Shown here piece after piece: positions 1-64,000 of a stretch of 64,000 nucleotides of DNA; position 1 is the first letter of the stretch, and each line of letters opens with the position of its first letter. The translations under genes and the position numbers were made by a program. This DNA comes from Synchiropus splendidus (Eukaryota > Chordata > Actinopteri > Syngnathiformes > Callionymidae): the NCBI RefSeq assembly GCF_027744825.2, contig NC_071339.1, forward strand, positions 27,451,501 through 27,515,500, in the 5' to 3' direction. Under the pieces are notes generated by a model, which did not search any database, was not told where the DNA came from, and worked only from the letters and a program-made list of their open reading frames with translations.

Positions 1-264
1 GCTTCAGAACATGAAATTTTCACGTCCCACTATAGCAGAAAGGGTCTTTCTAGTAGTTGCACATCAAATCTAAGCTGTCTGAAGTGTTTTTCGAAAGTTA
101 TCAACATTTTTATGGTTGGCGTTCCGGAACCCACCTTATCTCAAGCTGAAAACGCGTTTTCTGCATTGTGCCATAACTTCTCAGGGAAGCTTCAGAAAAT
201 GAAATGTTCACCTCCCACTATAGCAGAAAGGGTCTTTCTAGTAGAAGCACATCAAATCGAAGCT

Positions 265-1330
265 GTCTGAAGTGTTTTTCGAAAGTTATCAACATTTTTA
301 TGTTTGGCGTTCCGGAATCGACCTTATCTCAGGCTGAAAACGCGTTTTACGCATTGTGCCATAACTTTGCAGGGAAGCTTCAGAAAATGAAATTTTCACG
401 TCCCACTATACCAGAAAGGGTCTTTCTTGTAGTTGCACATCAAATCTAAGCTGTCTGAAGTGTTTTTAAAAAGTTATCAACATTTTTATGTTTGGCGTTC
501 CGGAACCCACCTTATCTCAAGCTGAAAACGCCTTTTCTGCATTGTGCCATAACTTTGCTGGGAAGCTTCAGAACATGAAATTTTCACGTCCCACTATAGC
601 AGAAAGGGTCTTTCTAGTAGTTGCACATCAAATGTAAGCTGTCTGAAGTGTTGTTCCAAAGTAATCAACATTTTTATGTTTGGCGTTCCGGAATCGACCT
701 TATCTCAGGCTGATAATGCGTTTTTTGCATTGTGCCATAACTTCTAAGGGAAGCTTGAGAACATGAAATGTTCACCTCCCACTATAGCAGAAATGGTCAT
801 TCTAGCAGTTGCACATCAAATCTAAGCTGTCTGAAGTGTTCTTCCAAAGTTAGCAACAATTTTACGCTTGCCGTTCGGGAACCCACCTTATCTCAGGCTG
901 AAAACAGGTTTTCTGCATTCTGCCATAACTTTGCAGGGAAGCTTCAGAACATGAAATTTTCACGTCCCACTATAGCAGAAAGGGTCTTTCTAGTAGTTGC
1001 ATATCAAATCTAAGCTGTCTGAAGTGTTTTTCCAAAGTCATCAACATTTTTATGTTTGGCGTTCCGGAATCGACCTTATCTCAGGCTGAAAACTCGTTTT
1101 ACGCATTGTGCCATAACTTTGCAGGGAAGCTTCAGAACATGAAATGTTCACCTCCCACTATAGCAGAAAGGGTCTTTCTAGTAGTTGCATATCAAATCTA
1201 AGCTGCCTGAAGTGTTTTTCCAAAGTTATCAACATTTTTATGTTTGGCGTTCCGGAATCGACCTTATCTCAGGCTGAAAACTCGTTTTACGCATTGTGCC
1301 ATAACTTTGCAGGGAAGCTTCAGAAAATGA
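265..1330 (+). repeat. Multi-unit satellite block, copy 1 (repeated 2820 bp downstream)
   Basis: This block of about 5.7 monomers recurs at 3085-4150, exactly 2820 bp (15 units) later. Most 60-base rows match completely, including private variants such as a run of A in place of CCAAAG near 466 and the CTGATAATGCG variant near 709. Differences cluster around 560-590. It is a segmental duplication inside the array. A second offset is also visible: 1-465 recurs at 1505-1969, 1504 bp (8 units) apart. Confidence 0.9.
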
Positions 1331-3084
1331 AATTTTCACCTCCCACTGCAGCAGAAAGGGACTTTCTAGTAGTTGCACATCAAATCTAAGCTGTCTGAAG
1401 TGTTTTTAAAAAGTTATCAACATTTTTATGTTTGGCGTTCCGGAACCCACCTTATCTCAAGCTGAAAACGCCTTTTCTGCATTGTGCCATAACTTTGCTG
1501 GGAAGCTTCAGAACATGAAATTTTCACGTCCCACTATAGCAGAAAGGGTCTTTCTAGTAGTTGCACATCAAATCTAAGCTGTCTGAAGTGTTTTTCGAAA
1601 GTTATCAACATTTTTATGGTTGGCGTTCCGGAACCCACCTTATCTCAAGCTGAAAACGCGTTTTCTGCATTGTGCCATAACTTCTCAGGGAAGCTTCAGA
1701 AAATGAAATGTTCACCTCCCACTATAGCAGAAAGGGTCTTTCTAGTAGAAGCACATCAAATCGAAGCTGTCTGAAGTGTTTTTCGAAAGTTATCAACATT
1801 TTTATGTTTGGCGTTCCGGAATCGACCTTATCTCAGGCTGAAAACGCGTTTTACGCATTGTGCCATAACTTTGCAGGGAAGCTTCAGAAAATGAAATTTT
1901 CACGTCCCACTATACCAGAAAGGGTCTTTCTTGTAGTTGCACATCAAATCTAAGCTGTCTGAAGTGTTTTTCGAAAGTTATCAACATTTTTATATTTGGC
2001 GTTCCGGAACCCACCTTATCTCAAGCTGAAAACGAGTTTTCTGCATTGTGCCATAACTTCTCAGGGAAGCTTCAGAACATGAAATGTTCACATCCCACTA
2101 TAGCAGAAAGGGTCTTTCCAGTAGTTGCACATCAAATCTAAGCTGTCTGAAGTGTTTTTCCAAAGTTATCAACATATTTTTTTTGGGCTTTCCGGAATCG
2201 ACCTTATCTCAGGCTGAAAACGCGTTTTACGCATTGTGCCATAACTTTGCAGGGAAGCTTCAGAAAATGAAATTTTCACGTCCCACTATACCAGAAAGGG
2301 TCTTTCTTGTAGTTGCACATCAAATCTAAGCTGTCTGAAGTGTTTTTCGAAAGTTATCAACATCTTTATGTTTGGCGTTCCGGAACCCACCTTATCTCAA
2401 GCTGAAAACGAGTTTTCTGCATTGTGCCATAACTTCTCAGGGAAGCTTCAGAACATGAAATGTTCACCTCCCACTATAGCAGAAAGGGTCTTTCTAGTAG
2501 ATGCACATCAAATCTAAGCTGTCTGAAGTGTTTTTCCAAAGTTATCAATATTTTCATGTTTGGCGTTCCAGAATCGACCTTATCTCAGGCTGAAAACGCG
2601 TTTTACGCATTGTGCCATAACTTTGCATGGAAGCATCAGAAAATAAAATTGTCACCTCCCACTATAGCAGAAAGGGGCTTTCTAGTTGTTGCACATCAAA
2701 TCTAAGCTGTCTGAAGTGTTGTTCCAAAGTAATCAACATTTTTACGTTGGGCGTTCGGGAATCGACCTTATCTCAGGCTGAAAACGCGTTTTACGCATTG
2801 TGCCATAACTTTGCAGGGAAGCTTTAGAAAATGAAATTTTCACATCCCACTATAGCAGAAAGGGTCTTCCTAGTAGTTGCACATCAAATCTAAGCTGTCT
2901 CAAATGTTTTTCGAAAGTTATCAACATTTTTATGTTTGGCGTTCGGGAACCAACCTTATCTCAAGCTGAAAACGCGTGTTCTGCATTGTGCCATAACTTT
3001 GCAGGGAAGCTTCAGAAAATGAAATTTTCACCTCCCACTGCAGCAGAAATGGACTTTCTAGTAGTTGCACATCAAATCTAAGCT

Positions 3085-4150
3085 GTCTGAAGTGTTTTTC
3101 GAAAGTTATCAACATTTTTATGTTTGGCGTTCCGGAATCGACCTTATCTCAGGCTGAAAACGCGTTTTACGCATTGTGCCATAACTTTGCAGGGAAGCTT
3201 CAGAAAATGAAATTTTCACGTCCCACTATACCAGAAAGGGTCTTTCTTGTAGTTGCACATCAAATCTAAGCTGTCTGAAGTGTTTTTAAAAAGTTATCAA
3301 CATTTTTATGTTTGGCGTTCCGGAACCCACCTTATCTCAAGCTGAAAACGCCTTTTCTGCATTGTGCCATAACTTTGCATGGAAGCTTCCGAACATGAAA
3401 TTTTAACCTCCCACTATAGCAGAAAGGGTCTTTCTAGTAGTTTCACATCAAATGTAAGCTGTCTGAAGTGTTGTTCCAAAGTAATCAACATTTTTATGTT
3501 TGGCGTTCCGGAATCGACCTTATCTCAGGCTGATAATGCGTTTTTTGCATTGTGCCATAACTTCTAAGGGAAGCTTGAGAACATGAAATGTTCACCTCCC
3601 ACTATAGCAGAAATGGTCATTCTAGCAGTTGCACATCAAATCTAAGCTGTCTGAAGTGTTCTTCCAAAGTTAGCAACAATTTTACGCTTGCCGTTCGGGA
3701 ACCCACCTTATCTCAGGCTGAAAACAGGTTTTCTGCATTCTGCCATAACTTTGCAGGGAAGCTTCAGAACATGAAATTTTCACGTCCCACTATAGCAGAA
3801 AGGGTCTTTCTAGTAGTTGCATATCAAATCTAAGCTGTCTGAAGTGTTTTTCCAAAGTCATCAACATTTTTATGTTTGGCGTTCCGGAATCGACCTTATC
3901 TCAGGCTGAAAACTCGTTTTACGCATTGTGCCATAACTTTGCAGGGAAGCTTCAGAACATGAAATGTTCACCTCCCACTATAGCAGAAAGGGTCTTTCTA
4001 GTAGTTGCATATCAAATCTAAGCTGTCTGAAGTGTTTTTCCAAAGTTATCAACATTTTTATGTTTGGCGTTCCGGAATCGACCTTATCTCAGGCTGAAAA
4101 CTCGTTTTACGCATTGTGCCATAACTTTGCAGGGAAGCTTCAGAAAATGC
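3085..4150 (+). repeat. Multi-unit satellite block, copy 2
   Basis: Second copy of the block at 265-1330, in the same orientation and phase. The 3481-4020 stretch matches 661-1200 row for row as far as I could compare by eye. It shows that amplification moves several monomers at a time, not single units. Confidence 0.9.
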
Positions 4151-7100
4151 AATTTTCACCTCCCACTATAGCAGAAAGGGTCTTTCCAGTAGTTGCACAT
4201 CAAATCTAAGCTGTCTGAAGTGTTTTTCCAAAGTTATCAACATTTTTATGTTTGGCGTTCCTGAACCCACCTTATCTCAGGCTGAAAACAGGTTTTCTGC
4301 ATTCTGCCATAACTTTGCTGGGAAGCTTCAGAACATGAAATTTTCACCTCCCACTATAGCAGAAAGGGTCTTTCTAGTAGTTGCACATCAAATCTAAGCT
4401 GTCTGAAGTGTTTTTCGAATGTTATCAACATTTTTATGTTTGGCGTTCCAGAATCGACCTTATCTCATTCTGAAAACGCGTTGTCTGCATTGTGCCATAA
4501 CTTTGCATGGAAGCTTCCGAACATGAAATTTTAACCTCCCACTATAGCAGAAAGGGTCTTTCTAGTAGTTGCACATCAAATCTAAGCTGTCTGAAGTGTT
4601 GTTCCAAAGTTATCAACATTTTTATGTTTGGCGTTCCGGAATCGACCTTATCTCAGGCTGAAAACGCGTTTTACGCATTGTGCCATAACTTTGCGGGGAA
4701 GCTTCAGAACATGAAATGTTCACCTCCCACTATAGCAGAAAGGGTCTTTCTCGTAGTTGCACATCAAATGTAAGCTGTCTGAAGTGTTTTTCCAAAGTTA
4801 TGAACATTTTTATGTTTTGCGTTCCGGAATCAACCTTATCTCAGGCTGAAAACGCGTTTTACGTATTGTGCCATAACTTTGCAGGGAAGCACCAGAAAAT
4901 GAAATTTTCACCTCCCACTGTAGCAGAAAGGGACTTTCTAGTAGTTGCACATCAAATCTAAGCTGTCTGAAGTGTTTTTCCAAAGTTATCAACATATTTT
5001 TGTTGGGCGTTCCGGAATCGACCTTATCTTAGGCAGAAAACGCGTTTTACGCATTGTGCAATAACTTTGCAGGGAAGCTTCAGAACATGAAATGTTCACA
5101 TCCCACTATAGCAGAAACGGTCTTTCTAGTAGTTGCACATCAAATCTAAGCTGTCTGAAGTGTATTTCCAAAGTTATCAACATTTTTATGTTTGGCGTTC
5201 CGGAATCGACCTTATCTCAGGCTGAAAACTCGTTTTACGCATTGTGCCATAACTTTGCAGGGAAGCTTCAGAACATGAAATGTTCACATCCCACTATAGC
5301 AGAAAGGGTCTTTCCAGTAGTTGCACATCAAATCTATGCTCTCTGAAGTGTTTTTCCAAAGTTATCAACATTTTTATGTTTGGCGTTCCAGAATCGACCT
5401 TATCTCAGGCTGGAAACGCGTTTTACGCATTGTGCCATAACTTTGCAGGGAAGCATCAGAAAATGAAATTTTCACCTCCCACTAAAGCAGAAAGGGTCTT
5501 TCTAGTAGTTGCACATCAAATCTAAGCTGTCTGAAGAGTTTTTCGAAAGTTATCAACATTTTTATGCTTGGCGTTCCGGAATCGACCTTATCTCACGATG
5601 AAATATCGTTTTCTGCATTGTCCCATAACTTTCCAGGGAAGCTTCAGAACATGAAATTTTGACCTCCCACGATAGCAGAAAGGGTCTTTCTAGTAGTTGC
5701 AAATCAAATCTAAGCTGTCTGAAGTGTTTTTCGGAAGTTATCAACATTTTTATGATTGGCGTTCCAGAATCGACCTTATCTCAGGCTGAAAACGCGTTGT
5801 CTGCATTGTGCCATAACTTTGCATGGAAGCTTCCGAACATGAAATTTTAACCTCCCACTATGGCAGAAAGGGTCTTTCTAGTAGTTGCACAACAAATCTA
5901 AGCTGTCTGATGTGTTTTTCCAAAGTTATAAACATTTTTATGTATGGCGTTCCGGAATCGACCTTATCTCAGGCTGAAAACGCGTTTTCTGCATTGTGCC
6001 ATAACTTTGCTGGGAAGCTTCAGAACATGAAATTTTCACGTCCCACTATAGCAGAAAGGGTCTTTCTAGTAGTTGCACATCAAATCTAAGCTGTCTGAAG
6101 TGTTTTTCGATAGTTATCAAGATTTTTACGTTTGGTGTTTCGGAACGGACCGTATCTCAGGCTGAAAACGCGTTTTACGGACTGTGCCATAACTTTGCAG
6201 GGAAGCATCAGAAAATGAAATTTTCACCTCCCACTATAGCAGAAAGGGTTTTTCTAGTAGTTGCACATCAAATCTAAGCTGTCTGAAGTGTTTTTCGAAA
6301 GTTATCAACATTTTTATGTTTGGCGTTCCGGAATCGACCTTATCTCAAGCTGAAAACGCGTTTTCTGCATTGTGACATAACTTTGCAGGGATGCTTCAGA
6401 ACATGAAATTTTCCCGTCCCACTATAGCAGAAAGGGTCTTTCTAGTAGTTGCACATCAAATCTAAGCTGTCTGAAGTGTTATTCGGAAGTTATCAACATT
6501 TTTATGATTGGCGTTCCAGAATCGACCTTATCTCAGGGTAAAAAACGCGTTGTCTGCATTGTGCCATAACTTTGCATGGAAGCTTCCGAACATGAAATTT
6601 TAACCTCCCACTATAGCAGAAAGGGTCTTTCTAGTAGTTGCACATCAAATCTAAGCTGTCTGATGTGTTTTTCCAAAGTTATAAACATTTTTATGTATGG
6701 CGTTCCGGAATCGACCTTATCTCAAGCTGAAAACGCGTTTTCTGCATTGTGACATAACTTTGCAGGGAAGCTTCAGAACATGAAATTTTCCCATCCCACT
6801 ATAGCAGAAATGGTCTTTCTAGTAGTTGCACATCAAATCTAAGCTGTCTGAAGTGTTGTTCCAAAGTAATCAACATTTTTATGTTGGGCGTTCGGGAATC
6901 GACCTTATCTCAGGCTGAAAATGCGTTTTACGCATTGTGCCATAACTTTGCAGGGAAGCTTCAGAAAATGAAATTTTCACGTACCACTATAGCAGAAAGG
7001 GTCTTCCTAGTAGTTGCACATCAAATCTAAGCTGTCTGAAGTGTTTTTCGAAAGTTATCAACATTTTTATGTTTGGCGTCCCGGAACCCACCTTATCTCA

Positions 7101-10100
7101 AGCTGAAAACGCGTGTTCAGCATTGTGCCATAACTTTGCAGGGAAGCTTCAGAACATGAAATTTTCACCTCCCACTATAGCAGAAAGGGTCTTTCTAGTA
7201 GTTGCACATCAAATCTAAGCTGTCTGATGTGTTTTTCCAAAGTTATCAACATTTTTATGTTTGGCGTTTCGGAATCGACCTTATCTCAGGCTGAAAACGC
7301 GTTTTACGCATTGTGCCATAACTTCTCAGTGAAGCTTCAGACCATGAAATTTTGACATCCCACTATAGCAGAAAGGGTCTTTCTAGTAGTTGCACATCAA
7401 ATCTAAGCTGTCTGAAATGTTCTTCCAAAGTTAGCAACATTTTTACGCTTGCCGTTCCGGAACCCACCTTATCTCAGGCTAAAAACGCGTTTTCTGCATT
7501 GTGCCATAACTTTGCATGGAAGCTTCAGAACATGAAATGTTCACCTCCCACTATAGCAGAAAGGGTCTTTCTAGTAGTTGCACATCAAATCTAAGCTGTC
7601 TGAAGTGTTTTTCGAAAGTTATCAACATTTTTATGTTTGCCGTCCCGGAACCCACCTTATCTCAAGCTGAAAACGCGTGTTCAGCATTGTGCCATAACTT
7701 TGCAGGGAAGCTTCAGAACATGAAATGTTCACCTCCCACTATAGCAGAAAGGGTCTTTCTAGTAGTTGCACATCAAATCTAAGCTGTCTGAAGTGTTCTT
7801 CCAAAGTTAGCAACATTTTTACGCTTGCCGTTCCGGAACCCACCTTATCTCAGGCTAAAAACGCGTTTTCTGCATTGTGCCATAACTTTGCATGGAAGCT
7901 TCAGAACATGAAATGTTCACCTCCCACTATAGCAGAAAGGGTCTTTCTAGTAGTTGCACATCAAATCTAAGCTGTCTGAAGTGTTTTTCCAAAGTTATCA
8001 ACATTTTTATGTTTGGCGTTACGGAACCTTCCTTATCTCAGGTTGAAAACGCGTTTTCTGCATTGTGCTAAAACTTTGCAGGGAAGCTTCAGAACATGAT
8101 ATTTTCACCTCCCACTATAGCAGAAAGGGATTTTCTAGTAGTTGCACATCAAATCTAAGCTGTCTGAAGTGTTTTTCCAAAGTTATCAACATTTTTATGT
8201 TTGGCGTTCCGGAATCAACCTTATCTCAGGCTGAAAATGCGTTTTCTGCATTGTCCCATAACTTTCCAGGGAAGCTTCAGAACATGACATGTTCACCTCC
8301 CACTATAGCAGAAAGGGTCTTTCTAGTAGTTGCACATCAAATCTAAGCTGTCTGAAGTGTTTTTCCAAAGCTATCAACATTTTTATGTTTGGCGTTCCGG
8401 AATCGACCTTATCTCAGCATGAAAAATTGTTTCCTGCATTGTCCCATAACTTTCCAGGGAAGCTTCAGAACATGAAATTTTGACGTCCCACTATAGCAGA
8501 AAGGGTCTTTCTAGTAGTTGCACATCAAATCTAAGCTGTCTGAAGTGTTTTTTGAAAGTTATCAACATTTTTATGTTTGGCGTTCCGGAATCAACCTTAT
8601 CTCAGGCTGAAAATGCATTTTCTGCATTGTGCCATAACTTTGCAAGGAAGCTTCAGAACATGAAATTTTCACCTCCCACTTTAGCAGAAAGGGTCTTTCT
8701 AGTAGTTGCACATCAAATCTAAGCTGTCTGAAGTGTTTTTCGAAAGTTATCAACATTTTTATGTTTGGCGTTCCGGAATCGACCTAATCTCAGGATGAAA
8801 ATGCGTTTTCTGCATTGTCCCATAACTTTCCAGGGAAGCTTCCGAACATGAAATTTTAACCTCCCACTATAGCAGAAAGGGTCTTTCTCGTCGTTGCACA
8901 TCAAATCTAAGTTTTCTGAAGTGTTTTTCCAAAGTTAGGAACATTCTTATGTTTGGCGTTCCGGAATCAACCATATCTCAGGCTGAAAACGCATTTTCTG
9001 CATTGTGCCATAACTTTGCAAGGAAGCTTCAGAACATGAAATTTTCACCTCCCACTATAGCAGAAAGGGTCTTTCTAGTAGTTGCACATCAAATCTAAGC
9101 TGTCTGAAGTGTTTTTCGAAAGTTATCAACAGTTTTATGTTTGGCGTTCCGGAATCGACCTAATCTCAGGATGAAAATGCGTTTTCTGCATTGTCCCATA
9201 ACTTTCCAGGGAAGCTTCAGAACATGAAATTTTGACCTCCCACTATAGCAGAAAGGGTCTTTCTAGTAGTTGCACATCAAATCTCAGCAGTCTGAACTGT
9301 TTTTCGAAAGTTATCAACATTTTTATGTTTGGCGTTCCAGAATCGACTTTATCTCAGGCTGAAAACGCGTTGTCTGCATTGTGCCATAACTTTGCATGGA
9401 AGCTTCCGAACATTAAATTTTATGCTCCAATATAGCAGAAAGGGTCTTTCTAGTAGTTGCACATCAAATCTAAGCTGTCTGAAGTGTTTTTCCAAAGTTA
9501 TCAACATTTTTATGTTTAGTGTTCCGGAACCCACCTTATCTCAGGCTGAAAACGCATTTTCTGCATTGTGCCATAACTTTGCAAGGATGCTTCAGAAAAT
9601 GAAATTTTCATCTCACACTATAGCAGAAAGGGTCTTTCTAGCAGTTGCACATCAAATCTAAGCTGTCTGAAGTGTTTTTCCAAAGTTATCAACATTTTTA
9701 TGTTTGTCTTTCCGGGACCCACCTTATCTCAGGCTGAAAACGTATTTTCTGCATTGTACCTTTACTTTTCTGGGGAGCTTCAGAACATGGAATTTTCACC
9801 TCCCACTATAACCGAAAGGGTCTTTCTAGTCGTTGTACATCAAATCTAAGCTGTCTGAAGTGTTTTTCGAAAGTTATCAACATTTTTATGTTTGGCGTTC
9901 CGGAATCGACCTTATCTCTGGCTGAAAACGCGTTTTCTGCATTGTGCCTTAACTTTGCATGGATGCTTCCGAATATGAAATTTTCACGTCCCACTATCGC
10001 AGAAAGGGTCTTTCTCGTAGTTGCACATCAAATTTTAGCTGTCTGATGCGTTTTTCCAAAGTTAACAACATTTTTATGTATGGCGTTCCGGAATCGACCT

Positions 10101-11499
10101 TATCTCAGGCTGAAAACGCGTTTTACGCATTGTGCCAAAACTTTGCTGGGAAGCTTCAGAAAATGAAATTTTCACCTCCCACTATAGCAGAAAGGGTCTT
10201 TCTAGTAGTTGCACATCAAATCTAAGCTGTCTGAAGTGTTTTTCCAAAGTTATCAACATTTTTATGTTTGGCGTTCTGGAACCCACCTTATCTCTGGCTG
10301 AAAACGCGTTTTCTGCATTGTGCCCTTACTTTTCTGGGGAGCTTCAGAACATGGAATTTTCACCTCCCACTACAACAGAAAGGGTCTTTCTAGTCGTTGT
10401 ACATCAAATCTAAGCTGTCTGAAGTGTTTTTCGAAAGTTATGAACATTTTTATGTTTGGCGTTCCGGAATCGACCTTATCTCAGGATGAAAAATCGTTTT
10501 CTGCATTGTCCCATAACTTTGCAGGAAAGCGTCAGAAAATGAAATTTTGACCTTTCACTACAGCAGAAAAGGTCTTTCTAGTAGTTGCACATCAAATCTA
10601 AGCTGTCTGAACTGTTTTTCGAAAGTTATCAACATTTTTATGTTTGGCGTTCCGGAATCGACCTTATCTCAGTCTGAAAACGCGTTGTCTGCATTGTGCC
10701 ATAACTTTGCATGAAAGCTTCCGAACATGAAATTTTAACCTCCCACTGATGCAGAAAGGGTCTTTTTAGTAGTTGCGCATCAAATCTAAGCTGTCTGAAT
10801 TGTTTTTCCAAAGTGATCAACATTTTTATGTTTGGCGTTCGGGAATCGACCTTATCTCAGGCTCAAAATGCATTTTCTGCATTGTGCCATAACTTTACAG
10901 GGAATCTTCAGAACATGAAATGTTCACCTCCAACTATAGCAGAAAAGGTCTTTCTAGTAGTTGCACATCAAATCTAAGCTGTCTGAAGTGTTTTTCCAAA
11001 GTTATCAACACTTTTATGTTTGGCGTTCCGGAATCGACCTTATCTCAGGCTGAAAACGCGTTTTACGCATTGTGCCATAACTCTGCAGGGAAGCTTCAGA
11101 ACATGAAATTTTGACCTCCCACTATAGCAGAAATGGTCTTTCTAGTAGTTGCACATAAAATCTAAGCTGTCTGAAGTTTTTTTCAAAAGTTATCAACATT
11201 TATATGTTTGGTGTTCCGGAATCGACCTCATCTCAGGCTGAAAACGTGTTTTCTGCATTGTGCCATAACTTTGCAGAGAAGCTTCAGAACATGAAATTTT
11301 CACCTCCCACTACAACAAAAAGGGTGTTTGTAGCAGTTGCACATCAAATCTAAGCTGTCTGAAGAGTTTTTCGAAAGTTATCAACATTTTTATGTTTGGC
11401 GTTCCGTAATCGACCTTATCTCGGGCTCAAAACGCGTTTTACGCATTGTGCCATAACTTTACAGGGAAGCTTCAGAACATGAAATGTTTACCTCCCACT

Positions 11500-12118
11500 A
11501 TAGCAGAAAGGGTCTTTCTAGTAGTTGCACATCAAATTTAAGCTGTCTGAAGTGTTTTTCCAAAGTTATCAACATTTTTATGTTTGGTGTTCCGGAATCA
11601 ACCTTATCTCAGGCTGAAAACGCGTTTTCTGCATTGTGCCATAACTTTGCATGGATGCTTCCGAACATGAAATTTGCACCTCCCACTATAGCAGAAAGGG
11701 TCTTTTTAGTAGTTGCACATCAAATCTAAGCTGTCTGAGCTTATTGACCTTATCTCAGGCTGAGAACGCGTTTTACGCATTGTACCATAACTTTGCATGA
11801 AAGCTTCAGAACATGAAATTTTCACCTCCCACTACAACAAAAAGGGTGTTTGTAGCAGTTGCACATCAAATCTAAGCTGTCTGAAGTGTTTTTCGAAAGT
11901 TATCAACATTTTTATGTTTGGCGTTCCGGAATCGACCTTATCTCAGGATGAAAAATCGTTATCTGCATTGTACCATAACTTTGCATGAAAGCTTCCGAAC
12001 ATGAAATTTTAACCTCACACTATAGCAGAAAGGGTCTTTCTAGTAGTTGCATATCAAATCTAAGCTGTCTGAAGTGTTTTTCCAAAGTTATCAACATTTT
12101 TATGTTTGGCGTTCCGGA
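11500..12118 (+). repeat. Duplicated satellite block with a truncated monomer, copy 1
   Basis: About 620 bp nearly identical to 13838-14456 (offset 2338 bp, not a whole number of units). Both contain the same internally deleted monomer, in which CTGTCTGAGCTTAT runs straight into GACCTTATCTCAGGCTG (about 11732-11760), and a unit with ACTACAACAAAAAGGGTGTTTG. I counted about three mismatches. A shared private deletion shows that this is one duplication event. Confidence 0.85.
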
Positions 12119-13837
12119 ACCAACCTTATCTCAGGCTGAAAACACGTTTTCTGCATCGTGCCATAACTTTGCAGGGAAGCCTCAGAACATGAAATGTTCA
12201 CCTCCCACTATAGCAGAAAGGGTCTTTTTAGTACTTGCACAACAAATCTAAGCTGTCTGAAGTGTTTTTCCAAAAATCGTTTTCAGCATTGTTCCATAAC
12301 TTTGCAGGAAAGCTTCAGAACATGAAATTTTGACCTCCCACTATAGCAGAAAGGGTCTTTCTAATAGTTGCACATCAAATCTAAGCTGTCTGAACTGTTT
12401 TTCGAAAGTTATCAACATTTTTATGTTTAGGGTTCCGGAATCGACCTTATCTCAGGATGAAAAATCGTTTCACGCATTGTACCATAACTTTGCATGAAAG
12501 CTTCCGAACATGAAATTTTAACCTCACACTATAGCAGAAAGGGTCTTTCTAGTACTTGCACATCAAATCTAAGCTGTCTGAAGTGTTTTTCCAAAGTTAT
12601 CAACAATTTTATGTTTGGCGTTCTGGAACCCACCTTATTTCAGGCTGAAAACGCTTGCGTTTTCTCCATTCTGCCATAACTTTGCAGGGAAGCTTCAGAA
12701 CATGAAATTTTCACCTCCCACGTTAGCAGAAAGAGTCTTTCTAGTAGTTGCACATCATATCTAAGCTGTCTGAAGTGTTTTTCCAAAGTTATCAACATTT
12801 TTATATTTGCCGTTCTGGAATAGACCTAATCTCAGGCTAAAACCGCGTTTTCTGCATTTGCAGGGAAGCTTCAGAACATGAAATTTTCACATCCCACTAT
12901 AGCAAATATTGTCTTTCTAGTAGTTGCACATCTAATCTAAGCTGTCTGAAGTGTTTTTCAAAAGTTATCAACATTTTTATGTTTGGCGTTCCGGAATCGA
13001 CTTTATCTCAGGCTGAAAATGCACTTTACTCATTGTGCCATAACTTTGCTGGGAAGCTTCAGAACATGGAATTTTTACCACCCACTATAGCAGAAAGGGT
13101 TTTTCTAGTAGTTGCACATCAAATCTAAGTTATCTGAAATGTTTTTCCAAACTTATCAACATTTTTATGTTTGGCGTTCCGGAACCCACTTTATCTCAGG
13201 CTGAAAACGTGTTTTCTGCATTGTGCCATAACTTTGCAGTGAAGCCTCAGAACATGAAATTTTCACCTCCCACTATAGCAGAAAGGGTCTTTCTATTAGT
13301 TGCACATCAAATCTAAGCAGTCTGAAGTGTTTTTCCAACGTTATCAACATTATTATATTGCCGTTCCGGAATCGACCTTATCTCAGGCTGAAAAGCCGTT
13401 TTCTGCATTGTGCCATAACTTTGGAGGGAAGCTTAAGAACGTGAAATTTTCACCTCCCACTATAGCAGAAAGGGCCTTTCTAGTAGTTGCACATCAAATC
13501 GAAGCTGTCTGAAGTGTTTTTCCAAAGTTATCAACATTTTTATGTTTGGCGTTCCGGAATCGACCTTATCTCAGGCTGAAAACGTGTTTTCTGCATTGTG
13601 CCATAACTTTGCAGGGAATCTTCAGAACATTAAATTTTCACATTCCACTACAGCAGAAGGGGACTTTCTCGTAATTGCACATCAAATCTAAGCTGTCTGA
13701 AGTGTTTTTCCAAAGTTATCAACATTCTTATGTTTGGCGTTCCGGAATCAACCTCATCTCAGGCTGAAAATGCGTTTTACGCAATTTGCCATAACTTTGC
13801 AGGAAAGCTTCAGAAAATGAAATTTTAACCTCGCACC

Positions 13838-14456
13838 ATAGCAGAAAGGGTCTTTCTAGTAGTTGCACATCAAATTTAAGCTGTCTGAAGTGTTTTTCCA
13901 AAGTTATCAACATTTTTATGTTTGGTGTTCCGGAATCAACCTTATCTCAGGCTGAAAACGCGTTTTCTGCATTGTGCCATAACTTTGCATGGATGCTTCC
14001 GAACATGAAATTTGCACCTCCCACTATAGCAGAAAGGGTCTTTTTAGTAGTTGCACATCAAATCTAAGCTGTCTGAGCTTATCGACCTTATCTCAGGCTG
14101 AAAACGCGTTTTACGCATTGTACCATAACTTTGCATGAAAGCTTCAGAACATGAAATTTTCACCTCCCACTACAACAAAAAGGGTGTTTGTAGCAGTTGC
14201 ACATCAAATCTAAGCTGTCTGAAGTGTTTTTCGAAAGTTATCAACATTTTTATGTTTGGCGTTCCGGAATCGACCTTATCTCAGGATGAAAAATCGTTAT
14301 CTGCATTGTACCATAACTTTGCATGAAAGCTTCCGAACATGAAATTTTAACCTCACACTATAGCAGAAAGGGTCTTTCTAGTAGTTGCACATCAAATCTA
14401 AGCTGTCTGAAGTGTTTTTCCAAAGTTATCAACATTTTTATGTTTGGCGTTCCGGA
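13838..14456 (+). repeat. Duplicated satellite block with a truncated monomer, copy 2
   Basis: Second copy of the block at 11500-12118, carrying the same shortened monomer at about 14070-14098. The non-integral spacing between the copies follows from other shortened monomers lying between them. Confidence 0.85.
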
Positions 14457-17400
14457 ACACACCTCATCTCAGCCTGAAAACGCGTTTTACATATTTTGCC
14501 ATAACTTTGCAGGGAAGCTTCAGAACATGAAAGTTTAACATCCCACTATAGCAGAAAGGGTCTTTCTAGTAGTTGCACATCAAATCAAAGCTGTCTGAAG
14601 TGTTTTTCCAAAGTTATCAACAATTTTATGTTTGGCGTTCTGGAATCCACCTTATCTCAGGCTGAAAACGCGTTTTCTGCATTGTGCCATAACTTTGCAG
14701 GGAAGCTTCAGAACATGAAATGTCCGCCTCCTCCTATAGCAGATAGGGTCTTTCTAGTAGTTGCACATCAAATCTAAGCTGTCTGAAGTGTTTTTCCAAA
14801 GTTATCAACAATTTTATGTTTGGCGTTCTGGAATCCACCTTATCTCAGGCTGAAAACGCGTTTTCTGCATTGTGCCATAACTTTGCAGGGAAGCTTCAGA
14901 ACATGATATTTTCACCTCCCACTATAGCAGAAAGGGTCTTTCTAGTAGTTGCACATCAAATCTAAGCTGTTTGAAGTGTTTTTCCAAAGTTAACACCATT
15001 TTTATGTTCGGCGTTCCACAAACAACCTCATCTCAGGCTGAAAACGCGTCTTACGCAATTTGCCTTAACTTTGCAGGAAAGCTTCAGAACATGAAATTTT
15101 CACCTCCCACTATAGCAGAAGTGTCTTTCTAGTAGTTGCACATCAAATCTAAGCTGTCTGAAGTGTTTTTCCAAAGTTATCAACATTTTTATGTTTGGCG
15201 TTCCGGAACCCACCTTATCTCAGCCTGAAAACGCGTCTTACATATTTTGCCATAACTATGCAGGGAAGCTTCAGAAGATGACATTTTAACATCCCACTTT
15301 TGCAGAAAGGGTTTTTCTAGTAGTTTCACATCAAATTTAAGCAGTCTGAAGTGTTTTTCCAAAGTTATCAATATTTTTATGTTTGGCGTTCCGGAATCGA
15401 CCTTATCTCAGGCTGAAAACGAGTTTCCTGCATTGTGGCATAACTTTGCAGGGAAGCTTCAGAACATGAAATTTTCACCTCCCACTGTAGCAGAAAGGGT
15501 CTTTCTAGTAGTTGCACATCAAATCTAAGCTGTCTGAAGTGTTTTTCCAAAGTTATCAACATTTTAATGTTTGGCGTTCTGGAACCCACCTAATCTCAGG
15601 CTGAAACGCGTTTTCTGCATTGTGCCATAACTTTTCAGGGAAGCTTCAGAACATGAAATGTTCGCCTCCCACTATAGCAGATAGGGTCTTTCTAGTAGTT
15701 GCACATCAAATCTAAGCTGTCTGAAGTGTTTTTCCAAAGTTATCAACATTTTTATGTTTGGCTTTCTGGAACCCACCTTATCTCAGGCTGAAAACGCGTT
15801 TTACGCCTTGTACCATAACTTTGCAGGAAAGCTTCAGAACATGAAATTTTCAACTCCCACTATAGCAGAAAGGGTCTTTCTAGTAGTTTCACATCAAATC
15901 TAAGCAGTCAGAAGTGTTTTTCCAAAGTTATCAATATTTTTATGTTTGGCGTTCCGGAATCGACCTTATCTCAGGCTGAAAACGCGTTTCCTGCATTGTG
16001 GCATAACTTTGCAGGGAAGCTTCAGAACATGAAATGTTCGCCTCCCACTATAGCAGACAGGGTCTTTCTAGTAGTTGCACATCAAATCTAAGCAGTCTGA
16101 AGTGTTTTTCCAAAGTTATCAATATTTTTATGTTTGGCGTTCCGGAATCGACCTTATCTCAGGCTGAAAACGCGTTTCCTGCATTGTGGCATAACATTGC
16201 AGGGAAGCTTCAGAACATGAAATTTTCACCTCCCACTGTAGCAGACAGGGTCTTTCTAGTAGTTGCACATCAAATCTAAGCTGTTTGAAGTGTTTTTCCA
16301 AAGTTAAAACCATTTTTATGTTTGGCGTTCCAGAAACAACCTCATCTCAGGCTGAAAACGCGTTTTACGCAATTTGCCATAACTTTGCAGGAAAGCTTCA
16401 GAACATGAAATTTTTTACCTCCCACTATAGCAGAAAGGGTCTTTTTAGTAGTTGCACATACAATCTAAGCTGTCTGAAGTGTTTTTCCAAAGTTATCAAC
16501 ATTTTTATGTTTGGCGTTCTGGAACCCAACCTATCTCAGGCTGAAAACGCATTTTCGGCGTTGTGCCATAACTTTGCAAGGAGACTTCAGAACATGGATT
16601 TTTCTCCTCCCACTATATCAGAAAGGGCATTTCTAATAGTTGCACATCAAATCTAAGTTGTCTGAAGTGTTTTTCCAAAGTTATCAATATTTTTATGTTT
16701 GGCGTTCCGGAATCGACCTTATCTCATGCTGAAAACGCGTTTCCTGCATTGTGGCATAACTTTGCAGGGATGCTTCAGAACATGAAATTTTCACCTCCCA
16801 CTGTAGCAGAAAGGGTCTTTCTAGTAGTTGCACATCAAATCTAAGCTCTCTGAAGTGTTTTTCCAAAGTTAAAACCATTTTTATGTTTGGCGTTCCAGAA
16901 ACAACCTTATCTCAGGCTGAAAACGCGTTTTACGCAATTTGCCATAACTTTGCAGGAAAGCTTCAGAACATGAAATTTTTTACCTCCCACTATAGCAGAA
17001 AGGGTCTTTTTAGTAGTTTCACATCAAATCTAAGCAGTCAGAAGTGTTTTTCCAAAGTTATCAACATTTTTATGTTTGGCGTTCTGAAATCAATCTTATC
17101 TCAGGCTGAAAACGCGTTTTACGCACTGTGCCATAACTTTGCAGGGAAGCTTCAGAACATAAAATTTTAACCTCCCACGAAAGCAGAAAGGGTCTTTCCA
17201 GTAGTTGGACATCAAATCTAAGCTGTCGAAAGTGTTTTTCCAAAGTTGTCAACATTTTTATGTATGGCGTTCCGGAACCCACCTTATATCAGCCTGAAAA
17301 CGCGTTTTACATTTTTAGCCATAACTTTGCAGGGAAGCTTCAGAATATTAAATTTTAACATCCCACTATAGCAGAAAGGGTATTTCTAGTAGTTGCACAT

Positions 17401-20400
17401 CAAATCTAAGCTGTCTGAAGTGTTTTTCCAAAGTTAAAACCATTTTTATGTTTGGCGTTCCAGAAACAACCTTATCTCAGGCTGAAAACGCGTTTTACGC
17501 AATTTGCCATAACTTTGCAGGAAAGCTTCAGAAAATGAAATTTTTTACCTCCCACTATAGCAGAATGGGTCTTTTTAGTAGTTGCACATCAAATCTAAGG
17601 TGTCGAAAGTGTTTTTCCAAAGTTATCAACATTTTTATGTTTGGCGTTCTGAAATCAATCTTATCTCAGGCTGAAAACGCGTTTTACGCACTGTGCCATA
17701 ACTTTGCAGGGAAGCTTGAGAACATGAAATTTTAACCTCCCACTATAGCAGAAAGGGTCTTTCTCGTAGTTGCACATCAAATCTAAGCTGTCGATAGTGT
17801 TTTTCCAAAGTTATCAATATTTTTATGTTTGGCGTTCTGGAATCGACCTTATCTCAGGCTGAAAACGCGTTTCCTGCATTGTGGCATAACTTTGCAGGGA
17901 AACTTCAAAACATGACATTTTCACCTCCCACTGTAGCAGATAGAGTCTTTCTAGTAGTTGCACATCAAATCTAAGCTGTCTGAAGTGTTTTTCCAAAGTT
18001 ATCAACATTTTTATGTTTGGCGTTCTGGAACCCACCTTATCTCAGGCTGAAAACGCGTTTTCTGCATTGTGCCATAACTTTGCAGGGAAGCTTCAGAACA
18101 TGACATTTTCACCTCCCACTATAGCAGAAAGGGTCTTTCTAGTAATTGCACATCAAATCTAAGCTGTCTGAAGTGTTTTTCCAAAGTTATCAACATTTTT
18201 ATGTTTGGCGTTCTGGAACCCACCTTATCTCAGACTGAAAACGTGTTTTCTGCATTGTTCCATAACTTTGCAGGGAAACTTCAGAACATGAAATTTTCAC
18301 CTCTAACTATTGCAGAAATGGTCTTTCTAGTAGTTGCACATCAAATCTAAGCTGTTTGAAGTGTTTTTCCAAAGTTAACACCATTTTTATGTTTGGCGTT
18401 CCAGAAACATCCTTATCTCAGGCTGAAAACGCGTTTTACGCAATTTGCCATAACTTTGCAGGAAAGCTTCAGAACATGAAATTTTTACCTCCCACTATAG
18501 CAGAAAGGGTCTTTCTAGTAGTTGCACATCAAATCTCAGCTGTCTGAAGTGTTTTTCCAAAATTATCAACATTTTTATGTTTGGCGTTATGGAACCCACC
18601 TTATCTCAGGCTGAAAACGCGTTTTCTACATTGTGCCATGACTTTGCAGGGAAGCTTCAGAACATTACATTTTCACCTCCCACTATAGCAGAAAGGGTCT
18701 TTCTAGTAGTTGCACATCAAATCTAAGCCATCTGAAGTGTTTTTCCAAAGTTAACACCATTTTTATGTTTGGCGTTCCAGAAACAACCTTATCTCAGGCT
18801 GAAAACGCGTTTTACGCAATTTGCCATAACTTTGCAGGGAAACTTCAGAACATGAAATTTTAACCTCGCACTATAGCAGAAAGGGTCTTTCTAGTAGTTG
18901 CACATCAAATCTAAGCTGTCGAAAGTGTTTTTCCAAAGTTATCAACATTTTTATGTTTGGCGTTCCGGAACCCACCTTATGTCAGGCTGAAAACGCTTTT
19001 TACGGATTGTGCCATAACTTTGCAGGAAAGCTTCAGAACATGAAATTTTCAATTCCCACTAAAGCAGAAAGGGTTTTTCTCCTACTTGCACATCAAATCT
19101 AAGCTGTCTGAAGTGTTTTTCGATAGTTTTCAACATTTTTTTATTTGGCTTCCTTAATCGACCTTATCTCAGGCTGAAAACACATTTTCTGCATTGTGCC
19201 ATAACTTTGCAGGGAAGCTTCAGAACATGAAATTTTCAACTCCCGCTACAGCAGAAAGGGTCCTTCTAGTAGTTGCACGTCAAATCTAACCTGTCTGAAG
19301 TGTTTTTCCAAAGTTATCAACATTTTTATGTTTGGCATTCCAGAATCGACCTTATCTCTGGCTGAAAACGCGTTTTCTGCATTGTCCCATAACTTTGCAT
19401 GGAAACTTCAGAACATGAAATTTTCACCTCCCACTATAGACGAAAGGGTCTTTCTAGTAGTTGCACATCAAATCTAAGCTGTCTGAAGTGTTTTTTCAAA
19501 GTTATCATATTTTTATGTTTGGCGTTCCGGAATTGACCTTGTCTCATGCTGAAAACCCGTTTTCTGCATTGTGCCATAACTTTGCAGGGAAGCTTCAGAA
19601 CATGACATTTAAACATCCCACTATAGCAGAAAGGGTCTTTCTAGTAGTTGCACATCAAATCTAAGCTGTTTGAAGTGTTTTTCCAAAGTTATCAACATTT
19701 TTATGTTTGGCGTTCCGGAATCGACCTTATCTCAGGCTGAAAACACGTTTTCTGCGATGTGCCATAACTTTGCAGGGAAGCTTCAGAACATGAAATTTTC
19801 AACTCCCACTATAGCAGAAAGGCTTTTTCGAGTAGTTGCACATCAAATCTAAGCTGTCTGAAGTGTTTTTCCAAAGTTCTCAACATTTTTATGTTTGGCG
19901 TTTCGGAATCGACCTTATCTCAGGCTGAAAACGCGTTTTCTGCATTGTGCGATAACTTTGCAGGGAAGCTTTAGAACATGAAATGTTCACCTCCCACTAT
20001 AGCAGAAAGGGTCTCTCAAGTAGTTGCACATCAAATCTAAGCTGTCTGAAGTGTTTTTCCAAAGTTATCAACATTTTTATGTTTGGCGTTTCGGAATCGA
20101 CCTTATCTCAGGCTGAAAACGCGTTTTCTGCATTGTGCCATAACTTTGCAGGGAAGCCTCAGAACATGAAATTTTCACCTCCCACTATAGCAGAAAGGGT
20201 TTTTCTAATAGTTTCACATCAAATCTAAGCTGTTTGAAGTGTTTTTCCAAAGTTATCAACATTTTTATGTTTGGCGTTCCGGAACCCACCTTATCTCAGG
20301 CTGTAAAAGCGTTTTCTGCATTGTGCCATAACTTTGGAGGGAAGCTTCAGAACTTGAAATTTTAACCTGCCACTATAGCAGAAAGGGTCTTTCTAGTAGT

Positions 20401-23400
20401 TGCACATCAAATCTAAGCTGTCTGAAGTGTTTTTCCAAAGTTATCATATTTTTATGTTTGGCGTTCCGGAATTGACCTTGTCTCATGCTGAAATCGCGTT
20501 TTCTGCATTGTGCCATAACTTTGCAGGGAAGCTTCAGAACATGACATTTAAACATCCCACTATAGCAGATAGGGTCTTTCTAGTAGTTGCACATCAAATG
20601 TAAGCTGTTTGAAGTGTTTTTCCAAAGTTATCAACATTTTTATGTTTGGCGTTCCGGAATCAACCATATCTCTGGCTGAAAACGCGTTTTCTGCATTGTG
20701 CCATAACTTTGCAGGGAAGCTTCAGAACATGAAATGTTCACCTCCCACTATAGCAGAAAGGGTCTCTCTAGTAGTTGCACATCAAATCTAAGCTGTCTGA
20801 AGTGTTTTTCCAAAGTTATCAACATTTTTATGTTTGGCGTTCCGGAACCCACCTTTTCTCAGGCTGAAAATGCGTTTTACGCATTGTGCCTTAACTTTGC
20901 AGGGAACCTTCAGATCATGAAATGTTCATTTCCCACTATAGCAGAAAGGGTCTTTCTAGTCGTTGCACATCAAATCTAAGCTGTCTGAAGTGTTTTTCCA
21001 AAGTTATCAACATTTTTATGTTTGGCGTTCCGGAACCCACCTTATCTCAGGCTGAAAACGCATTTTACGCATTGTGCCATAACTTTGCAGGAAAGCTTCA
21101 GAACATGAAATTTTCACCTCCCACTATAGCAGAAAGGGTCTTTCTAGTAGTTGCACATCAAATCTAAGCTGTCTGAAGTGTTTTTTCGAAGTTATCAACA
21201 TTTTTATGTTTGGCGTTCCGGAATCGACCTTATGTGAGGCTGAAAACGCGTTTTCTGCATTATGCCATAACTTTGCCGGGAAGCTTCAGAACAAGAAATT
21301 TTCACCTCCCACTATAGCAGAAAGGGTCTTTCTAGTAGTTGCACATCAAATCTAAGCTGTCTGAAGTTTTTTTCCAAAGTTAACAACATTTTTATGTTTG
21401 GCGTTCCGGAATCGACCTTATGTGATGCTGAAAACTCGTTTTCTGCATCGTGCCATAACTTTGCAGGGAAGCTTCAGAACATGACATTTAAACATCCCAC
21501 CATAGCAGATACGGTCTTTCTAGTAGTCGCACATCAAATGTAAGCTGTTTGAAGTGTTTTTCCAAAGTTATCAACAATTTTATGTTTGGCGTTCCGGAAT
21601 CAACCTTATCTCAGGCTGAAAACGCGTTTTCTGCATTGTGCCATAACTTTGCAGGGAAGCTTCAAAACATGAAATGTTCACCTCCCACTATAGCAGAAAG
21701 GGTCTCTCTAGTAGTTGCACATCAAATCTAAGCTGTCTGAAGTGTTTTTCCAAAGTTATCAACATTTTTATGTTTGGCGATTCGGAATCGTCCTTATCTC
21801 AGGCTGAAAACGCGTTTTCTGCATTGTGCCATAACTTTGCAGGGAAGCTTCAAAACATGAAATGTTCACCTCCCACTATAGCAGAAAGGGTCTCTCTAGT
21901 AGTTGCACATCAAATCTAAGCTGTCTGAAGTGTTTTTCCAAAGTTATCAACATTTTTATGTTTGGCGATTCGGAATCGTCCTTATCTCAGGCTGAAAACG
22001 CGTTTTCTGCATTGTGCCATAACTTTGCAGGGAAGCGTCAGAACATGAAATTTTCACCTCCCACTATAGCAGAAAGGGTTTTTCTAATAGTTGCACATCA
22101 AATCTAAGCTGTTTGAAGTGTTTTTCCAAAGTTATCAACATTTTTATGTTTGGCGTTCCGGAACCCACCTTATCTCAGGCTGTAAAAGCGTTTTCTGCAT
22201 TGTGCCATTACTTTGGAGGGAAGCTTCAGAACTTGAAATTTTAACCTGCCACTATAGCAGAAAGGGTACTTCTAGTAGTTGCACATCAAATCTAACCTGT
22301 CTGAAGTGTTTTTCCAAAGTTATCAACATTCTTATGTTTGGCGTTCCGGAATCAACCTTATCTCAGGCTGAAAACGCGTTTTCAGCATTGTGACATCACT
22401 TTGCAGGAAAGCTGCAGAATATAAAATTTTCGCCTCCCACTATAGCAGAAAGGGACTTTCTAGTAGTTGCACAACAAATCTAAGCGGTCTGAAGTGTTTT
22501 TCCAAAGTTACCAACATTTTTATTTTTGGCGTTCCGGATCGCACCTTATTGAAAACGCCTTTTCTGCATTGTGTAATACATTTGCAGGGAAACTTCAGAA
22601 CATGAAATTGTCACATCACACTATAGCAGAAAGGGTCTTTCTAGTAGTTGCACATCAAATCTAAGCTGTCTGAAGTGTTTTTCCAAAGTTATCATATTTT
22701 TATGTTTGGCGTTCCGGAATTGACCTTGTCTCATGCTGAAAACGCGTTTTCTGCATTGTGCCATAACTTTGCTGGGAAGCTTCAGAACATGACATTTAAA
22801 CATCCCACTATAGCAGATAGGGTCTTTCTAGTAGTTGCACATCAAATCTAAGCTGTCTGAAGTGTTTTTCCAAAGTTATCAACATTTTTATGTTTGGCGA
22901 TTCGGAATCGTCCTTATCTCAGGCTGAAAACGCGTTTTCTGCATTGTGCCATAACTTTGCAGGGAAGCTTCAGATCATGAAATGTTCACCTCCCACTATA
23001 GCAGAAAGGGTCTCTCTAGTAGTTGCACATCAAATCTAAGCTGTCTGAAGTGTTTTTTCAAAGTTATCAACATTTTTATGTTTGGCGTTCCGGAACCCAC
23101 CTTTTCTCAGGCTGAAAACGCATTTTACGCATTGTGCCATAACTTTGCAGGAAAGCTTCAGAACATGAAATTTTCACCTCCCACTATAGCAGAAAGGGTC
23201 TTTCTATTAGTTGCACATCAAATCTAAGCTGTCGAAAGTGTTTTTCCAAAGTTATCAACATTTTTATGTTTGGCGTTTCGGAAACGAACTTATCTGCGGA
23301 TGAAAACGCGTTTTCTGAATTGTGGCATAACTTTGCAGGGAAGCTTCAGAACATGAAATTTTCACCTCCCACTGTAGCAAAAAGGGTCTTTCTAGTAGTT

Positions 23401-23439
23401 GCACATCAAATCTAAGCTGTCTGAAGTGTTTTTCCAAAG

Positions 23440-23444
23440 TTATC
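23440..23444. repeat. Target-site duplication TTATC (left)
   Basis: TTATC belongs to the satellite monomer (normally AAAGTTATCAACATT) and is followed directly by the inserted TGTCGTCGGG. The same five bases recur at 25137-25141, where the monomer resumes with AACATTTTT. Five bases is the usual duplication size for LTR retroelements. Confidence 0.85.
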
Positions 23445-24022
23445 TGTCGTCGGGTTTAGGTTTTCAAGGTCTTGTGTACAAGGCGATTAGCTATAACATA
23501 AGCCGTCCCTACTTCCGAGCACACTACCTCCCTTTGCCTCTCTGGTAAAGGGCCCCTCGGTTGGTCAACTCAGTCAGCCTCTTGTTGCGGACACGGTTCT
23601 AAGACTATAATAAGCATATCAACTATACCTTATTATATTAGTGAGTAGTGTCGGCGCTTCACTGAGCGGGTTATTTAATTAGCCCGACCTGTTAAGAAAC
23701 AGGTTCTTGACCTTACAATGCTACACCTTACCGTAGTCTCTTTACTTAACTTCGTTTAGGGACTCATGATCGGATCCTAAATCCATTCCTTTCAAATAAC
23801 ATTTTCCCCATAAATGCCTAAAACTACCACCTAATCATTGACACAATAATTCAGGATGGAATAATGCTACCATGTGAGACACTCATTAAATGTGCAACAG
23901 GAGGAAATCAAACAGTAACTCACCTATAACCCAATTGATGGTAGTAGGTAGGAGCCAGTTGATTCTTTAGTAGTCAGGGATCAACGCCGTTGTGCCTTTT
24001 CAGTACTTAATTCGTACTCAAT

Positions 24023-24028
24023 TTTATT
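24023..24028 (-). promoter_or_regulatory. Possible polyadenylation signal of the LTR-like element
   Basis: AATAAA on the minus strand, downstream of the TATA-like motif in the same orientation. The surroundings are A/T-rich, so chance occurrence is quite possible. Confidence 0.35.
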
Positions 24029-24189
24029 TTGTTTTTTGTCACAAAAATGTTTCTTCAAAAAATTAATAAAAGAATAGTAAAAACAGCAAAGTCAACCAAA
24101 AATAATAAAATCCATAAACTCAAGGGTATTGCCAGACGCTGATACCCAACAATATCAAAAGTACCGCCAGACGCTGGTACTAGTACATA

Positions 24190-24378
24190 TACTTCAAAAA
24201 CCATATAATCAAAAATACTTCAAAAACCGTATAATTAAGAATACTTCAAAACCATATAATCAAAAACACTTCAAAAACCGTATAATTAAGAATACTTCAA
24301 AACCATATAATCAAAAATACTTCAAAGACCGTATAATTAAAAATACTTCAAAACCATATAATCAAAAATACTTCAACA
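24190..24378 (+). repeat. 51-bp tandem repeat inside the LTR-like element
   Basis: Units begin with CCATATAATC at 24201, 24252, 24303 and 24354. Each unit is itself two related half-units (CCATATAATC-type and CCGTATAATT-type, both followed by a TACTTCAAA motif). The period of 51 is a multiple of three, which explains an 86-codon ORF here rich in the residues N, K, Y and Q; I do not regard that ORF as a gene. Confidence 0.9.
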
Positions 24379-24547
24379 AAAAGGATTAATTCAAAAATAG
24401 TAAGAGAGAAATAAAAGATGAGTTAAAATCAAATGGTCCGAGAGCAAACAGCAAGAGCACCGTCCCAAGATAAGATAAAAACTTACGGCGGACAGACGCG
24501 GGCGAAGATCCAAAAAGAGCAAGAACCCAGGGTCACATCTCCGAGCG

Positions 24548-24555
24548 CTTATATA
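24548..24555 (-). promoter_or_regulatory. TATA-box-like motif of the LTR-like element
   Basis: TATATAAG on the minus strand, in GGCTATATAAGCGC, within a G/C-richer context than its surroundings. It lies about 580 bp from the 25136 end, a plausible U3 length. It is the main reason for assigning minus orientation to the element. Confidence 0.45.
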
Positions 24556-24956
24556 GCCACACACGGCTTTGAAGACATACCGACATCCGTTTTCTCACGC
24601 CAAGCCAATTAGTCATATCTATAACTTATCTTGTTTTTTCTCCAGGTGGCCTTTTGAAGTCGTTCCCTCAAAAGGATACATGTTCGGTGATAGATCATAT
24701 TAGTGTCAATTGCGTCAGCACTTACATCATTTTTTACGTCACTGATGCCCGGTTCACCATATTAGGTCAGTACATCCACTCCATTTTGTCAGCACGTGCG
24801 CACAGGTTCAAACTAAGTTCAAGATGGCCACTTTCTCATGACTTCAAATGAGCGCGCCTTCAAGGTCATTCTCAGATCCAAGCACACAGCTGTTCGTGAG
24901 TTCAAACGTGCATGATCAAAAGCATACAGGTTCACTAAAGTTCGAAACATTAAACA

Positions 24957-25099
24957 ATTAATGATAAAAAATCAGAAACAATATCAAATATTATTTAGCA
25001 GGTCCATTAATGATAAAAACAGAAACAATATCAAATATTATTTAGCAGGTCCATTAATGATAAAAACAGAAACAATATCAAATATTATTTAGCAGGTTT
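24957..25099 (+). repeat. 47-bp direct repeat, three copies, inside the LTR-like element
   Basis: Copies start with ATTAATGATAAAAA at 24957, 25006 and 25053 and share CAATATCAAATATTATTTAG. The last two are essentially identical; the first is 2 bp longer. If the element reads on the minus strand these lie in U3, where short direct repeats are common. Confidence 0.9.
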
Positions 25100-25136
25100 T
25101 GATTATAATATTTTCGAACTTCCAGTGTATACAACA

Positions 25137-25141
25137 TTATC
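25137..25141. repeat. Target-site duplication TTATC (right)
   Basis: Second copy of TTATC, directly after the ACAACA end of the inserted element. The interrupted monomer resumes in phase with AACATTTTTATG. Confidence 0.85.
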
Positions 25142-28100
25142 AACATTTTTATGTTTGGTGTTCTGGAACCCACCTAATCTCAGGCTGAAAACGCGTTTTC
25201 TGCATTGTGCCATAACTTTTCAGGGAAGCTTCAGAACATGAAATGTTCGCCTCCCACTATAGCAGATAGGGTCTTTCTAGTAGTTGCATATCAAATCTAA
25301 GCTATCTGAAGTGTTTTTCCAAAGTTATCAATATTCTTATGTTTTGCGTTCCGCAATCAACCTAATCTCAGACTGAAAACGTGTTTTCTGCATTGTGCCA
25401 TAACTTTGCAGGGAAACTTCAGAACATGAAATTTTCACCTCCAACTATAGCAGAAATGGTCTTTCTAGTAGTTGCACATCAAATCTAAGCTTTTTGATGT
25501 GTTTTTCCAAAGTTAACACCATTTTTATGTTTGGCGTTCCAGAAACATCCTTATCTCAGGCTGAAAACGCGTTTTACGCAATTTGCCATAACTTTGCAGG
25601 AAAGCTTCAGAACATGAAATTTTTACCTCCCACTATAGCAGAAAGGGTCTTTCTAGTAGTTGCACATCAAATCTAATCTGTCTGAAGTGTTTTTCCAAAG
25701 TTATCAACATTTTTATGTTTGGCGTTCTGGAACCCACCTTATCTCAGGCTGAAAACGCATTTTCTGCATTGTGCCATAACTTTGCAGGAAGACTTCAGAA
25801 CATGAAATTTTCTCCTCCCAGTATAGCAGAAAGGGTATTTCTAGTAGTTGCACATCAAATCTAAGTTGTCTGAAGTGTTTTTCCAAAGTTAACACCATTT
25901 TCATGTTTGGCGTTCCAGAAACAACCTTATCTCAGGCTGACAATGCGTTTTACGCAATTTGCCATAACTTTGCAGGAAAGCTACAGAAAATGAAATTTTA
26001 ACCTCGCACCATAGCAGAAAGGGTCTTTCTAGTAGTTGCACATCAAATCTAAGCTGTCGAAAGTGTTTTTCCAAAGTTATCAACATTTTTATGTTTGGCG
26101 TAACGGAATCGACCTTATCTCCGGCTGAAAACGCGTTTTCTGCATTGTGCCATAACTTTGCAGGGAAACTTCAGAACATGAAATTTTCACCTCCAACTAT
26201 AGCAGAAAGGGTCTTTCTAGTAGTTGCACATCAAATCTAAGCCGTCTGAAGTGTTTTTCCAAAGTTAACACCATTTTCATGTTTGGCGTTCCAGAAACAA
26301 CCTTATCTCAGGCTGACAATGCGTTTTACGCAATTTGCCATAACTTTGCAGGAAAGCTTCAGAAAATGAAATTTTAACCTCGCACCATAGCAGAAAGGGT
26401 CTTTCTAGTAGTTGCACATCAAATCTAAGCTGTCGAAAGTGTTTTTCCAAAGTTATCAACATTTTTATGTTTGGCGTAACGGAATCGACCTTATCTCCGG
26501 CTGAAAACGCGTTTTCTGCATTATGCCATAACATTGCAGGGAAACTTCAGAACATGAAATCTTAACCACCCACTATAGCAGAAAAGGTCATTCTAGTAGT
26601 TGCACATCAAATCTAAGCTGTCTTGAAGTGGTTTTCTAAAGTTATCAACATTTTTATGTTTGGCGTTCCGGAACACACCTCATCTCAGCCTGAAAACGCG
26701 TTTTACATATTTTGCCATAACTTTGCAGGGAAGCTTCAGAACATGAAATTTTAACATCCCACTATAGCAGAAAGGGTCTTTCTAGTAGTTGCACATCAAA
26801 TCAAAGCTGTCTGAAGTGTTTTTCCAAAGTTATCAACATTCTTATGTTTGGCGTACCGGAATCAACCTAATCTCAGGCTGAAAACGCGTTTTCTGCATTG
26901 TGCCATAACTTTGCAGGGAAGCTTCAGAACATGACATTTAAACATCCCACTATAGCAGATAGGGTCTTTCTAGTAGTTGCACATCAAATGTAAGCTGTTT
27001 GAAGTGTTTTTCCAAAGTTATCAACATTTTTATGTTTGGCGTTCCGGAATCAACCTTATCTCTGGCTGAAAACGCGTTTTCTGCATTGTGCCATAACTTT
27101 GCAGGGAAGCTTCAGAACATGAAATGTTCACCTCCCACTATAGCAGAAAGGGTCTCTCTAGTAGCTGCACATCAAATCTAAGCTGTCTGAAGTGTTTTTC
27201 CAAAGTTATCAACATTTTTATGTTTGGCGTTCCGGAACCCACCTTATCTCACTCTGAAAACGCGTTTTCTGCATTGTGCCATAACTTTGCAGGGAAGCTT
27301 CAGAACATGAAAATTTCACCTCCCACTATAGCAGAAAGGGTCTTTCTATAAATTGCACATCAAATCTAAGCTGTCTGAAGTGTTTTACCAAAGCTATCAA
27401 CATTTTTATGTTTGGCGTTCCGAAACGCACCTTATCTCAGGGTGAAAAAGCGTTTTGTGCGATGTGCCATATTTTTGCAGGGAAGCTTCAGTACATTAAA
27501 TTATCACCACCCACTATAACAGAAAGGGTGTTTCTAGTAGTTGCACATCAAATCTAAGCTGTCTGAAGTGTTTTTCCAAACTTATCAATATTTTTGTGTT
27601 AGGCGTACCGGAACCCACCTTATCTCAGGCTGAAAACGCGTTTTCTGCATTGTGCCATAACTTTGCAGGGAAGCTTCAGAACATGAAATTTTCAAATCCC
27701 ACTATCGCAGAAAGGGTCTTTCTCGTAGTTGCACATCAAATCTAAGCTGTCTGAAGTGTTTTTCCAAAGTTATCAACATTTTTATATTTGGCGTTCCGGA
27801 ATCGACCTTATCTCAGGCTGAAAACGTGTTTTAGGCATTGTGCCATAACTTTGCAGGGAAGCTTCAGAACATGAAATTATCACCACCCACTATAGCAGAA
27901 AGGGTCTCTCTAGTAGTCTCACATCAAATCTAAGCTGTCTGAATTGTTTTACCAAAGCTATCAACATTTTTATGTTTGGCGTTCCGAAACGTACCTTATC
28001 TCAGGCTGAAAAAGCGTTTTGTGCGTTGTGCCATAACTTCTCAGGGAAGCTTCAGAACATGAAAATTTTCACCTACCATTATAGCAGAAAGGGTCTTTCG

Positions 28101-31100
28101 AGTAGTTGCACATCAAATCTAAGCTGTCTGAAGTGTTTTACCAAAGCTATCAACATTTTTATGTTTGGCGTTCCGGAATCGACCTTATCTCAGGCTGAAA
28201 ACGCGTTTTACAAATTGTGCCATAACTTTGCAGGGAAGCTTCAGAAAATGAAATTTTCACCTCCCACTATAGCAGAAAGGGTCTTTCTAGTAGTTGCACA
28301 TCAAATCTAAGCCGTCTGAAGTGTTTTTCCAAAGTTATCAACATTTTTATGTTTGGCGTTCCGGAACCCACCTTATCTCATGCTGAAAACGCGTTTTCTG
28401 CATTGTGCCATAACTTTGAAGGAAAGCTTCAGAACATGAAAGTTTCACCTCCCACTATAGCAGAAAGGGTCTTTCTAGGAGTTACACATCAAATCTAAGC
28501 TGTCTGAAGTGGTTTTCCAAAGTTATCAACATTTTTATGTTTGGCGTACCGGAACCCACCTTATCTCAGGCTGAAAATGCGTTTTCTGCATTGTTCCATA
28601 ACTTTGCAGGGAAGCTTCAGAACATGAAATTTTCAACTCACACTATAGCAGAAAGGGTCTTTCTAGCAGTTGCACCTCAAATCTAAGCTGTCTGAAGTGT
28701 TTTTCCAAAGTTAACAACATTTTTTTTTTTGGCGTTCCGGAAAACATCTTATCTCAGGCTGAAAACGCGTTTTCTGCATTGTGCCATAACTTTGCAGGGA
28801 AGCTTCAGAACATCAAATTTTCACCGCCCACTATAGCAGAAAGGGTCTTTCTAGTAGTTGCACGTCAAATCTAAGCTGTCTGAAGTGTTTTTCGAAAGTT
28901 ATCAACATTTTTATGTTTGCCGTTCCGGAACCCACCTTACCTCTGGCTGAAAACGTGTTTTCTGCATTATGCCATAACTTTGAAGGAAAGCTTCAGAACA
29001 CGAAAGTTTCACTTACCACTATAGCAGAAATTGTCTTTCTAGTAGTTGCACATCAAATATAAGCTGTCTGAAGTGTTTTTCCAAAGTTATCAACATTTTT
29101 ATGTTTAGCGTTCTGGAACCCACCTTATGTCAGGCTGGAAACGTCTTTTCTGCGTTGTGCCATAACTTTGCAGGGAAGCTTCAGAATATGAAAATTTCAC
29201 ATTCCACTACAGCAAAAAGGGTCTTTCTGGTAGTTGCACATCAAATCTAAGCTGTCTGAAGTGTTTTTTCCAAAGTTATCAACAATTTTATGTTTAGCGT
29301 TCTGGAACCCACCTTATGTCAGGCTGGAAACGTCTTTTCTGCGTTGTGCCATAACTTTGCAGGGAAGCTTCAGAACATGAAATTTTAACCTCCCACTATA
29401 GCAGAAATGGTCTTTCTAGTAGTTGCACATACAATCTAAGCTGGCTGAAGTGTTTTAACAAAGTTATCAACACTTTTATGTATTGCGTTCCGGAATCGAC
29501 CTTATCTCAGGCTCAAAATGCATTTTCTGCATTGTGCCATAACTTTCCAAGGAAGCTTCTGAACATTAAATTTTAACCTCCCACTATAGCACAAAGGGTC
29601 TTTCTAGTAGTTGCACATCAAATCTAAGCTGTCTGATGTGTTGTTCCAAAGTGATCAACATTTTTACTTTTGGCGTTCCGGAATCGACCTTATCTCAGCC
29701 TGAAAACGCGTTTTACGCATTGTGCCATAACTTCTCAGGGAAGCTTCAGAACAGGAAATGTTCACCTCCCACTATAGCAGAAATGGTCTTTCTAGTAGTT
29801 GCACGTCAAATCTAAGCTGTCTGACGTGTTTTTCCAAAGTTAACAACATTTTTATGTTTGGCGTTCCGGAATCAACCTTATCTAAGGCTGAAAACGCGTT
29901 TTCTGCATTGTGCCATCACTTTGCTGGAAAGCGGCAATATATGAAATTTTCACCTCCCACTATAGCAGAAAGGGTCTTTCTAGTAGTTGCACATCAAATC
30001 TAAGCTGTCTGAAGTGTTTTTCCAAAGTTATCAATATTTTTATGCTTGGCGTTCTGAAACCCACGTTATCTCAGGCTGAAAACGCGTTTCCTGCATTGTG
30101 CCATAACATTGCAGGGAAGCTTCAGAACATGAAATTTTCACCTCCCACCATAGCAGAAAGGGTCTTTCGAGTAGTTACACATCAAATCTTAGCTGTCTGA
30201 AGTGTTTTTCCAAAGTTATCAACATTTTTATGTTCGGCGTTCCGGAACCCACCTTATCTCAGGCTGTGAGCGCCTTTTCTGCATTGTGCCATAACTTTGG
30301 AGGGAAGCTTCAGAACATGAAATTTTCAATAACCATTATAGCAGAAAGGGTCTTTCTAGTAGTTGCACATCAAATCTAACCTGTCTGAAGTCTTTTTCCA
30401 AAGTTATCAACATTCTTATGTTTGGCGTTCCGGAATCAACCTTATGTCAGGCTGAAAACGCGTTTTACGCATTGAGCCATAACTTTGCAAGGAAGCTTCA
30501 GAACATAAAAATTTCACATCCCACTATAGCAGAAAGGGTATTTCTAGTAGTTACACTTCAAATCTAAGCTGTCTGATGTGTTTTTTCGAAAGTTATCAAC
30601 ATTTTTATGTTTGGCGTTCCGGAATCGACCTTATCTCAGGCTGAAAACGTGTTTTCTGCATTGTTCCATAACTGTGCAGGGAAGCTTCAGAACATGAAAT
30701 GTTCACCTCCCACTATAGCAGAAAGGGACTTTTTAGTAGTTGCACATCATATCTATGCTGTCTGAAGTGTTTTTCCAAAAGTTGTCAACATTTTTATGTT
30801 TGGCGTTCCGAAACCCACCTTATCTCAGTCTGCAAACGTGTTTTTTGCATTGTGCCATAACTTTGCAGGGAAGCCTCAGAACATGACATTTTCACCTGCC
30901 GCTATAATAGCAAGGGTCTTTCTAGTAGTTGCACATCAAATCTAAGCTGTCTGAAGTGTTTTTCCAAAGTTATCAACATTTTTATGTTTGGCGTTCCGGA
31001 ATCGACCTTATCTCAGGCTGAAAACGCGTTTTCTGCATTGTGCCATAACTTTGCAGGGAAGCTTCAGAACATGAAATTATCACCACCCACTATAGCAGAA

Positions 31101-34100
31101 AGGGTCTTTCTAGTAGTTGCACATCAAATCTAAGTTGTCTGAATTGTTTTTCCAAAGTTATCAACATTTTTATGTTTGGTGTTCCGGAACCCACCTTATC
31201 TCATGCTGAAAACGCATTTTCTGCATTGTGCCATGACTTTGCAGGGAAGCTTCAGAACATGAAATTTTCACCTCCCACTATAGCAGAAAGCGTGTTTCTA
31301 GTAGTTGCACATAAAATCTAAGCTGTCTGAAGTGTTTTTCCAAACTTATCAATATTTTTGTGTTAGGCGTTCCGGAACCCACCTTATCTCAGGCTGAAAA
31401 CGCGTTTTCTACATTGTGCCATAACTTTGCAGGGAAGCTTCAGAACATGAAGTTTTCACCTCTCACTATCGCAGAAAGGGTCTTTCTAGTAGTTGCACAT
31501 CTAATCTAAGCTCTCTGAAGTGTTTTTCCAAAGTTATCAACATTTTTATGTTTGGCGTTCCGGAACCCACCTTATCGCACGATGAAAACACGTTTTCTGC
31601 ATTGTGCCATAACTTTGCAGGGAAACTTCAGAACATGAAAATTTCACATCCCACTATAGCAGAATGGGTCTTTCTAGTAGTTGCACATCAAATCTAAGCT
31701 GTCTGAATTGTTTTTCCAAAGTTATTAACATTTTTATGTTTGGCGTTCCGGAACCCACCTTATCGCACGATGAAAACACGTTTTCTGCATTGTGCCATAA
31801 CTTTGCAGGGAAGCTTCAGAACATGAAAATTTCACATCCCACTATAGCAGAATGGGTCTTTCTAGTAGTTGCACATCAAATCTAAGCTGTCTGAATTGTT
31901 TTTCCAAAGTTATCATCATTTTTATGTTTGGCGTTCTGGAATCGACCTTATCTCAGGCTGAAAACGCGAATTCTGCATTGTGCCATAACTTCAGAGGGAA
32001 GCTTCAGAACATGAAATTATCACCACCCACTATAGCAGAAAGGGTCTTTCTAGTAGATGCACATCAAATCTAAGCTGTCTGAATTGTTTTGCCAAAGTTA
32101 TCAACATTTTTATGTTTGGCGTTCCGGAACCCACCTTATCTCAGGCTGAAAACGCATTTTCAGCATTGTGCCATGACTTTGCAGGGAAGCTTCAGAACAT
32201 GAAATTTTCACCTCCCACTATAGCAGAAAGGGTCTTTCTAGTAGTTGCACATCAAACGTAAGCTGTCTGAAGTGTTTTTCCAAAGTTGTCAACTTTTTTA
32301 TGTTTGGTGTTCCGGAATCGACCTTATCTCAGGCTGAAAACGCGTTTTCTGCGTTGTGCCATGACTTTGCAGGGAAGCTTCAGAACATGAAATTTTCACC
32401 TCCCACTATAGCAGAAAGGGTCTTTGTAGTAGTTGCACATCAAATCTAAGCTGTCTGAAGTGTTTTTCGAAAGTTATCAACATTTTTATGTTTGGCGTTC
32501 AAGAACCCACCTTATCTCAGTTTTAAAATGCGTTTTCTGCGTTGTGCCATAACTTTGCAGGGAAGCTTCAGAACATGAAATTTTCACATCCCACTATAGC
32601 AGAAAGGGTCTTTCTAGTAGTTGCACATCAAATCTAAGCTGTCTGAAGTGTTTTTCCAAAGTTATCAACATTTTTATGTTTGGCGTTCTGGAATCGACCT
32701 TATCTCAGGCTGAAAACGTGTTTTACACATTGTGCCATAACTTTGCAGGGAAGCTTCAGAACATGAAATTATCACCACCCACTACAGCAGAAAGGGTCTT
32801 TCTAGTAGTTGCACATCAAATGTAAGCTGTCTGAATTGCTTTTCCAAAGTTATCAAGATTTTTATGTTTGGCGTTCCGGAACCCACCTTATCTCACGCTG
32901 AAAACGCGTTTTCTGCACTGTGCCATAACTTTGCAGGGAAGCTTCAGAACATGAAATTTTCACCTCCCACTATAGCAGAAATGGTCTTTCTAGAAATTGC
33001 ACATCAAATCTAAGCTGTCTGAAGTGTTTTCCAAAAGTTATCAACATTTTTATGTTTGGCGTTCCGGAATCGACATTATCTCAGGCTGAAAACGCAAATT
33101 CTGCATTGTGCCATAACTTTGCAGGGAAGCTTCAGAACATGAAATTTTCACCTCCCACTATAGCAGAAAGCGTGTTTCTAGTAGTTGCACATAAAATCTA
33201 AGCTGTCTGAAGTGTTTTTCCAAACTTATCAATATTTTTGTGTTTGGCGTTCCGGAACCCACCTTATGTCAGGCTGAAAACGCGTTTTCTGCATTGTGCC
33301 ATAACTTTGCAGGGAAGCTTCAGAACATGACATTTTCACATCCCACTATCGCAGAAAGGGTCTTTCTCGTAGTTGCACATCAAATCTAAGCTGTCTGAAG
33401 TGTTTTTCCAAAGTTATCAACATTTTTATGTTTGGCGTTCCGGAATCGACCTTATCTCAGGCTGAAAACGTGTTTTAGGCATTGTGCCATAACTTTGCAG
33501 GGAAGCTTCAGAACATGACATTTTCACATCCCACTATCGCAGAAAGGGTCTTTCTCGTAGTTTCACATCAAATCTAAGCTGTCTGAAGTGTTTTTCCAAA
33601 GTGATCAACATTTTTATGTTTGGCGTTCCGGAACCCACCTTATCTCAGGCTGAAAAAGCGTTTTGTGCGTTGTGCCATAACTTCTCTGGGAAGCTTCAGA
33701 ACATGAAATTTTCACCTACCATTATAGCAGAAAGGGTCTTTCGAGTAGTTGCACATCAAATCTAAGCTGTCTGAAGTGTTTTTCGAAAGCTATCAACATT
33801 TTTATGTTTGGTGTTCCGAAACCCTCCTTATCTCAGGCTGAAAACGCGTTTTGTGCATTGTGCCATAACTTCTCAGGGAAGCTTTTGATCTCCCACTATA
33901 GCAGAAAGGGTCATTCTAGCAGTTGCAGCACAAATCTAAGCTGTCTGAAGTGCTTTTCGAAAGTTATCAACATTTTTATGTTTGGCGTTCCGAGACCCAC
34001 CTTATCTCAGACTGAAAACCCGTTTTCTGCATTCTGCCACAACTTCTCAGGGACGCTTCAGAATATGACATTTTCACATTCCACTATAGCAGAAAGGGGT

Positions 34101-34141
34101 TTTCTAGTAGTTACAGAACAAATCTAAGCTGTCTGAAGTGT
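25142..34141 (+). repeat. 188-bp satellite array, second left block (about 48 monomers)
   Basis: Continuation of the same array in the same orientation and phase after the LTR-like insertion. Local duplications are visible: 26041-26520 repeats the preceding dimer at a 376-bp offset, 31561-31680 recurs at +188, and 29105-29160 recurs at +189. Units near 25320-25680 match units near 18180-18540, including the variant AACACCATTTTTATG, so related unit types are dispersed. From 27781 onward the sequence is also the outer part of the left inverted-repeat arm. Confidence 0.96.
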
Positions 34142-34641
34142 TTTTAGAGGGTTGTCAATAATTTTATTTTTGTCGGTCTGTAAACTACCTTTCCTTTGGC
34201 TTAAAATGCATTTTATGCACTGTTTATTCACTGCTCTGGGATGCCTGTGAACAGGAAAATTTCTCATGCAACTATAGGAGAAACACTCTTTCTTGTATAA
34301 TAAACACTAAACCTACTTTTCGGAACTGTATTTCCGGGGGTTATCAACCTTTTTTTTTTTTTCTTCGTCAGAAACTCCTCTCTTCACTCACTGCTCTGGG
34401 ATTCCTCACAACATGAAAATTTCATCTGCAACAATAGGATAAACACTCTTTTTTGTATATTCAACACTAAACCTACATTTCTGAACGGTATTTCTGGTGG
34501 TTAACTTTTTTTTTGTGGTCTGAAACCCAGCTTTTGACGGGCTGAAAAGGCATTTTCTGCACTGTTCACTCACTGATCGGAATAGCCTCTGAACATGAAA
34601 ATATCACGCACAACTATAGGAAAAAGAGCCTTTCTAGTGTG
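34142..34641 (+). repeat. Decayed edge monomers of the satellite
   Basis: About three monomers that keep the skeleton of the unit (GTTATCAA, GCTGAAAA, TTTTCTGCACTGTTCACTCA, GAACATGAAAAT, CAACTATAGGA) but differ heavily from the bulk array. They carry expanded T runs near 34350 and 34505 and have lost the HindIII-type AAGCTT. They share features with the isolated monomers at 36374-36581 and 46797-47127, such as TTCACTCACTGCTC and TATTCAACACTAAACCTAC, and so form an older subfamily. The array stops after CCTTTCTAGTG. Confidence 0.9.
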
Positions 34642-35281
34642 ACGCCCACTTATGTGTGGTCACAGATTGTGTGTTAGATGTCATTTAATTGTTCAGCATG
34701 GAGTTGATTAACCGGCAGGTATATAATTAGGTCAGTAGAGAGCAGGATAGGACAGAGGTTGGGCATTGAAGATGTGTGGGTAAATAGGAAGTGACACTTT
34801 TTTTCATTACTTTTCTTCCCATCGCCAAATGTGGAAGCCTCGTATGACTCTGTCCACATTCTGTTTCAGGTTAGTCAAATCCATTTTTTTATAATGTTTG
34901 TTCCACTTGGGATTGACTGATTCTGAGTCTGAGTGTGAGGATGGTGACTCAATTTTTAAGTATACTGTTTTTCCTTCGTGCGTTGAGTTCGCTCTGTGTG
35001 GATGTGGCGCTTGTAAGCTAATACTGACAACCGACGTTGACATGGCACGGGTGATTGAGTTGTGTGGAGTTCAGTTTGCTTGTGGTGAATAACGGTGTTT
35101 GGTAAAAAGTAAGGTTTTATTATTTCTCAACACTAGCCAAAAGGTTTAATGGCAGAATTATACATTCAGATGAAAAGCAATTATGCATGTCGTTCATGAT
35201 GTCTAACACTTGTCGTATGACAAAGTGACATGTTTGTGAGTGATCAGATGGTGTCAGAAAGACATCTAATTGTGGTCTGGG
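34642..35281. other. Low-copy-looking intergenic stretch, mirrored at 55371-56011
   Basis: No recognisable coding or transposon domain. It contains a minus-strand frame of 78 codons (34807-35043, serine-rich and ending in a basic, tryptophan-rich tail) that I cannot assign and do not trust as a gene. The segment at about 34804-34873 resembles 35305-35376 (both contain the ACTCTGTCC-CATTTTGTTTCAG type motif), a direct repeat about 505 bp apart. Whatever this region is, it is present identically in both arms. Confidence 0.6.
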
Positions 35282-35845
35282 TTACCACAATGAAAAAAAA
35301 AGAATCCCTTGGATTACTTTTCTCACCATCGACACATGTGGAAGCCTTGTGTGACTCTGTCCGCATTTTGTTTCAGACGGCGTTCTACTAACCACATTGA
35401 GACACCACTTTTTAACTGTAGACAAGGTCACAGTATTCAGACCTGTTACAGATGCAAAGTTTTTGATACAACGTTTTCTTCCTAAGCTTTTAGAGTGAGC
35501 AGAGGTGAGAGCAGCCGACTGGTCTCTCCAAGAGGTGTAACGATGATCAGCACGGCTATGATTTGGATTGCTAGGGTCACCCTGCCCCTTCGAACAGCGA
35601 CGGTGTTCCCCCATGGGCAGCGGCTGTGTGTGGAGTAGGCGCCACGAGCAGAGCACCAGGCTGACGGACTGTTGAAACTCCAAAATTTCTGGGAGAGTGA
35701 GAGAGGTTCTGCGATGGATGAGCCGGTCCACGGAGCTCATAAAGAGCGCGATGATGTTCTCAAGCGCTATGAGCTGGTTGCCGACGGCGTAAACACCATT
35801 CCTCTGCGCTATGGTGGCTCTGTCAGAGGTGGTTTGGATGGTCAT
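35282..35845 (-). pseudogene. DIRS-related ORF1 (gag-like) fragment, left arm
   Basis: A 187-codon open frame, exactly mirrored at 54807-55370. Residues about 16-70 contain NQLIALENIIALFMSSVD followed by a helix-rich, arginine/leucine-rich stretch. The same peptide core appears at 37982-38285 and, more weakly, the downstream DNA (GGAGAGACCAGTCGGCTGC) recurs at 47170-47230. I therefore read it as the first open frame of a DIRS-related retroelement found in several partial copies here, not as a host gene. The C-terminal third, after SKSLGRK, crosses into unrelated sequence and is probably not original. Assignment to DIRS rests on linkage to RT fragments with DIRS motifs. No function is claimed beyond gag-like. 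Confidence 0.5.
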
Positions 35846-36373
35846 TCCTCAGAGGAGAGGTCGAGATCCCGGGGCGAACGCATCAGGCATTGTGCATGAC
35901 GACTGAGTGAGCCGGAATGCCGCACTGCCAATCCAAACCCTCCACGTGGCAGTAAGCTCCGTACCTGACCAAGTGCGGTCCTAGTGCCAGTGGAGTGTCA
36001 GAACCGCGCCGGGAATAGTCCAGATTTCTTCCAGTTGTGGGCAGACAACATGCGGTCGTGATCTGTATGTGGTCTCGCCATCCAACGCCAGCTGGCCGTT
36101 AGTGAAGAGGGATGATTTTTGAGCTTCTGGTGGAGAGAGAGCGTCGTATCGAAGTTGACTTTGATACGACTTTGGCGGATGACATGAGGCGCAGGAGAAG
36201 ATCAAGCAGGAACCTGACTCCACCGTACGGAACTCAACCAAGTCTGGGAACACAGTCTACAGATCCAACTCATAGCAGCGCCTGGCACTCGTCAAACTCA
36301 TCCCATGGCTTGGAAGAAGAAAATGTGGAACGGTTCGACTGCTTGTAGGCCAGTCGCAGCGCCCTATTTGCAG
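35846..36373 (-). other. DIRS-related non-coding or decayed segment, left arm
   Basis: The part at about 35850-36025 is related to 38250-38400 (shared CCGTACCTGACCA, GTGCGGTCCTAGTGCCAGTG and GCCGGGAATAGTCC), so it is a second partial copy of the same element's 5' region, in direct orientation and about 2.4 kb away. The remainder, to 36373, holds several short open frames in both directions with no recognisable domain. It is mirrored at 54279-54806. Confidence 0.55.
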
Positions 36374-36581
36374 AGGTTTACTGTTGAATATACTCTAAAT
36401 AGTTTTTTCGCTATAGTTGCAGGTGAAATTTTCATGTTCTGAGGCTTCGCTGAGCAGTGAGTGAACAGTGCAGAAAATGGGTTTTCAGCCCGAGGGACCT
36501 GTAGCTTTCAGACCAACAGACATAAAAATTGAATTTGCAATTGAATTTGTTCTGCAGCTACTAGAAAGACCCCTTCTGCTA
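36374..36581 (-). repeat. Isolated decayed satellite monomer inside DIRS-related sequence, left arm
   Basis: Slightly more than one unit of the 188-bp satellite in minus orientation, flanked by DIRS-like sequence on both sides. On the minus strand it begins TAGCAGAAGGGGTCTTTCTAG directly after an RT fragment and continues through GGGCTGAAAACCC, TTCACTCACTGCTCAGC and CAACTATAGCGAAAAA. It belongs to the older, edge-type subfamily. Mirrored at 54071-54278. Confidence 0.85.
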
Positions 36582-37020
36582 AGCTGGTGTGCGCTCATGA
36601 CTCCTGTTTGGACTCTGGCTAGAATCAACCAGCAGTCCAAGTACGTCATAATCGGCAGACTCTCTCTCCTTCGTAGTTCGAGCCACTCCTCCATGCACTT
36701 AGCGAAAAAACGAGGCCCTAGACACTAGAGACCGTGTTGTGGAAGTAGACGTCTGCAAGATCTATGGAGGTCATACACTCTCACACTATGATTCACTCCA
36801 GGAATCTGCTGGTAGTCCGGAACCGCTGTCTGATCATGAATTGGTTGAGGAGACTGAGATCCAGAACAGGTCTCCTCTCTCCTGTCTTCTTGGGTTCCAG
36901 AAAGAACCCGGAGTAAAACCCAGTGTAGGAGGATCGCTTTGGCAGTAGCTCGATTATTTCCTTTGACAGGAGATCGCGGTCCTCCTCCATCAGACATGAC
37001 CGCTCGTTCTCTGAGTTCAC
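36582..37020 (-). pseudogene. DIRS-type reverse transcriptase fragment, left arm
   Basis: Mirror of 53632-54070. Translating the minus strand in two frames gives the N-terminal RT region (LLSKEIIELLPKRSSYTGFY, then FFLEPKKTGERRPVLDLS, which matches the fingers motif that contacts template), then a frameshift, then MTSIDLADVYFH (motif A with the first catalytic Asp), then a large deletion and CMEEWLELRRRE...IMTYLDCWLILAR. In DIRS elements the catalytic motif is YLDDWL. Here the second Asp is Cys, so the enzyme is dead regardless of the frameshifts. The fragment ends where the satellite monomer begins. Identification as DIRS-like rests on the WL after the Asp pair and on the SIDL-DAY motif. Confidence 0.8.
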
Positions 37021-37803
37021 TCAGGTCCATGTGGTGACGCAGAACCTGGGGGTTGACTGTGAAGCTGAAGGGCGTGTCAATGACCGTTTATTTTCTCAAT
37101 CCATATGTGGAGGTGAGGAGACAGGCGCCCTGAGCACAGGAGCGGATCTGGCCTCCAGGGCGGGTCAAGGACGAAAGGGTCGTTGGTGCTCTGCGCCCTC
37201 TCCTCTGGTGACTTCAAGTCTGGTTTGTCAAAAACAGACTCGCTTTTGTCATCTGAGCCGTCAGAGGAATTCGGTTCCCCAAACTTGCAGTGTACCTTGA
37301 TCTGACACTGCAATTCTCCTAAGATGGAGACCCGAGGGACTGGCCCAATCATCCTCAGAAAGAGATGACTCTGTAGATGACGATGTCCTGCTTGCCTCTG
37401 AGAGGATTGGAGGGCTGCAGAGAACAGAATAACAGACAGACATCACATCAGACATCGCACGAGGGAGCTGAGAACAGAGCAGGTCTGGCAAGTAGCACCT
37501 ACTGAGTGATCCTCTGAAGTGGTGGCTTTCACGGTCCTGTGGCGACCCCTGCTGGAAACTGGCGTGTCTGAGCAATAAGAAGAGTCAATAGCTGAATTGA
37601 AACTTCCCTGACTTTTGGCTGGAACCGGGATCTGTTGTGAGACGGGAAAGAGTTATTTGACGCCTGTGCTTCTTATTATGGTGAATCTGGGGAAAGACAT
37701 AACTTCTTGGCTCCAGAAACTTCCCCAGGGACAGTTCTGGCATCAGGGATAAAGAGGCAGAGAGACCGTTACTATTCTGCTTGGTCTCCTGAGACGATGT
37801 CAA
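37021..37803 (-). pseudogene. DIRS-related gag/linker region, left arm
   Basis: Mirror of 52849-53631. Short overlapping minus-strand frames encode a Ser/Glu/Asp-rich linker (SSSTESSLSEDDWASPSG in one frame; SSDGSDDKSES and a proline-rich WRPDPLLCSG in another), consistent with the poorly conserved region between ORF1 and the RT. Frames are broken by stops and shifts. It lies directly upstream of the RT fragment in the same orientation, which is the main reason for the call. Confidence 0.5.
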
Positions 37804-37981
37804 ACAAAAACAAAGTTTAGAAGCCGGAGTTTGGACTCACTGGAACCGGAAGAGAACATGGCGGCTGATAAACCCTAATTTTGGGCAGAGAAGAGACAGA
37901 CCCGATACCAAAGAAATGCATCTTATTATTTTTCAAGTTAGACTTTGGTTTAGATGCATACTTGTAGATAAAAAGTTCTTC
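37804..37981 (-). other. Non-coding leader shared by the DIRS-related copies, left arm
   Basis: Contains GAACATGGCGGCTGATAAACC on the + strand and CCCAAAATTAGGGTTTAT on the minus strand. The same leader, diverged, lies at 47231-47400 in the core. ATGGCGGC resembles a YY1-type site, but nothing shows that it is used. Mirrored at 52671-52848. Confidence 0.45.
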
Positions 37982-38285
37982 CTACGCTTTTGGAGGGGGC
38001 AGAGGTGAGAGCAGTCGACTGGTCTCTCCGAGAGGAGCGGCGATGATCAGCCCGGCAATTATACGGTGTTCCCCCCAGCCGGCGACTGTTGTGTCTCCAA
38101 AATCTCTGGTGGAGTCCACGGAGCTCATAAAGAGCGCGATGATGTTCTCAAGCGCTATGAGCTGTTTGCGGACACCATTCACCACTCTACTGCGCGATGG
38201 TGGCTCTGTCAGTGCCGGGTGGGATGGTCACTCCTCAGGGGGGAGGTCAAGCTCCAGGGGCGAGGGCATCGAGCATCGTGCATGA
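37982..38285 (-). pseudogene. DIRS-related ORF1 fragment (second copy), left arm
   Basis: Mirror of 52367-52670. On the minus strand the frame contains KQLIALENIIALFMSSVDS, matching the core peptide of 35282-35845, then a different continuation (RDFGDTTVAGWGEHRII) where the other copy has an extra segment of about 160 bp. It then shares the end GLIIAAPLGETSRLLSPLPP, which terminates at 37982. The difference between copies looks like an internal deletion, or an intron-like segment lost in one copy. An in-frame stop precedes the core, so the copy is broken. Confidence 0.5.
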
Positions 38286-38386
38286 CGGCTGAGTGAGAGG
38301 GAACGCTGGCCCATAACTCCAAACCCTCCACCAATTAAGCTCCGTACCTGACCACGTGCGGTCCTAGTGCCAGTGGAGTGTCAGAA

Positions 38387-38605
38387 CTGCGCCGGGAATA
38401 GTCCGGAATGAATTGGACGAGCAGTTGATGTTTACCCAACAGACGGCAGTCCACACTCATTTGGGATTATATACTTTGAGTGTTGCGGGTACTTTAGCAT
38501 TTCGAATAGTGAACTGCACTTCGGGGGGCAAAAGACTGCCTGCCAGCCTTGAAGTAGCCATGCTTTGAGGGGACGCCCCAGGATCAGAGGTCCGCTCATA
38601 ATTTC
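38387..38605 (+). repeat. Diverged inward continuation of the inverted repeat, left side
   Basis: Continues the pairing with the right side (52047-52265) but at about 90 percent identity by my manual comparison (roughly 17-20 differences in 215 bp), against no visible differences just outside 38386. Shared landmarks are ATGTTTACCCAACAGACGGC and TAGCCATGCTTTGAGGGGAC. The DIRS-related element appears to continue through the boundary, so the identity step is not the end of an element. Confidence 0.8.
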
Positions 38606-38914
38606 TGCCCCGTGTTAAAGGACTGTTTGGGAGGGAGGCAGGCTCCAGGGACAGCTGGACACAAACATATTCCAGGAATATTACACCAGCCTTTCTACTT
38701 CACTGGAAGTGCCAGGGCACTCCACAAAATCTGATTGTGAAATTAAAGAGGCGTGAGTGAGTGACTCTGTAATTGTGAAATTACAGCCGGCGCATCTGGC
38801 ACATCAAGAGAAGAAGAGGTGCGGAGCGGCTCATCTGAACCACGGAAACTTCATGCAGGACTGAAGTCTCATCGCAGTCAGGGGAGAACGATTGCCGCGC
38901 TTCCTGGCAAACCG
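38606..38914. other. Unassigned stretch joined to DIRS-tail-like sequence
   Basis: 38606-38780 shows nothing I recognise. From about 38785 to 38905 the sequence resembles 43442-43570 (CTGGCACATCAAG, ACCACGGAAACTTCA, CTCATCGCAGTCA, GAGAACGATTGCCGC), a piece also found as an insertion in the tail of DIRS copy A. A gypsy RNase H frame is cut off by this sequence near 38905-38915. Confidence 0.55.
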
Positions 38915-39295
38915 ATCCACTCAAATATTTGTGAAAGTGCTGCACCCCAAAAATGACTGCTAAGCCCTCTTTATCCAACTGTGAATAGTTTTTTTCTGCT
39001 GCTGTGGGTGTGCGCGAGGCATAACCCACAGGCTTTTCTGCTCCCCCTTCCAGCCTGTGTGCCAAGACTGCCCCCACCCCATAAGGTGAGGTATCATATG
39101 ACAGCAGTAAGTTTTTGTTCATCATAATGAACCAACACTTGACTGCTTTGTAGTAACTTCTTTGCCTGCTTAAAAGCCTCTTCTTGCTCAACCTCCCACC
39201 TCCGTTTGTCATCTTTCCTCAGTAACTTGTGTAATGGAGCCGGCACAGTAGACAAGTTCGGCAAGTTATAAAAGTTTAGCAGACCTAGAAAAGCT
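38915..39295 (-). pseudogene. Ty3/Gypsy RT C-terminus and RNase H, truncated
   Basis: The minus strand encodes the RT thumb region (AFLGLLNFYNLPNLSTVPAP, LHKLLRKDDKRRWEVEQEEA) and, in a second frame after a shift near 39150, the RNase H start SYDTSPYGVGAVLAH with its catalytic Asp. It continues through ASRTPTAAEKNYSQLDKEGL and FGVQHFHKYL, both standard Ty3/Gypsy RNase H landmarks. The frame then runs into foreign DIRS-tail-like sequence, so the last third of RNase H and all of integrase are absent. The upstream end is cut by the piggyBac element at a TTAA, and the gypsy reading frame is continuous if that insertion is ignored. Confidence 0.85.
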
Positions 39296-39299
39296 TTAA
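39296..39299. repeat. TTAA target-site duplication (left) of the piggyBac element
   Basis: TTAA directly before the terminal repeat CCCTCGTATTATG. The same TTAA follows the other end at 40804-40807. TTAA is the invariant piggyBac target. Confidence 0.95.
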
Positions 39300-39312
39300 C
39301 CCTCGTATTATG
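39300..39312 (+). repeat. piggyBac left terminal inverted repeat
   Basis: CCCTCGTATTATG, the exact reverse complement of 40791-40803. Confidence 0.95.
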
Positions 39313-39737
39313 CTTAGGGTCAATTTGACCGATATCCGTTTTTGTGTTCATAAAAGTAGTGGTTATCCTGACTTTTTCTTCATAAAATTTTGTGACTTTT
39401 CCTCATCAAGGGTAATGAACAGGTGTGTAAAATCTGGACACTTTGATGTCAAGTGGCATGTCTGTACAGAGCTTGTATACAAAGATGATGTTGCGGGTCA
39501 TTTTGACCCGGATTCTTTAATGTGGGTAAGTGGCTGTTCAGATCCAAAATAAACATGTCTCTTTGATATACCTATTTAGACTGCCCAGCTATGTGTATTT
39601 TGATTGATTTGATTGTCTGAATAGCCATTCAGACCCAGCTGTGTGTAGAGGGATAACTTTCTCTCCCTTGTTCTTGTCAGTGTTCTCATGTAGTCTCTTT
39701 GACAAACCAAAAATGAGCTACAGAAGGTTTACAGTAC

Positions 39738-40590
39738 ATGCCCAACAAGCCCGCCAAGTATGGCATCAAAATATGGGTGGCCTGTGATGCAAAATCTAGC
39801 TATGCCTGTAACATGAAAGTATACGCTGGAAAGCTACCTGGAAGAGCACCCGAGAACAATCAGGGGATGCGTGTAGTGATGGACATGAGTGAAGGGCTTA
39901 CATTCTATCTCCTTGGAGATGAACTTCAGAAGAGAAAGCTGGACAGCGGGAACAGTCAGAAGAAAGAAGCCAGACCTTCCCAAGGAAATTCTGAAGGTGC
40001 AGGGCAGACCTCTGCATTGCTCAATATTTGCTTTCAGTGACAAGGCAACAGTTGTTTCATACTGCCCAAAGAGAAACAAGAATGTTCTTGTAATGAGCAC
40101 AATGCACAGAGATGCATCTCTAAGCACAAGAGAAGACATGCAGCCACACATGATCCTGGACTGAAACTGCACCAAAAAAGGAGTTGACAAAGTCACAGCA
40201 ACATACAGCTGCCAGCGCAAGACTGCCCATTGGCCCTTGGTGATTTTCTGCAACATCGTTGTTGTGTCTGCTTACAATGCCTATGTCCCGTCACTCCCAA
40301 GCTGCAGAGTCAAGCCAGGCCACGTCGATGCCCAGCAACTGCTGCTGTCATTGACAAAGGTCAAGCTCACATCACCCTACCAATCTGCCAAGGATGCATT
40401 GGATACAGGTGTGAAGAAACGGAAAAGATGCGAGATCTGACAGTAAAACAAGTACCTGTTTTGTGAAATGCAAGAATTGCATCTACAAAACACACAGTTA
40501 CAGTCTGTCCATCATGTGGAGAGCATTGAACATATTGAACATTGAAAAATGGGTCAAGTTAAATGAAAATAAAAGTGTTTGTGAGGAGGG
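39738..40590 (+). pseudogene. piggyBac transposase, C-terminal remnant
   Basis: The reading starts abruptly at MPNKPAKYGIKIW, followed by ACDAKSSYACNMKVYAGK and NQGMRVVMDMSEGL, which are hallmark piggyBac blocks of the RNase H-like catalytic core. After a shift near 39900 another frame continues with LHCSIFAFSDKATVVSYCP, STMHRDAS and CTKKGVDKVTATYSCQRKTA. The last block normally carries a catalytic Asp and a short spacer before the TYS-RKT motif. One more frame ends with TCFVKCKNCIYKTHSYSL, the remains of the Cys-rich C-terminal domain, with some cysteines lost. At least two frameshifts and a missing N-terminal half make it non-functional. 39313-39737 holds no transposase sequence that I can recognise. 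Confidence 0.88.
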
Positions 40591-40790
40591 AAAAACTGAA
40601 ATTGCTCTTAAATATTGGGTTGAAATTGAAAATGTGTTCTATGTCTGTTTTACAAATTTTTATATAATCTAAAATGAAGATGTTTTGAAGATTGAAGATT
40701 GGTTCAATCTGTTTTTTTGACTGTTTTGAGTGGATTTACACAGTGTGTGTCAAAATGACCCCCAACATAATCAATGTAATTTTTTTTCAT

Positions 40791-40803
40791 CATAATACGA
40801 GGG
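40791..40803 (-). repeat. piggyBac right terminal inverted repeat
   Basis: CATAATACGAGGG, the exact reverse complement of the left end. Confidence 0.95.
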
Positions 40804-40807
40804 TTAA
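40804..40807. repeat. TTAA target-site duplication (right) of the piggyBac element
   Basis: TTAA directly after CATAATACGAGGG, duplicated from 39296-39299. Confidence 0.95.
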
Positions 40808-42087
40808 GTTCACTTACAGACCGTGGCACCAGAGCCTCCTGGACTGCTTTGACCTTCGCTGGCATTGGATGCAGGCCTGTCCTGTCCACCTGATGACCCA
40901 AGAATGTTACTTTGTTTTCCATGGACTGACGCTTTCTCCGTTACAACTTCAGGCCTTTATCCTCCAACCTCTGCAGCACTTCGTTGAGTGTTTGCAGATG
41001 AGAGCTGTCATCTCTTCCTCTCAATAAAATTTCATGTAAATACACTGCCACATTTAACATACCTTGAAGTACATTCTCCATGGTGCGTTGGAAAATAGCA
41101 GGACTGGAGTTTACTCCAAAAGGCAGACGTGTATATGTTAAAAGACCTTTGTGAGTGTTGACACTCACAAAATTCCTTGATTCCTTTTCAAGGACTATTT
41201 GCTGATATGCTTGGCTCATATCGAGTTTTGTGAACTTCTGTCCCCCTGCAGGCTTGCCATCATATCCTCCATTCTTGGAATCGGATACTGTTCGGTCGTG
41301 GAGACTTTGTTCACTGTTAATTTATAATCTCCACAAATCCTCACACCACCATCAGGTTTGAACACAGGCACAATAGGTGCTGCCCATTCAGAGAACATCA
41401 CAGGTTCCAATATTCTTTCCTCTGCTAGTCTCTGAAGTTCGATTTCCACTTTTCTTTTAATGGCAAATGGAACCGACCTGGGTTTGTAAAATAAGGGCGT
41501 GGCATCCTGAGCCACATGAATCTTGGCTGTGGCCCTTAATGACCCTAACTCTTCTTTGAATACCTTCTCATGTCGGGAGAGAACCTCTTGCAGGGAACTG
41601 TCCACCTCATCTGTTTTGCGGACAAACTGCCCCTCTATCTGGAATGCTTTCATCCTTCCTCTGCCCAGAAGACTTGCTCCTGAACCTTTCACCAACCTTT
41701 CAACAATGACAGGAAGCCATTTGATCTGATCATTGTGTTCAACCTTGACCTTAATTGCCCCCACCACTGGAACCTGATGACCTCCATATGCTTTTAACTT
41801 TATCTTGCAGTCCACAAGTTTAGTGTTAGTTCTGTTTTGTCAACCATCTGTTGAGCCATAATAGTGTAACTGCAGCCGGTGTCTACCTCAAAAACCACCT
41901 TCTTTCCATTTACCCTCAACGGCTCTACTCTAGGAATGTCCAGTTCCTCACTGCTGCATCTTCTTTTATCTGTCACTGTAAACATCTCTTCATTTTCACT
42001 GTCATCCTTCTCCTGCATGAAATTTGTTCGATGCGTTGTACCTTTCCCCCTTTTTCTTGTTTGTTTTGTCTCCCTCACCTCTGTCAT
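40808..42087 (-). pseudogene. Ty3/Gypsy protease and reverse transcriptase, decayed
   Basis: On the minus strand, 42087-41800 carries the aspartic protease signature (VFEVDTGCSYTIM, DTG catalytic triplet). The frame of 41815-41216 leads into RT: PIVPVFKPDGGVRICGDYKL (fingers), then a shift near 41216, then DMSQAYQQI (motif A with the catalytic Asp) and LPFGVNSSPAIFQRTMENVL (motif B). The catalytic YxDD box at 41031-41042 reads YLHE, so both aspartates are gone. The fragment NKVTFLGHQVDRTGLHPMP follows in another frame and stops at the piggyBac TTAA. These are clear family motifs; the several frameshifts and the lost active site show that it is inactive. Confidence 0.9.
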
Positions 42088-42790
42088 ACTTTTAAGTGAT
42101 CCACTTTTCCACAGTTATGACATTTGACCTCAGCAAACCGGCAATCAATGGCCAAGTGAGTCTCTCCACCACATCTATAGCACCTTCTCGACTCCATGGA
42201 CACTACTGCCCTCGTCTCTTCCACTTTGTTGACCGGTGATGATCCACTTCCTTGGAGTGAGTCCTTCACACCTCGTGGGTTCATCAAGTCTCTATCTGCA
42301 GCTTCCATCGCTAAGGCCACTTTGAAAGCTCTGTCAAATGTCAGTCCATCCTGCGACAGCAGCTTCCTCTGTATCCTGTCGTCGTTGAACCCACACACCA
42401 AGCGGTCTCTCAGCATCACAGTCAGTGTCTCACCATAGTTACAATCATGAGCCAGTTCCTCAACTCCGCCACGTAGTCACAAACGGTCTCTTCAGTCCTT
42501 CTATTCTTCTTCCATCGTTGCATAATCTCACTCGGTTTCAGATGGAAATGATTCCTCAAAAGGATGACCAGTTCAGCATACGAACGATCCCCTGGTTTTT
42601 CCGGTCTCAACAGGTTCCTCAAATGCTCCGCATATGCCTGGGCCCCGACACTGCTGAGCAACACTGCGCGCTGTATATCCTCATCTTCAATGACGTTTGC
42701 AATAAAAAAATGTTCCAAAATTTCACAATAGTCCTCCCATGAATGCTAACTAGCTTCGAAAGGCGTCACTGTACCCACAGTAGCCGCCAT
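42084..42790 (-). pseudogene. Ty3/Gypsy gag with CCHC zinc knuckles, broken
   Basis: A plausible start ATG lies at 42790 on the minus strand (MAATVGTVTPFEAS), followed by an early stop at codon 15. The same frame then continues with EDYCEILEHFFIAN, YAEHLRNLLRPEKPGDRSYA and WKKNRRTEETVCDYVAELR, typical of the capsid-like domain of Ty3/Gypsy gag. Past a frameshift near 42420 come two zinc knuckles: CYRCGGETHLAIDC, complete C-X2-C-X4-H-X4-C, and CHNCGKVDHLK, where the last Cys is lost to a stop. The early stop, the frameshift and the damaged second knuckle mark it as a pseudogene. The protease follows in the next frame. Confidence 0.85.
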
Positions 42791-42889
42791 GATTATCGCT
42801 ATGATGAACAAACTACACAAAAACATTGCCGTCAGTTACCACAGTGACCGGTTTGCAAAAAGTCTCGTTCTTTATCCTCGTCGCTAACA
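42791..42889 (-). other. Leader between tail/LTR-like sequence and gypsy gag
   Basis: About 100 bp present next to copy A but absent from the matching place in copy B, where homology stops at 51645. Its position and length fit a primer-binding-site leader between a 5' LTR and gag. I cannot match a specific tRNA end. Confidence 0.4.
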
Positions 42890-44394
42890 GTGATGGCCGA
42901 AACTGAAAGGACTCACAGGAGGTATCAACACAGCAGGTTTTATTCACGATTCCAACTTCCAACAAACCGGATGGTGACACGGCAACATAACAAGAGCGCC
43001 CCCAAGTTGTGACCCCAAATAATCCCATGACACATCACAACACGTCCATTGAAGAACTTCTTCTCCGGTTTGCTGTGCAGTCTGAATATGAGGCCTGAGG
43101 CATTCTGAGGACTCATGCGCTGACTCCTCCGAGAGGCGCACTGGACCCTGGAGCAGAGGATGGTCCGATGTTGGCAGTCAGCTGCACCTGGGTCACCTCA
43201 TCCCCCGGACAGAGTTGTCTTGAGAGCACAAAAAGGCCAAACTGTTGGCCATCGCTCTGATCTGTGCAGCTCCCTTCCCCCCATGCAGGTCCGGTAGTAG
43301 AGGGGAGCCGTCGTACGATCTCCGGACACTGAGAGGGTTCCGTCCCAGCCAGGTTTTGGCCGAACCCCGGCATCAGCGTGGCTCTCATTACGTCGGTGAT
43401 GGACGTTGCACTTTCTTCTTACCCCTCAAATGCGCCGCCGGAGCCGATGCACCTGGCACATCAAGCGAGGGAGCTTGAGAAATGAAGATGAGCGGAGTGC
43501 CTCATCTGGACCACGGAAACTTCAGCAGAGACTGACGTCTCATCGCAGTCATGGGAGAACGATTGCCGCACGCCGTGACGCACCGGTATTTCATAGCTCG
43601 TGATGCCGACATCCTCCTATTTAAGGGAGCAACGCCGTTTAGCTTCAGCCAAGCACAGAGGCATGTCGGACTTGATCGGGTACACTGGATGGTCGCCATC
43701 TGCCTGTAAATTGTTACCGGTCACATGCGCCGCCGGAATATAGGCACGATTCACACTCTCATCCCACCCCGTTGAAGTAAGATGGAGAGAGAAGTGTTGT
43801 GATGGCTTTACAAATCACTCCCAATGTTTCAAAAGAAACTAGCCTCATAACTGTGCTGGATTTGAGATCGTAGAACAACCTATATGCTTATTAACGTTGT
43901 CTTTGTTTGGATGAACCGAAGGAGACAAGTGATCCAAACACTAAAGCACAGCATGGCACAAAAAGTGCAAGAAGCAACGCAGTCCTTGGCCACTCCGGGG
44001 CCAGGAGGCGATGAGTTAATCTCGTCCATCCTGCAGTGACTGGAATCCGAGTGTAGCCAGGATGAAGGGGGAGCTCAGGTGAGCAATCCGGAACCCATCC
44101 GGAACTCTGAATCACCCAAGAGGTCATCTTGACCACAAAGCTTAACCCCCAGCCTTGCAACATGGCCTGACCTGAGAACCATGGGCCGTCCAGACCGGAA
44201 GTCTGACTGGCACAGCTGGCTCTTTTGCCAGACTGCTGTCAATGAGATGCACGTTTTGCTGCACTGAACCGCCTGCAATGTCACCGGCGATGTTTCTTCG
44301 GTATGACGGACGGAGGTGAGGCCAGAGTCCTGTCGATATCTCGGATGGGCCATCTTATGATAGTCCCTACGCCACCAGCCTGTCTGTCCAGCCT
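42890..44394 (-). other. 3' non-coding tail of DIRS copy A, possibly containing a gypsy LTR
   Basis: Aligns with 50491-51645 of copy B in reverse orientation, for example GTGAATAAAACCTGCTGTG, GGGATTATTTGGG and GACGTAATGAGAGCCACGCTG. It contains a minus-strand AATAAA at 42939-42944. Copy A has two extra segments relative to B: 43430-43724 and about 100 bp near 43741-43848. Homology to B ends at ATCA (42890), immediately before the gypsy leader. The last few hundred bases may therefore be a gypsy LTR that was present before the two copies separated. I cannot decide between the two readings from the sequence. Confidence 0.55.
43430..43724. mobile_element. 295-bp insertion flanked by 12-bp direct repeats in the tail of copy A
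   Basis: ATGCGCCGCCGG occurs at 43430-43441 and again at 43725-43736. Copy B has this motif only once (around 51088-51100), so 295 bp were gained in A or lost in B. The inserted part contains CTGGCACATCAAG, ACCACGGAAACTTCA and GAACGATTGCCGC, which also occur at about 38785-38905, so it is itself a repeated sequence. A TATTTAAG-like motif lies near 43618. The 12-bp flanking repeat could be a target duplication or a recombination scar. Confidence 0.5.
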
Positions 44395-44640
44395 GATTGA
44401 ATGAATGGGTTGTGAAGATGTAGCATTAACAACCCCTCATACATAGAGTGTAATTTTACACTCAAGGTGGCAGGAGCTGCCGCCTCGCCTTTACCACCGT
44501 AAGCTGAAATAGAGGGTGGCGTTAACAACCCCTCATACATAGAGTGAAACTTACACTCTGAATCAGCAGGAACTGCGTTGCCCTCTTTTAGCCACGATAC
44601 GGCTGAAATAGAATGTGGCATTAACAATCCTCCATACCTG
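44395..44640 (-). repeat. Tandem repeat of about 97 bp in the tail of DIRS copy A
   Basis: About two and a half units, each containing TTAACAACCCCTCATACAT and AGCTGAAATAGA or a variant, at 44423, 44520 and 44618. The matching array in copy B is at 50255-50490. A short TTACACTC inverted motif recurs inside the unit. Confidence 0.75.
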
Positions 44641-44825
44641 GAGAGAAATCATTTACTGAGCAGCTGCAGTGAGGGTTTTAGTCTCAGCTGAGCAAGAAAG
44701 AGGGAGTTTATTCACAAATGAATAGACAGTTATGCAGGAATCCGGTGGATCTTGGGACGCTGCACACCCCACAGCAATGTAATGAAGCAGATACTGGTGT
44801 CCCAGAGCCAGTGCTGTCAATGAGG

Positions 44826-45430
44826 GACTATTCGTCGAAGGGTTCGGCTGCTCCTGAAGACAGAACGACATGAGGGAAGGAGGATGGAGACACATTAGAC
44901 AAATAGTGGTAAGCAAAAGTCGAGATTGATGACCAAGAAGCTGCCTGGCAGATTTCTGCCAGAGATACTCCCTTGAAAGCAGCCACAGATGTTGCCAGGT
45001 CATTTTTCATGATGGCAATTCTAAGCCAATGCGACAACCTGTGAGGGGACAGCGCCTGCCCCATCTTACCATCTGCGACAGCCACCCACAGACTGTCCGT
45101 CTTTTATGTAGGGTGGGACTCGACCCAATTAAGATTTTAGCTCTCTCACCGGACACATTTTGTGTAAATGCTCATGCTCCTCGTCTGAATGGGGAGGAGG
45201 GCATAAAACCTTTCTTGAAAAGGAGCTGACCTGTGAAGAAGAAGAGAGTCATTTAGGTGCGATGGCAGGGTTGGGTCTAAGTGACACCGCCGAGTCATTG
45301 TCACCAAAAGAGATGCAATCAGGGCAGATGGAAAAAGAACTCAGCTCTCCCACTCTCTTTGGTGAAGCTAAGGCTATAAGATGAGCTGCCTTGTAAGCTG
45401 CTAGCTCCAGGGAGGCCTCATCGAGTGGCT
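44826..45430 (-). pseudogene. DIRS tyrosine recombinase, copy A, damaged
   Basis: The minus strand encodes FEPLDEASLELAAYKAAHLI then ALASPKRVGELSSFS, which holds the first catalytic Arg of the tyrosine-recombinase fold. This is followed by DCISFGDNDSAVSL and, past stops and a shift near 45230, by LSPHRLSHWLRIAIM and ATSVAAFKGVSLAEICQAAS, ending with STFAYHYL where the nucleophilic Tyr is expected. The H-x-x-R box that should precede ATSVAAFKG is deleted. Copy B keeps this place as AQSTR. Recombinases of this class resolve and integrate the circular DNA of DIRS elements. Here at least one stop, one shift and a lost active-site box make it inactive. Confidence 0.75.
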
Positions 45431-45806
45431 CGAAAGGAGAGTGAATTGAGTACCAGCGGCAGGACCCAGTAGAGACATAAATGTCTTGAGGTTGGTCTAA
45501 GCCTTTTCACTCCTCTCATGAAACGGCTCACTCGACGATGCTCGCCAAAGGGGTGGCCGTCCAGACCATTGTGTAGCATGGAATGGGCTGCTACATAAAC
45601 CCGTAATGTGGTGCAGCTCCGATCTTCGTTAACCAGATGCTGGAGAAAAGAGAGGATTAGAGAAACAGGCGCCGATTCTGGGAAGGCTGACTGGGTTCCA
45701 CACCATTGGGGAAAAAATGTGCAATTAGCATTGTATGCTCTGAGGGTTGGCAGAGCTTAAACGTTCTGAAGAGTCAATTGGACATCAGGAGGCAAGTGAC
45801 TAATTC
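45431..45806 (-). other. RNase H to recombinase linker of copy A
   Basis: The minus-strand frames here are broken by several stops. From its position between RNase H and the first recombinase motif this should encode the N-terminal, core-binding part of the recombinase, but I see no secure motif. Copy B lacks the matching segment: its RNase H side joins directly to DCISFGDDDSAVSL. Confidence 0.45.
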
Positions 45807-46796
45807 TTAACCCTGGAGAAGCCAAACCGTGAGGTGTCGTCCTATTATTGGCGGAGACCTCAGGGTTTCTGATGCTTGCAGAAGCGCTGACCTCGATGGA
45901 GAGAACTCCCAGGGGCCTTTGATCCCCATCTGACACATGTCCGGATACCAGCTGGAGCTGGGGCTGTTTAGATTAAGGCAATGAGGAGGAAAGGCATACA
46001 GGAATCCTTCTGGCCACCTTGGATGAGCCAGGGCGTCCACTCCCAGTGGAGGGTCATCGGATCTACGGAAAGAGAACCCGCGAGGACATTTGTAGTTCTC
46101 TCTGCTCGCAAAGAGATCAGCCACTGGGTGGCCGAAAAACTCCAAGATCATATTTGCCGTCTCCTGAGATAAACTCCATTCAACTGGCAGTGGTCTCCGA
46201 GATAATCCATCTGCTGCCACATTGTCTCCACCTGGAACATGCAGAGTCCTCAATGAGGCTAATTCTACATCAGCCCAGAGAAAAAATCTTTCTTGCTAGG
46301 TTGTGTAACACAGACGACCTCACGCCACCCTGGTGGTTGATATAGGCCACTGTGGTGGAGCTGTCTGATCTCACCATAACGTGGTTCCCACTTAGATGGA
46401 GAGAAAGAGCCACCAACACTTTAAAAACTGCGAACAGTTCCAGCAGGTTAGTGGAACGACTTTTGGAACTGCTCCAGATCCCAATGACGCATGTTGATCA
46501 TGGTGGCCTACCCAGCCTGACAGAGATGCATCTGTAAATACTTTTAAAGAAGTGTTTTGACAATGCAAGGATAAAGTGCGATGGAGGTTTGAAGCAGAGT
46601 TCCTAAACCTCACAATTGTCAGAGCTCGTGGAGACACTTTCACCAACCGTCTCTGATCCCGGACAGGTTGAAGATTGAGCGGTCGGAACCCTGACTGCAG
46701 ACTTCGCATGTTCAGGAGACCCTGGCGGACGACGGAGTGGGCTGCTGACATCATGCCCAGGAGCCTCATAATCCATAAGGCTGGAACCACACGTTT
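45807..46796 (-). pseudogene. DIRS RNase H region, copy A
   Basis: The minus strand gives the RT/RNase H connection (LLGMMSAAHSVVRQGLLNMR), then LKVFTDASLSGWVGHH at about 46550-46500 with the first RNase H Asp, then VRSDSSTTVA near 46360 with another catalytic Asp. It continues with ALHVPGGDNVAADGLSR at 46250-46200, HPVADLFASRENYKCP and LAHPRWPEGFLYAFPP, up to a stop at 45807. These blocks and their order are diagnostic of DIRS RNase H. Shifts occur between the blocks (near 46390 and 46255), so no continuous protein exists. The 5' end stops exactly where satellite monomers begin. Confidence 0.85.
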
Positions 46797-47127
46797 TCAG
46801 AGTTATCAACGTTTTTATTTTTGTCGGACTGAAAACCACATTTTCTTGGGCTGAATACACTTTTTCTGCTCTATTCAGTCACTGCTTTGGGGGGACACAG
46901 AACATTAAAATTTCACCTGCAACTACAGGAAAAACACTCTTTGTTGTATGTTCAACACTTAATCTACCTTTCTGAACTCTATTTCAAGGGGTTATCAACT
47001 TTTTTTCTTTTTCCTGCTCTGAATCTGAGCTTCTCTCGGGCTGAAAACGCGTTTTCTGCACTGTTCACTTACTGCTCGGGGATGCCTCAGAACATGAAAA
47101 TTCCACCTGAAACTATAGGAAAAAGGG
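46797..47127 (+). repeat. Island of decayed satellite monomers between DIRS copies
   Basis: About 1.8 units of the older monomer type (GTTATCAACG, TTTTCTTGGGCTGAA, TTCAACACTTAATCTACC, TCGGGCTGAAAACGCG, GAACATGAAAATTCCACCTG, AACTATAGGAAAAAGG). On the left it abuts the RT/RNase H part of DIRS copy A, and on the right it abuts a DIRS-related ORF1 fragment. Its right breakpoint, just after ACTATAG(G/C)AAAAAGG, falls at nearly the same place in the unit as the start of the monomer at 54071. Confidence 0.88.
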
Positions 47128-47989
47128 GCGGGGAGAGCCCAGCTGTCCGGATCATAGACGTGCTGATCATCGCTGCTCCTCCTGGAGAGACCAGTCGGCT
47201 GCTCTCACCTCTGCTCCCTCCAAAAGCGTAAGAAGAAAACTTTGTATCTAAAAGTATGCATCTAAACCAAAGTCTAAATTGAATAAAAAATAAGAGCCAT
47301 TACTTTGGAATCGGGTCTGTTTCTTCTCTGCCCAAAATTAGGGTTTATTACCTGCCAAGTTATCTTCCGGTTACAGTTAGTGCGAATTTGAGTGGCAGCT
47401 CTCCGGCTTCAAAAATGTGTTTTTGTACATACAGCTCTCTAGTGCCTCGCACCTTGGCCAAGTGCGTGGAGGTGGGGCTCGAACCACTAAGGAGACATGG
47501 TCTGCGGATTCTGACGTACTTGGACTACTGGTTGATTCTCACCAGGTCCAAACAAGAGTCATGAGCGCACACCGGCTTGGTGTTGGAGCACATTGTGTTA
47601 TTGAGGTTCAGAGTAAACCTCCTGATAAGCGCGCTTATTCTCAGTCAGAGCACGACCTTTCTGGGGGTCATGCTGGACTCAGTCTCGGGTCAGGCCCGCC
47701 TTCCACCGGCCAGCGTTCTCCCCATCACACAGCACACATTGTTTGTTTTGAAGGCCGCCAAAAGGAGTTACAAATGTCCATGCGCGCGGTGATTGTGGCG
47801 TTGCGGAGAGGCAAAACTCAAGTGCTGATGGCTGTCGGAACTGATACCCAGCCTGCTGTGTCGCTCGACCGAAACCTGGGGGATACTGGAGGGACGACGA
47901 GACCGACAGCTGCTCATCCCGTTGCCACGGACGCTTCAGGCAGGACTTACATCAGAGGTGTCAAATGGATGTCGAGATAACACAGGTTT
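47128..47989 (+). pseudogene. DIRS-related fragment: ORF1 end, leader and RT piece
   Basis: 47150-47230 encodes IIDVLIIAAPPGETSRLLSP, the end of the same ORF1 seen in the arms. 47231-47400 is the shared leader (GCCCAAAATTAGGGTTTAT). From about 47447 a frame gives LAKCVEVGLEPLRRHGLRIL then TYLDYWLILTRSKQES, an RT catalytic motif in which YLDDWL has become YLDYWL (47517-47534), followed by a stop. FLGVMLDSVSGQARL lies further on in the next frame. Everything between the leader and this motif, including the RT fingers and motif A, is deleted. It is the same subfamily as the arm fragments, different from copy B, and dead. Confidence 0.7.
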
Positions 47990-48009
47990 CATCCAGAGCT
48001 TGCTATGTT

Positions 48010-48707
48010 CTCCTATGTGGGAAGCTCACTATCCAGCTTATTCTATATGGATCAAAAGGATTCTGAAGGTGGGTTATCCTCTCCAATTCAGCCAGTGCCA
48101 ACCTCAGTTTAATGGCATTCTGAGAATGCGTCAGATCCGGCAAAAAATGTCTTCAGAACGAGGTCAGTGTTTGATTGAGGCATGATTGAGTCAGTTACTC
48201 CTCAGAAGTCTCCTGAAGTGCATGCGTCATGGAGACTGGCTGACGTCCATCGACCTCACGGACGCTTATTGTCACGTGCCAATTTGGCCTGCTCATAAGC
48301 GATATCTCCACTTCGCATTGGACGGCCGACTTTTTCAGTTCCGGAGGCTCCCGTTTGGCTACTCTCTGGCTCAGAGAACCTTCTTTAAGATGGTCGACAC
48401 AGCCCTACAGTCCATGAGGGCAAGGGGCCTCAGGATCTTGTCTTACCTAGACGACTGGTTAATGCTCGCCAGATCGAGGGAAGAGTCGTTAGCTCACACC
48501 AGAATGGTGTTGGACCACGAAAGCCACCTTGGCTTTCCGGTGAACCAAGAAAAGAGTCAACTCCAGCCATCTCAGCTTACAGCTTTTCTTGGTGTACTTC
48601 TGAACTCTCATGAAGAGTGCGCTCGCTTGACAGACGAGAAGATACTTTCTATTTCAAATCTGTCAGCCCAGGTTCTGGCGGTTCATCTATGTGTGGTCCC
48701 AGCCTAA
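48010..48707 (+). pseudogene. DIRS reverse transcriptase, copy B
   Basis: The N-terminal part reads YSIWIKRILKVGYPLQFSQC and QPQFNGIL up to a stop at about 48185. The main 173-codon frame from 48186 then carries GDWLTSIDLTDAYCHVPI (motif A, catalytic Asp), YLHFALDGRLFQFRRLPFGY (motif B region) and LRILSYLDDWLMLARSREES (motif C, YLDDWL at 48444-48461, both Asp present). It ends with GFPVNQEKSQLQPSQ and TAFLGVLLNS. This is the best preserved catalytic domain in the window. RT of this class copies the element RNA into a DNA that closes into a circle. The stop between the N-terminal region and motif A, and a shift at the end, argue that it is not translated as a working protein. Confidence 0.88.
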
Positions 48708-49443
48708 TGGATTATGACGCTCCTGGGCATGATGTCAGCAGCCCACTCCGTCATACGCCTGGGTCTCCTGAACATGCGAAGTCGGCAGTCATGGTTCAGC
48801 CGGCTCAATCTTCATCCTGTTCGGGATCAGAGACGGTTGGTGAAAGTGTATCCAAGAGCTTTGAGAAATGTGACTCTGCTTCAAACCTCCATCGCACTTG
48901 GATTGTAAGAACTCTTATTTCTGGAGCAGTTCCGAAGGTCGTCACATTAACGTACTGGAACTGTTGGCAGTTTTTGGCCCTTTGTCTCCATCTTAGTGGG
49001 AACCACGTTATGGTGAGATCAGACAGCTCCACCACAGTGGCCAATTTCAACCGCCAGGGTGGCGTGAGGTCGTCTACGTTACACAACCTAGCCAGAAAGA
49101 TTTTTTCCCTGAGCTGCTACATTTAGCCTCATTGAGGGCTCTGCATGTGCCAGGTGGAGACAATGTGGCACCAGATGGATTATCTCGGAGACCACTGCCA
49201 GATGAATGGAGTTTGTCTCAGGAGATGTCAAATATGATCAGGGAGTTTTTCGGCCACCCAGTGGCTGATGTCTTTGCGAGCAGAGAGAACTTCAAATGTC
49301 CTCTCTGGTTCTCTCCCCGTAGATCCGACGACCCTCCACAGGGAGTGGACGCCCTGGCTCATCCAAGGTGGCCAGAAGGCCTCCTGTATGCCTTTCCTCC
49401 TCATTGCCTTCTTCATTTTCTTATGAGGAGAATTCAACTGTAG
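48708..49443 (+). pseudogene. DIRS RNase H region, copy B
   Basis: The connection MTLLGMMSAAHSVIRLGLLN is followed in another frame by SGAVPKVVTLTYWNCWQF, VMVRSDSSTTVANFNRQGG near 49011-49060 and LHNLARKIFSLS. After a shift come ALHVPGGDNVAPDGLSRRPL, HPVADVFASRENFKCP and LAHPRWPEGLLYAFPP. The first RNase H motif (VFTDASLSGW in copy A) is deleted near 48905, which removes a catalytic Asp. Sequence order and motifs match copy A throughout. Confidence 0.83.
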
Positions 49444-50046
49444 AGAGTGAGAATGATTCTCGTAGCTCCAGACAGCCCCAGCTCCAGCTGGTATCCGGAG
49501 ATGTGTCAGATGCAGATCTTTTTCGATCAGCCCTGATTGCATCTCTTTTGGTGACGATGACTCGGCGGTATCACTTACACCCAACCCTGCCTTCGCACCT
49601 AAATGTCTCTCTTCTTCTTCACAGGTCAGCTCCTTTTCAGTAATGGCTTTCTGCACTCCTCCACATTCAGACGAAGAGCATGAGCGTTTACTCAAAATAT
49701 GTCCGGTCAGAGAGCTAAAAGCTTAACTGGATCGAGTCCCACCCTTCAGAAAGTCCGACACTCTGTGGGTGGCTCTCCCTGGTGGAAAGAAGCGGCAGGC
49801 ACTGTCCCCTCAAAGGTTGTAAAATTGGCTTAGAATTTCCATCATGAAAGCCTATGAGACAGCGGGAAAACAGGCACCGGAATCCCTGAGAGCACAGTCG
49901 ACGAGATGCCTGGAAACATCTGTTGCTGCTTTCAAGGACTTCTTAAAGAAAACTGCCAGGCAGCTTCTTGGTCATCAATCTCTACTTTTGCTTACCACTA
50001 TTTGTCTGTTGTGTCTGCATCCTCCTTCCCTCTTGTCTTTCTGTCT
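49444..50046 (+). pseudogene. DIRS tyrosine recombinase remnant, copy B
   Basis: Starts with the RNase H side piece VRMILVAPDSPSSSWYPE, then jumps to DCISFGDDDSAVSL at about 49536. The segment with the first catalytic Arg (ALASPKRVGEL in copy A) is therefore deleted. After stops and shifts, the frame from 49844 gives MKAYETAGKQAPESL, then AQSTRCLETSVAAFKD, where the usual H-x-x-R box has Gln for His (49895-49897). Another frame gives CQAASWSSISTFAYHYL at 49954-50004 with the expected Tyr. Two of the active-site positions are lost, so the copy cannot act. Confidence 0.75.
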
Positions 50047-50254
50047 TCAGGAGCAGCCAAACCCTGCGACCAGTAGGCCCACAGCACTCGCTCTGGGACA
50101 CCAGTATCTGCTTCATTACAGTGCAGTGGAGTGTGCAGCGTCTCAATATCCACCAGATTCCTGCATAACTGTCTATTCGTTTGTGAATAAACTCCCTCTT
50201 CCTTGCTCAGCTCAGACTAGAACCCTGACTGTTGCTGCTCAGTAAATGATTTCT

Positions 50255-50490
50255 CTCCAGGAATGGAGGATTGTTAATGCCACATTCTATTTCAGCCATA
50301 TAGTGGCTAAAAGAGGGCAACACAGTTCCTGCTGATCCAGAGTGTAAGTTACACTCCATATATGAGGGGTTGTTAATGCCACCTTCTATTTCAGCTTACG
50401 GTGGCAAAGTTGAGGCGGCAGTCCTGCCACCTGGGGTGTAAAATTACACTCTATGTATGAAGGGATGTTAATGCTACATCTTCACAACCC
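50255..50490 (+). repeat. Tandem repeat in the tail of DIRS copy B
   Basis: Two to three diverged units with GGTTGTTAATGCCAC and TTTCAGCTTACGGTGGC-type blocks, the counterpart of 44395-44640. A short CATT microsatellite follows near 50490-50505. Confidence 0.7.
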
Positions 50491-51645
50491 ATTCATTCAT
50501 TCATTCAGGCTGGATAGACCCCAGGTGTGGCGGTGGCCTCGGAACTGTCATAGGCCGGTCAAGTTTGAGGCCCTGGCCATCCGAGATATCGACAGGAGTC
50601 TGGGCACTCCTCCATCAGTCATACCAAAGCAACATCACCGGTGACAATGCAGGCGGTTCAGTGCAGCCAAACGTGCATCTCATTGATGGCAGTCTGGCAA
50701 AGGAGCCAGCTGTGCCAGTCAGACGTCCGGTATGGACGGCCCATGGTTCTCAGGTCAGGCCACATTGCAAGGCTGGCGGTTAAGCTTTGTGGTCAAGATG
50801 ACCTCATGGCTGATTCAGAGTTCCGGATGGGTTTCAGATTGCTCACCTGTGCTCCCCCTTAATCCTGGCTACACTCGGATTACGGTCACTGCAGGATGGA
50901 GAAGTTGAACACATCGCCCCCTGGCCCCAGAGTGGCCAAGGACTGCATTGCTTCTTGCACTGTTTGTGTCAAGCTCTGCTTTTGTGTTTGGATCACTTGT
51001 CTCCTTCGGTTCATTCAAAGACAACGTTAATATGCATATTGTTAGATTGTTCTACTATCTCAAATCCAGCACAGTTATGCAATTATATTCCGGCGGCGCA
51101 TGTGACCGGAAAGAAGAAAGTGCCACCTCCATCACCGACGTAATGAGAGCCACGCTGATGCCGGGGTTCGGCCAGGCTGGGATGGAGCCCTCTCAGTGTC
51201 CGGAGATCGCAAGGCGGCTCGCCTCTACTTCCGGACCTGCATGGGGGGAAGGGCGGAAGGGAGCTGCACAGATCAGAGCAATGGCCAACAGTTTGGCCTA
51301 TTTGTGCACTCAAGACAACTCTGTCCGGGGGATGAGGTGACCCAGGTGCAGCTGACTGCCAACATCAGACCATCCTGTGCTCCAGGGTCCAGTGCGGCTC
51401 TCGGAAGAGACAGCGCATGAGGCCTCAAAATGCCTGAGGCTTCATATTCAGCCTGCACAGCAAACCGGAAAAGAAGTTCTTCAATGGACGTTTTGTTATG
51501 TGTCATGGGATTATTTGGGATCACAAATTTGGGGCGCTCTTTTTATGTTGCCGTGTCATCATTTGGTTTGTTGAAAGTTGGAACCGTGAATAAAACCTGC
51601 TGTGTTGATACCTCCTGTAAGTTTTCCTTTCAGCTTTGGCTATCA
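50491..51645 (+). other. 3' non-coding tail of DIRS copy B, possibly with a gypsy solo LTR
   Basis: Counterpart of 42890-44394. It contains AATAAA at 51589-51594 followed by CCTGCTGTGTTGATACCTCC, and homology to copy A ends at ATCA (51642-51645). Several short open frames of 60-130 codons occur, also in mirror image in copy A, but they differ by frameshifts and I regard them as non-coding. Confidence 0.55.
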
Positions 51646-52046
51646 TAGGGCATGTCTCTTCAACCCACTTGGGAGAACGAATCAAATGTCTGGACCATCA
51701 TTGAGCAGTGTCGCCAGGTTCGCGGACAGGCCCCCAGGCTACTAGGCCGGAGGAGAGGTTGAGGCCAAGGCGCTGGAAGGAGCGAATTCAATACGAATAA
51801 TAATAAAAAAAACGCAAATGCGATGCTTCAAGCAATGCTTTTATTTCAAACAAGTTTTCCACACAAACAGAAATTTCCTCCGGTCTGCCGACTGCCCCGG
51901 GAAAAGCTGCTGTCAAAGATCCCGATGTCCTCCGGTCTCACACTGAGTCTCCTCCGGTTAAATCCACTCCTGCGGTGATGTGACAAGTCTCTCCAGTGAC
52001 TGCGACCAGACCTCAGTCCTGCCTGAAGTTTCCGTGGTCCATATCC
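51646..52046. other. Unassigned stretch
   Basis: No coding potential or known repeat recognised. It holds an A-rich run (AATAATAATAAAAAAAACGC) near 51797-51816. Its last 60 bp resemble, at low identity, the CCACGGAAACTTCA-type sequence seen at 38785-38905 and 43442-43570 in reverse orientation. Confidence 0.5.
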
Positions 52047-52265
52047 AAATTATGAGCGGACCTCCAATCCTGGAGCGTCCCCTCAAAGCATGGCTACTTC
52101 AAGGCTAGCAGGCAGTCCCCTGCCCCCCCTAAGTGCAGTTCACTATTTGAAATGCTAAAGCACCCGCAACACTCAAAGCATATAATGCCAAATGGATGTG
52201 GACTGCCGTCTGTTGGGTAAACATCCACTGCTAGTCCAATTCAATCCGGACTATTCCCGGCGCAT
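52047..52265 (-). repeat. Diverged inward continuation of the inverted repeat, right side
   Basis: Pairs with 38387-38605 at about 90 percent identity, in contrast to the unbroken match directly outside at 52266 and beyond. The first difference I see is at 52265 (38387 on the left). Confidence 0.8.
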
Positions 52266-52366
52266 TTCTGACACTCCACTGGCACTAGGACCGCACGTGG
52301 TCAGGTACGGAGCTTAATTGGTGGAGGGTTTGGAGTTATGGGCCAGCGTTCCCTCTCACTCAGCCG

Positions 52367-52670
52367 TCATGCACGATGCTCGATGCCCTCGCCCCTGGAG
52401 CTTGACCTCCCCCCTGAGGAGTGACCATCCCACCCGGCACTGACAGAGCCACCATCGCGCAGTAGAGTGGTGAATGGTGTCCGCAAACAGCTCATAGCGC
52501 TTGAGAACATCATCGCGCTCTTTATGAGCTCCGTGGACTCCACCAGAGATTTTGGAGACACAACAGTCGCCGGCTGGGGGGAACACCGTATAATTGCCGG
52601 GCTGATCATCGCCGCTCCTCTCGGAGAGACCAGTCGACTGCTCTCACCTCTGCCCCCTCCAAAAGCGTAG
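52367..52670 (+). pseudogene. DIRS-related ORF1 fragment, right arm
   Basis: Same codons as 37982-38285 in reverse. The plus-strand frame has a stop after DLPPEE (about 52427), then KQLIALENIIALFMSSVDS, GWGEHRIIAGLIIAAP and a stop at 52670. It is the upstream-most coding remnant of the right-arm element and is followed by a leader, a linker region and an RT fragment in the same orientation. Confidence 0.5.
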
Positions 52671-52848
52671 GAAGAACTTTTTATCTACAAGTATGCATCT
52701 AAACCAAAGTCTAACTTGAAAAATAATAAGATGCATTTCTTTGGTATCGGGTCTGTCTCTTCTCTGCCCAAAATTAGGGTTTATCAGCCGCCATGTTCTC
52801 TTCCGGTTCCAGTGAGTCCAAACTCCGGCTTCTAAACTTTGTTTTTGT
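52671..52848 (+). other. Non-coding leader of the DIRS-related element, right arm
   Basis: Mirror of 37804-37981; contains GCCCAAAATTAGGGTTTATC and GCCGCCATGTTC. Related to 47231-47400 in the core, where it follows the same ORF1 end. Confidence 0.45.
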
Positions 52849-53631
52849 TTGACATCGTCTCAGGAGACCAAGCAGAATAGTAACGGTCTCTCTGCCTCTT
52901 TATCCCTGATGCCAGAACTGTCCCTGGGGAAGTTTCTGGAGCCAAGAAGTTATGTCTTTCCCCAGATTCACCATAATAAGAAGCACAGGCGTCAAATAAC
53001 TCTTTCCCGTCTCACAACAGATCCCGGTTCCAGCCAAAAGTCAGGGAAGTTTCAATTCAGCTATTGACTCTTCTTATTGCTCAGACACGCCAGTTTCCAG
53101 CAGGGGTCGCCACAGGACCGTGAAAGCCACCACTTCAGAGGATCACTCAGTAGGTGCTACTTGCCAGACCTGCTCTGTTCTCAGCTCCCTCGTGCGATGT
53201 CTGATGTGATGTCTGTCTGTTATTCTGTTCTCTGCAGCCCTCCAATCCTCTCAGAGGCAAGCAGGACATCGTCATCTACAGAGTCATCTCTTTCTGAGGA
53301 TGATTGGGCCAGTCCCTCGGGTCTCCATCTTAGGAGAATTGCAGTGTCAGATCAAGGTACACTGCAAGTTTGGGGAACCGAATTCCTCTGACGGCTCAGA
53401 TGACAAAAGCGAGTCTGTTTTTGACAAACCAGACTTGAAGTCACCAGAGGAGAGGGCGCAGAGCACCAACGACCCTTTCGTCCTTGACCCGCCCTGGAGG
53501 CCAGATCCGCTCCTGTGCTCAGGGCGCCTGTCTCCTCACCTCCACATATGGATTGAGAAAATAAACGGTCATTGACACGCCCTTCAGCTTCACAGTCAAC
53601 CCCCAGGTTCTGCGTCACCACATGGACCTGA
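52849..53631 (+). pseudogene. DIRS-related gag/linker region, right arm
   Basis: Mirror of 37021-37803. Frames 53077-53391 and 53300-53575 overlap and encode Ser/Asp/Glu-rich and proline-rich stretches (TESSLSEDDWASPSG; EPNSSDGSDDKSES), then a stop. Position directly upstream of the RT suggests the C-terminal part of a gag-like protein. No catalytic motif is present. Confidence 0.5.
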
Positions 53632-54070
53632 GTGAACTCAGAGAACGAGCGGTCATGTCTGATGGAGGAGGACCGCGATCTCCTGTCAAAGGAAATAATC
53701 GAGCTACTGCCAAAGCGATCCTCCTACACTGGGTTTTACTCCGGGTTCTTTCTGGAACCCAAGAAGACAGGAGAGAGGAGACCTGTTCTGGATCTCAGTC
53801 TCCTCAACCAATTCATGATCAGACAGCGGTTCCGGACTACCAGCAGATTCCTGGAGTGAATCATAGTGTGAGAGTGTATGACCTCCATAGATCTTGCAGA
53901 CGTCTACTTCCACAACACGGTCTCTAGTGTCTAGGGCCTCGTTTTTTCGCTAAGTGCATGGAGGAGTGGCTCGAACTACGAAGGAGAGAGAGTCTGCCGA
54001 TTATGACGTACTTGGACTGCTGGTTGATTCTAGCCAGAGTCCAAACAGGAGTCATGAGCGCACACCAGCT
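53632..54070 (+). pseudogene. DIRS-type reverse transcriptase fragment, right arm
   Basis: Mirror of 36582-37020 with the same defects. The fingers region is at 53650-53815 (GFYSGFFLEPKKTGERRPVL), motif A is MTSIDLADVYFH at about 53878-53915 in another frame, and the catalytic box YLDCWL lies near 54006-54024. The region between motif A and the catalytic box is deleted. The piece ends at CACACCAGCT, where a satellite monomer starts at 54071. Confidence 0.8.
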
Positions 54071-54278
54071 TAGCAGAAGGGGTCTTTCTAGTAGCTGCAG
54101 AACAAATTCAATTGCAAATTCAATTTTTATGTCTGTTGGTCTGAAAGCTACAGGTCCCTCGGGCTGAAAACCCATTTTCTGCACTGTTCACTCACTGCTC
54201 AGCGAAGCCTCAGAACATGAAAATTTCACCTGCAACTATAGCGAAAAAACTATTTAGAGTATATTCAACAGTAAACCT
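54071..54278 (+). repeat. Isolated decayed satellite monomer, right arm
   Basis: Mirror of 36374-36581. In + orientation it is opposite to the array of the same arm (minus), so it is not a stray edge unit of that array. Confidence 0.85.
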
Positions 54279-54806
54279 CTGCAAATAGGGCGCTGCGACT
54301 GGCCTACAAGCAGTCGAACCGTTCCACATTTTCTTCTTCCAAGCCATGGGATGAGTTTGACGAGTGCCAGGCGCTGCTATGAGTTGGATCTGTAGACTGT
54401 GTTCCCAGACTTGGTTGAGTTCCGTACGGTGGAGTCAGGTTCCTGCTTGATCTTCTCCTGCGCCTCATGTCATCCGCCAAAGTCGTATCAAAGTCAACTT
54501 CGATACGACGCTCTCTCTCCACCAGAAGCTCAAAAATCATCCCTCTTCACTAACGGCCAGCTGGCGTTGGATGGCGAGACCACATACAGATCACGACCGC
54601 ATGTTGTCTGCCCACAACTGGAAGAAATCTGGACTATTCCCGGCGCGGTTCTGACACTCCACTGGCACTAGGACCGCACTTGGTCAGGTACGGAGCTTAC
54701 TGCCACGTGGAGGGTTTGGATTGGCAGTGCGGCATTCCGGCTCACTCAGTCGTCATGCACAATGCCTGATGCGTTCGCCCCGGGATCTCGACCTCTCCTC
54801 TGAGGA
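54279..54806 (+). other. DIRS-related decayed segment, right arm
   Basis: Mirror of 35846-36373. 54627-54806 resembles 52249-52400 (shared GGACTATTCCCGGCGC, CTGGCACTAGGACCGCAC and GGTCAGGTACGGAGCTTA), which marks the start of a second element copy in the same orientation. The remainder shows no recognised domain. Confidence 0.55.
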
Positions 54807-55370
54807 ATGACCATCCAAACCACCTCTGACAGAGCCACCATAGCGCAGAGGAATGGTGTTTACGCCGTCGGCAACCAGCTCATAGCGCTTGAGAACATCA
54901 TCGCGCTCTTTATGAGCTCCGTGGACCGGCTCATCCATCGCAGAACCTCTCTCACTCTCCCAGAAATTTTGGAGTTTCAACAGTCCGTCAGCCTGGTGCT
55001 CTGCTCGTGGCGCCTACTCCACACACAGCCGCTGCCCATGGGGGAACACCGTCGCTGTTCGAAGGGGCAGGGTGACCCTAGCAATCCAAATCATAGCCGT
55101 GCTGATCATCGTTACACCTCTTGGAGAGACCAGTCGGCTGCTCTCACCTCTGCTCACTCTAAAAGCTTAGGAAGAAAACGTTGTATCAAAAACTTTGCAT
55201 CTGTAACAGGTCTGAATACTGTGACCTTGTCTACAGTTAAAAAGTGGTGTCTCAATGTGGTTAGTAGAACGCCGTCTGAAACAAAATGCGGACAGAGTCA
55301 CACAAGGCTTCCACATGTGTCGATGGTGAGAAAAGTAATCCAAGGGATTCTTTTTTTTTCATTGTGGTAA
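54807..55370 (+). pseudogene. DIRS-related ORF1 fragment with longer insert, right arm
   Basis: Mirror of 35282-35845, identical in all codons. Residues about 1-20 (MTIQTTSDRATIAQRNGVYA) precede the shared NQLIALENIIALFMSSVD core, followed by LIHRRTSLTLPEILEFQQS, which is absent from the 52367 copy. The tail beyond SKSLGRK is not shared with the other copies. It is an open frame, but its gag-like identity is inferred only from linkage. Confidence 0.5.
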
Positions 55371-56010
55371 CCCAGACCACAATTAGATGTCTTTCTGACA
55401 CCATCTGATCACTCACAAACATGTCACTTTGTCATACGACAAGTGTTAGACATCATGAACGACATGCATAATTGCTTTTCATCTGAATGTATAATTCTGC
55501 CATTAAACCTTTTGGCTAGTGTTGAGAAATAATAAAACCTTACTTTTTACCAAACACCGTTATTCACCACAAGCAAACTGAACTCCACACAACTCAATCA
55601 CCCGTGCCATGTCAACGTCGGTTGTCAGTATTAGCTTACAAGCGCCACATCCACACAGAGCGAACTCAACGCACGAAGGAAAAACAGTATACTTAAAAAT
55701 TGAGTCACCATCCTCACACTCAGACTCAGAATCAGTCAATCCCAAGTGGAACAAACATTATAAAAAAATGGATTTGACTAACCTGAAACAGAATGTGGAC
55801 AGAGTCATACGAGGCTTCCACATTTGGCGATGGGAAGAAAAGTAATGAAAAAAAGTGTCACTTCCTATTTACCCACACATCTTCAATGCCCAACCTCTGT
55901 CCTATCCTGCTCTCTACTGACCTAATTATATACCTGCCGGTTAATCAACTCCATGCTGAACAATTAAATGACATCTAACACACAATCTGTGACCACACAT
56001 AAGTGGGCGT
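55371..56010. other. Low-copy-looking intergenic stretch, right arm
   Basis: Mirror of 34642-35281. It carries the unassigned 78-codon frame 55609-55845 (+), which ends in TNLKQNVDRVIRGFHIWRWE. The DNA of that ending resembles 55277-55345 about 505 bp upstream. No domain is recognised. Confidence 0.6.
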
Positions 56011-56510
56011 CACACTAGAAAGGCTCTTTTTCCTATAGTTGTGCGTGATATTTTCATGTTCAGAGGCTATTCCGATCAGTGAGTGAACAGTGCAGAAAAT
56101 GCCTTTTCAGCCCGTCAAAAGCTGGGTTTCAGACCACAAAAAAAAAGTTAACCACCAGAAATACCGTTCAGAAATGTAGGTTTAGTGTTGAATATACAAA
56201 AAAGAGTGTTTATCCTATTGTTGCAGATGAAATTTTCATGTTGTGAGGAATCCCAGAGCAGTGAGTGAAGAGAGGAGTTTCTGACGAAGAAAAAAAAAAA
56301 AAGGTTGATAACCCCCTGAAATACAGTTCCGAAAAGTAGGTTTAGTGTTTATTATACAAGAAAGAGTGTTTCTCCTATAGTTGCATGAGAAATTTTCCTG
56401 TTCACAGGCATCCCAGAGCAGTGAATAAACAGTGCATAAAATGCATTTTAAGCCAAAGGAAAGGTAGTTTACAGACCGACAAAAATAAAATTATTGACAA
56501 CCCTCTAAAA
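56011..56510 (-). repeat. Decayed edge monomers, right array
   Basis: Mirror of 34142-34641: three old-type units at the inner edge of the right array, with A runs where the left has T runs. Confidence 0.9.
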
Positions 56511-57471
56511 ACACTTCAGACAGCTTAGATTTGTTCTGTAACTACTAGAAAACCCCTTTCTGCTATAGTGGAATGTGAAAATGTCATATTCTGAAGCGTC
56601 CCTGAGAAGTTGTGGCAGAATGCAGAAAACGGGTTTTCAGTCTGAGATAAGGTGGGTCTCGGAACGCCAAACATAAAAATGTTGATAACTTTCGAAAAGC
56701 ACTTCAGACAGCTTAGATTTGTGCTGCAACTGCTAGAATGACCCTTTCTGCTATAGTGGGAGATCAAAAGCTTCCCTGAGAAGTTATGGCACAATGCACA
56801 AAACGCGTTTTCAGCCTGAGATAAGGAGGGTTTCGGAACACCAAACATAAAAATGTTGATAGCTTTCGAAAAACACTTCAGACAGCTTAGATTTGATGTG
56901 CAACTACTCGAAAGACCCTTTCTGCTATAATGGTAGGTGAAAATTTCATGTTCTGAAGCTTCCCAGAGAAGTTATGGCACAACGCACAAAACGCTTTTTC
57001 AGCCTGAGATAAGGTGGGTTCCGGAACGCCAAACATAAAAATGTTGATCACTTTGGAAAAACACTTCAGACAGCTTAGATTTGATGTGAAACTACGAGAA
57101 AGACCCTTTCTGCGATAGTGGGATGTGAAAATGTCATGTTCTGAAGCTTCCCTGCAAAGTTATGGCACAATGCCTAAAACACGTTTTCAGCCTGAGATAA
57201 GGTCGATTCCGGAACGCCAAACATAAAAATGTTGATAACTTTGGAAAAACACTTCAGACAGCTTAGATTTGATGTGCAACTACGAGAAAGACCCTTTCTG
57301 CGATAGTGGGATGTGAAAATGTCATGTTCTGAAGCTTCCCTGCAAAGTTATGGCACAATGCAGAAAACGCGTTTTCAGCCTGACATAAGGTGGGTTCCGG
57401 AACGCCTAACACAAAAATATTGATAAGTTTGGAAAAACACTTCAGACAGCTTAGATTTGATGTGCAACTAC

Positions 57472-58224
57472 TAGAAACACCCTTTCTGTTATCGTGGGTG
57501 GTGATAATTTAATGTACTGAAGCTTCCCTGCAAAAATATGGCACAATGCAGAATTCGCATTTTCAGACTGAGATAAGGTCGATTCCAGAACGCCAAAAAT
57601 AAAAAAAGTTGATAACTTAGGAAAAACACTTCAGACAGCTTAGATTTGATGTGCAACTACTAGAAAGACCCTTTCTGCGATAGTGGGAGGTGAAAATTTC
57701 ATGTTCTGAAGCTTCCCTGCAAAGTTATGGCACAATGCAGAAAACGCGTTTTCAGCGTGAGATAAGGTGGGTTCCGGAATGTCAAACATAAAAATGTTCA
57801 TAACTTTGGAAAAACAATTCAGACAGCTTAGATTTGATGTGCAACTACTAGAAAGACCCTTTCTGCTATAGTGGGTGGTGATAATTTCATGTTCTGAAGC
57901 TTCCCTGCAAAGTTATGGCACAATGCGTGAAACACGTTTTCAGCCTGAGATAAGGTCGATTTCGGAACGCCAAACATAAAAATGTTGATAACTTTGGAAA
58001 AACACTTCAGACAGCTTAGATTTGATGTGCAACTACTGGAAAGACCCTTTCTGCGATAGTGAGAGGTGAAATTTTCATGTTCTGAAGCTTCCCTGCAAAG
58101 TTATGGCACAATGCAGAAAACGCGTTTTCAGCCTGAGATAAGGTGGGTTCCGGAACGCCTAACACAAAAATATTGATAAGTTTGGAAAAACACTTCAGAC
58201 AGCTTAGATTTTATGTGCAACTAC
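57472..58224 (-). repeat. Four extra satellite units in the right arm
   Basis: 753 bp with no partner in the left arm: 57471 pairs with 33181, and 58225 onward pairs with 33180 and below. One of the extra units carries the rare variant GTACTGAAGCTTC with TAATTTAATG, which also occurs at 27480-27540 of the left array. The unit type is therefore old, and the left arm may have lost it by unequal exchange. Confidence 0.85.
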
Positions 58225-61044
58225 TAGAAACACGCTTTCTGCTATAGTGGGAGGTGAAAATTTCATGTTCTGAAGCTTCCCTGCAAAGTTATGGCACAAT
58301 GCAGAATTTGCGTTTTCAGCCTGAGATAATGTCGATTCCGGAACGCCAAACATAAAAATGTTGATAACTTTTGGAAAACACTTCAGACAGCTTAGATTTG
58401 ATGTGCAATTTCTAGAAAGACCATTTCTGCTATAGTGGGAGGTGAAAATTTCATGTTCTGAAGCTTCCCTGCAAAGTTATGGCACAGTGCAGAAAACGCG
58501 TTTTCAGCGTGAGATAAGGTGGGTTCCGGAACGCCAAACATAAAAATCTTGATAACTTTGGAAAAGCAATTCAGACAGCTTACATTTGATGTGCAACTAC
58601 TAGAAAGACCCTTTCTGCTGTAGTGGGTGGTGATAATTTCATGTTCTGAAGCTTCCCTGCAAAGTTATGGCACAATGTGTAAAACACGTTTTCAGCCTGA
58701 GATAAGGTCGATTCCAGAACGCCAAACATAAAAATGTTGATAACTTTGGAAAAACACTTCAGACAGCTTAGATTTGATGTGCAACTACTAGAAAGACCCT
58801 TTCTGCTATAGTGGGATGTGAAAATTTCATGTTCTGAAGCTTCCCTGCAAAGTTATGGCACAACGCAGAAAACGCATTTTAAAACTGAGATAAGGTGGGT
58901 TCTTGAACGCCAAACATAAAAATGTTGATAACTTTCGAAAAACACTTCAGACAGCTTAGATTTGATGTGCAACTACTACAAAGACCCTTTCTGCTATAGT
59001 GGGAGGTGAAAATTTCATGTTCTGAAGCTTCCCTGCAAAGTCATGGCACAACGCAGAAAACGCGTTTTCAGCCTGAGATAAGGTCGATTCCGGAACACCA
59101 AACATAAAAAAGTTGACAACTTTGGAAAAACACTTCAGACAGCTTACGTTTGATGTGCAACTACTAGAAAGACCCTTTCTGCTATAGTGGGAGGTGAAAA
59201 TTTCATGTTCTGAAGCTTCCCTGCAAAGTCATGGCACAATGCTGAAAATGCGTTTTCAGCCTGAGATTAGGTGGGTTCCGGAACGCCAAACATAAAAATG
59301 TTGATAACTTTGGCAAAACAATTCAGACAGCTTAGATTTGATGTGCATCTACTAGAAAGACCCTTTCTGCTATAGTGGGTGGTGATAATTTCATGTTCTG
59401 AAGCTTCCCTCCGAAGTTATGGCACAATGCAGAATTCGCGTTTTCAGCCTGAGATAAGGTCGATTCCAGAACGCCAAACATAAAAATGATGATAACTTTG
59501 GAAAAACAATTCAGACAGCTTAGATTTGATGTGCAACTACTAGAAAGACCCATTCTGCTATAGTGGGATGTGAAATTTTCATGTTCTGAAGCTTCCCTGC
59601 AAAGTTATGGCACAATGCAGAAAACGTGTTTTCATCGTGCGATAAGGTGGGTTCCGGAACGCCAAACATAAAAATGTTAATAACTTTGGAAAAACAATTC
59701 AGACAGCTTAGATTTGATGTGCAACTACTAGAAAGACCCATTCTGCTATAGTGGGATGTGAAATTTTCATGTTCTGAAGTTTCCCTGCAAAGTTATGGCA
59801 CAATGCAGAAAACGTGTTTTCATCGTGCGATAAGGTGGGTTCCGGAACGCCAAACATAAAAATGTTGATAACTTTGGAAAAACACTTCAGAGAGCTTAGA
59901 TTAGATGTGCAACTACTAGAAAGACCCTTTCTGCGATAGTGAGAGGTGAAAACTTCATGTTCTGAAGCTTCCCTGCAAAGTTATGGCACAATGTAGAAAA
60001 CGCGTTTTCAGCCTGAGATAAGGTGGGTTCCGGAACGCCTAACACAAAAATATTGATAAGTTTGGAAAAACACTTCAGACAGCTTAGATTTTATGTGCAA
60101 CTACTAGAAACACGCTTTCTGCTATAGTGGGAGGTGAAAATTTCATGTTCTGAAGCTTCCCTGCAAAGTCATGGCACAATGCAGAAAATGCGTTTTCAGC
60201 CTGAGATAAGGTCGATTCCGGAACGCCAAACATAAAAATGTTGATAACTTTGGAAAAACAATTCAGACAACTTAGATTTGATGTGCAACTACTAGAAAGA
60301 CCCTTTCTGCTATAGTGGGTGGTGATAATTTCATGTTCTGAAGCTTCCCTGCAAAGTTATGGCACAATGCAGAAAACGCGTTTTCAGCCTGAGATAAGGT
60401 CGATTCCGGAACGCCAAACATAAAAATGTTGATAACTTTGGAAAAACACTTCAGACAGCTTAGATTTGATGTGCAACTACTAGAAAGACCCTTGCTATTA
60501 TAGCGGCAGGTGAAAATGTCATGTTCTGAGGCTTCCCTGCAAAGTTATGGCACAATGCAAAAAACACGTTTGCAGACTGAGATAAGGTGGGTTTCGGAAC
60601 GCCAAACATAAAAATGTTGACAACTTTTGGAAAAACACTTCAGACAGCATAGATATGATGTGCAACTACTAAAAAGTCCCTTTCTGCTATAGTGGGAGGT
60701 GAACATTTCATGTTCTGAAGCTTCCCTGCACAGTTATGGAACAATGCAGAAAACACGTTTTCAGCCTGAGATAAGGTCGATTCCGGAACGCCAAACATAA
60801 AAATGTTGATAACTTTCGAAAAAACACATCAGACAGCTTAGATTTGAAGTGTAACTACTAGAAATACCCTTTCTGCTATAGTGGGATGTGAAATTTTTAT
60901 GTTCTGAAGCTTCCTTGCAAAGTTATGGCTCAATGCGTAAAACGCGTTTTCAGCCTGACATAAGGTTGATTCCGGAACGCCAAACATAAGAATGTTGATA
61001 ACTTTGGAAAAAGACTTCAGACAGGTTAGATTTGATGTGCAACT

Positions 61045-61420
61045 ACTAGAAAGACCCTTTCTGCTATAGTGGGAGGTGAAAATTTCATGTTCTGAAGATT
61101 CCCTGCAAAGTTATGGCACAATGCAGAAAACGCGTATTCAGCCTGAGATAAGGTCGATTCCGAAACGCCTAACATAAAAATGTTGATAACTTTGGAAAAA
61201 CACTTCAGACAGCTTAGATTTGGTGTGCAACAACTAGAAAGACCCTTTCTGCTATAGTGGGAGTTGAAAATGTCATGTTCTGAAGCTTCCATGCAAAGTT
61301 ATGGCACATTGCAGAAAACGCGTTTTCAGCCTGAAATAAGGTCGATTCAGGAACGCCAAACACAAAAATGTTGAAAACTTTCAAAAAACACTTCAGACAG
61401 TTTAGATTTGAAGTGCAAGT
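61045..61420 (-). repeat. Two extra satellite units in the right arm
   Basis: 376 bp with no partner in the left arm: 60985-61044 pairs with 30361-30420, and 61421-61480 pairs with 30301-30360. The extra dimer carries an 88-codon satellite ORF (61026-61292) that the left arm lacks. Confidence 0.85.
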
Positions 61421-64000
61421 ACGAGAAAGACCCTTTCTGCTATAATGGTTATTGAAAATTTCATGTTCTGAAGCTTCCCTCCAAAGTTATGGCACAATGC
61501 AGAAAACGCGCTCACAGCCTGAGATAAGGTGGGTTCCGGAACGCCAAACATAAAAATGTTGATAACTTTGGAAAAACACTTCAGACAGCTAAGATTTGAT
61601 GTGTAACTACTCGAAAGACCCTTTCTGCTATGGTGGGAGGTGAAAATTTCATGTTCTGAAGCTTCCCTGCAATGTTATGGCACAATGCAGGAAACGCGTT
61701 TTCAGCCTGAGATAACGTGGGTTTCAGAACGCCAAGCATAAAAATATTGATAACTTTGGAAAAACACTTCAGACAGCTTAGATTTGATGTGCAACTACTA
61801 GAAAGACCCTTTCTGCTATAGTGGGAGGTGAAAATTTCATATTCTGCCGCTTTCCAGCAAAGTGATGGCACAATGCAGAAAACGCGTTTTCAGCCTTAGA
61901 TAAGGTTGATTCCGGAACGCCAAACATAAAAATGTTGTTAACTTTGGAAAAACACGTCAGACAGCTTAGATTTGACGTGCAACTACTAGAAAGACCATTT
62001 CTGCTATAGTGGGAGGTGAACATTTCCTGTTCTGAAGCTTCCCTGAGAAGTTATGGCACAATGCGTAAAACGCGTTTTCAGGCTGAGATAAGGTCGATTC
62101 CGGAACGCCAAAAGTAAAAATGTTGATCACTTTGGAACAACACATCAGACAGCTTAGATTTGATGTGCAACTACTAGAAAGACCCTTTGTGCTATAGTGG
62201 GAGGTTAAAATTTAATGTTCAGAAGCTTCCTTGGAAAGTTATGGCACAATGCAGAAAATGCATTTTGAGCCTGAGATAAGGTCGATTCCGGAACGCAATA
62301 CATAAAAGTGTTGATAACTTTGTTAAAACACTTCAGCCAGCTTAGATTGTATGTGCAACTACTAGAAAGACCATTTCTGCTATAGTGGGAGGTTAAAATT
62401 TCATGTTCTGAAGCTTCCCTGCAAAGTTATGGCACAACGCAGAAAAGACGTTTCCAGCCTGACATAAGGTGGGTTCCAGAACGCTAAACATAAAATTGTT
62501 GATAACTTTGGAAAAAACACTTCAGACAGCTTAGATTTGATGTGCAACTACCAGAAAGACCCTTTTTGCTGTAGTGGAATGTGAAATTTTCATATTCTGA
62601 AGCTTCCCTGCAAAGTTATGGCACAACGCAGAAAAGACGTTTCCAGCCTGACATAAGGTGGGTTCCAGAACGCTAAACATAAAAATGTTGATAACTTTGG
62701 AAAAACACTTCAGACAGCTTATATTTGATGTGCAACTACTAGAAAGACAATTTCTGCTATAGTGGTAAGTGAAACTTTCGTGTTCTGAAGCTTTCCTTCA
62801 AAGTTATGGCATAATGCAGAAAACACGTTTTCAGCCAGAGGTAAGGTGGGTTCCGGAACGGCAAACATAAAAATGTTGATAACTTTCGAAAAACACTTCA
62901 GACAGCTTAGATTTGACGTGCAACTACTAGAAAGACCCTTTCTGCTATAGTGGGCGGTGAAAATTTGATGTTCTGAAGCTTCCCTGCAAAGTTATGGCAC
63001 AATGCAGAAAACGCGTTTTCAGCCTGAGATAAGATGTTTTCCGGAACGCCAAAAAAAAAAATGTTGTTAACTTTGGAAAAACACTTCAGACAGCTTAGAT
63101 TTGAGGTGCAACTGCTAGAAAGACCCTTTCTGCTATAGTGTGAGTTGAAAATTTCATGTTCTGAAGCTTCCCTGCAAAGTTATGGAACAATGCAGAAAAC
63201 GCATTTTCAGCCTGAGATAAGGTGGGTTCCGGTACGCCAAACATAAAAATGTTGATAACTTTGGAAAACCACTTCAGACAGCTTAGATTTGATGTGTAAC
63301 TCCTAGAAAGACCCTTTCTGCTATAGTGGGAGGTGAAACTTTCATGTTCTGAAGCTTTCCTTCAAAGTTATGGCACAATGCAGAAAACGCGTTTTCAGCA
63401 TGAGATAAGGTGGGTTCCGGAACGCCAAACATAAAAATGTTGATAACTTTGGAAAAACACTTCAGACGGCTTAGATTTGATGTGCAACTACTAGAAAGAC
63501 CCTTTCTGCTATAGTGGGAGGTGAAAATTTCATTTTCTGAAGCTTCCCTGCAAAGTTATGGCACAATTTGTAAAACGCGTTTTCAGCCTGAGATAAGGTC
63601 GATTCCGGAACGCCAAACATAAAAATGTTGATAGCTTTGGTAAAACACTTCAGACAGCTTAGATTTGATGTGCAACTACTCGAAAGACCCTTTCTGCTAT
63701 AATGGTAGGTGAAAATTTTCATGTTCTGAAGCTTCCCTGAGAAGTTATGGCACAACGCACAAAACGCTTTTTCAGCCTGAGATAAGGTACGTTTCGGAAC
63801 GCCAAACATAAAAATGTTGATAGCTTTGGTAAAACAATTCAGACAGCTTAGATTTGATGTGAGACTACTAGAGAGACCCTTTCTGCTATAGTGGGTGGTG
63901 ATAATTTCATGTTCTGAAGCTTCCCTGCAAAGTTATGGCACAATGCCTAAAACACGTTTTCAGCCTGAGATAAGGTCGATTCCGGAACGCCAAATATAAA

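What the first reader, a model, noticed from the sequence alone, without database searches (positions are those of the whole stretch)
27781..64000. Giant satellite-armed inverted repeat with a 13.9-kb transposon core
Arms of 10.6 kb (left) and 11.7 kb (right) are reverse complements, with a unit-for-unit match of 188-bp monomers and a mirrored set of open frames. Both arms extend to or beyond the window. A palindrome of this size made of satellite plus element fragments, centred on 45326, is unusual. It could be a centromere- or heterochromatin-edge inversion duplication, or the footprint of a very large mobile unit.
Basis: seen in the sequence. Interest (0 to 1): 0.8.

Follow-up and report, generated by a model that had tools for sequence, protein, structure and literature searches.

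The report
Recent fold-back palindrome in chromosome-end satellite
A stretch of repetitive DNA near one chromosome end appears to have been copied backwards next to itself, making a mirror image over 200 kb across whose joining point can be read to within 21 bases, so it may show how such mirrors form and how satellite DNA changes afterwards.

Summary
The palindrome is in the sequence and is larger than reported. Left arm 401-38386 is the reverse complement of 52266-93444 (window plus 40 kb fetched to its right): ten collinear blocks at 99.7-99.98%, offset by whole 188-bp monomers. A probe 103 kb left of the junction has a 100% mirror 115 kb to the right, so the structure spans at least 231 kb. 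In-register comparison hides this beyond 33245. In this 582.7-Mb genome a unit (satellite, A, core, and A', an old inverted relative of A) recurs near contig ends with fixed polarity. Here the A' side switches into inverted A within a 21-bp tract identical in both, 38366-38386. Of 62 exact A 40-mers on C2-C19, 61 obey the polarity rule; the window's left arm is the exception. Best reading: a recent fold-back or template-switch inverted duplication between inverted, locally 87% identical A and A', leaving a 13.9-kb single-copy spacer; not a mobile unit. A joining error needs long reads to exclude; simple duplication of one sequence is unlikely because the arms differ.

The parts
1..23444 (+). 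Left arm, 188-bp satellite array in the orientation opposed to the usual one at this chromosome end; 401-23444 mirrors right-arm satellite beyond the window
   Evidence: TRF period 188, 124.5 copies; chain blocks at 99.7-99.96% with whole-monomer slips; 1-400 not firmly placed
23445..25136 (.). Non-188-bp interruption of the left array (1.7 kb); mirrored in the right arm 2.8-4.5 kb outside the window, so it predates the duplication
   Evidence: Lies inside block 17766-25891 = 74202-66077 (ext), 3 mismatches in 8,126
25137..34374 (+). Left arm, satellite array next to A
   Evidence: TRF period 188 over 25137-34145
34375..38386 (+). Left copy of A, inverted relative to the other exact A copies on C2-C19; occupies the place of A'
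   Evidence: 0 mismatches of 4,012 with the right copy; opposed polarity
38366..38386 (.). Switch tract: 21 bp identical in A and A'; A-type states at 38361 and 38365, A'-type from 38387 on
   Evidence: Alignment of both arms with A of six and A' of four other loci; hybrid 41-mer in this arrangement only here
38387..52265 (.). Core, the single-copy spacer of the palindrome (13,879 bp); 96.9-99.6% identical, piece by piece, to the same stretch at other loci
38781..42745 (-). Broken Ty3/Gypsy-like pieces (RNase H-like, reverse transcriptase, zinc knuckle)
   Evidence: Pfam RT_RNaseH_2 9.8e-20, RVT_1 9.9e-17, zf-CCHC 3.4e-06
42891..46792 (-). Left half of an older inverted repeat inside the core
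   Evidence: 84-90% in its long pieces to 48691-51645 in the opposite orientation
46794..47127 (+). Diverged satellite-like stretch inside the core
   Evidence: Satellite BLAST
48186..48707 (+). Reverse transcriptase piece, DIRS-like by recalled label
   Evidence: Pfam RVT_1 2.5e-17; one database relative, 48% identity
48691..51645 (+). Right half of the older inverted repeat inside the core
52266..56277 (-). Right copy of A, in the normal polarity for this chromosome end
56278..64000 (-). Right arm, satellite array, followed 40 kb beyond the window and sampled as satellite to 27.60 Mb

Best explanation
This is a recent inverted duplication made by inverted-repeat-mediated fold-back or template switching. 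Ancestral state (seen at other loci): satellite, A, core, A', where A' is an old inverted relative of A. A new or broken strand that had copied the core into the start of A' paired with A in inverted orientation, switched inside a 21-bp identical tract (38366-38386), and copied A, the satellite array and its outer flank for at least 103 kb, replacing the A' side. That left a mirror image around a 13.9-kb single-copy spacer. The arms then diverged mainly by gain or loss of whole satellite monomers. Shown: the arrangement at other loci, the clean switch, arm identity, the broken polarity, the whole-monomer slips. Inferred: that the other loci show the ancestral state, that this is real DNA and not a joining error, that synthesis rather than crossing-over made it, and how the far left end was rejoined to the chromosome.
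For: A-core-A' seen in the 4 other loci fetched far enough, C9, C7, C19, C13 (the other 4 fetched loci stop short of A'). Clean A'-to-A switch in 21 bp, A and A' 86.7-87.1% identical over about 498 bp. Exact A 41-mer at 75 places, A' at 57; 46 of 57 A' have an exact A within 30 kb, 45 of these at 12.2-13.9 kb. Window-type hybrid at 3 places, the other two in normal A orientation. Of 62 exact A 40-mers on C2-C19, 61 obey polarity, the exception being the left arm. The two arms differ at 0 of 4,012 sites of A and share 17 states found in none of 8 other loci (at one of them C21 has a gap). Satellite arms collinear with whole-monomer slips. 100% mirror of a 1,401-bp flank 103 kb out. A single-copy spacer plus a hybrid repeat at the junction is described in PMC3907307 (abstract and passages).
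Against: No read data. At 27.330 Mb the mirror partner is only 98-99% identical, no better than other chromosomes, though this stretch is itself tandemly repeated. Loci on different chromosomes can also be very alike (C9 and C16 satellite flank 99.6%; two left blocks near A match other loci at 96.9 and 98.9%), so identity alone does not prove a local copy. Seven of 18 left blocks match the right array at only 93.8-99.0%. Fold-back alone gives a terminal duplication; here the chromosome continues, so a second event or a switch back is needed. The reciprocal hybrid is absent, which suits synthesis but does not exclude crossing-over with loss.
Confidence: 0.6

Rival explanations
1. Assembly joining error: the assembler or scaffolder joined one haplotype or paralogous copy of the satellite arm to the other in inverted orientation through the A/A' homology.
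For: Satellite at chromosome ends is hard to assemble; 9 of 20 sampled contig ends lie in this satellite; 5 of 24 contig lengths seen are exact multiples of 2,500 (C7, C8, C13, C17, C19), which suggests cuts made on a map grid (inference). The arms could be two alleles.
Against: Not a copy of one read set: arms differ by 51 substitutions in 37,916 compared bases and by ten whole-monomer slips. No N in the window. The switch lies within 21 bp in a gapless stretch, and A/A' are only about 87% alike there, too little for a usual overlap join (inference).
Confidence: 0.22
2. Crossing-over between A' of one unit and A of a second unit in inverted orientation on the same chromosome (an inversion), or a deletion between such units.
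For: Would also give an A/A' hybrid and a reversed-polarity block; further polarity reversals exist on this contig and others.
Against: The reciprocal hybrid 41-mer has 0 exact places. A second unit's A would be expected to differ from this A by about 0.3-0.7% as other loci do (C21 set aside as structurally different); observed 0 of 4,012, with 17 shared private states.
Confidence: 0.12
3. Footprint of a giant mobile element with inverted terminal repeats.
For: Exact A 41-mers lie on all 18 of the contigs C2-C19 and A' on 17 of them, and the core contains retroelement pieces.
Against: Fixed polarity relative to the contig end in 66 of 66 A 41-mers and 49 of 49 A' 41-mers on C2-C19; satellite on the A side in all 8 other loci fetched; A and A' only about 87% alike at the junction; one inverted A-A pair seen.
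Confidence: 0.03
4. Symmetric U-type sister-chromatid exchange followed by breakage of a dicentric chromosome.
For: Gives long mirrored arms.
Against: As described in PMC3907307 (passages) a U-type fusion lacks a single-copy spacer; here the spacer is 13.9 kb and the junction is a hybrid repeat.
Confidence: 0.03

Closest known systems
Human fold-back inverted duplications (PMC3907307; abstract and passages seen)
   Same: Mirrored arms; single-copy spacer (there 766-70,466 bp in 21 sequenced junctions, a figure legend listing 14,779 bp; here 13,879 bp); in 3 of those 21 a hybrid of inverted repeats at the junction (82-95% identical Alu or L1 pairs; here about 87%).
   Different: Those lie next to terminal deletions or translocations in patients; here satellite DNA in a reference assembly, with the chromosome continuing beyond the far end.
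DUP-TRP/INV-DUP rearrangements at inverted repeats (PMC4352052; abstract and outline seen)
   Same: Homology- or homeology-driven template switch between inverted repeats.
   Different: Copy number and the second junction are not known here.
Macro-dyad symmetries of Tribolium satellites (PMC13081366; abstract and passages seen)
   Same: Satellite arrays that reverse orientation, tens of kilobases, in putative (peri)centromeric DNA.
   Different: There many arrays with conserved inversion sites; here one event with a 13.9-kb non-satellite centre and arms collinear block by block. That paper states such symmetries were documented only in Tribolium.
Ape subterminal caps: pCht satellite with segmental-duplication spacers (PMC12154684; abstract and passages seen)
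   Same: Satellite at many chromosome ends interrupted by a spacer of about 30 kb, with near-identical caps on nonhomologous chromosomes.
   Different: No sequence comparison made; the term 'inverted' does not occur in that text. The unit here carries an internal inverted pair (A, A').

Membership tests
Fold-back inverted duplication | Reverse-complement arms of near identity | tested here: met
Fold-back inverted duplication | Single-copy spacer between arms | tested here: met
   Core 38387-52265 is not mirrored at arm identity; its inner inverted repeat is only 84-90% and is part of the unit elsewhere. True copy number untested (no reads)
Fold-back inverted duplication | Inverted homology at the spacer boundary, hybrid at junction | tested here: met
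   A/A' hybrid, 21-bp switch tract
Fold-back inverted duplication | Terminal deletion, translocation or healed end at the far side | tested here: inconclusive
   Far left end not reached; normal polarity at 27.067 Mb, reversed at 27.250 and 27.330 Mb
Satellite macro-dyad symmetry (Tribolium type) | Multi-kilobase inverted satellite subarrays | tested here: met
Satellite macro-dyad symmetry (Tribolium type) | Recurrent, conserved inversion sites | tested here: not met
   For this inversion site: one inverted A-A pair among 73 exact A 40-mers; copies with a changed base are missed, and other kinds of reversal were not studied
Mobile element with terminal inverted repeats | Orientation independent of host site | tested here: not met
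   66 of 66 A and 49 of 49 A' 41-mers follow one polarity rule on C2-C19
Mobile element with terminal inverted repeats | Target-site duplication | not tested
   No empty site known
Assembly artefact | No spanning reads, abnormal depth | not testable with these tools
   No reads held

The most novel reading that the evidence does not exclude
The dispersed A-core-A' unit is a built-in fold-back site. With 57 exact A' 41-mers, 46 of them near an exact A, on the contigs of most chromosomes, it would repeatedly seed mirrored satellite arms, and this locus is one caught soon after firing; the other polarity reversals (C6 25.96 Mb, C14, C23) would be older or decayed events. If so, satellite macro-dyads outside Tribolium can arise by fold-back at embedded quasi-palindromes, and their arms are a paired clock of satellite turnover.
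Probability: 0.2. Interest if true: 0.7.

Novelty: new member of a known kind. Interest (0 to 1): 0.5.

Why it matters
How satellite arrays reverse direction, and how fast monomer number changes compared with point change, are hard to read because the starting state is usually unknown. Here the likely starting arrangement is present at other chromosome ends, the switch is placed within 21 bp, and two satellite arms that (by this reading) started alike can be compared monomer by monomer: ten whole-monomer slips (25 monomers gained on the right or lost on the left, 1 the other way) against 50 substitutions in 32,775 compared satellite and interruption bases. If long reads confirm it, it is a test bed for satellite turnover and for fold-back repair in heterochromatin.

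Tried and rejected
First view: in-register identity drops to 85-97% beyond 33245, from which I first concluded (note) that the true arm was only 5.2 kb and the outer satellite match was background., which allow slips, overturned this.

Mobile-unit reading: rejected on polarity. Inversion by reciprocal crossing-over: the reciprocal 41-mer was sought and has 0 exact places. Rfam at gathering scores and tRNA/tmRNA: none. Pfam: 5 of 10 frames matched, 0 of 10 further frames at E 0.1, so what A encodes, if anything, is unknown. Relatives of the DIRS-like piece: 1 protein, no help in naming the species. Literature for a 188-bp fish satellite: 5 papers listed, none fitting by title; a six-term search for satellite orientation switches gave 0 papers. 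That the host may be a teleost is a recalled impression, not tested. Three samples left of 27.25 Mb did not show the expected unit there: one matched satellite-like sequence at 72-83%, two matched nothing held. C21 carries a structural difference that ruins its alignment (13% mismatch), so the A comparisons rest on 7 good loci plus C21. Dropped before counting: the outermost 61-bp chain piece at window 1-61, 46 monomers off; the 418-bp piece at 50-467 was kept only for the first slip. Blocks overlap by up to 27 bases at their ends.
Full report
OBSERVATION. The window is C6:27451501-27515500 of an unnamed 582.7-Mb genome in 96 contigs, with no N in the window. A 188-bp satellite fills 1-23444 and 25137-34145 on the plus strand and 56768-64000 on the minus strand by TRF, with BLAST margins to 34638 and from 56014. 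The arms meet the core at 38386 and 52266 as reported. In register they are 99.98% identical for 5,141 bp (33246-38386), with 1 mismatch; further out identity is 85-97% per 200-bp bin.

THE ARMS ARE LONGER THAN THEY LOOK. Eighteen 940-bp blocks of the left array (ten near A, eight taken at every third step of 1-23444) match the right array (window plus 40 kb beyond it) at 98.6% on average, 11 of 18 at 99.6-100% and the other 7 at 93.8-99.0%. The best matches elsewhere in the left array, and in eight other loci, average 92.9% each; two blocks near A reach 96.9 and 98.9% in other loci. Chaining exact matches of 60 bases or more gives ten collinear blocks covering left 401-38386 (except about 200 bases at 17566-17765) and right 93444-52266 at 99.7-99.98%. 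Between them are shifts of whole monomers, from the outside in: 7, 1, 1, 1, 1, 7, -1, 1, 2, 4, the first measured from a short outermost piece at 50-467. The 1.7-kb interruption at 23445-25136 is mirrored too. Compared base by base, the blocks out to 33244 carry 50 mismatches and 2 gaps in 32,775 sites, and the inner block 1 in 5,141. A 1,401-bp non-satellite flank at C6:27387000 has a 100% mirror at 27617082-27618482, inside the range I had written down before seeing the answer (note); the best of the other 39 matches listed scored 2496 bits against 2527 (40 of 347 candidates were scored). So the palindrome spans at least 231 kb. At 27.330 Mb polarity is still reversed, but the mirror partner (27.688 Mb) is only 98-99% identical, in a tandem repeat where partners are ambiguous. 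At 27.250 Mb an A'-like stretch is in reversed polarity, but samples further left do not show the rest of a unit. The flank at 27.067 Mb is in normal polarity. The far end is therefore unplaced between 27.07 and 27.39 Mb.

THE ARRANGEMENT ELSEWHERE. At C9, C7, C19 and C13, the 4 of 8 other loci fetched far enough, the satellite is followed by A (window 56277 to 52047), the core, and then A', a diverged inverted relative of A, where the window has A again. Over the shared stretch the window is 96.9-99.6% identical to the eight loci, piece by piece, most long pieces at 98.4-99.5%; C16, C13, C21 and C6b also lack or repeat some pieces. An exact A 41-mer occurs at 75 places and the A' 41-mer at 57. 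46 of 57 A' have an exact A within 30 kb, 45 of them at 12.2-13.9 kb. On contigs C2-C19, 66 of 66 A and 49 of 49 A' follow one rule: A points plus in the first half of the contig and minus in the second, lying 0.01-6.7 Mb from the nearer end. A second A-specific 40-mer occurs at 73 places; of the 62 on C2-C19, 61 obey and the window's left arm is the one exception, and it forms the only inverted A-A pair within 60 kb. The small contigs (9 of 75, 8 of 57, 11 of 73 places) have no known orientation and were left out of the rule. Exact patterns miss copies with a changed base, so counts are lower bounds.

THE JUNCTION. Aligned with A of six and A' of four other loci, the left arm carries A states up to 38365 and A' states from 38387 on, with 21 identical bases between and no patchwork. 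A and A' are 86.7-87.1% identical over about 498 bp there, so a 21-bp identical tract is not rare in itself; the clean single switch is the point. The hybrid 41-mer has three exact places, the window and two others in normal A orientation, which look like A copies with one changed base (not examined further). The reciprocal hybrid has none. Over 4,012 bp of A the arms have no difference, while other loci differ from them by 0.58-0.72% and from one another by 0.33-0.56%, C21 set aside. Seventeen states are shared by both arms and absent from all eight other loci (C21 has a gap at one), 11 of them clustered at 34844-34926, perhaps a conversion tract. The satellite flank of 1,128 bp, gap columns set aside, is 99.9% between arms, 92.9-97.4% between arms and other loci, and 92.5-99.6% among other loci.

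MECHANISM. The simplest account is synthesis-driven. A strand that had copied the core into A' switched to A in inverted orientation and copied outward. PMC3907307 (abstract and passages) reports a similar signature in human inverted duplications: a single-copy spacer of 0.8-70 kb in all 21 sequenced junctions, with hybrid inverted repeats 82-95% identical in three of them, and argues that U-type fusion leaves no spacer. PMC4352052 (abstract and outline) describes homeology-driven template switches at inverted repeats. PMC10766186 (abstract and outline) offers an origin-dependent variant. What is shown here is the arrangement at other loci, the switch and the arms. What is inferred is reality versus joining error, synthesis versus crossing-over, and the repair of the far end.

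CORE. Broken Ty3/Gypsy-like frames on the minus strand at 38.8-42.7 kb, a reverse transcriptase piece at 48186-48707 that looks DIRS-like (recalled label), and an older inverted repeat 42.9-46.8 versus 48.7-51.6 kb at 84-90%. The unit is thus itself an old, decayed quasi-palindrome into which a Gypsy-like element appears to have inserted, later spread among chromosome ends (inference).

CONTEXT. A satellite 50-mer has 26,304 exact places. At 68 hits in about 818 monomers' length of held satellite, interruptions included, this suggests roughly 10% of the genome, a rough figure. Of 20 contig ends sampled, 9 lie in this satellite: C2, C5, C8, C9, C17 and C22 start in plus satellite, C23 starts in minus, C6 and C10 end in minus; C7 and C12 start in CCCTAA repeats. 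C1 shows 20 of these 50-mers, in its middle, minus then plus then two minus, as a fused pair of satellite ends might. So the satellite is probably pericentromeric or on short chromosome arms (inference).

PRIOR WORK. Satellite arrays mirrored over tens of kilobases are described in Tribolium, and that paper states they were documented only there (PMC13081366, passages). A search for macro-dyad with satellite found two papers; the one passage of the second that I saw, its only place with the term, is a citation of the first. Near-identical satellite-plus-spacer blocks on nonhomologous chromosome ends are known in apes (PMC12154684, passages). I found no report of this particular locus; the searches were made, in one open-licence library, with the species unknown to me.

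VERDICT. Sequence feature confirmed and enlarged; by anatomy a member of a known kind (fold-back type inverted duplication) in an unusual place, with an unusually readable junction. The main doubt is the lack of reads.

Noticed in passing
G000 C6 ~25.96 Mb (+), C14 693031 (-), C23 313-316 kb (+) versus 1374298 (-): Other reversals of polarity of the chromosome-end repeats, none with an exact inverted A-A pair; possibly older mirror events.
   Followed up: no
G000 C1 37.60-40.63 Mb: The 20 satellite 50-mers listed on the longest contig seen lie in its middle, 13 minus, then 5 plus, then 2 minus, as at a fused pair of satellite ends.
   Followed up: no
window 34844-34926: Eleven of 17 states private to both arms cluster in 83 bp, a likely conversion tract from another repeat.
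   Followed up: no
window 42891-46792 and 48691-51645: Older inverted repeat inside the core at 84-90%, part of the dispersed unit.
   Followed up: partly
window 23445-25136: 1.7-kb interruption of the satellite with its own short tandem repeats (26/51-bp and 47-bp units), also in the right arm.
   Followed up: partly
C12:21821821 (-) and C13:18243035 (-): Two A-orientation copies carry the A'-type base at the diagnostic site.
   Followed up: no
left arm versus right arm, 401-33244: Substitutions are denser in the outer part (29 in 11,513 sites from 401 to 11886) than inward (20 in 20,706 from 12410 to 33244); cause unknown.
   Followed up: no
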